Source of the DNA: an uncultured Verrucomicrobiota bacterium
GTDB taxonomy: Bacteria > Verrucomicrobiota > Kiritimatiellia > RFP12 > UBA1067
DNA: 39,392 bases
Assembly: GCA_945834475.1 (NCBI GenBank)
Contig: CAMAHK010000012.1
Location: 1 to 39,392 of the forward strand
Reading direction: 5' to 3'
Within the stretch, counting starts at the first letter, position 1, and every line of letters starts with the position of its first letter. Shown in pieces: positions 1 through 39,392 of the stretch. Both the position numbers and the translations under genes were made by a program. Below the pieces are notes generated by a model, which saw nothing but the letters and a program-made list of their open reading frames with translations, made no database searches and was not told the DNA's origin.

Positions 1-12
1 CTATTGTATTTC

Positions 13-1950
13 TCATTGCCTTAGTTTCCATGTGCATTCATCGGATAGATTTGAAGCGGTTACGCGTATGCGGTTTGCGCCGGGCTTAAGGGAAACGCCG
101 CGGAACACGACGGCGTTGATTTCATCCGGCGCTGCCGTTGCAATCTCCGCGCCGTTGACTTCAAGCTTCACCGCGCCGACATTCGAGAACGCGACTACAT
201 CGGCAACGGAATTTGTCGTCGAAGCCATGCGCTTGCCGCAGAGATGGAGCATCGGCTCGGGATTCCAGTTTGCCTTGTAGAAGAAGTAGGCGTCCTTTGG
301 CGTAGTTCGGTCCTGCGTGACGAGTCCCTTGTCGTTCACGCCCGCACAATCTCCTTCGTGCCGCGAATCGGATGCACAGTCGAACATCTGCCATGCGAAC
401 GAGCCCCACAGCTTCTCGTGCGCGGCAATGTCGCGGTAGCAGTCCATGTGGACCTTCGTCAGCACCTCTTCGTTGTGGACGAGTGCGTAGGGTCCGTGGT
501 GCACCGACGGATTCTCGTGGTGGTAGACGGAACCTCCGCCGCCGTATTCGGAAATCGCCAGCGTCGTGAGGTTGTTGACTTTCGCGAAGTCGTCCACCTC
601 CGCCTTCATGGATCCCTCGAAATACCAGCCGGGGTATGTGTTGAGGCACACGTACTGAAGCGCGTTCAGCTTGCGCCGCCACCGCATGTTCGACGCGGCG
701 ACCACGGGACGCGACGGATCCTGCGCCTTGGTCTCGGCGACGAGCTTCGCCACCGGCTCCACCCAGACTTCCTCCTCGGGGACCAGGTGTCCGTCGCCCT
801 GCCTCTCGCAGTTATTGTAGAGCTCGTTCCACATCCCCCACCAGCAGACGCTCGGATGGTTGCGCCGCTGGGCAATCATCTCGCGAAGCATCGTCAGCGC
901 GTTTTCCGTAAACGCTGTGTCCGAGCTGATTCGGTCGACAACGGGAATCTCGCTCCAGACCATCAATCCGTGCTTGTCGCACGCGTCAAGGAACGTCCTG
1001 CTCTGCGGATAGTGGCAAAGCCGTGCGCCGTCCGCGCCCATTGCGCGGATAAGCCGCACGTCGCGCTCTTCCTGCGCGGGCGAGACCTCCCATCCCATGC
1101 CCGCAAGGTCCTGGTGCCGGTTGACGCCGCGCACCTTGCGCTTCACTCCGTTCAGGTAGAAGCCGCCCGCGCGCAGCTCTGCCGTGCGAAAGCCAAAAGT
1201 CTCCTCGACCGCGTCGCTCCACTCGCCCTTCCGCACCGTCACGCGAACCGTGTAGAGCTGCGGAGTTTCAGGCGACCAGAGGATTGGCGACGCAATGCTC
1301 TTCGGCGACCAGTCTATTGTCGCGTCGTCCGCGCCAGAGACATCCGCCTCGACGCGGACCATCCCATTGGTCTCCGCAAAGACACGCACGCCTGATGCGC
1401 CGTCTATCGTTGGGTCGATGCACACGGGGTCGGTTTCGACGAGCCAAACCGAACGATAGAGTCCGCCGCACATCGAGAAGTCGCCCGAAGCCGGGGGTAT
1501 CGCCGGATCGTATTCGTTGGAAACCTCTACCTCCAGTTTGTTTCCGGTGGACCTGAGAACATCCGTCACCTCGAAGCAGAAAGCCGTGAACGCGCCCTTG
1601 TGCGTTCCGACGGCAACGCCGTTTACGCGCACCGTCGCGACCTGCGACGCACCCTCGCAGCGGAGGAAGTAGCGCCGCCCCGGCATGGCGTCAGGAAGAG
1701 CCCTTGAATAGACGCCCTTCCTCCGGGCGTAGCTTGGGGACGAAACGGAAGAATCCCCGCGCGGCGCGTCGAGTCCCTTCGGCCATCCGTCGGACGCGTC
1801 GAGCTTGTTCCAGCTGTTCGGCACGAGGACGGGCAGCCCGTCAAGCGTCCAGTCGTTCCCGTCGAGCGGCGTTACGACTCGGCCGGCATGTGCTTCCCGG
1901 ACGGCTAACGCGAATGCAAGCGCCAATGCGGCTATGTACAGTGTTTTCAT
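13..1950 (-). CDS. Secreted GH2-family glycoside hydrolase (beta-galactosidase-like)
   Basis: The ORF track gives 13..2100, but the signal peptide MKTLYIAALALAFALAVREAHA begins at 1950. GH2 sandwich plus TIM barrel; acid/base motif 'WWGMWNELYNN' and nucleophile region 'LAISEYGGGG'. Confidence 0.88.
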   Translation of the reverse strand: MKTLYIAALALAFALAVREAHAGRVVTPLDGNDWTLDGLPVLVPNSWNKLDASDGWPKGLDAPRGDSSVSSPSYARRKGVYSRALPDAMPGRRYFLRCEGASQVATVRVNGVAVGTHKGAFTAFCFEVTDVLRSTGNKLEVEVSNEYDPAIPPASGDFSMCGGLYRSVWLVETDPVCIDPTIDGASGVRVFAETNGMVRVEADVSGADDATIDWSPKSIASPILWSPETPQLYTVRVTVRKGEWSDAVEETFGFRTAELRAGGFYLNGVKRKVRGVNRHQDLAGMGWEVSPAQEERDVRLIRAMGADGARLCHYPQSRTFLDACDKHGLMVWSEIPVVDRISSDTAFTENALTMLREMIAQRRNHPSVCWWGMWNELYNNCERQGDGHLVPEEEVWVEPVAKLVAETKAQDPSRPVVAASNMRWRRKLNALQYVCLNTYPGWYFEGSMKAEVDDFAKVNNLTTLAISEYGGGGSVYHHENPSVHHGPYALVHNEEVLTKVHMDCYRDIAAHEKLWGSFAWQMFDCASDSRHEGDCAGVNDKGLVTQDRTTPKDAYFFYKANWNPEPMLHLCGKRMASTTNSVADVVAFSNVGAVKLEVNGAEIATAAPDEINAVVFRGVSLKPGANRIRVTASNLSDECTWKLRQ

Positions 1951-2023
1951 ACGCGGAGATTTTAGCAAAATTCCGCGCTCGACGGCGGATAGACGCCCGC
2001 CGCGCCGATGTCGTCCCAGAAAT

Positions 2024-2104
2024 TCACCGCACCTCATGCAGCGGGGCATCGACGCGGAAATAATCGAAATCCGCAAGACCACCCACCTCCTTTGTCGCAT
2101 AGTT
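2024..2104 (-). pseudogene. C-terminal remnant of a GH43-type protein
   Basis: Minus-strand frame reads NYATKEVGGLADFDYFRVDAPLHEVR*, matching the C-termini of the GH43 proteins in this window (AYATKSLGGWVDVDAFVFS, CYPTKSPGGYVDVDYFRF, MYSTQVAGGFADFDGVAFK). No catalytic domain is attached. Confidence 0.6.
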
Positions 2105-2147
2105 ATGGCAATTTACTATGGCAATCAAGTCTGACCCTCCCCCACCC

Positions 2148-2179
2148 CGGTCAGTCAATACCGCTGGCGCGGTGTTGAC
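2148..2179. repeat. Palindromic dispersed repeat, copy 1
   Basis: cggtcagtcaataccgctggcgcggtgttgac; 30/32 identical to 39326..39357. Inverted repeat GTCAAtACCGC-TGGC-GCGGTgTTGAC. Confidence 0.8.
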
Positions 2180-4044
2180 TTGCCAGCGGCTGCAAGCGTC
2201 CGCACGAATCCATCGGCGCGGGCGATCTTGATCTTCTCGCGCGTTCCGCCGGCGAAGGAGAGGTCGATCTCAGTCTCGACGTCTTCAGCCGCAACGCCCG
2301 CGACATACCACGTCTTTCCGCTGCGGCGCGCGATAACCGCGAACTTCCCGGGATAGCCCGCAACGTAGCGCGACTCGTCCCACACTGTTGGGACCTTCTT
2401 CATGAACTCGATGCTATCGCGCGGCGCGTCCGTCAGGTTGTTGGGGGTGAGCGCGAAGTTCTGCACCGGATTCTGGTATGTGACGGCAGTTGCGAGCTCG
2501 AAGCCGTCCGTCGTAATCCTCTTCACGCCCGACTTGTTGTCCGAGCGCAGGAACTTGTTGAGGAATACCGGACCGTACTCGGCGATCGCGAAGGCGTTGC
2601 GGCAAAACGGATGCGTCGCGGCCCACTGCGGCGTAGAGCCCATTCCCCAGTCGGAGAATTTCGCGTTCTCGCTCGCGAGAAGCGCCTCCGCGCCGACGAA
2701 GTTCGGATACATCCTCTCCCATCCGCGCGGCAGCGTGCAGCCGTGGACAATCACCTGTATGTGGTGCTTGTTGGCGATTTCGAAGAGCTCGCAGTACTTC
2801 GCGATGACGAACTGCTTGTCCCCGCCCCAGAAGTCGACCTTGACGCCGCGCACGCCCTTCGACGCGAGCCACGCCATCTCCTTCTCCGTCGACTCGCGCG
2901 TGTTGAACCTGTCCTTCGGCGTCTGCGGCGCGGCGTTCCAGTCTCCGTTCGAGTTATACCAGAGGTAGACCGCGACCTTCCTTTCCTTCGCATACGCGAG
3001 AAGCTCGTCAAACTCCTCCGCAGGGATGCGGTCCCAGAACGCGTCGATGAGGATGTGCTCCCACCCCATCTCCGCCGCGAGGTCAATGAACTTGCGCTGA
3101 TCCGCCGCGTTCATCGACGCGTCGTCCCACACGATCCAGCTCCACGAGCCGCGTCCGAACTTGTACGGCTTCTTCGGCGCGGGGACGACGGGCTTCACGA
3201 CGTCGTACGCGATCGTCGTCTCGACGATGGGCGCGAGCGAATCGCCGACCGTCAGCGTGCGCCACGGAGTCGAGGTCCTCGCCGCGCACTTAGGCTCCAC
3301 TGCGCCCTGCCCGCGCGCCTCGCCCGGCATCGGGAACGCAACGCGGAAGCATCCCTTCTCCCAGTCCGCAAGCCTGCAGCCGCAGTAGTTTCCGTCTGTC
3401 CCGGTTTCGGACACAAGCGCCCAGAGGTCCTTCGCCCCGCCATCGCCCGGGAGGCGCATCAGCATTGGAAACGTCCAGCCCTCGCCGTTGCCAGACTTGG
3501 TGCCGAGTTCTGCGTCGTAGACATACGTCTCCTCGTAGCTCGGCTTCGTCTGCGCGAAGCCCGTCATCGGCTTGGACTGCTGCGTCGCGAACATCTTCGC
3601 GCCTGACGCGAACGCGAAGCCCGTCGCCTCGCGGCGCACCGTAGTCGCCTTCTCGACGAAGTACCGGAACGCGAGGTCGTTCTTTCCGACACGCACCTCA
3701 AAGCCAAGCTTCGCGTTGTCCGCGAGCAGCGGCACAACGGCCATGTTCATTTCTACCTTGACCTTTGATCGCTTGCCCTGCGGCAGGGTGTACGCGTCAC
3801 GAAAGCATCTCTTCTTCCCCTCGCCAAGCTTCACGCCCTTCGTGAAGTCGCCGTATTCGGTTTCAAGTCCGAGTGGAGACCATTCCGCGACGGACCGTCC
3901 GTCGTACGCTGCGCTCCACTGCGGCACGCCGTTCTCCGCCCTGAGACGGAACTCTAGACGTCCGTCAGGCCCCTTCACCGCGACGTCCGCAGCTGCAACT
4001 CCCGCGGCAATCATGGCCAACGACAATACAAACGACTTTTTCAT
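2155..4044 (-). CDS. Secreted GH97-family enzyme, Asp-type (probable retaining alpha-galactosidase-like)
   Basis: Signal peptide MKKSFVLSLAMIAAGVAAA; GH97 N-terminal super-sandwich, barrel motifs 'FGRGSWSWIVWDD', 'GVRGVKVDFWGGDKQ', 'CTLPRGWERMYPNFVGAEA'. SD-like GGAG upstream of ATG. Confidence 0.88.
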   Translation of the reverse strand: MKKSFVLSLAMIAAGVAAADVAVKGPDGRLEFRLRAENGVPQWSAAYDGRSVAEWSPLGLETEYGDFTKGVKLGEGKKRCFRDAYTLPQGKRSKVKVEMNMAVVPLLADNAKLGFEVRVGKNDLAFRYFVEKATTVRREATGFAFASGAKMFATQQSKPMTGFAQTKPSYEETYVYDAELGTKSGNGEGWTFPMLMRLPGDGGAKDLWALVSETGTDGNYCGCRLADWEKGCFRVAFPMPGEARGQGAVEPKCAARTSTPWRTLTVGDSLAPIVETTIAYDVVKPVVPAPKKPYKFGRGSWSWIVWDDASMNAADQRKFIDLAAEMGWEHILIDAFWDRIPAEEFDELLAYAKERKVAVYLWYNSNGDWNAAPQTPKDRFNTRESTEKEMAWLASKGVRGVKVDFWGGDKQFVIAKYCELFEIANKHHIQVIVHGCTLPRGWERMYPNFVGAEALLASENAKFSDWGMGSTPQWAATHPFCRNAFAIAEYGPVFLNKFLRSDNKSGVKRITTDGFELATAVTYQNPVQNFALTPNNLTDAPRDSIEFMKKVPTVWDESRYVAGYPGKFAVIARRSGKTWYVAGVAAEDVETEIDLSFAGGTREKIKIARADGFVRTLAAAGKSTPRQRY

Positions 4045-4068
4045 TTAGGCTTCTCCATTGTTATCCCG

Positions 4069-6456
4069 TCAATTATACACACCGGCATGCGGTCGATCGG
4101 CGTGGGGTCGTGTCGCTGACGAAGCCGAGGGCTGCGAAATCTTCGGACAGAGCGTCGCGCCGGGCTTCACATCGTATTCCGCGTCACGCCCGTTGATCCG
4201 CAGCTTCAGCCTGCCGCCGACGCCGGCCCTGACCGTGCAGGACGTCACCGCGCCGTTCTTCCACGCGAAGTCAACCGTCCAGCCGCCGCGGGCGCGGAAT
4301 CCCTTCGCCGAGCCGTTCGGCCAGGCGGACGGCAGGGCCGGCAGCAGCTCGACGAATCCGCGATGACTCTGCACGAGCATCTCGGCGATGCCGGCCGTGC
4401 ATCCGAAGTTGCCGTCGATCTGGAACGGCGGATGCGCATCGAAGAGATTCGGATACGTCCCGCCGTCACCATGCCGCACGCCGGCAGCACCGCCGAGCGG
4501 CGTAAGCTGATTGCGGATGAGCTTGAAGGCGTGGTCGCCGTCGAGAAGACGCGCCCAGAGGCACACGCGCCAACCCATCGCCCAGCCGGTCGAGACGTCG
4601 CCGCGCTTCTCGAGCGAGACACGCGCCGCGTTGAAGAACTCAGGGGTCTCGGGCGTGATCTGCGCGGACGGATAGAGCCCGTACAGGTGGGAGACGTGGC
4701 GGTGGGTGTCCCACGGCACATCGACGTCCTGACCCCACTCCTGCAGCTGACCCCAGTTGCCGACATGGTACGGTTCGAGCTGATCGATACGCTTCGCAAG
4801 ATGCGCGGCGTAGTCCGCGTCACGATCGAGAATGCGCGAAGAGGCGATGACCGCGTTCCAGACGTCGCGGACAATCGCCATATCCATCGTGCACGTGGCG
4901 TCAAGGCCATGCGGCCGCCCGTACGCCGCGTTCTCGGGAGAGTTCGACGGCGCGAAGGCCAGTCTTCCAGTCGCGGGATTGACGACGGCGAACGTGTCGT
5001 AGAACTCGGCCGCGCCCCTGAGCATCGGATAGGCCTGCGCCAGAAAGTCCTTGTCAAGCGTATAGAGATAGTGCTCCCACAGATGCGTCGATAGCCACCC
5101 GCCGCCAGAAGGCCACCAGCCGCACGCGAGATAGCTGTCAACCGGCCCGGCGATGCGCCAGATGTCGGTGTTGTGGTGGGTGACCCAACCCTTCGCGCCA
5201 TAGAGTTCCGCCGCCGCCTTCGCACCGGTCACGCTCAGCTCGCGGATCATCTTGAACAGCGGCTCGGAAAGCTCTGGCAAGTTGGTCGCCTCGCTCGGCC
5301 AGTAGTTCATCTCCGTGTTGATGTTCACGGTGTACTTCGAGCACCACGGCGGGGTCAGGCTGCGGTTCCACACCCCCTGGAGGTTGGCGGGCTGGGTTCC
5401 GGGCTGCGAACAGGAGATCAGGAGATAACGCCCGAAACGGAAGTAGAGCGCGGCGAAGTACGGATCGTCCGTCTTCGCGAAGTCGGCGAGACGGCGGTCT
5501 GTCGTCTTCTGCGGAAAGCGGTCCGGACCGAGATCGAGCGTGCAGCGGTCGGCCTGGGCGCGATAGGCCCTGCCGTGTTCGGCGAACAGCTTCCGCGTCC
5601 CCACGCCAGTCAGCTCGGCAAGGCGAGCTTGCGCCACCGCGTCCGCGTCGCCGGAGATGTCGTCGTACCGGCGGAAGCTCGTGCCGATGGAGACGAACAC
5701 GGTCGCCTTGGACGCATTGACAACGCGCAGCGCATCGCCCTCCGCGGAGACCGTTCCGTCGCATTCCGCGATCCTGACGAGGACGGTATAACGGACCTTG
5801 CCGGGAACGCCGTCCTTGTCGGACGTCACGCCGCGCAGCGCAAGCACGCCGTCCTCGACCTTCGTCACGGCATTGTCGTGCGCGCGCTTCAGCGACGCGC
5901 GGAACGACAGCGCGCCATTACTACCTGCGGAAAGACAGTACGCGAAGCCGCCCTTGCCAAGCGGCGTAAACGCCATGCGCTTGTGACGGATGCCCCCGGC
6001 GGAGAACGCGACGCGGGCGCAGGCGTCGTCGAGAGAGAGCGTGCGCAGGTACTTCTCCGCCGTATCGGCGAGCCCGTCGAAGTCGAGCTCGAGCGAACCG
6101 GGGAACTGGTAGTTCATGCCGTGGTTGAATGATCCCGGGAACGAATCTGGCTTCGCGTCATTGAGACGCCCCTCAAGAATCGCCTTGCGCACATCGTCAA
6201 GTCGCGCACGGAAGGCGGGATTCACATTGGAGTTTGGCGAGCCACTCCAGACGGTGTCCTCGTTCAAGTCGACGGTCTCGTGGGCCACGCCGCCCCAGAC
6301 CATCGCCCCGATCGAGCCCGAGCCGAGCGGCAGCGCCTCCTCCCAGATTCCGGCGGGAACTTCATACTTAAGTTCCCATCCGGCGGCCGACGCAGTTCCC
6401 ACAATCATAACGATTACGGGCAGAGCAAGAAGATTCAGGATATGATGTCTTTGCAT
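4069..6456 (-). CDS. Secreted GH95-family enzyme (alpha-L-fucosidase / alpha-L-galactosidase)
   Basis: ORF 4069..6492; the likely start is MQRHHILNLLALPVIVMIVGTASA at 6456. GH95 motifs 'EEALPLGSGSIGAMVWGGVAHETVDLNEDTVWSGSP', 'NINTEMNYWPSEATNLPEL', 'GGTYPNLFDAHPPFQIDGNFG'. Confidence 0.93.
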   Translation of the reverse strand: MQRHHILNLLALPVIVMIVGTASAAGWELKYEVPAGIWEEALPLGSGSIGAMVWGGVAHETVDLNEDTVWSGSPNSNVNPAFRARLDDVRKAILEGRLNDAKPDSFPGSFNHGMNYQFPGSLELDFDGLADTAEKYLRTLSLDDACARVAFSAGGIRHKRMAFTPLGKGGFAYCLSAGSNGALSFRASLKRAHDNAVTKVEDGVLALRGVTSDKDGVPGKVRYTVLVRIAECDGTVSAEGDALRVVNASKATVFVSIGTSFRRYDDISGDADAVAQARLAELTGVGTRKLFAEHGRAYRAQADRCTLDLGPDRFPQKTTDRRLADFAKTDDPYFAALYFRFGRYLLISCSQPGTQPANLQGVWNRSLTPPWCSKYTVNINTEMNYWPSEATNLPELSEPLFKMIRELSVTGAKAAAELYGAKGWVTHHNTDIWRIAGPVDSYLACGWWPSGGGWLSTHLWEHYLYTLDKDFLAQAYPMLRGAAEFYDTFAVVNPATGRLAFAPSNSPENAAYGRPHGLDATCTMDMAIVRDVWNAVIASSRILDRDADYAAHLAKRIDQLEPYHVGNWGQLQEWGQDVDVPWDTHRHVSHLYGLYPSAQITPETPEFFNAARVSLEKRGDVSTGWAMGWRVCLWARLLDGDHAFKLIRNQLTPLGGAAGVRHGDGGTYPNLFDAHPPFQIDGNFGCTAGIAEMLVQSHRGFVELLPALPSAWPNGSAKGFRARGGWTVDFAWKNGAVTSCTVRAGVGGRLKLRINGRDAEYDVKPGATLCPKISQPSASSATRPHADRPHAGVYN

Positions 6457-6462
6457 GCCCAC

Positions 6463-6511
6463 ATTGTACCAAAGGAATCCCCTTCGGCTCAATCACACCA
6501 ATGGAGTATTG
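6463..6511 (-). promoter_or_regulatory. GH95 promoter: inverted-repeat operator plus -10
   Basis: Gene direction: CAATACTCCATTGGTGTGATTG (6490..6511) then TACAAT (6463..6468), 6 nt (GTGGGC), ATG. Core GTGAT lies 28 bp upstream of the -10 start. Confidence 0.6.
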
Positions 6512-6541
6512 CAGGGCCGACGAATGAAAGCGAAGAACCGC

Positions 6542-8800
6542 TTACTGCACCGCAACAGCGACTGGGCTGCCGTCGTAGCGGACCGTCTTCGAGCATGCGC
6601 CGCAGATGACACGGAACTCGCGCGTCTTCGCCATGCCGGAATAGGAACCGCGGCGCGCGCCGATCGTCAGCGTCTTCTTCGCGTCATCCCATTTTAGCGG
6701 AATCTCGCTGAACTCGCCCTTCTCGTACTGATAGCCGTCGCCAGCATCGTCGTACAGCGTGAACGATCCGTCCGCTCCAGGGAAGACCCTAATCTCGACA
6801 GCCGGATTCTTCACCTCGTCGACATACTGCATGACAGGACCCATCGGGACGATCGCGCCCGCCTTCGCGTAGAGCGGAATCGTGTCAAGCGAGACGTCCT
6901 CGGCAATCCACCTTCCGCCCTCGAAGACGCGTCCGTCGAAGAACGACGTCCATTTCGTCCCTGCCGGAAGATACACGCGCCTCTGGCCAGCGCGGTAGCG
7001 CACGACAGGCGCGGCCATCAGCTCGGTTCCGAAGAGGAACTGGTCCGAAACCTCCCACGTTCCGGGATCTGCGCGGTACTCTGCGAAGAGCGGGCGCATC
7101 ATCGTGCCGCCGTCCTTCGACACCCAGCGCGCGGTAGAGTAGAGATACGGCATGAAGCGGTAGCGGAGCTTCACTGCCTGAACCATCGCGTCGTACGCCG
7201 GCGTGCCCTTCTCGCCGAACTGCCATATCTCGCGCGGCGCGCCCGTGCCGTGGCTGCGGAAGATCGGATTAAACAGCGCATACTGCATCCAGCGAACGTT
7301 CAGCTCGATGAATTCGGGGCACTTGAGTATGCCGCCCGGGTATCCGCTGAAGTGCCACGGATGGAATCCGCCGATGTCGGTGTTGAAATTCGGATTGCCC
7401 GTGAGGCCGAAGCCGAGTCCTGCCGGAATCTGCTTCCTGAGCACCTCCCACTTCGAATCGACGTCACCCGACCATGTGTTCGCGCCGGTGCGCTGGAGCC
7501 CTGTGAAGCAGCTGCGCGTCATGATCGACACGCGGCGGCGTCCGTCCGGCTCGTCTGCGCGCTGGTGGTCGTAGATTCCGCCAACGGTCATGAGCGGAAA
7601 GAGGTTGCAGACGCGGCGGTAGCTGCCGAGGAAAGTCGGCGCGTCGAAGCTCTCCTTCGTGTGCGGCCAGTGGTCCGGCTCGGTGGAGTCCATCCACCAC
7701 GCGTCGATTCCGCAGTCAACGAGACGGCGCACGTACTTCCAGTAGAGATCGCGCGCGGCGGGGTTGAACGCGTCGTAGACAATCACGCCCTCGTCGCGCG
7801 GCCATGTCACGAAGTCCTTGAAGTACCAGCCGCGGTCCTTGAAGTCCTTGTTGGGCTTTGCGTTCGGACCGAAGTCAGGCCAGAACGAGATCATGAGCTT
7901 CGCATTGCGGTCGTGGACGGCCTTCACGCCCGCCTCGGGATTGTCCTTGAATCCGTCGGCGATGAAATCAAGCGCATTCCAGTTCTCGTTTCCGCCCCAG
8001 TACTGCCAGTCCTGCACGATGCAGTCCATCGGGATGTCGCGCTTTCGGTGCTCATCGACAATCTCCGCGAGCTGCGCCCAGCTTGTGTAGCGCTCGCGGC
8101 TCACATAGTAGCCGAGCGACCACTTCGGTAGCATCGGCACCTCACCGGAGAGCCAGCGTATCTGACGCACGACGCCATCCGAAGAGCCTCCGTACATGAA
8201 GTAGTAGTCGCTCGCGTCGCCTACCTCGCTCGTGTAGGACATGACTCCATTCAGCTCCTTGTATTCCGCGATGGACGAGTTGTCAATGAAGACTCCCCAT
8301 CCCTTGATGGACTGAAACACGGGAGAGTAGTCCTCGATGTTGTCCTGCAGAACCTTCTTCGTGATGCCGCGGCGGGAGATGGAATCCTCCTGCACGATGC
8401 CGAGTCCGTACACAGGCTCGTCGCCGTCCAGAAGCCACGCCTGGCGCACCGAGAAGCTGTTCTCGTCCGGATCGCCCTTCGCCCGCGGCGTGAAGGTCGT
8501 GTCCTCCTCTGCGAGAAGCGGAGTGCCGTCCGCCGCGGCAAATGCGACGCGCCCTTCCGCATCGACCGTGACGCGGAGCTTCGCCGAGGAATACGTCGCC
8601 GCACCGTCCTTTTCGGACTTCGCAACGGCCACCTTCTCAGGCTTTGCGGTGACGACATAGCTCTTCTCCGGCGACTTGCCGCCTTCCGGAATCTTGAGAA
8701 TCCTGACGATGTCGTCGCGCCAGAATTCGACCTTCACGTCCGTCGCGGCGCCTGCCGAGACGACTGCCGCGGTTACAACGGCCAACATTAGCGTCTTCAT
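6542..8800 (-). CDS. Secreted GH31-family alpha-glycosidase (alpha-xylosidase/alpha-glucosidase-like)
   Basis: Signal peptide MKTLMLAVVTAAVVSAGA; 'DAWWMDSTEPDHWPHT', 'PMDCIVQDWQYWG', C-terminal 'FTLYDDAGDGYQYEKGEF' typical of GH31. SD-like AGGAG upstream. Confidence 0.93.
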   Translation of the reverse strand: MKTLMLAVVTAAVVSAGAATDVKVEFWRDDIVRILKIPEGGKSPEKSYVVTAKPEKVAVAKSEKDGAATYSSAKLRVTVDAEGRVAFAAADGTPLLAEEDTTFTPRAKGDPDENSFSVRQAWLLDGDEPVYGLGIVQEDSISRRGITKKVLQDNIEDYSPVFQSIKGWGVFIDNSSIAEYKELNGVMSYTSEVGDASDYYFMYGGSSDGVVRQIRWLSGEVPMLPKWSLGYYVSRERYTSWAQLAEIVDEHRKRDIPMDCIVQDWQYWGGNENWNALDFIADGFKDNPEAGVKAVHDRNAKLMISFWPDFGPNAKPNKDFKDRGWYFKDFVTWPRDEGVIVYDAFNPAARDLYWKYVRRLVDCGIDAWWMDSTEPDHWPHTKESFDAPTFLGSYRRVCNLFPLMTVGGIYDHQRADEPDGRRRVSIMTRSCFTGLQRTGANTWSGDVDSKWEVLRKQIPAGLGFGLTGNPNFNTDIGGFHPWHFSGYPGGILKCPEFIELNVRWMQYALFNPIFRSHGTGAPREIWQFGEKGTPAYDAMVQAVKLRYRFMPYLYSTARWVSKDGGTMMRPLFAEYRADPGTWEVSDQFLFGTELMAAPVVRYRAGQRRVYLPAGTKWTSFFDGRVFEGGRWIAEDVSLDTIPLYAKAGAIVPMGPVMQYVDEVKNPAVEIRVFPGADGSFTLYDDAGDGYQYEKGEFSEIPLKWDDAKKTLTIGARRGSYSGMAKTREFRVICGACSKTVRYDGSPVAVAVQ

Positions 8801-8869
8801 TCAATGCTCCTGTTTTCTTTTGCCACACGCGAGGTACGCAACATGTGCTATTCCTCGCAACTCAATCCT

Positions 8870-8917
8870 AGTATATCAAAGACGTTCACCAAAGCGATAT
8901 CACACAAAGGTATGAGA
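8870..8917 (-). promoter_or_regulatory. GH31 promoter: inverted-repeat operator plus -10
   Basis: TCTCATACCTTTGTGTGATATCGC then TATACT (8870..8875); core GTGAT is 28 bp upstream of -10; SD-led 5'UTR. Confidence 0.6.
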
Positions 8918-11653
8918 CTACTTCTCGTGTCCTTCGCAGGAGAACCGGAAGTAGTCGACGTCTACATATCCGCCGGGAGATTTCGTCGGATAGCAGAATA
9001 TCGCAAAGCGCGAGCCCACGAACATGCGCGTCCAGTCGAAGCGCAAGGGGAAGCGCGTGCCGATTCGGCGCCACGTCTTTCGGTCGGGGCTCCAGTCCAT
9101 CTCGGCCCAGTCCTGTCCAGGGCGGAAATCCGTCCGTATGCGCAAGTAGACAATGTCGGACGAAAGCGGCACGGACTCCTTTTCCGAAACCTCGGCGCGC
9201 GGATTTCTGCGTCCTTCCTCGAACACGCTTTTCTCCTCGCTCATGACAAGCCGCTTCCTGCTGTTTTCGCAGACGACGGCAAGCACGGCGCTGTCGGACT
9301 GGAGCGCGGCAAGTCCGGCGCGGTCACCGTTCTTCATCTTCGAAACATCCATTCTGATTTCACCTTCGCACTGCGGACCTATCATGCGCTGCGTCAGCGT
9401 ATTGCGCGCAAGGAAAATGTTCGGCACAACCTTCCGCGCCTTGAGCCGCAGCCAGCCTGGGCGCTCCTCGAACGACCATGCGCCGTCGAGCGGATTGTGG
9501 TTCCACTGCCACCTGAGATCAAGCGTCTTCTTTCTGAATCCGTCCGATCCGACAATCCCGGAAAGCGACGGATACGGCTTGGTGAAATCGCTGGGAATCT
9601 TCCCCTCCCGGTTGCCGAGGATCGGCCATCCGTCTTTCCACGTCACGCCCATCAGACACGGGATCCTCCCGAGGCCGCCACGGTCCTGGAACATCATCGC
9701 GCGCCATTTTCCGTCCGGACACTGCACGACGGATCCCTGCCCCACGCCACCCCAGTTCTCGAACTCCGTCTCGAGTATGACCTTCTTCTCCCATTCGCCA
9801 TCAAGGGATTTCGAGCGATAGCACACCTCCCGCCTCGGATGGTTCGGCAGAAAGCAGGACACCATCATCAGGTAGTAGTATCCGTCCTTCTTGAAAGCGG
9901 CGGAGCCCTCGAGCAGCGCCGTCTCCTCCCCGCGCTCGAAGAGCTGCCGGTCAAGTCCGCCGGGCTTTGCGCCGGTCAGGTCTTCCTTCATCTCGGTGAC
10001 ACGCCCGGAGCCATGGAACACGTACACCCTTCCGTCGTCATCGAACACAAGCGAGCCGTCGTGCAGATACGGACCGCGGCTGAGAAGCCGCCACGGACCT
10101 TCGGGTCTGTCTGCGGTATACATGAAGCCGCCGACGTCGTTGACGATGAACCATGCGTAGAACTTCCCCTTGTGGTGGACGATCGACGTCGCCCACTGTC
10201 CGGCGCCGTATCCCGTCTTTCCGTTCTCGGCCTCGAACGAATACTCCGGCGAATCGATTCCGTCAAAGATATAGGACACGATCTCCCAGTGCACCATGTC
10301 CTTGGAACGCATCACCGGCGCGCCAGGCATGAAGTGCATCGTCGTCGTGACCATGTAGATGTAGTCTCCCGCGCGGCACATGCTCGGATCGGGACAGTCC
10401 GCCAGGATGACCGGGTTGCGGAACGTCGCGCTTTTCGGTGCCTTTCTCTTCGGGGCGTTCGCCCACTTCCTGAACAGCTGTGCGAAAGCCGCCCCGCAGC
10501 ATTCCTTCTCTCCGCCGAATCGCAGCTCGAACTTCCCCGTCTCAAGGTACTTCTTGACCTCGAAGAGAACGCGCGCATCCCCTGCGAGCGTGGACACGTT
10601 GCCAAGCTTTTCAATCGTGCCGATATACGCGCGCCCCCATTTTGACGACGACCCCGTTCCCCACGTGCCCCAGTTCTCCGGCACCCACTGCCCGAACTCG
10701 TTGTTCTTGCCCTTGCCGGGCTTTATCGGGCTCCAGTCCACTTCGGTAACCACAATCGGCGCAAAGTCCGCAACCGGCACAAGCTGGCGGAAGCGCGCAA
10801 GGAACTTCTCGACATCGGCGTTGTCGTCGTTCTGATCGTACCATCCCGGATAGGCATGCACGGCATAGCCGAGATTGCCGTCCCGCAGCGGATACTTCGC
10901 GTAGTCCTCGAAGTTTGACTGCCAATAGAGGCCCGGCGCGAGGATCGGCCCCTTGAAGCCCTTCGCGCGAATAACGTCTATCATGGGCTGCATGTATTCC
11001 GCAAGTGCGCTTTCGCGCGGCATCCCTTCGCGCGGCTCGATCTTTATCGGCTCGTTCTCCAGCTCGAAGAGGACGCGTCCGGCGAGCTTCTGCAGAACCT
11101 TGTTCGCAGCGAGATGCTCCCATTCCTTCAGCAGGTGCTTCTGGTAGTCGTCTCCGACCTTCGTGTCACCAGGCGTGTTGTACGACGGACGGATGATCAC
11201 GTAGAGCCCGTGCGCAACAGCGTTCGTCGTGACCGGGACGAGTACTTTCTCGACATAGCGGTCGTACTTCGACCAGTCGCAGGCGTAAAAGTGCGGCGCG
11301 TCCTTCGACGGTTTGAGATTGTCGTCCTGCGTCCACCATCCGTCGTCCGTGAGCCGCACCATGTTTACGTAGCACCCCTGCGAACGATCCGTCAGCGCCT
11401 TTGTCGTCTTGTCGTAGTACTCAAGCATGCGCGGAATGAGGTGGTCGCCGCTGCCCCATCCCCATTCGTTGTCGTTGAAATACGAGTTGATGGACTGCAT
11501 CACTCCGCCCATGCGCACGCAGTTCCCCCGGTCGTCGACGAAATGTCGCCCCTGCACGTGGATTGGCGGCAGCGGAGCGGCAAGCGCCGTGCAGTGCGCG
11601 CACTGCACGGCGGCGATTGTCGCTGCAATCACGAACCATGACTTAGATTTCAT
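8918..11653 (-). CDS. Secreted GH5-like / GH43 fusion (endo-glycanase plus arabinofuranosidase/xylosidase)
   Basis: N-terminal GH5-like barrel ('MGGVMQSINSY', 'LFELENEPIKIEP', 'VVTEVDWSP') joined to GH43 ('NPVILADCPDPSMCRAGDYIYMVTTTMHFMPG', 'LLEGSAAFKKDGYYYLMM') and a C-terminal beta-sandwich ('LRWQWNHNPLDGAWSFEERPGWLRLKA...ARNTLTQRMIGP'). Confidence 0.85.
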   Translation of the reverse strand: MKSKSWFVIAATIAAVQCAHCTALAAPLPPIHVQGRHFVDDRGNCVRMGGVMQSINSYFNDNEWGWGSGDHLIPRMLEYYDKTTKALTDRSQGCYVNMVRLTDDGWWTQDDNLKPSKDAPHFYACDWSKYDRYVEKVLVPVTTNAVAHGLYVIIRPSYNTPGDTKVGDDYQKHLLKEWEHLAANKVLQKLAGRVLFELENEPIKIEPREGMPRESALAEYMQPMIDVIRAKGFKGPILAPGLYWQSNFEDYAKYPLRDGNLGYAVHAYPGWYDQNDDNADVEKFLARFRQLVPVADFAPIVVTEVDWSPIKPGKGKNNEFGQWVPENWGTWGTGSSSKWGRAYIGTIEKLGNVSTLAGDARVLFEVKKYLETGKFELRFGGEKECCGAAFAQLFRKWANAPKRKAPKSATFRNPVILADCPDPSMCRAGDYIYMVTTTMHFMPGAPVMRSKDMVHWEIVSYIFDGIDSPEYSFEAENGKTGYGAGQWATSIVHHKGKFYAWFIVNDVGGFMYTADRPEGPWRLLSRGPYLHDGSLVFDDDGRVYVFHGSGRVTEMKEDLTGAKPGGLDRQLFERGEETALLEGSAAFKKDGYYYLMMVSCFLPNHPRREVCYRSKSLDGEWEKKVILETEFENWGGVGQGSVVQCPDGKWRAMMFQDRGGLGRIPCLMGVTWKDGWPILGNREGKIPSDFTKPYPSLSGIVGSDGFRKKTLDLRWQWNHNPLDGAWSFEERPGWLRLKARKVVPNIFLARNTLTQRMIGPQCEGEIRMDVSKMKNGDRAGLAALQSDSAVLAVVCENSRKRLVMSEEKSVFEEGRRNPRAEVSEKESVPLSSDIVYLRIRTDFRPGQDWAEMDWSPDRKTWRRIGTRFPLRFDWTRMFVGSRFAIFCYPTKSPGGYVDVDYFRFSCEGHEK

Positions 11654-11683
11654 CTCCGGCGGTCCCTTGCCTGATGATGTGCA

Positions 11684-14170
11684 TTACCTGCCGATCCTGA
11701 ACACGGTGAGGGAGAACGGCTCGACTTCGGAGGTGAAAGACGTCCCTCCGGCAAACGACGCCGTGGAAAGCTTCGTTGCACAGCGCGTCGGATTGCCGAG
11801 ATCGTTGACGACCTTCGGATCGCCGGAGAGAGACTCGATCTTGACCAATCCGGACGGAAGCCTTTCACCAAAGTCCACGGTGACCCTGCGGCGTCCATCC
11901 GCGTCAAGGTTGACGCATTTGACGATGTATTCGTTCGTCGACTCGTCCATTCCGCAGACGTGGTAGAACGTCCTCAGCGGCTTGCTCGCGACCTCGACGT
12001 CATCCCACAGTGCCTTGCCGTCGATCTTCGCGGACACCTTTCCTCCGCGAACCGAGACCGCGACGTCGTACCAACGCCCCTCCTCGACAGTGAACGGACA
12101 AGATGCCGATTCCGGTATTTCGTATCCTCCGCTCTGGAGAGCTGTGCGCGTATTGCCCCACCCGCCGATGTTCAGGGTAAGGCTGCGTTTTGTCTCGACG
12201 CAGAAGCGCAGCGTGAACCCCTCTCTTCCGGAAACCTTCCTCGCCCTGCACGTGAAGTCGTAGTCGCGCCATCCAGAATCTCCGAACGTGATCTCGCTGT
12301 CCCAGGTCGCCTCGCCGTTCTCCTGACGCATCGCTCCGTCGACCATGCGCCAGCGCGCGCCGGGTCCGCGCGGGCACTTCTCAATCTCGGGGAAGCCTTT
12401 GAAGAGCGTTCCTCCGTCCGCAGCAGTCACCTTGATGTCCTTGAACTCGGCAACGCTCGTCCACATGCTGAAGCCTACGGCACCCTTCGGCTTCGGATAG
12501 TTTTCAGCGCCTTCCGCCGCCGACGGACGGTACTTCGTCGGACGGTTCGCGGAGAACATCTTCTGCACGTAGTAGTTGGGAGTTCCGAACGACTTGAGGT
12601 TGTCGAACCAGATCAGGTCGGGCTTCCATCCGTTCCACCCCACCTTGTTGAAGAGCGGCGCGTAGCTCGTCATCTCGACGACGTCCGAGTTGCGCTCGAA
12701 TCCCGTCATCGCGACGGCCTCGCAGAGGGCGGAATGCAGGTTGTTCGCACGGTCCGGCTCATGCGCCGCGTATTCTCCGGCATAGACATGCGGCTTCCCG
12801 GCGCGCGCGTATTTGTCGTAGCGCGACTCCGTGTCGATCATCCAGTGCGGCTCGATGTAGTAATGCTCGTCGATGACATCGGCCGTCCTGTCCGTGAGGG
12901 TGCTCCACGCGAGCTCGAACTCCCTGCCGCCCGGCTGCGCGCCGGAGGAGGAGACGATTCGAATTTCGGGATGGCGCTTCCTTACGATTTCCGAGACTGC
13001 GAGATAGCGGTCGAGGAACACCTTGTCCCAGTTTTCGTTTCCGATTCCGACATACTTGAGGTTGAACGGCGCCGGATGCCCCATGTCGGCCCTGAGCTTC
13101 CCCCAGACGTTAGTCTCGGGATCTGCGTTCGCGAAGTCGATGAGGTCGCAGATGTTGTCCGCAAAGTATTCCATCGACTCCATCGGTGCGAACTTGGGCC
13201 CGCGGAACTGGCACGTGAGGCCTGCGATGCAGATGGGGAGCGGCTCCGCGCCGATATCCTCGGCAAGGCAGAAGTACTCGTAGTAGCCGAGCCCCATCGA
13301 CTGCCAGTACCCCCACGTGTTCCAGATCGTCTCGCGTCGCTCGAGCGCGCCGACGGTGCGCTTCCAGTCGAACCAGTGCTGGAAGTCGTGGCCCTCGGCG
13401 ATGCATCCGCCCGGGAATCGCAGGACGCCAGGCTTCATGTCCTTCAGCCACTGCACAAGGTCTTTGCGAAGTCCGTTCTTCCTCCCGTTGAACGTGTCCT
13501 GCGGATACAGTGACACCTGCTCGATTTCGACCGCACCGGGCGCATCGAGGAGAATCGAGAAGGTGCCGTCCGAGACCGTCTCACGCGGCTCGAACACAAA
13601 CGCATGTCGCTTCCACTCGGGGAGCTCGAAGTCGACGGACTCCTTTGCCGGCGCGACACTCATGTCGCTATTGGCGACCTTCGCCTCGCAGAGGACGCGT
13701 CCGCCGCGTTCGAGGACGCACCTCAAGCCGCCCCTGTAGCCGTCGAGTCCGCGCGCATAGAACGTGAGGTCGTATTTCTTCCCCGCCTCCACGCTGACGC
13801 CGCCGTAGCCGAAGTTCTTCACGCCGCATCCATCGCCAGCGCCAAAGCACTCGATGCGCAGGTGGCGCGCCGTCGCGGGATGCACGGGGCGTCCGTCCTG
13901 AAGCGATACACGTGCCATCGCGTCTCCGCGGAAGTCGGTCTGCCAACCCTCGAGATCCTTCGTCTTCCAGTCGAATCCGCGGTTCTCGATCAGCTCTGGA
14001 TACACCCCGCCGTCCGCCGCATGGTTGATGTCCTCGAAGAAGATTCCGTACAGCGTCTTCGGAACGTCGTGTCCCTTCGCGCCGGGATCGATTGCGATCC
14101 GGACGCCTCCAAATGCCGTGGCCGCGATTCCCGCTGCCGCCAATGCCGTCAAAGTCGTTTTCATTTTCAT
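11684..14170 (-). CDS. Secreted GH51-family alpha-L-arabinofuranosidase
   Basis: ORF 11684..14188; signal peptide from MKMKTTLTALAAAGIAATAFG (MKMK at 14170; ATG at 14164 also possible). 'LYGIFFEDINHAADGGVYPELIENRGF', 'VGIGNENWDKVF', 'YAGEYAAHE'. Confidence 0.92.
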   Translation of the reverse strand: MKMKTTLTALAAAGIAATAFGGVRIAIDPGAKGHDVPKTLYGIFFEDINHAADGGVYPELIENRGFDWKTKDLEGWQTDFRGDAMARVSLQDGRPVHPATARHLRIECFGAGDGCGVKNFGYGGVSVEAGKKYDLTFYARGLDGYRGGLRCVLERGGRVLCEAKVANSDMSVAPAKESVDFELPEWKRHAFVFEPRETVSDGTFSILLDAPGAVEIEQVSLYPQDTFNGRKNGLRKDLVQWLKDMKPGVLRFPGGCIAEGHDFQHWFDWKRTVGALERRETIWNTWGYWQSMGLGYYEYFCLAEDIGAEPLPICIAGLTCQFRGPKFAPMESMEYFADNICDLIDFANADPETNVWGKLRADMGHPAPFNLKYVGIGNENWDKVFLDRYLAVSEIVRKRHPEIRIVSSSGAQPGGREFELAWSTLTDRTADVIDEHYYIEPHWMIDTESRYDKYARAGKPHVYAGEYAAHEPDRANNLHSALCEAVAMTGFERNSDVVEMTSYAPLFNKVGWNGWKPDLIWFDNLKSFGTPNYYVQKMFSANRPTKYRPSAAEGAENYPKPKGAVGFSMWTSVAEFKDIKVTAADGGTLFKGFPEIEKCPRGPGARWRMVDGAMRQENGEATWDSEITFGDSGWRDYDFTCRARKVSGREGFTLRFCVETKRSLTLNIGGWGNTRTALQSGGYEIPESASCPFTVEEGRWYDVAVSVRGGKVSAKIDGKALWDDVEVASKPLRTFYHVCGMDESTNEYIVKCVNLDADGRRRVTVDFGERLPSGLVKIESLSGDPKVVNDLGNPTRCATKLSTASFAGGTSFTSEVEPFSLTVFRIGR

Positions 14171-14187
14171 CCTGTTATTGTAAACCA

Positions 14188-17100
14188 TTACTGAACTATC
14201 ACTATCAGTCCACCGCGCCGCGCGATAGTTATGCTTTTGCCGTCAGCGGACTTTACGGACCGAAGGGGCAGCCCCTCCGGATCGGACACCGCCGATGCGA
14301 ATGCGCCCGTGATTCCCTCTGTCGCGCTCGCCACGACGACGGGGTTCAGCCCGACCAGCTTCTTCGCGTTCTTCACGACAATCTTCGCGTTCTTGCCGAT
14401 CACAAGAGCGCCGTCAACAGCAAGCGGAGCGATCATTCCGTCGTCGTTGACAGTGACGACCAAGGCGTCCGTAATTGTCGCTGCGCCGTTCGACAGCGTT
14501 CCGCCGCCATACACCTTCGCAAACTCGACCGGCCTTCCGTTAAGATTGAGCGACGCACCGCTTTCAAGCCTCAGCGATTCAGGGATCGTGGAGACTGAAT
14601 CGGACGAGAACCACTTCTGCTGCAGATAGTCGCGCATTGTCGCAAGCTCGCCTTCCGCAAGCGCCTTGTCGAACACGAACGCTTCGGCGATGAATCCGGA
14701 CGAAGAGCTACTGTAGAACTTTCTGTAGCCGAGGTATATCTTGTTGTCGGTCCTTTCGCTCGCAGCGGAAATCGTCTCGGACGCGGACGTTCCAAGATTG
14801 CCTGTGTCGGAATCCCAGCAATGCGCCTGCACTAGCATGTCCTTAATGCCCATATCCCAAATCTGCCAGCGCTCGTTGTTGGAATGACTGCTCGCCGTGA
14901 TCGATCCCTTTCCGAGTTCTCTGAATTTGGCTGTCTCGATCCCTTCGTCCCAGTAGCTCAGGCGCCATCCCCAGTAGCAGTCTTCAATGCGGAACCCATT
15001 GTTGTCATCGGTTGTGCTTTCGATTCCGAGCGGCATCATCTCGTTATAATACTCGACCGTCTCCGCCCCGCTTTCGTCGTATTTGTGGAACGTGTTGCAC
15101 TGATGGCGCGAGACGACCATAATCGTCTTGTCGGCGGAGCTTGCGATTCCCGTCTCGTCCTTCGATGCGAAACCGTAGGCGTTCGTGAAGGCAATGACAG
15201 GCAGCCCGTTCAGGCTCCACTTCGCCGGATCGTACGACGGCTGGCGCGACTGACCCGGCTCTGCAAGAGCGAGGTCGAGATCGACGCTCGAGGAACCCTT
15301 GTTGTCGATTCCGTTCACGGTGCCGTCATCCGCAACCGTCAGCGACGCACGGTCCGACGCGTCGTACCAGCCGACAGCGGACTTCGCGATGACAGGAGCC
15401 GCGGCGAAGCCGGCAAGCGTCGCTGCGCCGGAGACGGAGAGAATCGTCTCTGCGGAATTGAACTCGCCGAGTTTCTCAAGCCTGCCTTCGTATGGTACTG
15501 TCACGACAGTGGAAGCAGTAGGCAGGACATCGTAAAGAAGAACACCGTCCTTATTGCGCGTCTCCCAGTTTGCGGCATTGGCGACATCACCATCACCAGA
15601 TTCGTTCGTCCAGACCGCCGAAACAGGAGTCGTGTCTGCGGCGATGACGATGATCGTTCCGTTCTGCTCGGAATATGTGCCGGCCTCCTTCTCAATGCCA
15701 CCAACCTTGTATGCCAGGACATGGACCGTCTGTTCGTTCAAGTCGAGCGACGCACCGTTCGCGACGGATATCTCCTTCAGCGGAGTCGTGGCCGTGGAGG
15801 CGATCGTTCCAGTTATCTTCAGCGTCCCCTGTTCCACGACGAATCCACGCCTAAGATCGACAGAACCTGTCAGTTTGCCTGTTCCTGATCCGATCTTTCT
15901 GAAGAAGCCGGAGCCGGCAAGCGCCGAAGCGATTTTGCTCTCTTTGCTCTTCTCTGAACAGCTGGAGGTGTCAAGGACCGCGCCACGTGCGAGGACGTTC
16001 ACGGTAAGCCCTTCGGAAGCATCAAAGCAGTCACTCTCATTTCCGTTGGGTTTGTAAGTGCCTCCGTTCCAGTTGAAGGTGGACGGACCTCTCACGCTGT
16101 GGATCTTGCCGACGTTCAGCACGCCTCCGTTAAAGTTAACGACGCCGCCATGCTCGGAAGAACTGCCCTCCTCGCGGTTGAAGTCGAGCCACCACGTGCA
16201 GGAGACAGTTCCTCCGTCGATTGTCAAAGTTCCGAAGCCCTTGTTGCCGACGTAGATGTCATTGCCGGCCTGAAGCGTGCCGGACACGACATGCACAACA
16301 CCTGTGGCAGAGGACTCCTGGGCGATATGGAGATTACCGGACGATATGAACGAGCTGTCTTTTCCCTCGACCGTTACGGTCGCGAATCCAGACGCCCCTA
16401 CAGTGAAGCGGGATTTGCTCGTGAGTTTTCCGCCGTTTTTGATTTCGATCTTCGAATTGCCTTGCCCCCACTGCGACATATTGGATTCGCCGAGATTCAA
16501 CTCCATCTCAGCTCCAGCTCCGTCGATCGTCAGTCCGTTGTACTTGCCGCCATTCGACGCGCAATTGCCCATGATGAGCTTGCCTGCAGACACCTTTCCA
16601 CCAGTGACCTTCATAATGCAGTTGCGGTTGTCCGCATATCCCGCACCTATAGACAGTTCATCGATGACATCGAGCGAACCGCCCGTCATGTTGAAAACTG
16701 CACCAAGGTCGCTTGCAGCATTCTCGACAAAATCTCCAAAATCATTCAGCGTGACGCCGTATCCAACCCTAAACTTCTTGGCCGCAAACGACTCGCCGAC
16801 AGAGAGCGCGGCTGGCGTCTCGCTGTTTATCGCGAAAAAGTCGCAGTGTGTTGGATAGCCGCCTGTAAACGTCGGGAACCACGCAGCTCCATCGGTAATG
16901 GACTTTCCGCTCTCCGTCGCATTCCACAGACGCTTCGTCTCGTCAACGAATATCGCCTCCGAGCATACGAGCTCGGTCTCCACCCAGTCGGCGTGATCCC
17001 AGCCGTTATCTCCATTCGGATCGACTACGAGGTCTATTTTCTGGATTCCGGCCAGATTGATTGTCTCGCTGCTGTCGCTTGTTTGCGTAAGAGAAACCGC

Positions 17101-17493
17101 ATCTGTTCCGCCGTACACAACACCAGTGGACGCAATTTCGGTGTTGCTGTCGAGGTTGACGACCTTGAAAATCACCCCGTTTGAGCGCGGGGTGCCATTT
17201 TCAAGCTGCTCGTCGTCAAGACCGCCCTTCGCCTTGAAGCTAACGCCCTTGCCGTTCAACCTGATGACATAATGACTCTCGGCATGAGTGCCGACGCCTT
17301 TTTCGTATCCCACCCCGTTTATCGTCAGTGGCTTGCCATCCGTCGACTGGTTCTTATTGACAGCGTTGCTGCCCTTCGTCATCGTGGAAAGGTCGAGATC
17401 CTCCAGACGATAGGTGACGTTTTCCGCCGCTGCGCACTGCGAAAGCAGGGCGACGGCGGACGCGAGAGTAACCGACATGAGCACATTCTTCAT
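14188..17493 (-). CDS. Large secreted protein: NPCBM-like N-terminus, beta-helix-type repeats, LamG-like module
   Basis: Signal peptide MKNVLMSVTLASAVALLSQCAAA; N-terminus 'INGVGYEKGVGTHAESHYVIRLNGKGVSFKAKGGLDDEQ...KIDLVVDPNGDNGWDHADWVE' resembles NPCBM (PF08305). Then 'GGxVxxGxLxVG'-type repeats, 'VWTNESGDGDVANAANWE', 'VGWYDASDRASLTV...IAEAFVFDKALAEGELATMRDYLQQKWF', ending ARRGGLIVIVQ*. Confidence 0.7.
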   Translation of the reverse strand: MKNVLMSVTLASAVALLSQCAAAENVTYRLEDLDLSTMTKGSNAVNKNQSTDGKPLTINGVGYEKGVGTHAESHYVIRLNGKGVSFKAKGGLDDEQLENGTPRSNGVIFKVVNLDSNTEIASTGVVYGGTDAVSLTQTSDSSETINLAGIQKIDLVVDPNGDNGWDHADWVETELVCSEAIFVDETKRLWNATESGKSITDGAAWFPTFTGGYPTHCDFFAINSETPAALSVGESFAAKKFRVGYGVTLNDFGDFVENAASDLGAVFNMTGGSLDVIDELSIGAGYADNRNCIMKVTGGKVSAGKLIMGNCASNGGKYNGLTIDGAGAEMELNLGESNMSQWGQGNSKIEIKNGGKLTSKSRFTVGASGFATVTVEGKDSSFISSGNLHIAQESSATGVVHVVSGTLQAGNDIYVGNKGFGTLTIDGGTVSCTWWLDFNREEGSSSEHGGVVNFNGGVLNVGKIHSVRGPSTFNWNGGTYKPNGNESDCFDASEGLTVNVLARGAVLDTSSCSEKSKESKIASALAGSGFFRKIGSGTGKLTGSVDLRRGFVVEQGTLKITGTIASTATTPLKEISVANGASLDLNEQTVHVLAYKVGGIEKEAGTYSEQNGTIIVIAADTTPVSAVWTNESGDGDVANAANWETRNKDGVLLYDVLPTASTVVTVPYEGRLEKLGEFNSAETILSVSGAATLAGFAAAPVIAKSAVGWYDASDRASLTVADDGTVNGIDNKGSSSVDLDLALAEPGQSRQPSYDPAKWSLNGLPVIAFTNAYGFASKDETGIASSADKTIMVVSRHQCNTFHKYDESGAETVEYYNEMMPLGIESTTDDNNGFRIEDCYWGWRLSYWDEGIETAKFRELGKGSITASSHSNNERWQIWDMGIKDMLVQAHCWDSDTGNLGTSASETISAASERTDNKIYLGYRKFYSSSSSGFIAEAFVFDKALAEGELATMRDYLQQKWFSSDSVSTIPESLRLESGASLNLNGRPVEFAKVYGGGTLSNGAATITDALVVTVNDDGMIAPLAVDGALVIGKNAKIVVKNAKKLVGLNPVVVASATEGITGAFASAVSDPEGLPLRSVKSADGKSITIARRGGLIVIVQ

Positions 17494-17520
17494 TGTGGCG
17501 TTCCTTTCGTATGCGGCTCT

Positions 17521-17571
17521 ATCATACCATTTTGCCCAGAGAAAGGAATATCACTCAAAGGTGTGACATTC
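17521..17571 (-). promoter_or_regulatory. Promoter of the 1101-aa protein: inverted-repeat operator plus -10
   Basis: GAATGTCACACCTTTGAGTGATATTC (17546..17571), the most symmetric copy, then TATGAT (17521..17526); core GTGAT is 28 bp upstream of -10. Confidence 0.65.
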
Positions 17572-17601
17572 TCCGCCGTTGACATCCGCTCCGGAAAATT
17601 G

Positions 17602-17613
17602 TAATCTAATGCT
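17602..17613 (+). promoter_or_regulatory. Candidate -10 of histidine kinase 1, predicted leaderless
   Basis: TAATCT at 17602..17607, then 6 nt, then ATG at 17614; no Shine-Dalgarno. Confidence 0.4.
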
Positions 17614-19677
17614 ATGCAAGCTACCGCCCTTTTGATTGCGGCCCTCTCGCTTACGGACGTCGCGCGTATGTCGCGCGACGAGGCGGAGTTCGGACGCGAA
17701 GTGGTCGCGACCGGTGTCGTCACGGTAGCCACGGAATGGCGCACCAACTCGGGCGTCGCAGCAGACCCGGAAAACCCCAACGGACGCGGCGTCTACTTCC
17801 TCGGCGAGACGCAGATGCTGACAAGTTCGCGCCTCGAAGGCTCAGACAGGTTGAAGCAAGGCGATGTCGTGGAGATCCGAGGCAGGACAGCTTGCCTCTC
17901 CTTCGCCCCCGGAATCAAGGCCGACGTCATCAGCAAGATAGGCGAGGCCTCTCTTCCCCCGGCCCCTCACACACGCCTGGCCGACCTCGGATGGGGAGCG
18001 ATGGACAACACCCGCGTGACACTCCGCGGCGTACTCGTGAAATCCGTAGTAGCTCCACGCAGAGTCGGGGAGACGGAGTCCGGAACGGCACTCCTCCTCA
18101 ACACGCCCGACGGACGCTTCGTCGCCAGAGTCCCCGGCGGACCCGACCACTGGACGCATGCTGTCGACGCCGAGCTTGAGATATCGGGATGCGCCATGAG
18201 CCTCTTCAACCTCCGCGCAGAGTTCCTCGGGGTGAGGCTTGAGGTTGGCGATGCCTCGGACATAAAGGTGGCGAAAAAAGCCCCTTCGTCGCTCTTCGAC
18301 ATCCCTGAGACCAAACTTTCCAAAATCCTCTCGTACTCGCCGACTCCGTACGACGGACACGCCAAGAAGGTTCGCGGAACGGTCACGTTCGTTGCGTCTG
18401 ATGACGTGTTCTTCATGCAGGACGGGGGACGCGGAATCAAGGTGGCGTGCAGCGGAAAGCACGAGGCCAAGGTCGGCGACGCCGTAGAGGTAGCCGGCTT
18501 CCCTGTTTCCATCGGCGGCTTCGGGGAACTGCACGGAGCCGTATGCAGAACAACAGGAAGGAACACACTGCCCGAGCCGGTGGATGTAAAGATGGCGCAT
18601 TACAGCCTCTGGCCGGTAGGTCGTTTCGACGGAGGACTCAAGGACTTCGGCTGGCGCCGCGTGCGCTTCACCGCGCGCGTCATCTCCGCCACGCCCGCGC
18701 ACGGCGGATTCGACCTGCTGCTTTCGGACGACGACAGAACCTGCCCCGCGTTTCTGCGCGGAGAGCTGCCGGACTCGTTCAGCAACGCCAAGGAGATGAT
18801 GCCGCTTGCAAACATAACGGCCGTCGCCGAGATATCCCTTGCGGAATCGACCCCGCTCGCGCGCATGCCCGAAGTCAGCGCTGTCAGATTTAACATCTGC
18901 GATCCGAAAGACATCGCGTTCGTCAGCGATCCGGAATGGCAGTCGAGGCGCAGGGAATCGCTCTTGTCCGACCTCCTCACGATCCTCAGCGTCGCCGCGC
19001 TCGCGCTCGCCGCGATTGTCGTCTCCCGTCTCGTCGTCTCCAACAGGCGCAGAGGCAGGCTCGAGGCCGTCGCGGCGGAACGCAAGCGGATGGCAAGCGA
19101 CCTGCACGACTCCATCGAGCAGAACCTCACCGCGGCGCGGATGCTCATGCGCACCTCTCTCAGGCTGTCGCCGGAAACACCCCCATGCGTGGCCGAGTCC
19201 GTCGAAAGCGCCGCCGAAATACTCGACCGCGCCAAAGCCGAGATAAGAGAGACAATATTCAACCTCCGCTCGGACGACAATTTCGACAAGGACGCGAAGA
19301 CTGTCTTCGCCGAATTCGCGAAACGGCTTTCCGCCCACGGGCTCTTCAGGGTGCGCAACATGCTGCGCGGCATTCCGGCGCGCATTCCTGCGCAACTCCT
19401 CACAACGATACTGCATCTTATCGAGGAGGCGCACACGAACGCCGTCAAGCACGGCGGCGCCAGGAACTTCATCCTCGTCGCAGATCCGGTTCCCGGCGGC
19501 TTCACCATTCGGCTGCTCAACGACGGCGAACCGTTCGACGCGACGTCCGCGCCCGGTCCGGAATCTGGCCACTACGGGCTCGTTGGCATGCGAGAGCGCG
19601 CAAAGCGCGCTGGCGTACGGATATTCTGGGAAACGCGCAAGCGCTGGAATGTTTTTAGAATCGAGGTGAAGACATGA
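17614..19677 (+). CDS. Membrane sensor histidine kinase (HisKA_3/HATPase_c) with OB-fold-like extracytoplasmic region
   Basis: TM segment 'LLTILSVAALALAAIVVSRLVV'; 'ERKRMASDLHDSIEQNLTAARMLM' phosphoacceptor; HATPase 'IEEAHTNAVKHGGA', 'GHYGLVGMRERAKRAG'. N-terminal repeats 'GRGVYFLGETQMLTSS' and 'DVFFMQDGGRGIKVACSGKHEAKVGDAVEVAGF' look OB-fold-like. Confidence 0.85.
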   Translation: MQATALLIAALSLTDVARMSRDEAEFGREVVATGVVTVATEWRTNSGVAADPENPNGRGVYFLGETQMLTSSRLEGSDRLKQGDVVEIRGRTACLSFAPGIKADVISKIGEASLPPAPHTRLADLGWGAMDNTRVTLRGVLVKSVVAPRRVGETESGTALLLNTPDGRFVARVPGGPDHWTHAVDAELEISGCAMSLFNLRAEFLGVRLEVGDASDIKVAKKAPSSLFDIPETKLSKILSYSPTPYDGHAKKVRGTVTFVASDDVFFMQDGGRGIKVACSGKHEAKVGDAVEVAGFPVSIGGFGELHGAVCRTTGRNTLPEPVDVKMAHYSLWPVGRFDGGLKDFGWRRVRFTARVISATPAHGGFDLLLSDDDRTCPAFLRGELPDSFSNAKEMMPLANITAVAEISLAESTPLARMPEVSAVRFNICDPKDIAFVSDPEWQSRRRESLLSDLLTILSVAALALAAIVVSRLVVSNRRRGRLEAVAAERKRMASDLHDSIEQNLTAARMLMRTSLRLSPETPPCVAESVESAAEILDRAKAEIRETIFNLRSDDNFDKDAKTVFAEFAKRLSAHGLFRVRNMLRGIPARIPAQLLTTILHLIEEAHTNAVKHGGARNFILVADPVPGGFTIRLLNDGEPFDATSAPGPESGHYGLVGMRERAKRAGVRIFWETRKRWNVFRIEVKT

Positions 19678-20288
19678 TAAGACTCGTCATTGCCGACGAC
19701 CACGCGGTCGTGAGGATGGGACTAAGGTTCGTCCTGAAGATCAACCCAGACATCGAAGTCGTCGCCGAGGCGGCTGATGGAGACGAGGCCATGAAGGCCG
19801 TGCGCGAGCACAATCCAGACATTCTCCTTCTTGACATACGAATGCCTGGACGCGACGGACTCTCCGCGCTTGACGAGATTCTCGCCGCTTTCCCGAAGCT
19901 CAAGGTGCTGATGCTCTCGACATCCGATGCTGAGGAGGACATCTTCCGCTCAATCGAGGCCGGAGCGCGCGGCTACGTCGTGAAGGACAACCGTCCGGAA
20001 ATCATCGTCGACGCCGTCAACAAGGTGGCAGCCGGAGAGACGTACATGACGGACCGGGTGCGGAGAATCTACGAAATGCGCAAGACTCTCCCCGACCTCA
20101 CGACGCGCGAACTGGAGCTCCTGCGCCTCACGGTGCGCGGACTCACCAACAAGGACATATCGGCGGTTCTCGAGATCAGCGTGGACACCGTCAAGGCGCA
20201 CCTTCGGCACGTCTTCGCGAAGATGGACGTCGCAACGCGTGCCGAGGCGGTCGCGGAGGCGATCCGCCGAGGCCTCGCCTCAAGCTGA
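19674..20288 (+). CDS. LuxR/NarL-family response regulator
   Basis: Receiver 'IADDHAVVRMGL...DILLLDIRMPGRDGL...VVKDN' plus HTH 'LTTRELELLRLTVRGLTNKDISAVLEISVDTVKAHLRHVFAKMDV'. ATGA overlap with the kinase stop. Confidence 0.95.
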   Translation: MIRLVIADDHAVVRMGLRFVLKINPDIEVVAEAADGDEAMKAVREHNPDILLLDIRMPGRDGLSALDEILAAFPKLKVLMLSTSDAEEDIFRSIEAGARGYVVKDNRPEIIVDAVNKVAAGETYMTDRVRRIYEMRKTLPDLTTRELELLRLTVRGLTNKDISAVLEISVDTVKAHLRHVFAKMDVATRAEAVAEAIRRGLASS

Positions 20289-20345
20289 CAGCCTCCAGAA
20301 CAGCCTCGGCACAATCGCCCAAATGCCAGGTGAAGAGGAGCGTCG

Positions 20346-22484
20346 TCACCGAACGCCGCGCAAAATGCCCAGGGCGCGGCCCTGCCAGGCCTTGCGCGTC
20401 CGCGAGGGCGCCGGCACGTTGTCCGTCAGGTCGCCCGAGCAGGTCGCAATCGCCTTCTCGCCGAAGTCAATCTCGCGGTCTGCGTAGGGACACACCGTCC
20501 CGTTCTTGTCGACGACCTCGGCCGTCACCCAGGTGAGGCGTCCGATCGTCTCGCGGGAGTAGCGGACGTGATCCGGTTCGCCGGCGGTCCTGAGTTCCGC
20601 GCGGTCAAGGACCGTGCCGTCCACCGCCAGGCCCTCCGCAACGAGCGTGCCGGGCGCGTAGGCGAGCTCGAAGGACGTGAGATACGCGTTCGCCGCGCCG
20701 TTCTCCTTCTCCGCGACGGTCTTGCCGTTCAGCGTGAGACGGACGCGCGTCGCGCGGGAATAGACTTCGGCGACGACAGGCTTCCCCTCCCAGCCGGCGA
20801 AGGTCCAGTGGTCGTGCGTCGGCCAGACGCTCCACGACGTCGTCTTGATCTTCCCCTTCCAGCCGTCTGGCTCGCGCACGGCGAGATACGTCGGGGCCTT
20901 CGCATTCCACAGCGTCTCGCGGTAATGGGAGACGGGCTTGCGCGTGCCGACCAGGTCGATGTCGCCGCAGTACGCGCCGTGCCACGGGAATTGTGGAACG
21001 TTGTGATAGTGTTCGCCCCACTTCTCGCGGTCCGTGTAGAAGTTGCGTCCAATGCCCGTCTCGCCGAGGTAGTCGATGCCCGTCCAGACGAACTCGCCGA
21101 TCACGTACGGATGCTTCAGGATGCGCTTCCAGACCATCGCCGCGTCCTTCGGATACGTCTCGGTGTAGACGATGACGCGCTCCGGAAGCCGCGCGTGATC
21201 GCTCTCGGTCAAGTACTCAAGATAGTTGTAGCCCACGACGTCGAGCGCGGCGGCCATGGCGTCCTGATCTTCCCACTTTTCACCCCAGAGGCACAGCGCC
21301 TGCGTGACGGGACGCGTCCCGTCGAGACGGTCGATCAGCTCGTGCATCTGCCGCGTCGTCTCGGCCGCAAACGGCTCGTTGCGCTCGAGGATCTCGTTGC
21401 CGACGGACCACATCACGACGCTGGGATGGACGCGGTCACGGCAGACGATCCACGAGACGTCCTTCCGCCAGTCTTCCTTGAAAATCTCGCAGTAGTCGCC
21501 CCGCGTCTTCGCGCGTTCGCGTCCGTCGAACATGTCGTCCATCACCAGAAGCCCGATCTCGTCGCACGCCGTCAGGAACTCCTCGCTCACGGGATTGTGG
21601 CTAGTTCGGACGGCATTGAAGCCCGCGCGCTTGAGCTGCAGCGCCTTGCGGCGCTCGGCCTCGGGATAGCTTGCCGCGCCGAGGGGACCGTGGTCGTGAT
21701 GGACGCACGCGCCGTGGATCTCGACCGGCTTGCCGTTGAGAAGGAAGCCGTCCTTCGCGTTGACCTCGACCGTGCGGATACCGAAACGGACCGTCTCACC
21801 GTAGAACTCCTCCGTGTAAAGGTGCGGCGTCTCGGGCGTCCAGAGCTTCGGATTCGGATACTTGCACGAACGCGCGACGACATGCGCCGCGCCCCCGGCC
21901 GTGTTCGTCACCGCCGCCGTGAACTGCACCGTCGCAAACTCGGGCGTGACCGTCTGCGTCCGAATGTCGAGCGACTCGGGGATCACGTATTCGCCCGAAC
22001 GCTTCTCGAGCCAGACGGACCGGACGATGCCGCTGCCCATGTACCAGCGGCTCGCCGGTGCCACGGACGCATCGATCGAGACAACAATCGTATTCTCCCC
22101 CGCCCGGACCTTGCCCCGGAGCGGCACGCGGAACCCGGTGTAGCCGTAGCGGCTCCCCTGCACCGGTTCGCCGCCGTTGACGGAAACCTTCGCCGCGCGC
22201 AGCACGCCGTCGAAAACAAGCTCGAGTTCCTTCGCGAGGTCTTCCTCCGTCAGGACGAACCGCTTCTCGTACGTCGCCTTCCCGGACGGATAGAACCCCC
22301 ACTCCTTGCCGTTCGGTGCGCCGTCCTTCGGAGCCGCCTCGATCGACCAGTCATGCGGCACGCTGACGGTACGGACCGCCTCTCCTTCGCGTGAGAAGCA
22401 CCAGTCGGCGTCGAGGTTGATGCGTTCGGTCGCGCCGCAGGCGAACACGAGGCCAATCAAGGTCAAGCAGATGGTCTGTCTCAT
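20346..22484 (-). CDS. Secreted GH2-family beta-galactosidase-like enzyme
   Basis: ORF 20346..22946; true start MRQTICLTLIGLVFACGATERINLDADWCFS at 22484 with SD-like AAAGGA. 'VSVPHDWSIE', 'GACVHHDHGPLGAASYPEAERRKALQLKRAGFNAVRTSHNPVS', 'VVMWSVGNEI', 'IGEFVWTGIDYLGE'. Confidence 0.93.
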   Translation of the reverse strand: MRQTICLTLIGLVFACGATERINLDADWCFSREGEAVRTVSVPHDWSIEAAPKDGAPNGKEWGFYPSGKATYEKRFVLTEEDLAKELELVFDGVLRAAKVSVNGGEPVQGSRYGYTGFRVPLRGKVRAGENTIVVSIDASVAPASRWYMGSGIVRSVWLEKRSGEYVIPESLDIRTQTVTPEFATVQFTAAVTNTAGGAAHVVARSCKYPNPKLWTPETPHLYTEEFYGETVRFGIRTVEVNAKDGFLLNGKPVEIHGACVHHDHGPLGAASYPEAERRKALQLKRAGFNAVRTSHNPVSEEFLTACDEIGLLVMDDMFDGRERAKTRGDYCEIFKEDWRKDVSWIVCRDRVHPSVVMWSVGNEILERNEPFAAETTRQMHELIDRLDGTRPVTQALCLWGEKWEDQDAMAAALDVVGYNYLEYLTESDHARLPERVIVYTETYPKDAAMVWKRILKHPYVIGEFVWTGIDYLGETGIGRNFYTDREKWGEHYHNVPQFPWHGAYCGDIDLVGTRKPVSHYRETLWNAKAPTYLAVREPDGWKGKIKTTSWSVWPTHDHWTFAGWEGKPVVAEVYSRATRVRLTLNGKTVAEKENGAANAYLTSFELAYAPGTLVAEGLAVDGTVLDRAELRTAGEPDHVRYSRETIGRLTWVTAEVVDKNGTVCPYADREIDFGEKAIATCSGDLTDNVPAPSRTRKAWQGRALGILRGVR

Positions 22485-22504
22485 AACGATTCCTTTTACA
22501 AAAA

Positions 22505-22551
22505 ATTCTAACAAAACAACCTTCGGGCAGGCAATCACCCATATGGCTGGT
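22505..22551 (-). promoter_or_regulatory. GH2 promoter: inverted-repeat operator plus -10
   Basis: ACCAGCCATATGGGTGATTG (22532..22551) then TAGAAT (22505..22510); core GTGAT is 28 bp upstream of -10; SD-led. Confidence 0.6.
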
Positions 22552-22561
22552 CCCGGGCGGT

Positions 22562-25312
22562 TCACTTCGCGACGACGAAAGGCCCGATCGTGGCGGCGAC
22601 GAAACCGCCCGCGTGATCGGTCGAGAGGATCGAGGCGTCCTGGACACCGCCGAGGGGCTGCCAGTCCGCGCCGGCTTCGGTATAGAAGAACGACACGTCC
22701 TTGCCACGGGAGACGAAGCGCACCTTGAGCTCGCCCGGCTGCGTCAGCGCGGACTCCGCGACCGTCTCGCGCTTGCCCTTGTCCGTCTTCAGCAACACGA
22801 CGGACGCCCGGCCGTTGCGGAGTGTCTTCGCAATCTCGTAGTGGCAGGTCTCGTTCTGATAATAGGTGAGGCCCGCGAGCTCGCGCTCGGACTTCGGCTC
22901 GAACGCGACTGCGATTTCGGCCGTGAAGTCCTTGTTGCGGACCCACCGGCAGAGATACGCGGGCGTACCCGTGCTGTCGAGGTCGTCGTCCGTCGCTTCA
23001 AGGCGCAGTCCGTCGCCCGTCGTCGCGAACGTCGCGGGACGGCGCAGACCGAACCAGCCGTAGTCGAGCGCGGAAGTCGTGAAATCGTCCGTGTAGACGA
23101 CGTTGCCGGCGAGGGGAATCGGAGGGTTGGTCTTGGTACAAGCGGCGGGGACGCCGCTTCCCCTGTTTTTCATCCAGTCCGTCTTGGCGACGACTCGGGG
23201 GACGACCTTACCCTGGTCGAGGATGACGGGCTGACGGTCGGCGCCCTCGCCGATCCACTTCACGGGCAGGAGGAAGGTGCTGCGTCCCGTATTGCACATG
23301 TCACGATTCCCCTTCTTGTAGGGGTCGATCGCGAGGAAGACCGCCATCCAGTCGCCGCCCGGCGTCTGGAAGAGATCCGCGTGTCCCGCGGCCGTAATGG
23401 GCTCGGGACGGTCGCCCGGCAGATCACGCTGGGTCAGGATCGGATTCACCTTGCATGGCTTGTACGGACCCTCCACCGCATCCGACGACCACATCACCTC
23501 GGAATGCCACCCCGCCGTGCCGCCTTCTGCAGTCATCACGTAGTAGCGTCCGTCGATCTTGTAGAGATGCGGTCCCTCGCACCAGATCGGCTTCTCCTCG
23601 GGACGGATCCCCTTGTTGATGATGATGCGCTCGGTGCCCGGCACGCATTCGTCCTTCATGAGGTCGTACTTGCGCATGCGGACTGTGCGGTGCCCCGGAT
23701 ACTCGGCCTTGCCGTCCGGTGCGTCGTCGTTGTTGAGGATCCAGGCGGTCTTGTCATCCCCGAAGAAGAAGCTCGGGTCGATGCCGCCGACCGGCACCTT
23801 GATCGGCTCGCTCCAGCCCCGGTACGGATCCTTCGACTTGTAGACGACGTTGCCGCGGTCGCCAATCACCGTGACGATGAGGTAGAACGTGTCGTTGTAC
23901 GGATTGTACTTGATGTCCGGCGCAAAGACGCCGGCGGAGAGGCCGAGCCCCTTGTTGAACCGGAGCTTCGAGACCGTGTCGCCGACATAGCCGCAGAAGT
24001 CCCAGTCGACGAGGTTTTTCGAGTGATAGACCGGAATGCCCGGATAGTAGCTGAACGAGCTGTTCGCCAGGTAGAAGTCGTCACACTTGCGCGTAATCGA
24101 CGGATCGGGCGCCATGCCGACCATAATCGGGTTGCGGTACTCCGTCGCGGGATCGCACGGCGGAAGCTTCTCCTCGCCGCGGCAGGAGAATCCGCGGAAG
24201 GTCGCGACGGGCGGACGCTCCGTCACTGTGCGGAGAACGGCCTCGTAGCAGGGCTTCGGCGCGAGGCGGCGGTCGAAGAGGAGCGGATAGTCGGTGCGCC
24301 CACGCACCGGGAATCCGTTGAGCCAGCTGTCGCGGTCCGACACACCCCAGAACGTGACGCGGTCGATGATGTCGCGGTGCTTCAGGTACATGCGGAAAAG
24401 CGCCGCGTAGCGACGGGCGAGCTCCTGCTGCTTCTCGTCCGGCAGCACGCCGTCCCGCCACGGATCGAACTTCGCCGCATACGCGCGGTTCGCTGAAATC
24501 TCGGCCGTATGGCCCCAAGCGCTCGGCAGGACGCTCACGTCAAGCTCGGTGATCATCGCCTTCACGCCGGCCTCGCCGAGCGCAACGATCGTCGCCTCGT
24601 AGTCCGCGACCGCCGGACTCGACACGTGCGCGTGGCTCTGAAGGCCGACCGCGTCGATGCGTACGCCCTTCGCCTTCAGGTCGCGGACCAGACGCACGAC
24701 GCCCTTGCGCTTGCCGAACGTGAACATGTTGAAGTCGTTGTAATAGAGCTCGGCGTCAGGATCGGCCTCATGCGCGAAGCGGAACGCCAGCTCGATGAAA
24801 TCGTCGCCGATACCGTCCTTCCAGGGAGACGGATGCAGGTTACCGCGGTCGTCGAAGGCCTCGTTGACGACATCCCAGCCGTGGACGCGTCCCTTGTAGC
24901 GTCCGACCACGGCATGGATGTGCTTGCGCATCCTGTCGATCAGCTGCTCGCGCGTCGCCTTCGATCCATCCGGATTCGTGAAGAACCAGTCGGGCGTCTG
25001 ACTGTGCCAGACGAGGCAGTGTCCGATGATCTTCATGCCGTGACGCTCGCCGTAGGCGACGAACTTGTCCGCCGTCTCCCACCGGAACTCGCCTTCGCGC
25101 GGCTGAAGGTACATCGGCTTCATCTCGTTCTCGGCGGTAATGGACGAGAACTCGCGCGCGACGAGCTTTCCGACCGGCGATTCGCCGTGGACATACGCCC
25201 TTGCGTTGATGGCCGCACCGACCTTGAACGCAGGGGCAAACGCCGACCGAAGCGTCTCGGCAAAGGTCAGCAAGGGCAGAAGGGAAAGGAGTACGAGGGT
25301 CTGTATTTTCAT
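22562..25312 (-). CDS. Secreted GH10 endo-xylanase / GH43 fusion
   Basis: GH10 motifs 'SSITAENEMKPMYLQP', 'HCLVWHSQTPDWF', 'GWDVVNEAFDD', 'ITELDVS'; then GH43 'YRNPIMVGMAPDPSITRKCDDFYLANSSFSYYPGIPVYHSKNLVDW', 'WCEGPHLYKIDGRYYVM', plus a C-terminal sandwich. Confidence 0.95.
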   Translation of the reverse strand: MKIQTLVLLSLLPLLTFAETLRSAFAPAFKVGAAINARAYVHGESPVGKLVAREFSSITAENEMKPMYLQPREGEFRWETADKFVAYGERHGMKIIGHCLVWHSQTPDWFFTNPDGSKATREQLIDRMRKHIHAVVGRYKGRVHGWDVVNEAFDDRGNLHPSPWKDGIGDDFIELAFRFAHEADPDAELYYNDFNMFTFGKRKGVVRLVRDLKAKGVRIDAVGLQSHAHVSSPAVADYEATIVALGEAGVKAMITELDVSVLPSAWGHTAEISANRAYAAKFDPWRDGVLPDEKQQELARRYAALFRMYLKHRDIIDRVTFWGVSDRDSWLNGFPVRGRTDYPLLFDRRLAPKPCYEAVLRTVTERPPVATFRGFSCRGEEKLPPCDPATEYRNPIMVGMAPDPSITRKCDDFYLANSSFSYYPGIPVYHSKNLVDWDFCGYVGDTVSKLRFNKGLGLSAGVFAPDIKYNPYNDTFYLIVTVIGDRGNVVYKSKDPYRGWSEPIKVPVGGIDPSFFFGDDKTAWILNNDDAPDGKAEYPGHRTVRMRKYDLMKDECVPGTERIIINKGIRPEEKPIWCEGPHLYKIDGRYYVMTAEGGTAGWHSEVMWSSDAVEGPYKPCKVNPILTQRDLPGDRPEPITAAGHADLFQTPGGDWMAVFLAIDPYKKGNRDMCNTGRSTFLLPVKWIGEGADRQPVILDQGKVVPRVVAKTDWMKNRGSGVPAACTKTNPPIPLAGNVVYTDDFTTSALDYGWFGLRRPATFATTGDGLRLEATDDDLDSTGTPAYLCRWVRNKDFTAEIAVAFEPKSERELAGLTYYQNETCHYEIAKTLRNGRASVVLLKTDKGKRETVAESALTQPGELKVRFVSRGKDVSFFYTEAGADWQPLGGVQDASILSTDHAGGFVAATIGPFVVAK

Positions 25313-25318
25313 ACGTGA

Positions 25319-25368
25319 ATTCTACCATATTCCCCTTCGGAACGGCGATTACCCGAAGTGGTTACGCC
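25319..25368 (-). promoter_or_regulatory. GH10-GH43 promoter: inverted-repeat operator plus -10
   Basis: GGCGTAACCACTTCGGGTAATCGCC (25344..25368) then TAGAAT (25319..25324), 6 nt (TCACGT), ATG. Core GTAAT is 28 bp upstream of -10. Confidence 0.6.
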
Positions 25369-25378
25369 TAGCCGGTGC

Positions 25379-27055
25379 TCACTTCAGCTGCCAGCAGTCG
25401 AGGACCGGTTCCTCGTGTCCCTCCGTCGAGAACACGAAGGCGTCGACGTCGACCCACCCGCCGAGGGATTTCGTCGCATACGCAAAAAGGCCGAACTTCG
25501 TTCCCATGAAGAAGCGCGTGTAGTCGAAGGACAGCGGCACGCGCGAACCGATCGGCCGCCAGGCCTGTCCGTCCGCGCTCCAGTCGAACGTCGCGAAGTC
25601 AGCGCCGGCGGTGAAATCGGCGCTGACCCGCAGCCAGACGGACGTCCCGGCGAACGGCACCGACGAGACGACCGTGCGGTCGGTGCGGGCGATTGTGCGG
25701 TTTGCACCGAAGACGCTTTGCTCGACGGACATCACCAGCCGCGTCTCGCCCCCGTGCCGTTCCACGGCCAGGACGCCGCTGTCGCTTTGAAAGGCCGCTA
25801 GGCCCGCCCGGTCGCCGTCCTGCAGGTGCGAGACGTCGAGCCGCACCGCGCCGCGGCACCGCGGACCGCACATGCGCTGCGTCAGCGTATTGCGGGCGAG
25901 GAAGAGAGTGTCGGTGACCGTCGCCGTCTTGAGGCGCAACCAGCCGGGACGCTCCGCGAGCGACCATTTCGAATCGACGGGATTGTGGTTCCACTGCCAG
26001 GCGAGCGAAAGTCCGGAGTCGGAGAAGTCGTCGGAGCTGATGTATCCCGCGACGCTCGGATAGGGACGGGACGTGTCGTTCGGAATGCGTCCGACGTTGT
26101 TGCGCACGAGACCCTCCTTCTCGTTGACGTCGCCGAGCATCGGCCAGTCGTCGACCCACCGCACGGGCATCGCGCACGGGACGCGTCCGACTCCGCCGCG
26201 GTCCTGGAAGATCATCGCGTACCACTCTCCCTGCCGTTGGACGATGTCGCCCTGGCCGAGTCCGCCCCAGCTTTCGAACGGCACCTCGAGAATCACCTTG
26301 CGCTCGTAGGGTCCGGCCAGGTTCTTCGCACGGTAGCAGACCTCGCGTCGGATGCGCCCCGGCTCGCCCCAGGCCATGGAGATCATGAGCAGGTAATAGT
26401 AATCGCCGCGCTTGACCGCGTGCGAACCCTCCAGGAGCGCCGTCTCCTCGGGCGTGCGCGTCCAGCGCGTGAGATCGACGTTCAGGCCCTGCGGATCGAC
26501 GTCGGAAAGGTCGTCCTTGAGCTGCGCCAGCCGACCCGAACCGTAGAAGACGTAGGCCTTGCCGTCGTCATCGAAGAAGAGACCGCCGTCGTGCATGTAC
26601 GAGGGGCGCGACAGGAGCATCCACGGACCCGTCGCCTTCTCGGCCGTATAGAGATAGCCGCGGGCCCCGTTGCAGACGAACCAGACGTAGAAGCGTCCCT
26701 TGTGCCGGCGGATCGTCGTCGCCCACTGACCCTGTCCGTACGCCGTGCGGTTTCCCGCAAGGTCATAGCGTCCCCAGTCGGAGTCCCCGTCCGGAAAGGC
26801 GCCCGGCTCGAAGCGCGGCAGCACGTAGCTGACCGTCTTCCAGTGCACCATGTCCGTGCTTTCCATGACCGGCACACCCGGCACGAGGTGCATCGTCGTC
26901 GAGACCATGTAATAGTTCGTCCCGTCCGAGCACAGGCTCGGATCGGGAACGTCCGCCCAGAGGACGGGATTGCGCACACCGGGCATCAGGTCGGCACGCA
27001 CGAGACCGACGAGGGACAGGCAGTCGAGGAAAACGGCAAGGATTCTCTTATTCAT
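25379..27055 (-). CDS. Secreted GH43-family enzyme with C-terminal beta-sandwich
   Basis: Start MNKRILAVFLDCLSLVGLVRA at 27055 (ORF to 27079). 'NPVLWADVPDPSLCSDGTNYYMVSTTMHLVPGVPVMESTDMVHW', 'TALLEGSHAVKRGDYYYLL', 'LAWQWNHNPVDSKWSLAERPGWLRLKT'. Confidence 0.93.
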   Translation of the reverse strand: MNKRILAVFLDCLSLVGLVRADLMPGVRNPVLWADVPDPSLCSDGTNYYMVSTTMHLVPGVPVMESTDMVHWKTVSYVLPRFEPGAFPDGDSDWGRYDLAGNRTAYGQGQWATTIRRHKGRFYVWFVCNGARGYLYTAEKATGPWMLLSRPSYMHDGGLFFDDDGKAYVFYGSGRLAQLKDDLSDVDPQGLNVDLTRWTRTPEETALLEGSHAVKRGDYYYLLMISMAWGEPGRIRREVCYRAKNLAGPYERKVILEVPFESWGGLGQGDIVQRQGEWYAMIFQDRGGVGRVPCAMPVRWVDDWPMLGDVNEKEGLVRNNVGRIPNDTSRPYPSVAGYISSDDFSDSGLSLAWQWNHNPVDSKWSLAERPGWLRLKTATVTDTLFLARNTLTQRMCGPRCRGAVRLDVSHLQDGDRAGLAAFQSDSGVLAVERHGGETRLVMSVEQSVFGANRTIARTDRTVVSSVPFAGTSVWLRVSADFTAGADFATFDWSADGQAWRPIGSRVPLSFDYTRFFMGTKFGLFAYATKSLGGWVDVDAFVFSTEGHEEPVLDCWQLK

Positions 27056-27062
27056 AGGCTCC

Positions 27063-27110
27063 ATTCTACCAAACGCCATGCGTCTTTCGCCATTCCCCCA
27101 ATGGGCTAGG
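27063..27110 (-). promoter_or_regulatory. GH43 promoter: inverted-repeat operator plus -10
   Basis: CCTAGCCCATTGGGGGAATG (27091..27110) then TAGAAT (27063..27068), 7 nt (GGAGCCT), ATG. Core GGAAT is 28 bp upstream of -10. Confidence 0.55.
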
Positions 27111-27163
27111 GACAGACGCCCTAGGCAGCCACCGCCCTGCCGCCCGTCATTCGCCCAAACGGA

Positions 27164-27253
27164 TTAGTCGCCGTCTCCGGTGGTCACGTGCGTCACTCGT
27201 CCCTCGAACGGAGAGACGAGTGCCAGCAGAAGCGCTCCCAGAAGCGCAATCAT
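27164..27253 (-). pseudogene. 29-codon secreted-peptide ORF, possible truncated gene remnant
   Basis: MIALLGALLLALVSPFEGRVTHVTTGDGD*: signal-peptide-like start followed by a GRVTHVTxGD segment that faintly resembles staphylococcal-nuclease N-termini, then an in-frame stop. Confidence 0.25.
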
Positions 27254-27262
27254 GCCCGATGC

Positions 27263-30200
27263 TTAGCGGATGAGGACGCAGAACCCCTTGGAGACGACCG
27301 TCCCGCGATAGGCGACGATACGTCCCGCGTCATCGGTCATGGGCAGAATCCTGACCTTGCGATTGGCGTTCTCGCCACCGACAAACGTCGGCGCACGGAC
27401 GATTTCCGCAGCCGTCAGCAACGTGACCTCCGTGTTCAGCGGCTGCGCCAGGAGCGCCGAGAGATCCATCGTCGCACCCTCCGCCAGCGTCAGCGAGCCG
27501 CCGACGACGAGGCCCGCGCCGACCTTTTCCGTGATCGTCACGTCGCCGTTCGCGATCGTGCCGGCGCCCATGATCTTGTCGAACGCCCAGCTGCCGCCGC
27601 CTAAGTCAATTCGCGCACGGTTCTCGAGCGCTATATTTGAAGGAACCGTCGTGCCGTCGAACGGCGTGAACCACTTCGTGTGCAGATATTCCCGCACGGC
27701 GGCAAGCTCTTCATCGCTCAACGCCTTGTCGAACATCATCGCCTCGGCGACCTCGCCCGCGCTCGGAGAATCGTACAGCTGCCGCATGCCGACAAAGAGC
27801 TTCGCCTCTTCCGACGTTCCATTGCTGCCGACGGTGACAGAAGTCGCATTCTCGACCCCACTCGATTCCGTCATGACGGAACCGCTAACCGTCTTTTCCG
27901 CAGACGACATCGCCCAGATTGCATACTCGTCTGGATCAATATTGCGAAGACCCTGAAGCGCTTGCGTCGTCCAATCCGCTCTCTTGACAGTGGAATCGTC
28001 ATAGTCCAGATTGGAGCTTCCTGCCCACTGTCCGAGGCGGAACTCGCCGGACTGCCAGTTTCCGCCGACTTTCTCGATGCCGAGCGGGAACATCTGCTGC
28101 TCATACTCGCCTTCTTTCGGCGTGCCGTCGCCATTGAACGCGGGATACGTATTCCTAATGCGCAGGCTGACGGCGACAAGCGTGCGGTCGGCATCGCCGA
28201 CGATACCCGCCGCATTCTTCGAAACGAAGCCGTACGAGTTCGTGAACGACATGACGTCGCGACCGTAATGCGAGGAAAGACCGTATGCCGGTTTGCGCCT
28301 AGATTCCTCCGGGTAGAAAAGCACCAGGTCAAGCGCATCTTTTGCCGTTCCTTTGTTCGCCACGCCGACAGGAATGCCGCCTTCCATCGTGACGGACGCT
28401 GAATCGTCAAAGTCATACCAGGCCTTCGCCGACTTCACAATCTCCGGCACAGTGCAATCGCCACGAAGCGAGACATCGCTCGTTGCGACTAACGTCACGC
28501 TCCTGACCGTCAAGCCGGACATGTCGGGGCGCACCGCGCTTGATGCGGGAATCGTAACATCTGAATCTGCCGCCGGCATGACACCGTCAAGTTCAGCGGA
28601 AAGGTCCTCCTTTTCAGACCCGTCCTCGAGGAAGTACTTTATGTGAGACCGCCAGTTTGCAGCATTGGCGGCATTACCATCGCCGGAGGCATTCGTCCAG
28701 ACCGAAGAGACAATCTTTTTCGTCACGGGGATGATGGTAGAGCCGTTCAGTTCCAGCGTTGCGCCATCGGCGACTTCCGTGCCCTCGCAATAGATCGTCT
28801 GGTTTTCTGGCAGCACCAGCGTACCTGCCTCGACCTTGATCTTGCCGGTCAGCGCGTAGGTGCCTCTCAGCGTCAGGGTGCCCTGCCCCTTCTTTGTGAT
28901 GCCGCCGTTGCCGCTATACGTTGCACCATCATGATTATGAGTCACGACAGCATGGCCGTCCGTATCGAAGCCAAGCCCGTCGCCTGTGATTACAAGATCT
29001 CCGCAATTCTCGAAATAGTTTTCCGTGTCCGTCTTCGCCTTGAACGTGCCGCCGTTGATGTTGAGAACGGTGGTTGGCTTTTTGCCCGAATACGTCTTGA
29101 CGACGCGCGGGGCGAAAAGCGTTCCGCCATTGACCGTCAGCGTAGTCCTGCGATCTGCGACCATATCATACTCGCCGATGAAAATCGCCTCATCAGCCTC
29201 AAGAAGACCGCCGTTGATGACCGTATCCGCCGAAGTCCATGCGCCGGCAAAGATGATCTGCTTCGCGTACACGGTGCCGTCGTTCATGACAAACTTCGTG
29301 TATGTGTCGGCGTTACCTGTTTCGACATATTCATTCCACTCAGCAGCCGGAATGCCGCCGCCGATGTAGATGTGCTCGACGAGGTTCGATACCGCGCCGC
29401 CGTTGATCTCCACATAGGTTTGCGCGTCATTGCCATGCCCGAAGCTGATTCTGCCGGAATTGTTCACGAGCGCGCCGCCGGCAATGAGCACCTCGGCCTT
29501 CGCGCCTTCGCCGGCACCGACCCTGAGTTCGGCCCCGGATGTCACCGTACCGCCCGTCAGTTCGACAAAGCCGACAGAACCGACGCCCTGACCGACGCGC
29601 AGAGAGCTGCCGACCGAGACCTCGCCGCCCGAGACTTCCAGGAAACCGCCGGACTTGTCAGCGGAGCCGACATCCAACTCACCCCGAACACGCACAATAC
29701 CTCCCGAGACAGCCACGCGGCTCGAGGCCGCGCGAATCTTCTCGGTCAGTTCGCTGAAGCCCACCGAGAGACGTCCGCCGTCCACATTGACCGTACCGCC
29801 CGAGACGAGGACCTCGCCCTTCGCGCCGACATCCTGACGGCCGAGCGTCAGCGAGCCGGTCCAGTCCGCCCCCGTCGTCGTCACGGTACCACCCTCAACC
29901 TTCAGGATGCCATGCGCCGGATCACCCCACGCCGCATTACCCCAGTGTCCGAGCACGAGATTGCCGGCGATAAACGAGCCGTCCTTCAGCGTCACCTCGG
30001 ACGTCCGGTTCAGTTGCCCGGCCACGACCTCGCCGTCGGCGGTGAATGTTCCCCCGTCGATGGTGAGCTTCGCCACGGCGCCATCCGCATCAATGGACAT
30101 GTTACGGACGTGAAACGCCTCGCCTTCACCGAGCACGGCCTCACGCATCGAGGTCGCTTCAACCGAATCGCCCGTCGTCGGCAAGAGGTTCTCGTAGATC

Positions 30201-30442
30201 TTGCCGTCCGGATAGCTTTCCCACTTCAGATCCCACGGATTCGGCACCTCCAGGGCATCGTTCCAGATCTTGTCGGTCATCCAGTTTGCGGGGTCGACAA
30301 GCGACGTCGTCGTTCCCTTCCACATGAAGTGACGCCGACCTTCCGGAACCGTTTCCTCGGCATTCACCTGCGAGAACGTCGCGACACAGGCAGCAGAAAG
30401 TGCAACTGCACAGAATTGAGATGCTTTGCGTGTTTTAACCAT
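27263..30442 (-). CDS. Large secreted beta-repeat protein with LamG-like module
   Basis: Signal peptide-like N-terminus ('FCAVALSAACVATFSQVNAEE'); many 'VxVSGGxVxVxGxLxVG' repeats; 'VSSVWTNASGDGNAANAANW', 'AKAWYDFDDSASVTME...VAEAMMFDKALSDEELAAVREYLHTKWF' parallel the 1101-aa protein; ends VVSKGFCVLIR*. Confidence 0.7.
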   Translation of the reverse strand: MVKTRKASQFCAVALSAACVATFSQVNAEETVPEGRRHFMWKGTTTSLVDPANWMTDKIWNDALEVPNPWDLKWESYPDGKIYENLLPTTGDSVEATSMREAVLGEGEAFHVRNMSIDADGAVAKLTIDGGTFTADGEVVAGQLNRTSEVTLKDGSFIAGNLVLGHWGNAAWGDPAHGILKVEGGTVTTTGADWTGSLTLGRQDVGAKGEVLVSGGTVNVDGGRLSVGFSELTEKIRAASSRVAVSGGIVRVRGELDVGSADKSGGFLEVSGGEVSVGSSLRVGQGVGSVGFVELTGGTVTSGAELRVGAGEGAKAEVLIAGGALVNNSGRISFGHGNDAQTYVEINGGAVSNLVEHIYIGGGIPAAEWNEYVETGNADTYTKFVMNDGTVYAKQIIFAGAWTSADTVINGGLLEADEAIFIGEYDMVADRRTTLTVNGGTLFAPRVVKTYSGKKPTTVLNINGGTFKAKTDTENYFENCGDLVITGDGLGFDTDGHAVVTHNHDGATYSGNGGITKKGQGTLTLRGTYALTGKIKVEAGTLVLPENQTIYCEGTEVADGATLELNGSTIIPVTKKIVSSVWTNASGDGNAANAANWRSHIKYFLEDGSEKEDLSAELDGVMPAADSDVTIPASSAVRPDMSGLTVRSVTLVATSDVSLRGDCTVPEIVKSAKAWYDFDDSASVTMEGGIPVGVANKGTAKDALDLVLFYPEESRRKPAYGLSSHYGRDVMSFTNSYGFVSKNAAGIVGDADRTLVAVSLRIRNTYPAFNGDGTPKEGEYEQQMFPLGIEKVGGNWQSGEFRLGQWAGSSNLDYDDSTVKRADWTTQALQGLRNIDPDEYAIWAMSSAEKTVSGSVMTESSGVENATSVTVGSNGTSEEAKLFVGMRQLYDSPSAGEVAEAMMFDKALSDEELAAVREYLHTKWFTPFDGTTVPSNIALENRARIDLGGGSWAFDKIMGAGTIANGDVTITEKVGAGLVVGGSLTLAEGATMDLSALLAQPLNTEVTLLTAAEIVRAPTFVGGENANRKVRILPMTDDAGRIVAYRGTVVSKGFCVLIR

Positions 30443-30476
30443 GGTTACCTCGCCCCTTTTAGTGATTTGTGCTTGT

Positions 30477-30523
30477 AGTATAACACTCCTCCATCTGTAC
30501 GGGCTATAGCCTTATTAGGCGAT
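30477..30523 (-). promoter_or_regulatory. Promoter of the 1059-aa protein: inverted-repeat operator plus -10
   Basis: ATCGCCTAATAAGGCTATAG (30504..30523) then TATACT (30477..30482); core GCTAT is 28 bp upstream of -10; SD-like GAGGT before ATG. Confidence 0.5.
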
Positions 30524-30528
30524 GCGTC

Positions 30529-30672
30529 GGGTCGCATTTTGTGCTATAATCTCGTGCGATGAGAGCGTCACTCCTACTCCTTGCGCTTGCCGCCGCGATC
30601 TCTGCCGGAGCCGTTCCCGAAAATCTGACGGTTTCGGGAACAGTCATCTATTCCCAGGCCTGGAATCTCTTC
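30529..30672 (+). repeat. 144-bp duplication, copy A (histidine kinase promoter and 5' end)
   Basis: Identical to 33444..33587 except 3 mismatches (30555 t/a, 30606 c/t, 30660 c/a); includes tgcTATAAT and the first 38 codons. Confidence 0.95.
30559..30672 (+). pseudogene. Truncated 5' fragment of a histidine kinase gene
   Basis: MRASLLLLALAAAISAGAVPENLTVSGTVIYSQAWNLF is identical to the start of the kinase at 33474; after 30672 the frame (ORF to 30852) continues into unrelated sequence. Confidence 0.9.
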
Positions 30673-30686
30673 ATCCCTCATTCGGG

Positions 30687-30800
30687 TTATATCACGGGAA
30701 CCCCTGCAAGGTCGTTCTTGTCGACGATCGGCGCAGGGTCGGCGGTGAAGGTGTCGGTGAAAAGCGGATTGGCCGCAGCCAGAATCAAGGGAAATAACAT
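30687..30800 (-). pseudogene. N-terminal fragment of a GH43-type gene
   Basis: MLFPLILAAANPLFTDTFTADPAPIVDKNDLAGVPVI*: 'NPLFTDTFTADPAPIV' is typical of the GH43 N-terminal catalytic strand; preceded by GAGGAGG SD; breaks off at a stop. Confidence 0.65.
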
Positions 30801-30818
30801 GTTTCCTCCTCGGTTTGA

Positions 30819-31164
30819 TCAGTCGTGTTCGGTTGCCCGTGTCCGGAAATAGTCGACGGCGACGGAGCCTCCCGGAGTCTTCGTTGCGTAATTGAAGATC
30901 GCGAAACGCGAACCCATGAAGAACTTGCCGGTGTCGAAGCGGAGCGGCACGTGTGGCGAGGGCTTGCTCCAGGTCTTGCCGTCCGTACTGTACGAGACGT
31001 CGAGCTTGACGACGCCCGTGCACTCGGGGCCGACCATGCGCTGCGTGAGCGTGTTGCGCGCCTGGAAGAGATTCGGCGCGAGACCCGGCGTCTTCAGCGT
31101 GAGGAACCCCTTCCGCGCTGTGAGCGACCAGGCCACATCCACGGGATTGTGGTTCCACTGACCC
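30819..31164 (-). pseudogene. C-terminal fragment of a GH43-type gene with internal deletion
   Basis: 'GQWNHNPVDVAWSLTARKGFLTLKTPGLAPNLFQARNTLTQRMVGPECTGVVKLDVS|YSTDGKTWSKPSPHVPLRFDTGKFFMGSRFAIFNYATKTPGGSVAVDYFRTRATEHD*'. No catalytic domain; the segment between KLDVS and YSTDGKTW present in the paralogs is missing. Confidence 0.85.
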
Positions 31165-31179
31165 TCTTCATCCCCGAGA

Positions 31180-33366
31180 CTATTTCTCCATCAGGCGGAC
31201 GTCGAAGACACCGCCGGCGAGTCCGCCGTTGGTGGCCGCGAAGGTCACACGGACCTTGCCGTCGGCACGGACCTTGAGGACCTCCGGCGGGATCGGATAG
31301 GACTCCGTGAAGAACCGTCCGCGATGTTCCCCCTTGAGCTCGACGGTCTTCAGGACGATGCCATTGGCGATGATGTCGAAAACGCGTCCGCCGTCATTGC
31401 CCCAGTAAGTCGCCTCGATCGACAGGTCCTTCGCGCCCTTCGGATCGAGCGTATACGCGAACCAGGATCCGTGCCGCCAATGGCTGCCCGCGTGGAAGCC
31501 CTTGTCCGAGTTCCTGGAGACGGCCATGTCGTGCTCGGTCTCGGGCTGCTGCTCGCCGGGACGGACACGGTCACGCGTCCGACGATCGCGCACGCGTTCC
31601 GCCGCCGCGGCCGCTTCGCGCGCGGCCTGACGCGCTGCGACCTTCTCGGGGGTGGTGAACTCCCAGTAGATCTGATACCGGCACTCGTGGATCTTGTAGA
31701 ACGGCTCGAGTCCGGTCGTGTCGAGCGGCTTGTTGACATCGCGGTATTCGACCAGCTCATCGGTGCCGAAAGGTCCGTAGGCGACATGCGCCATGCGTCC
31801 GTCATTGGCGAAAAGCCCGAACATGTCCTTCGTGCCGCACCGCTTGCCCATCACAATCGGACCGCGCATGACCGCACCCCAGTTGCTGCCGTCCGGCAGC
31901 ATCTCGACATGATAGTCCATGTTCCGCTCGGCCGTCAGCCGCTCGCCCTTCTTCCAGTCGCCGGTGTGCTTCGCATAACGCTCGCCCTCGCGGATGTAGA
32001 CCGTTCCCTTGAACGGCTTGAGGAAGGTGAGCGTCGTCTTGCCGCTCTCCGGGAAATCGGTGGTCTGCCGCAGAACGCCCTTCAGCTCCGAATCGATGAA
32101 GAGGTTGACGTAAAGCGTATCCTCTCCCGCATGCGCATAGATGAAGCGTCCGTAGCGGCCCGGGTTCTCGATGCCCGTTCCGACGCAGCACCAGAAGCAG
32201 TTCTGCGGCGTCGAGTAGACGCGGTAGTGCGCGGGCCTGGTCGGCGTGAAGTAGACGAAGCCCGGCTTCTCCGTGTTGACGGACGGCAACAGGTGGTTGT
32301 AGAGCGCACGTTCGTAGAACGCCGCGTACTCGGGCTTCGGGTTGTGCTCGAAGAGCCGTTCGGTGAGGCGTAGCATGTTGTAGGTGTTGCACGTCTCGGG
32401 CCCCTGACGGTCGGCCATCAGCTTGGCGAAGCTGTCAAGCGCATGGAAATGCTCGCCCACCGAGTTGCCGCCAAACGCCACCGTGCGCCGCGTGACGATC
32501 GTCCGCCACGCGAAGTCAGCCGCATCCCAGCGCGCGGCATCGTCCGCGAGCTGCGCCGTGCGTGCGAGACCGGTGAACTTCGGGATCTGCGTATTGGCAT
32601 GGAAGCCCGTGAGACGGTCCTCGTGCTTATAGAGCGGATCGAACACACGCTTGTGCTCCCAGCGCTTCGCGGCATCGAGATACTTCCTGTCCCCCGTGAT
32701 CGCATAAACATCGGCCAGCGTCTCGTTGACGCCGCCGTATTCCTGGTCGAGCATCCGCTGCATCTTCCCGTCATCGAGCTTCGAGGTGATGCCGATCGAC
32801 CAGTCGCAGAGCCTGACGAGAACGTCCTTCGCGTCCGTGACGCCCGCAAGTTCGTACGCATCGCGCAGACCCGCCATCGTCTTGTGGACGTTGTACCACG
32901 GCACCCAGTGCTTGAAGATGATCCCGACATCCCCGGCTCGAATCGCCGCCCAGATTTCCTTGCCCTTCGGCACGCCGTCGCAGCGCCCGTCGCCGTACGC
33001 GGCCTGGCACCGCTTGAGCTCGGAAACCGCATACGCGAGCCGCTTGCCGAGCACGCCGTCGGCATCCTCACCCGCCGCGATGAGATTCGCGAGGGCGCTC
33101 AGGTAATGACCGAGGGTGTGGCCGTCAAGTCCGCAGCTCTCCCAGTTGCCGTACGCCTGCGCCTTCGCGGGAAGTCCCGCCTCGCGCAGGAACGGCACCA
33201 GCAGACGGTCGACGTCAAGCTCCTTCACATACGAGACGTCCGCCTTCACAGCCCCGCGGAAGAGGCTTTGTTGCGAGAGACGGACCTGCGCGATCGGGTA
33301 GAGTTCGACGGACGCCGCTCCGCAGGACAGCGCCACCAACGATGAAAGGATAACCAGGGATTTCAT
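31180..33366 (-). CDS. Secreted GH127/GH146-type (DUF1680) beta-L-arabinofuranosidase
   Basis: ORF to 33486; start MKSLVILSSLVALSCGAASVE at 33366. 'GWESCGLDGHTLGHYLSA'-like (NWESCGLDGHTLGHYLSA), 'ETCNTYNMLRLTERLF', 'NCFWCCVGTGIENPGRYG' with metal/nucleophile cysteines. Confidence 0.9.
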   Translation of the reverse strand: MKSLVILSSLVALSCGAASVELYPIAQVRLSQQSLFRGAVKADVSYVKELDVDRLLVPFLREAGLPAKAQAYGNWESCGLDGHTLGHYLSALANLIAAGEDADGVLGKRLAYAVSELKRCQAAYGDGRCDGVPKGKEIWAAIRAGDVGIIFKHWVPWYNVHKTMAGLRDAYELAGVTDAKDVLVRLCDWSIGITSKLDDGKMQRMLDQEYGGVNETLADVYAITGDRKYLDAAKRWEHKRVFDPLYKHEDRLTGFHANTQIPKFTGLARTAQLADDAARWDAADFAWRTIVTRRTVAFGGNSVGEHFHALDSFAKLMADRQGPETCNTYNMLRLTERLFEHNPKPEYAAFYERALYNHLLPSVNTEKPGFVYFTPTRPAHYRVYSTPQNCFWCCVGTGIENPGRYGRFIYAHAGEDTLYVNLFIDSELKGVLRQTTDFPESGKTTLTFLKPFKGTVYIREGERYAKHTGDWKKGERLTAERNMDYHVEMLPDGSNWGAVMRGPIVMGKRCGTKDMFGLFANDGRMAHVAYGPFGTDELVEYRDVNKPLDTTGLEPFYKIHECRYQIYWEFTTPEKVAARQAAREAAAAAERVRDRRTRDRVRPGEQQPETEHDMAVSRNSDKGFHAGSHWRHGSWFAYTLDPKGAKDLSIEATYWGNDGGRVFDIIANGIVLKTVELKGEHRGRFFTESYPIPPEVLKVRADGKVRVTFAATNGGLAGGVFDVRLMEK

Positions 33367-33372
33367 GCCCGT

Positions 33373-33418
33373 ATTGTAGCATGACCAAGGCAAGCCTTCA
33401 ATAACCCCTTTGGGGAGG
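33373..33418 (-). promoter_or_regulatory. GH127 promoter: inverted-repeat operator plus -10
   Basis: CCTCCCCAAAGGGGTTATTG (33399..33418) then TACAAT (33373..33378), 6 nt (ACGGGC), ATG. Core GTTAT is 27 bp upstream of -10. Confidence 0.5.
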
Positions 33419-33443
33419 CGGGTCAGGCGAACTTTCCGTCCTT

Positions 33444-33587
33444 GGGTCGCATTTTGTGCTATAATCTCGAGCGATGAGAGCGTCACTCCTACTCCTTGCG
33501 CTTGCCGCCGCGATCTCTGCTGGAGCCGTTCCCGAAAATCTGACGGTTTCGGGAACAGTCATCTATTCCCAGGCATGGAATCTCTTC
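33444..33587 (+). repeat. 144-bp duplication, copy B (intact histidine kinase 2)
   Basis: See 30529..30672; offset is a constant 2915 bp. Confidence 0.95.
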
Positions 33588-34847
33588 TTCCTGAAGACGG
33601 AGACGGAGAACCTTTTCGTGGCGACACGACAGGGACGCCCCGAACTCGCCGCCGGGGACGATGTAAAGGTCACGGGGTTCCCCGCTCAACGTCTCGGGCG
33701 ACTGGAGATCGAATCGGCCACCTACGAAAAACTCGGGACGTCCTCTCCTCTGCCGGACGCCATTTCCATTACCCCCGCCGCGCTTCGCCGTCTTCTCACC
33801 CCGGGAGGACCGGACGACCATTACGGTGCGCGCGTGCGCTTCACCGCATCTGCGACCGAATTCCGCGTCCGTGAATGGGGCTTCAGCGAAGTCGAACTCT
33901 CCTTCGGCGGCGAAAAGATCGTCGCCTCGATGCAAGGGCGTTTCCCCGCCGCCATGCAGGAGAAGCTCGAGCTCCTGCCCCGCGTCGAAGTCGAGGGAAT
34001 TCTCAAGTTCATTGACGTCGAGGTGCCGCCTGGCGAATCTCCTCTCTACGAACTCCGTCTCACCTCTCCCGATGACGTGACGATCGTCCCCGATGCGACC
34101 TTCCGTCGGCGCTGCCTTCTCCTTCAGGCGCGCAAGCTCATCTCCCTCACACCTTATGTCCTCCTTCTCGTCGTCGCCGGCCTGACTGTCAAGCTCTACC
34201 GCGCCCATCGCGCCAAGGACCGGCTCCAGGCCGTCATCGACGAACGGCGTCGGATGGCGGCGGACCTCCATGACTCGATCGAACAGCACCTCGCCGGCGC
34301 GCGACTCTACCTCGATAGCCTTCTTCCGGACGACGGTTCGCCCGCCCCAAGGGAACTGAAGGCGGCCGAGCTGGCGCGTGACATCCTCGTCGCCGCGAAA
34401 CGCGAGATCCGCGAGACGATCTGGAATCTCCGCCTCGACGAGCTCACCGACCAGGCGCCGCGCGACGTACTCCTCTCCCTCGTCGGCAAGCTGAACGCGC
34501 CGGGGCACGTTCAGGTGTCGACCGTCCTTCGGAACCTTCCCGAAGCCCTTCCCGAGCGGCTCTTTTCGGATCTCCTCTACATCATCCAAGAGGCCGTCAC
34601 CAACGCCATCAAACACGGCCGGGCAACCCGGCTCGTTCTCACGTCGGACACGCTTCGCACGGCCGACGGGTTCGCTCTGAGGATCCTCAACAACGGCACC
34701 CCCTTCGATCCGAACCGCGCGCTCGGTCCCGAAGCGGGACATTACGGGCTCTCCGGCATGCGCGAACGCGCGCGCCGGAACGGCATCGAGATCTCCTGGT
34801 TTTCGTCATCCCACATCACCTCAGTTCGCTTGGAGGTCCATCTATGA
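33474..34847 (+). CDS. Membrane sensor histidine kinase (HisKA_3/HATPase_c) with OB-fold-like sensor
   Basis: Signal peptide MRASLLLLALAAAISAGA; 'AWNLFFLKTETENLFVATRQGRPELAAGDDVKVTGFP'; TM 'LTPYVLLLVVAGLTVKLY'; 'ERRRMAADLHDSIEQHLAGARLYL'; 'IQEAVTNAIKHGRA', 'GHYGLSGMRERARRNG'. TATAAT is 8 nt before the ATG. Confidence 0.9.
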   Translation: MRASLLLLALAAAISAGAVPENLTVSGTVIYSQAWNLFFLKTETENLFVATRQGRPELAAGDDVKVTGFPAQRLGRLEIESATYEKLGTSSPLPDAISITPAALRRLLTPGGPDDHYGARVRFTASATEFRVREWGFSEVELSFGGEKIVASMQGRFPAAMQEKLELLPRVEVEGILKFIDVEVPPGESPLYELRLTSPDDVTIVPDATFRRRCLLLQARKLISLTPYVLLLVVAGLTVKLYRAHRAKDRLQAVIDERRRMAADLHDSIEQHLAGARLYLDSLLPDDGSPAPRELKAAELARDILVAAKREIRETIWNLRLDELTDQAPRDVLLSLVGKLNAPGHVQVSTVLRNLPEALPERLFSDLLYIIQEAVTNAIKHGRATRLVLTSDTLRTADGFALRILNNGTPFDPNRALGPEAGHYGLSGMRERARRNGIEISWFSSSHITSVRLEVHL

Positions 34848-35458
34848 TTCGCGTCGCCGTCATCGACGATCACAGCGTCGTTCTCGCCGGACTCAAATAC
34901 GTCCTTTCCCTACATGACGACATGGATGTCATCGCCACCTCGGAGACAGCCGATGACATCTGCACCTTCTACAAGACGCAGCGTCCCGACGTCCTCCTCC
35001 TCGACATCCGCATGCCAGGCACCAGCGGACTCGACGCCCTCGCGACCCTTCGGAAGCAGTATCCCGACGTCCGCGTTGCGATGCTGACGACAAGCGATCT
35101 CGAGGAAGACGTCTATCGCTCATTCAACCTCGGCGCCAACGGATACATCCCCAAGGATGCGCGTCCCGCCGAAATTGCCAACGCCATCCGCACGATTGCC
35201 GCCGGCGGAAACTACATGCCCGAGGCGATCCGCCGCATCTACGAGACGCGCAAATCCGTGAAAGGCCTCACCGAACGCGAAGTCGCCATCCTGCGCTACA
35301 TCGCGAAGGGACTCTCCTATCACGAAATCGGCAAGCAGTACAACATCAGCGTCAACACGGTGAAGATCCACGTGCGTCACATCTTCGAGAAGCTGGACGT
35401 CAGCGACCGCACCGAAGCCGTCACCCTCGCCATCGCCCGCGGCATCATCGAAGGCTGA
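34844..35458 (+). CDS. LuxR/NarL-family response regulator
   Basis: 'VIDDHSVVLAGL...DVLLLDIRMPGTSGL...IPKDARP' and HTH 'LTEREVAILRYIAKGLSYHEIGKQYNISVNTVKIHVRHIFEKLDV'; ATGA overlap with the kinase. Confidence 0.95.
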   Translation: MIRVAVIDDHSVVLAGLKYVLSLHDDMDVIATSETADDICTFYKTQRPDVLLLDIRMPGTSGLDALATLRKQYPDVRVAMLTTSDLEEDVYRSFNLGANGYIPKDARPAEIANAIRTIAAGGNYMPEAIRRIYETRKSVKGLTEREVAILRYIAKGLSYHEIGKQYNISVNTVKIHVRHIFEKLDVSDRTEAVTLAIARGIIEG

Positions 35459-35546
35459 CGCGCATCGTCACCGTGAAGTCGGTGGATCCGAGCGTCGGAT
35501 CGATACGGACATCCAGCCGCGCAGCCGGAAGCGGCTCCGCGCCATC

Positions 35547-37106
35547 TCATTTGAAGGCGACACCGTCAAAATCGGCGAATCCGCCCGCCACTTGCGTCGA
35601 ATACATGAAGATGCCGAAACGATAACCCGTGAAATGAGGCGCGGTGTAGACGAGCGGTACCTTATTGCCAAGCGTCTGCCAGCTCTTGCCGTCCAGCGAG
35701 TAGGAAAAGGCGCCTTCGTCCACCCCTGGCGGATTGCCCCAGTAGAAGTTCTCTCGTTTCCGGCGGAAATCGCCTTCGGCCTTCAGGTAGATGACCCGTG
35801 CGTTCTTCGGCAACGCGACACGCGCCACCTCGGCACCGGGCTTTCCGTCCTTAGCCTGCCGGAGCACGAGGGCGAGTCCGTCGTTTTCGCGCGTCACCGC
35901 CGCTTCGGCGTAGTCGCGCTGGAAAAGCGTCAGTCCCGCGCGATCGCCGACCTTGAGATGCGTCGGGTCGAGCTTCGTCAGCGCCGAGCAGACTGGTCCC
36001 CAGGTGCGTTGCGTCAGCGTATTGCGGGCGGTTGCGAGATCGGCGTCGAGGCGGTCGGTGGAAAGGCGGAGCCAGCCTTTGCGCGCAGTGAGCGACCGAA
36101 GGGACTCGACAGGATTGTGGTTCCACTGCCATTCCTTGCGAAGCGACGGACCCGTAAACGGATCGGACGCAATGCAGCTTGGAATCCCGGCGCACCGCAG
36201 CAGGTTCGCAGTCTCAATGACAGGCCAGTCGTCCACCCAGGTCGCGCGGTGGATGTAGGGACACCGCCCCACGGCGCCGCGGTCGCCGAAGAAATACGCG
36301 TACCACTCGCCATCGGGCGCTTCAATCAGCGATCCCTGCGCGATGCCCTGGAACTGGAAGATGACGCGGCCTTCCCAGGGGCCCTTGCGCGTGCGCGAAC
36401 GGTGCATCACCGCCGCACGGCCCTTCTCCCCCCAGCTGATGTTGACGACGTAGTACCAGCCGTTACGCTTGAAGACCTGCGTGCCCTCGCCGAGCCCGGC
36501 CTTCTCGATGCAGTCATTCACCTTCGGGATGACAATCTCGCCGCCGTCGACGAAACCGGACAGGTCGCTCTTCATCTCCGTCAGCCGCACCTTGAACCCT
36601 TCGGGACTCCCCTGGCTCGCATAAACATAGATGCGCCCCTCATCGAAGAAGATCGAAGCATCGTATTGCGCCTTCGGCAGACGTGCAAACGTCCAGGGTT
36701 CGGACTCCGGATCGCGCGTCCGAAAAAGGTACGTCACATCGATCGCCGGATTGAGGCTGATGACATAGAAATAGCCATCCGCCTCATTGTAGCGGATCGA
36801 CGAGGCGTAGGTGCCCACGCCGTAGTCGTTCTCGCCGTTCTCCAGACGATCCTTGGGACGGTCCTCGGCCGTTTCGTAGCAATAGCTTGCGATCTTCCAG
36901 TCAACGAGATCCGTCGACACCATCACCGGAATGCCGGGATTGTAGTGCATCGTCGTCGAGACCATGTAGTACTTCGGTCCCTTCCGACAGATGGCGATAT
37001 CCGGAATGTCAGCCCAGACGGTCGGTTCCTGATGCGGAACCTCGAATCCGCCGCTCAACGCGGCGGAGATCGCTAGGCTGGCGGCGAACAACGGAGCGAA
37101 CAGCAT
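35547..37106 (-). CDS. Secreted GH43-family enzyme
   Basis: 'TVWADIPDIAICRKGPKYYMVSTTMHYNPGIPVMVSTDLVDW', 'GLGEGTQVFKRNGWYYVV', 'KEWQWNHNPVESLRSLTARKGWLRLST'. SD-like AAGGA; 8 bp after the upstream GH97 (operon). Confidence 0.92.
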   Translation of the reverse strand: MLFAPLFAASLAISAALSGGFEVPHQEPTVWADIPDIAICRKGPKYYMVSTTMHYNPGIPVMVSTDLVDWKIASYCYETAEDRPKDRLENGENDYGVGTYASSIRYNEADGYFYVISLNPAIDVTYLFRTRDPESEPWTFARLPKAQYDASIFFDEGRIYVYASQGSPEGFKVRLTEMKSDLSGFVDGGEIVIPKVNDCIEKAGLGEGTQVFKRNGWYYVVNISWGEKGRAAVMHRSRTRKGPWEGRVIFQFQGIAQGSLIEAPDGEWYAYFFGDRGAVGRCPYIHRATWVDDWPVIETANLLRCAGIPSCIASDPFTGPSLRKEWQWNHNPVESLRSLTARKGWLRLSTDRLDADLATARNTLTQRTWGPVCSALTKLDPTHLKVGDRAGLTLFQRDYAEAAVTRENDGLALVLRQAKDGKPGAEVARVALPKNARVIYLKAEGDFRRKRENFYWGNPPGVDEGAFSYSLDGKSWQTLGNKVPLVYTAPHFTGYRFGIFMYSTQVAGGFADFDGVAFK

Positions 37107-37114
37107 GATCTTCC

Positions 37115-39265
37115 TTACTTGAAGCTGACAGCCCAGCCGCCGCCCGGCTGAGCAACGAGATCGAGAACCGTCTCGCGCGTGACTTCGCGCTTGGTGATGA
37201 CGTAACGATCCGCCGTCGGTCCGCCATAGCGCGCTTCAGGCGCATCGGCGTAGATCGTCGCCGTGTAGGTTTTGCCGGACGTCAGGAAGTCGCACGTGAT
37301 CTTCGCCTTATGTCCGTTCTCATCGCACTTCGAACCCATGTACCATTCGTCCTTGCCCTTCGCCTTGCGGACGATCGTCAGGTAGTCGCCGATCTCCGCC
37401 TCGAGATAGCGCGTCTCGTCCCAGTCGCACGGGACATCCTTGATGAACTGGAACGCATCGAGGCGCTTCTCGTAGTTCTCGGGAAGATCCGCCGCCATCT
37501 GGAGGGGCGAGTACATCGTCACGTAGAGCGCAAGCTGTCCGCAGAGCGTCGTTGAGATGAACTGCTTCTTCCACGAACAGACCTTCGAGAGATCGGCTTC
37601 GAAGATGCCGGGCGTATAGTCCATCGGTCCGCCGATAAGCCGCGTGAACGGCAGGATCGTCGTATGGTCGGGATTGTTGCCGCCGAACGACTCGTACTCC
37701 GTGCCGCGGGCGGACTCGTTGCCGATCAGGTTCGGCCAGGTGCGGCAGAGTCCCGTCGGACGCACCGCCTCGTGCTGGTTGACCATGATCTGGCGCTTCG
37801 CCGCCTCCTTGATGCAGTAGAGGTAGTGGTTGTTGCTCCACTGCGAGTAGTGGTGGTCGCCGTGCGGCAGGATGTTGCCGACGTAGCCCGCTTTGACGGA
37901 GTCGTAGCCGAGGCGCTTCATGAGGCCGTACGCCGCATCAAGGCAGCGCTCGTAGTTGCGCGTCGAGGCGCTCGTCTCGTGGTACATCATGAGCTTGACG
38001 CCCTTCTTCTTCGCATAGGCGTTGAGTCCCTCGAGATCGAAGTCGGGATAGGGCGTGACGAAATCGAAGACGGCGTCCTTCTCCTTGCCGAACCAGTCCT
38101 CGAAGCCGATGTTCCAGCCTTCGACGAGCACTTCGTCGAAACCGTGCTCGGCCGCAAAGTCGAGGTGGCGGATCACGTTCGTCGTATTCGCCGCGTGCAT
38201 CGTCGGATCGGGCTTGTACGCCCAGTTCTTCGCGCCGGTGATCATCGTCCACCAGACGCCGACATACTTGACGGGATGAATCCAGCTCGTATCCGCGAGC
38301 GCACACGGCTCGTTGAGGTTGAGCGTCAGGCGAGAGGAAAGGATGTCCGCCCCCTTCGCGCCGCAGATGACCGTGCGCCACGGCGAACGGCACGGCGTCT
38401 GGAGCCACCCCTTCGCGCCCGTCGCATCAGGGGTCAGGTATGACTCAAAGTCGTGTCCGTCAACCTTCAGGTGCATCGTCGCATAGTCGACGCAAGCAGC
38501 CTCGTGGAGGTTGACGAGCAGTCCGCTCGGATACTTCAGCATGAGCGCCGTCTGCACGCAAGGCACGGGCGTGAGCGTCGATGAGAGGTTCGCATCGGGC
38601 GCGCCCTTGAAGAGGGACGGGATCTCCGTCACCTTCGAGTTCGTGTAGCGGTACTCCTGCGTCTCGTAGTCCGCCGGAATCCACCAGGCCAGCGGATCGC
38701 ACGGCAGGTTGAAGCGCGTACGTTCCTCGACGATCGTGAAGTGCGTAAGCGGCTGCGTCTGGCCCTGCGGGACGATCTGCTGTCCCGGCACGAGGCGCGC
38801 GACGCCCTTGTCCTCTTCGGACGGAAACTCGTAGCGGAAACCGAGTCCCTCGTCGAAAACACGGAACCGCACGTTCATGCGACGCCCCGTCGTCTTCTGC
38901 ACAAGCGCGACAAGCAGTTCGTTATGGTGGTCACGAATCTCCTTCTCCTCGCCCCAGACGGGCTTCCACGTCTCGTCCGCAGTCGCGCGTTTGACATCCG
39001 TCAGCACGAAGTCGCGCCGCAGGTCCGCCGCCTTGCGTCCGTCAAACGCATCCGCCCCGAGCGCCTTGATGTCAAAGCCGAGCCGTGACGGCGCGATCAC
39101 GGTCTCGCCGCGGAACGCGAATGAATAGGTCGGTTCACCCACAGCGGTGAGGTCGAAGGTTACAACCGCACGCCCGTCGGGCGACAGGCAGGTGACGGGG
39201 TCGGCCCAGAGAACGGCGGACGCAAAGGCCGTCGACAACGCAAAAACAATAGAGAGGTTTTTCAT
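37115..39265 (-). CDS. Secreted GH97-family enzyme, SusB-like (inverting type)
   Basis: Signal peptide MKNLSIVFALSTAFASAVLWA; 'GYDSVKAGYVG', 'MVNQHEAVRPTGLCRTWPNLIGNESARGTEYESFGGNNPDHTTILPFTRLIGGPMDYTPG'. Confidence 0.93.
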   Translation of the reverse strand: MKNLSIVFALSTAFASAVLWADPVTCLSPDGRAVVTFDLTAVGEPTYSFAFRGETVIAPSRLGFDIKALGADAFDGRKAADLRRDFVLTDVKRATADETWKPVWGEEKEIRDHHNELLVALVQKTTGRRMNVRFRVFDEGLGFRYEFPSEEDKGVARLVPGQQIVPQGQTQPLTHFTIVEERTRFNLPCDPLAWWIPADYETQEYRYTNSKVTEIPSLFKGAPDANLSSTLTPVPCVQTALMLKYPSGLLVNLHEAACVDYATMHLKVDGHDFESYLTPDATGAKGWLQTPCRSPWRTVICGAKGADILSSRLTLNLNEPCALADTSWIHPVKYVGVWWTMITGAKNWAYKPDPTMHAANTTNVIRHLDFAAEHGFDEVLVEGWNIGFEDWFGKEKDAVFDFVTPYPDFDLEGLNAYAKKKGVKLMMYHETSASTRNYERCLDAAYGLMKRLGYDSVKAGYVGNILPHGDHHYSQWSNNHYLYCIKEAAKRQIMVNQHEAVRPTGLCRTWPNLIGNESARGTEYESFGGNNPDHTTILPFTRLIGGPMDYTPGIFEADLSKVCSWKKQFISTTLCGQLALYVTMYSPLQMAADLPENYEKRLDAFQFIKDVPCDWDETRYLEAEIGDYLTIVRKAKGKDEWYMGSKCDENGHKAKITCDFLTSGKTYTATIYADAPEARYGGPTADRYVITKREVTRETVLDLVAQPGGGWAVSFK

Positions 39266-39271
39266 GCCGAT

Positions 39272-39319
39272 ATTCTAGCACGGGAACCCTCCCCCGCACC
39301 ACTACCCCGCAGGGTGGTG
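39272..39319 (-). promoter_or_regulatory. GH97-GH43 operon promoter: inverted-repeat operator plus -10
   Basis: CACCACCCTGCGGGGTAGTGGTG (39297..39319) then TAGAAT (39272..39277), 6 nt (ATCGGC), ATG. Core GTAGT is 28 bp upstream of -10. Confidence 0.55.
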
Positions 39320-39325
39320 GGTACT

Positions 39326-39357
39326 CGGTCAGTCAACACCGCTGGCGCGGTCTTGAC
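39326..39357. repeat. Palindromic dispersed repeat, copy 2
   Basis: cggtcagtcaacaccgctggcgcggtcttgac; 30/32 identical to 2148..2179. Confidence 0.8.
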
Positions 39358-39392
39358 CGACCTCGGCATCTGAGCATCTGAGCAAAAGTGCA

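Follow-up and report, generated by a model that had tools for sequence, protein, structure and literature searches.

An inverted-repeat operator at a nearly fixed promoter position in a hemicellulose-degradation locus of an uncultured Kiritimatiellia bacterium and its predicted control by NarL/FixJ-type response regulators

The locus and its kinase/regulator pairs

The window analyzed here (39,392 nucleotides) is one whole contig (C12; CAMAHK010000012.1) of the draft genome GCA_945834475.1, which comprises 2.57 Mb in 134 contigs and belongs to an uncultured member of the Kiritimatiellia (UBA1067). Its minus strand carries a hemicellulose-degradation locus with genes for, in this order, GH2, GH97, GH95, GH31, GH5/GH43, GH51, an NPCBM protein, GH2, GH10-GH43, GH43, a 1059-aa protein, GH127, GH43, and GH97. 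Nine transcription units of this strand carry, at their starts, the motif given in a preliminary description of the sequence. Genes that follow within a few to a few tens of base pairs (e.g., 11684-14188, 8918-11653, and 35547-37106) presumably belong to the same units and would form operons with them. The plus strand holds two kinase/regulator pairs (17614-20288 and 33474-35458), which consist of the following genes:

17614..19677, plus strand: HK1, sensor histidine kinase (HisKA_3) with a long N-terminal region, one TM segment, and the phospho-acceptor motif DLHDS
19674..20288, plus strand: RR1, NarL/FixJ-type response regulator (Response_reg and GerE), recognition helix VDTVKAHLRHVF
33474..34847, plus strand: HK2, sensor histidine kinase by its domain matches (HisKA_3, HATPase)
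34844..35458, plus strand: RR2, NarL/FixJ-type response regulator, recognition helix VNTVKIHVRHIF, 47% identical to RR1

RR1 and RR2 both combine PF00072 with PF00196, the receiver-plus-GerE HTH architecture of NarL/FixJ regulators, and their closest solved chains are VraR and NarL. Each regulator gene is preceded and overlapped by a PF07730 kinase gene, i.e., it is paired with a HisKA_3 sensor. HK2 resembles HK1 in its long N-terminal region, the single membrane segment before the catalytic part, and the DLHDS motif. The N-terminal regions of both kinases are probably periplasmic. HK2 has a strong TGCTATAAT of its own. The 1059-aa protein (27263-30442) shows a weak, sub-cutoff match to PATR, the passenger-associated transport repeat of autotransporters.

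Nine operators in one promoter slot

The preliminary description had quoted nine related sites upstream of minus-strand genes. All quoted sequences were found on this strand at the promoters named:

6492..6509, minus strand: operator ATACTCC-attg-GTGTGAT of the GH95 promoter; -10 TGGTACAAT at 6463-6471, 6 nt before the ATG; profile E=3.7e-6
8899..8916, minus strand: operator of the GH31 promoter; -10 TGATATACT at 8870-8878; profile E=0.0028
17550..17567, minus strand: operator GTCACAC-cttt-GAGTGAT of the promoter of the 1101-aa NPCBM protein; conserved in loci L017 and L018
22534..22551, minus strand: operator of the GH2 promoter; -10 TGTTAGAAT at 22505-22513; profile E=2.0e-5
25348..25365, minus strand: operator of the GH10-GH43 promoter; -10 TGGTAGAAT at 25319-25327; profile E=2.5e-4
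27092..27109, minus strand: operator of the GH43 promoter; -10 TGGTAGAAT at 27063-27071; profile E=6.2e-4
30506..30523, minus strand: operator ATCGCCT-aata-AGGCTAT of the promoter of the 1059-aa protein; -10 TGTTATACT at 30477-30485; PWM-weak, 6/7 self-complementary
33401..33418, minus strand: operator of the GH127 promoter; -10 TGCTACAAT at 33373-33381, one base nearer to the operator than elsewhere
39301..39318, minus strand: operator of the GH97 promoter; -10 TGCTAGAAT at 39272-39280; profile E=8.2e-4, 6/7 self-complementary

Downstream of the 1101-aa NPCBM protein, the unit contains the GH51 and GH5/GH43 genes, and the GH97 promoter is followed by the GH43 gene at 35547-37106. Two operators lie in divergent regions shared by a target and a kinase gene, namely 17550-17567 between the gene of the 1101-aa protein and HK1, and 33401-33418 between the GH127 gene and HK2. 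Hence, these two could also influence the expression of the regulators themselves.

Alignment of the window sites on the -10 shows two inverted 7-bp arms separated by 4 bp. The inverted repeat had thus been described correctly, while the variable spacer of 3 to 5 bp is replaced by one of 4 bp. When all gaps and offsets were scanned, the mean self-complementarity was optimal for a gap of 4 and a right arm at -30; this value was reached in 0 of 500 shuffles. From 31 sites (15 of the own genome and 16 of relatives), the consensus is ATCaCCC-nTTn-GGGTrAT, where the terminal T of the right arm occurs in 31/31 sites and the preceding A in 28/31.

An extended -10 of the form TG-n-TAnnnT follows the operator in all nine window promoters. 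The distance from the start of GGGTrAT to the first hexamer base is 30 bp in eight promoters and 29 bp in GH127; the distances of 28 and 27 bp given previously for the core are the same values counted two bases further in. Assuming that transcription starts 7 nt after the hexamer, the operator is centered at -44.5 or -43.5. This fits a class II activator, whose site has its center in the range of about -41 to -44 at a fixed distance from the -10, and the earlier estimate of about -43 was right to within a base or two under the same assumption.

A PWM was built from the nine window sites. It scored exactly nine window positions above 10 bits, and these are the nine of the preliminary description. 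When each site was left out in turn, the held-out site together with its -10 ranked 6 to 10 among the 78,784 window positions. Without the -10, the operators of the 1059-aa protein (rank 228) and of GH97 (rank 162) are weak.

Promoter elements and transcript starts

TATAAT is the hexamer of 49 of 69 background promoters but of only 3 of 19 regulated ones (p = 3e-5); the latter use TAGAAT or TACAAT instead. The lack of a TTGACA-like -35, which the preliminary description had pointed out, is real. It is not distinctive, as the best TTGACA match is 3.1/6 in regulated promoters vs 3.3/6 in a background of 69 extended -10 promoters from the same genome (p = 0.59). We therefore dropped it as a distinguishing mark and regard it as a trait of the promoter class, which is not evidence by itself. 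The operator position and the non-consensus -10 together favor class II activation.

Most regulated mRNAs are probably leaderless, given a first ATG at 6-7 nt after the hexamer in 13 of 19 promoters. An ATG within 10 nt of the hexamer was also found in about 30 of 69 background promoters, and leaderless transcripts seem to be common in this lineage. The distance from the hexamer end to the ATG is often 6-9 nt, e.g., for the hexamers at 6463-6468, 25319-25324, 33373-33378, and 39272-39277 of the window as well as in background promoters.

Occurrence outside the window and target genes

The nine-site PWM was run on 954 kb of non-window sequence from this genome, where it had 6 matches of at least 24 bits; each of 10 column-permuted controls had 0. 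With the operator alone, the gap was 17 or 18 bp in 6 of the 10 cases of this sample that had TGnTAnAAT within 60 bp. The geometry is conserved in other species, where 9 of 10 operator/-10 pairs from 19 loci around related regulators have a gap of 17-18 bp (binomial p ~2e-12). A whole-genome profile returned 15 sites at E<=0.036, i.e., the nine of the window and six elsewhere (three on contig C4 and one each on C74, C88, and C36). As the profile was trained on the same 15 own-genome sites and its E-values are rough (short calibration), this list shows the absence of competing matches and is not an independent confirmation. Short tandem repeats of the GAATAATC / TGAATGG type on contigs C15, C30, and C33 of G000 are false matches of the motif pattern.

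The motif is enriched genome-wide at promoters of glycoside hydrolases. Behind strong or moderate sites outside the window, 9 of 10 targets are glycoside hydrolases (GH97, GH31, GH97, GH95, GH43-GH51, GH31, GH30, GH2/GH43, and a GH88-like protein), and the tenth is a 251-aa protein without a Pfam match. For comparison, we listed the 25 commonest matches of 66 genes that have ordinary extended -10 promoters in this genome; no GH family appears in this list, and the proteins are gyrase, tRNA synthetases, SecA, elongation factors, and the like. In the 954-kb sample, the element was not found at housekeeping promoters. Equal frequency and random spacing at non-CAZyme promoters had been named beforehand as grounds for rejecting the motif; this check was run on the 954 kb and genome-wide, and neither scan gave grounds for rejection. 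A common operator at a fixed distance from the -10 and its reading as a regulon held up in the out-of-sample tests in the own genome, in other species, and on target genes.

In a relative, the divergent region L018:7290-7360 contains two operators side by side, which serve L-arabinose isomerase (araA) and GH95, respectively. The targets point to an arabinoxylan/hemicellulose regulon. This regulon is smaller than the whole carbohydrate repertoire, since no operator was detected at several GH43 and GH97 genes, including about half of the GH43 genes of the genome.

The best-scoring site outside the window (L026:9395-9440, contig C4) precedes the 251-aa protein, with a short ORF (MKKIELFV) ahead. 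This protein may be new and carbohydrate-related, or its start may have been misread.

Association of operators with regulators

Homologues of RR1 at E<=1e-40 occur in 57 of 115 genomes of the family. Sites at E<=0.01 were found in 21 genomes (own genome counted), of which 20 also have an RR homologue (Fisher 1.4e-6), and 57 of the 58 strong sites (E<=0.01) outside the own genome are in RR-positive genomes. Thirteen of these 58 sites are located within 20 kb of an RR gene, compared to an upper-bound expectation of 4.5 (p = 7e-4); in several species, the distance is 0.7-2.7 kb. The densities of RR genes and of sites correlate with rho ~0.52, a value that also reflects, in part, the confounding effects of genome size and CAZyme content. 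The own genome encodes five strong RR homologues and more distant ones. Hence, the local pairs need not be the binders.

A sequence-blind inverted-repeat scan of 131 promoters from RR-linked loci peaked at gap 4, the right arm being at -28 to -30; the same scan of 70 background promoters gave no such peak. Many RR-linked loci have no GGGTrAT site. Promoters that lack it still peak, at -28, and their repeats group by the linked regulator. The helices EDGVKVRLKHAY and EITVKVRLSSVF pair with ACTACAC-tttc-GTGTATT and CATATAC-caty-GTATATT, and the helix VNSVKTHFRHIF pairs with ATCAyCC-n4-GGGTGAT or GGATGAT. Loci with a VKxR helix have the TAyAC-n4-GTrTA type in 10 of 13 cases and GGGTrAT in 0 of 13, where two of the 13 had no scorable promoter and all counts are raw tallies over loci that are not independent, with some orthologous promoters but at least five different genes for the TAyAC type. 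Across all loci, no non-VKxR locus reached the TAyAC criterion, and neither type was found at ENSVKM-type loci. Recognition helix and operator thus covary, in part phylogenetically, as the VKxR class represents few independent subfamilies.

A simpler rule, by which GGGTrAT would mark all loci with a related RR, was rejected, as the motif is absent from the ENSVKM-type and VKxR-type loci. Likewise, we do not assign the GTGTGAT-like sites (GH95, GH31, and 1101-aa protein) to RR1 and the GGG-like sites to RR2, because relatives with an RR1 orthologue show both kinds nearby.

Predicted mechanism and alternative explanations

We consider it likely that the 7-4-7 repeat is an operator of NarL/FixJ-type response regulators which act as class II activators of the hemicellulose regulon, a prediction made from sequence. 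LuxR-type regulators of the locus had been put forward as binders already, and genome co-occurrence, proximity, and, above all, the covariation of helix and operator support a regulator of the LuxR/NarL type in this role. Dimeric regulators of the expanded family to which RR1 and RR2 belong would own the operator. The neighboring histidine kinase would sense a glycan signal in the periplasm and phosphorylate its regulator, and the dimer would then bind directly at about -44, next to RNA polymerase, and recruit or activate it. The promoters served would lack a useful -35 and have an extended -10 whose hexamer (TAGAAT or TACAAT) deviates from the consensus. As the outcome, secreted hemicellulases of families GH2, 10, 31, 43, 51, 95, 97, and 127 would be co-induced, many via leaderless transcripts. 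The sites with their geometry, the enrichment at GH promoters, the conservation, the association with regulators, and the helix/operator covariation are observed; direct binding, the phosphorelay, activation, the inducing glycan, and the regulator-to-promoter assignment are inferred parts of this scheme.

The operator could belong instead to an unlinked transcription factor of the LacI, GntR, CRP, or AraC type that controls hemicellulases globally, with the RR genes merely co-located with CAZyme clusters. Sites on the RR-free contigs C36 and C88 of the own genome agree with such a factor, and co-occurrence is confounded, since the numbers of RRs and of sites are both higher in CAZyme-rich genomes. 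However, the operator type changes with the recognition helix of the linked RR while the promoter geometry stays nearly constant, several species have sites only 0.7-2.7 kb from RR genes, and the arms resemble the NarL heptamer TACYYMT (PMC4886647). We therefore regard an unlinked factor as improbable. Control by a repressor that blocks the promoters until sugar is present is more doubtful still. Inverted repeats near promoters are common for repressors, but here the site lies upstream of the -35 region in a fixed phase and overlaps neither the -10 nor the start, and a -10 that deviates from those in the rest of the genome suits dependence on an activator.

The fixed spacing to the -10 and the missing -35 would also fit a basal promoter element of the lineage, such as an unusual -35 or a UP-like element for an alternative sigma factor. 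Yet 70 other extended -10 promoters of the genome have neither the element nor a palindrome peak, and the sequence is an inverted repeat with 1 bp of freedom in spacing that varies with the RR class; we give this explanation very little weight. Chance alignment from loosely tuned consensus cores gains something from the degeneracy of the nine quoted cores and from the poor scores of the 1059-aa and GH97 operators on their own. It was refuted by all out-of-sample tests (954-kb sample, other species, whole genome, and target genes), and we consider its probability negligible.

Comparison with known systems and significance

The predicted NarL/FixJ-type activation can be compared with known systems. 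The window regulators are of the same family as NarL/NarP, and NarL is among their closest solved structures. NarL heptamers are arranged as 7-2-7, whereas the arms found here form a 7-4-7 repeat, in which heptamers would abut (0 bp). The window recognition helix keeps Lys-188 of NarL and has Arg in place of Lys-192. The arms of the window, (y)ACCCnT, closely fit the NarL/NarP heptamer TACYYMT (PMC4886647). NarL/NarP control respiration genes, while the targets here are hemicellulases. In class II activation of the LuxR/TraR type, the lux box is located near -42.5. The similarity lies in an inverted repeat that overlaps the upstream edge of the -35 region and in the GerE-type HTH; the differences are a two-component regulator with a receiver domain and promoters with an extended -10 and no -35.

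The polysaccharide utilization loci of Bacteroidetes are controlled by hybrid two-component systems, i.e., single chains with AraC-type output, and the review describing them mentions neither NarL nor LuxR (PMC10766802). As predicted for the present locus, a local phosphorelay sensor controls a local CAZyme cluster, including those for arabinoxylan/xylan, but here the HisKA_3 kinase and the GerE/NarL-type regulator are encoded by separate genes. In Pontiella agarivorans (Kiritimatiellota), PF07730 kinases and PF00072 regulators next to GH and sulfatase clusters were noted as possible regulators, though no operator, promoter geometry, or target set was given (PMC10880615). In our limited literature search, this remark on gene neighborhood was the only one found on NarL-type CAZyme control in the lineage, and no described regulator-operator pair for its carbohydrate genes was found. 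The regulon itself is new; regulation by class II activation through a response regulator is known.

The lineage of this uncultured organism actively degrades fiber. From sequence alone, the motif and its promoter slot predict sets of jointly switched enzyme genes, unannotated ones among them, and connect each type of operator with a class of regulators. A genome can encode up to 14 strong RR homologues. The polysaccharide clusters of the genus may be run by an expanded family of NarL-type pairs, each with its own operator in one nearly fixed slot and with the helix residues as a code for operator and regulon; we judge the chances of this as about even. The regulon of the window is possibly one piece of such a larger, paralogue-by-paralogue operator code. 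As the many paralogous regulators differ in their helices and share nearly the same promoter geometry, they provide a natural data set on DNA choice by NarL-type helices.

Beside regulators with a VKVRL helix (L119:10645-10662, L120, L182-L185, L215, L216, and L218), a second class of operator was observed, TAyAC-n4-GTrTATT, whose right arm lies at -28 and which stands upstream of genes for large putative surface proteins. Of four TAyAC-type genes searched against Pfam, one encodes a LamG/InlB-repeat protein and the others had no match. Thus, the products controlled by this class may be large surface proteins and not enzymes.

Follow-up and report, generated by a model that had tools for sequence, protein, structure and literature searches.

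Modular secreted proteins with a recurrent C-terminal tail, probably surface-displayed adhesins, in a fibre-degrading gene cluster of an uncultured gut Kiritimatiellia bacterium

Short signals at the extreme C-terminus of Sec-exported, otherwise unrelated and fast-evolving proteins are known from the PEP-CTERM/exosortase (Haft 2006, PMC1569441) and GlyGly-CTERM/rhombosortase (PMC3237569) systems; these signals are tripartite, with a motif, a transmembrane helix and a basic cluster, occur on many proteins per genome and are restricted to certain lineages. The C-terminal domain of the type IX secretion system (T9SS) is a beta-strand-type C-terminal signal carried by diverse cargo. Beta-solenoid stalks with related repeats (TIGR04393, PATR) are found in autotransporters (T5aSS) and in the T5SS/PEP-CTERM-associated repeat proteins, and the fibrillar adhesins (PMC9210967) combine a stalk with an adhesive domain and evolve rapidly. 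Fibre attachment and surface display in the uncultured gut and rumen Kiritimatiellae are little described, and a literature search on Kiritimatiellae surface proteins, autotransporters, sorting signals and exosortase found nothing on point.

Two proteins, P1 and P2, which a gut bacterium encodes in a gene cluster for plant-fibre degradation, resemble each of these systems in part. The cluster lies in a window of 39,392 nt (the whole stretch of DNA that was analysed) on contig CAMAHK010000012.1 of an uncultured Verrucomicrobiota bacterium (Kiritimatiellia; RFP12; UBA1067). The reading favored here, with a probability of about 0.58, is that both proteins are adhesins of modular build that bind glycans, are probably displayed on the surface and carry a sorting signal of an undescribed kind at the C-terminus. 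Such proteins would be Sec-exported and non-catalytic, with a beta-solenoid stalk leading through a conserved linker to a ConA-like (LamG-like) lectin tip, to which P1 adds an N-terminal NPCBM domain; probably displayed at the surface, they would keep hemicellulose of the plant cell wall close to the cluster's enzymes, and their tail would serve throughout the family as a signal that sorts or anchors proteins across or onto the outer membrane.

The two ORFs reported by the first-pass annotation, P1 (1101 aa; 14188..17493) and P2 (1059 aa; 27263..30442), are both present on the minus strand, each with a translation and profile matches; ‘giant', as they were called there, is a relative term, with relatives of up to 1677-2069 aa. 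The proteins are homologous across about 800-900 aa (29% identity, E=9e-64), and the shared architecture claimed for them, a secreted beta-solenoid followed by a linker and a concanavalin-A-like module, is borne out. In P1, a signal peptide read from the translation (aa 1-23, ending in ...SQCAAA; 17425..17493, minus strand, as are all parts of both proteins) precedes an NPCBM domain (aa 29-175; 16969..17409), which had been described as NPCBM-like and is a clear member of that family (PF08305, E=3e-28, 99 bits compared with the curated cut-off of 23.9) and the sole NPCBM copy in the genome. There follow the beta-repeat stalk (about aa 205-620; 15634..16881), homologous to that of P2; the linker VSAVWTNESGDGDVANAANW (15565..15630), which alignments and module swaps mark as the boundary for module exchange; the LamG/ConA-like module (about aa 700-962; 14608..15396); a C-terminal beta module (aa 965-1091; 14221..14601), seen in the model and recurring in proteins of other genera; and the tail RRGGLIVIVQ-stop (14191..14220), the proposed sorting or anchoring signal. 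P2 consists of a beta-solenoid stalk (about aa 100-570; 28733..30145), the linker IVSSVWTNASGDGNAANAANW (28652..28714), a LamG/ConA-like module recognized by homology to the modelled module of P1 (about aa 668-927; 27662..28441), a C-terminal beta module delineated by alignment (27293..27658) and the tail SKGFCVLIR-stop (27266..27292). The glycine-rich repeats match TIGR04393, the T5SS/PEP-CTERM-associated repeat, above the cut-off in P1 (E=9.6e-6), and only PATR/TIGR02601, below threshold, in P2. The linker, too, is as originally proposed: the pattern W-T-N-x-SGDG-x-ANxxNW is conserved across 11 aligned sequences.

By sequence, the LamG assignment is weak, with PF13385 reaching E=0.061 and 13.9 bits against P2 (cut-off 27.6) and P1 giving no match; the tip falls short of the PF13385 threshold and makes up a subfamily of its own. 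Structure prediction lends the assignment support. The AlphaFold2 model of the P1 module has a pLDDT of 75, and the P1 model matches GH54, legume-lectin, ERGIC-53 and other ConA-like folds in the PDB with E-values of 1e-6 to 1e-4, the TM-scores being low, about 0.3, over the multi-domain query; a ConA-like jelly-roll fold is predicted with moderate confidence for the tip. For P2, the model shows the stalk as a ladder of strands, with pLDDT mostly 60-92, and Foldseek places the autotransporter passengers pertactin, Ag43 and Hap near the top of the list for the P2 model, with no significant PDB match; sequence searches against solved structures returned chance-level matches only. Glycan binding is plausible for proteins with predicted ConA-like and NPCBM modules. 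The combination recalls fibrillar adhesins, with stalk and lectin-like tip predicted by the model and adhesion likewise a prediction; unlike in the fibrillar adhesins, the signal proposed here for anchoring is of a kind not described before.

The gene neighbourhood ties P1, rather than P2, to the enzymes. P1 is the first gene of an operon in which it is followed by a GH51 arabinofuranosidase (11684..14188, minus strand) and a GH5-GH43 fusion (8918..11653, minus strand), both identified by profile matches, and it is divergent from HK1 (HisKA_3 kinase) and RR1 (LuxR-type response regulator; 17614..20288, plus strand, profile matches). This arrangement, of which the first-pass annotation had suggested the operon, is kept in another genome (L073), where a full-length P1 orthologue, 83% identical, has the same neighbours. 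An operator-like sequence, ACCTTTGAGTGATAT, lies between P1 and HK1 (17548..17562, minus strand), and a pattern search finds a second copy before the GH31-GH95-GH97-GH2 genes (8897..8911, minus strand); these are the only two sites of the 15-base ACCTTTG[A/T]GTGATAT in the 2.57-Mb genome, compared with none for the reversed control. The earlier claims that each protein adjoins a two-component system and carries the operator hold for P1 and fail for P2: a GH127 gene and debris separate P2 from HK2-RR2, P2 is adjoined by a 148-nt duplicate (97%) of the HK2 promoter and 5' end, and a common operator before P2 was rejected as weak, the only candidate being a reversed version with two mismatches at the ribosome-binding site. 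Co-regulation with the cluster enzymes holds for P1 only. The window gave no match to Rfam or in a tRNA scan, and PADLOC matched nothing.

Operon and operator, which link P1 to the hemicellulases, speak for P1 and P2 as polysaccharide-capture proteins dedicated to this cluster and replacing SusD, the tail being incidental, along with the lack of any SusC/SusD homologue among the window proteins scanned by profile. This alternative, the first among those weighed here, is nevertheless unlikely: many proteins in each genome have the tail and the architecture, P2 has no operator, P2-like proteins in other loci have different neighbours, and the window holds no transporter partner. Of the function originally suggested, surface polysaccharide capture fits the anatomy of a secreted stalk-and-lectin protein. 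The tail and the exchange of stalks and tips between loci, neither of which the first-pass annotation had noted, suggest that P1 and P2 are members of a large group of modular adhesins at the surface and not a scaffold dedicated to this cluster.

Both proteins end in G-phi-x-phi-x-[I/V]-[R/Q] at the stop codon. Among 22 relatives found by homology, conservation is limited to the last seven residues, with entropy jumping upstream (G at -7 in 18, R at -1 in 17, and an aliphatic residue or F at -2 in all 22). A loose form of the motif is found at the C-terminal end of 18 of these 22 relatives, compared with 2 of 151 other ORFs and 0.9% of internal positions; the set includes four sequences fetched because their match reached the C-terminus of the query (L041, L045, L047 and L048; 15/18 match when these are set aside) and excludes L039, an NPCBM match without the tail that was left out as an enzyme. 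In a syntenic P1 orthologue (L035), the 480-aa LamG half is absent in frame, so that the stalk repeats run right up to the tail, which is kept, with GH51 next at 98%.

The alternation of hydrophobic residues in the tail, the strand that the P1 model gives for it (aa 1096-1100) and the mostly beta-rich character of its carriers suggest a closing, or capping, strand that selection maintains for folding rather than for sorting. This, too, is an unlikely explanation, since the Gly and the Arg keep a fixed distance from the stop codon (-7 and -1), the tail is retained in L035 where the 480 preceding residues are absent, its pLDDT in the P2 model is below 50, it also ends LRR, PKD and glycine-rich proteins and a protein of 87 aa, and it is concentrated in one family while beta-solenoid proteins are widespread. 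The outer-membrane beta-signal has the form polar-x-G-x-x-phi-x-phi, usually with an aromatic residue last. The tail resembles this form, and the stalk repeats are of the type found in T5SS/PEP-CTERM-associated proteins, as would be expected if a BamA/TamA-like machine inserted or docked the C-terminus in the outer membrane in an autotransporter-like manner. Such a role is somewhat less probable still: no C-terminal beta-barrel domain was matched in Pfam or NCBIfam for P1, P2 or the tail proteins, in which they differ from autotransporters, the repeats of L035 reach the tail directly, and at the point where an aromatic usually terminates the signal, an extra residue follows, mostly Arg.

A sorting signal remains the preferred reading of the tail, and its distribution points the same way. 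The tail is the sole part common to 54 proteins, the preceding 200 residues of which fall into 23 unrelated clusters, the pattern-derived set having been selected by the tail itself. An N-terminal hydrophobic core is present in 42 of 49 tail proteins, compared with 41 of 132 other ORFs; the tail recurs at the extreme C-terminus of unrelated signal-peptide proteins, as is general for C-terminal sorting signals. The domains of the tail proteins in Pfam and NCBIfam are LamG, LRR, PKD, CBM35, PA14, F5/8C, glycine-rich and choice-of-anchor C, J and Q, with no catalytic family among the matches, and the enzymes of the window lack the tail. A DNA pattern fixed from the first set and then applied to more genomes matched 22 times in one genome (G013; 1 in the control), nearly always ending long secreted ORFs, and 493 times in 58 genomes of the family, compared with 139 for the reversed control (3.5-fold, p about 1e-9); in other families of the order, the excess is not significant (35 matches compared with 30, p=0.23). 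Judged from sequence, the tail may address proteins for export or to the cell surface, as a label of a kind not described before. The tail is short, and the need for a closing beta strand could explain part of its conservation.

Searches for SprA, exosortase and secretin identified no machine for the tail. Unrelated signal-peptide bodies that end in a beta-strand-type signal with a basic last residue bring T9SS to mind, and the tail might be a divergent T9SS C-terminal domain. This is very improbable, and T9SS is not supported as the machine: SprA was matched in 0 of 58 genomes (control genomes likewise gave no match), the C-terminal domain models of Pfam and NCBIfam matched neither P1, P2 nor the tail proteins, and the tail, at about 7-10 residues, is far shorter than that domain. 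Exosortase is present in 56 of the 58 genomes, which would allow the tail to be a PEP-CTERM variant, the least probable of the explanations considered. The tail, of about seven residues, differs from PEP-CTERM and GlyGly-CTERM: the PEP motif is found in the last 40 residues of 0 of 54 tail proteins and a transmembrane-like 19-mer in the last 30 residues of only one, so that the combination of helix and basic cluster is lacking. Proteins of the classical PEP-CTERM type, most of them in frames of about 160-260 aa, occur alongside it in the same genomes; they are present in 55 of 58, even in G040 and G051, which have no tail matches. Exosortase, present in tail-poor genomes as well, is not supported as the tail machine, and the secretin (T2SS/T4P), near-universal and likewise found in tail-poor genomes, does not discriminate. 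A broader proposal, to which even odds are given, is that in this gut and rumen Kiritimatiellae family an undescribed export or anchoring system separate from exosortase/PEP-CTERM reads the minimal tail (G-phi-x-phi-x-[I/V]-R-COOH) and displays at least 10 modular adhesins per genome, with lectin tips recombined before the fixed tail. If so, the new signal would make the surface proteome of the whole family readable from sequence. Tail-rich and tail-poor genomes occur within one genus, and the machine can therefore be searched for by phylogenetic profiling, for which exosortase is the precedent.

Stalks and tips are swapped between relatives at the linker. It is proposed that by such exchange with retention of the tail, binding specificity could shift without loss of export. 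The swaps form a natural series for tests of lectin specificity: L069 and L076 have a common stalk (76-100%) and different tips (16-41%), whereas L069 and L072 have a common tip and different stalks.

The window, which is a whole contig of 39,392 bases from a 2.57-Mb genome that is about 85% complete, is a hemicellulase cluster (GH2, GH97, GH95, GH31, GH5-GH43, GH51, GH10-GH43, GH43, GH127, GH43 and GH97) containing two HisKA_3/LuxR-type two-component systems. Two of the enzymes are bifunctional fusions, GH10-GH43 (22562-25312) and GH5-GH43 (8918-11653), each ending in a GH43_C2 ConA-like domain. The two large secreted proteins described in the first-pass annotation, P1 (14188-17493, minus strand, 1101 amino acids) and P2 (27263-30442, minus strand, 1059 amino acids), are present as described, and are both real and interesting. 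P1 combines a signal peptide, an NPCBM domain (E=3e-28) and T5SS/PEP-CTERM-associated repeats; P2 lacks the NPCBM. The LamG-like module assigned to them is sub-threshold in sequence comparison, but structure prediction, the check proposed at that stage, yields a ConA-like fold for P1: the AlphaFold2 model of residues 622-1101 (11-sequence alignment, pLDDT 75) matches GH54, legume lectins and ERGIC-53 and, as generic fold mates, clostridial neurotoxin binding domains. The stalk of P2 is modelled as a strand ladder and is best called a beta-solenoid; the model has no significant match in the PDB, though autotransporter passengers rank among its highest hits.

The result that merits further work is a short C-terminal ‘tail' taken together with module exchange. 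The related loci were drawn from MAGs labelled Kiritimatiellae, Lentisphaerae or Verrucomicrobia, including several RUG isolates (rumen, going by the name). The 22 relatives found by homology end in RGGLIVIVQ, SKGFCVLIR, AAGFAIKIR, DSGFAISVR, KKGLMIIVR, PPGFAIMIR and the like, and the last seven residues, G-phi-x-phi-x-[I/V]-[R/Q] at the stop codon, are the sole conserved part of this ending. A loose form of the motif is terminal in 18 of these 22 (15 of 18 without the four loci chosen because their match reached the end of the query; L039, an NPCBM enzyme match with no tail, was left out as an enzyme) compared with 2 of 151 other ORFs, and occurs at 0.9% of internal positions. Because the regular expression was composed after the tails had been seen, a DNA pattern served as an independent test. 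With TRR stops, it has 15 matches in the source genome, of which 11 end secreted-looking ORFs; in two related genomes, G013 and G022, there are 22 and 16 matches against 1 and 5 in the reversed control, mostly at the ends of long secreted ORFs. Across 58 genomes of the family, 493 matches compare with 139 in the control (Wilcoxon p about 1e-9), whereas 14 genomes from other families of the order show 35 against 30 (p=0.23); in genomes from other orders of this class the excess is small, at 231 against 165. Outside the order, single genomes such as G176 and G212 stand at 8 against 1 and 6 against 1, and the tail may occur sporadically beyond the family. Within the genus of the window, the signal is barely above control in G005, G040, G045, G048, G051, G053 and G054 (1.3-2.6 Mb), where P1-like proteins are nearly absent; these tail-poor close relatives are natural negatives for locating the tail machinery.

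The tail is independent of the domain that precedes it: clustering 54 tail proteins on the preceding 200 residues gives 23 groups, and their domains include LamG_3, DUF2341, LRR_5, PKD, CBM35, PA14, F5/8C, glycine-rich and choice-of-anchor C, J and Q. No catalytic families were reported among these domain matches, and the tail is absent from the secreted enzymes of the window. An N-terminal hydrophobic core is found in 42 of 49 tail proteins compared with 41 of 132 other ORFs. In the source genome, an 87-amino acid secreted protein (L187:4263-4526, C50) has hardly any sequence besides a signal peptide and the tail SKPTGFTLNIR; it is flanked by a 652-amino acid ORF and another secreted ORF. Elsewhere in this genome, a 782-amino acid protein with choice-of-anchor Q matches ends in NGMTLLVR (L188:3242-5590, C107).

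Modules are swapped in front of the tail. In L035 (from genome G034), a syntenic counterpart of P1 with 80% identity across the first half, the LamG half is absent in frame and the junction leads directly to ARRGGLMLIFQ-stop; the GH51 gene that follows is 98% identical to that of L073, the syntenic P1 orthologue. The relatives L069 and L076 have a common stalk (76-100% identity per 60-residue block) but tips only 16-41% identical, whereas L069 and L072 differ in the N-terminal blocks (13-43%) and have similar tips (66-96%); P2 and L072 are 70-88% identical over residues 301-660 and far less so on both sides. The exchange boundary lies at or close to the linker, W-T-N-x-SGDG-x-ANxxNW.

The simplest account is that the tail would act in sorting or anchoring of modular adhesins, P1, P2 and their kin; the localisation, machinery and ligand of the tail proteins we infer. 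The main non-sorting rival is a pure folding cap, and a BAM-type beta-signal is possible. The tail recurs in the way that led to the recognition of PEP-CTERM and GlyGly-CTERM (PMC1569441, PMC3237569), but these have a helix and a basic cluster, both of which the tail lacks. Exosortase is present in 56 of the 58 family genomes and classical PEP-CTERM proteins, mostly frames of about 160-260 amino acids and often clustered, in 55; both also occur where tails are scarce or absent and therefore represent a separate system. The exosortase of the source genome lies near a WecA/MraY-like gene (L184). A SprA search, which had no positive control, gave no match, and no paper on this tail was found in the open-licence literature.

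The first-pass annotation had also placed P1 and P2 under a shared operator, each beside a two-component system, and both details are wrong for P2. The sequence ACCTTTG[A/T]GTGATAT has two sites genome-wide, 5' of P1/HK1 and 5' of the GH31 operon, and its reversed control none in the whole genome. The P1/HK1 intergenic region is kept in L073 and L035, but along its full length, so that the operator does not stand out. The P2 candidate is only a reversed version with two mismatches that overlaps the ribosome-binding site, and the operator claim therefore holds for P1 only; GH127 separates P2 from HK2. A 148-nt direct repeat, 97% identical (30529-30676 and 33444-33591), places a second copy of the promoter and initial codons of HK2 next to P2, on its upstream side, and after it comes an apparent remnant of a GH43 C-terminus (30574-31158); together, these look like the trace of a rearrangement or duplication at this site, or possibly an assembly artefact.
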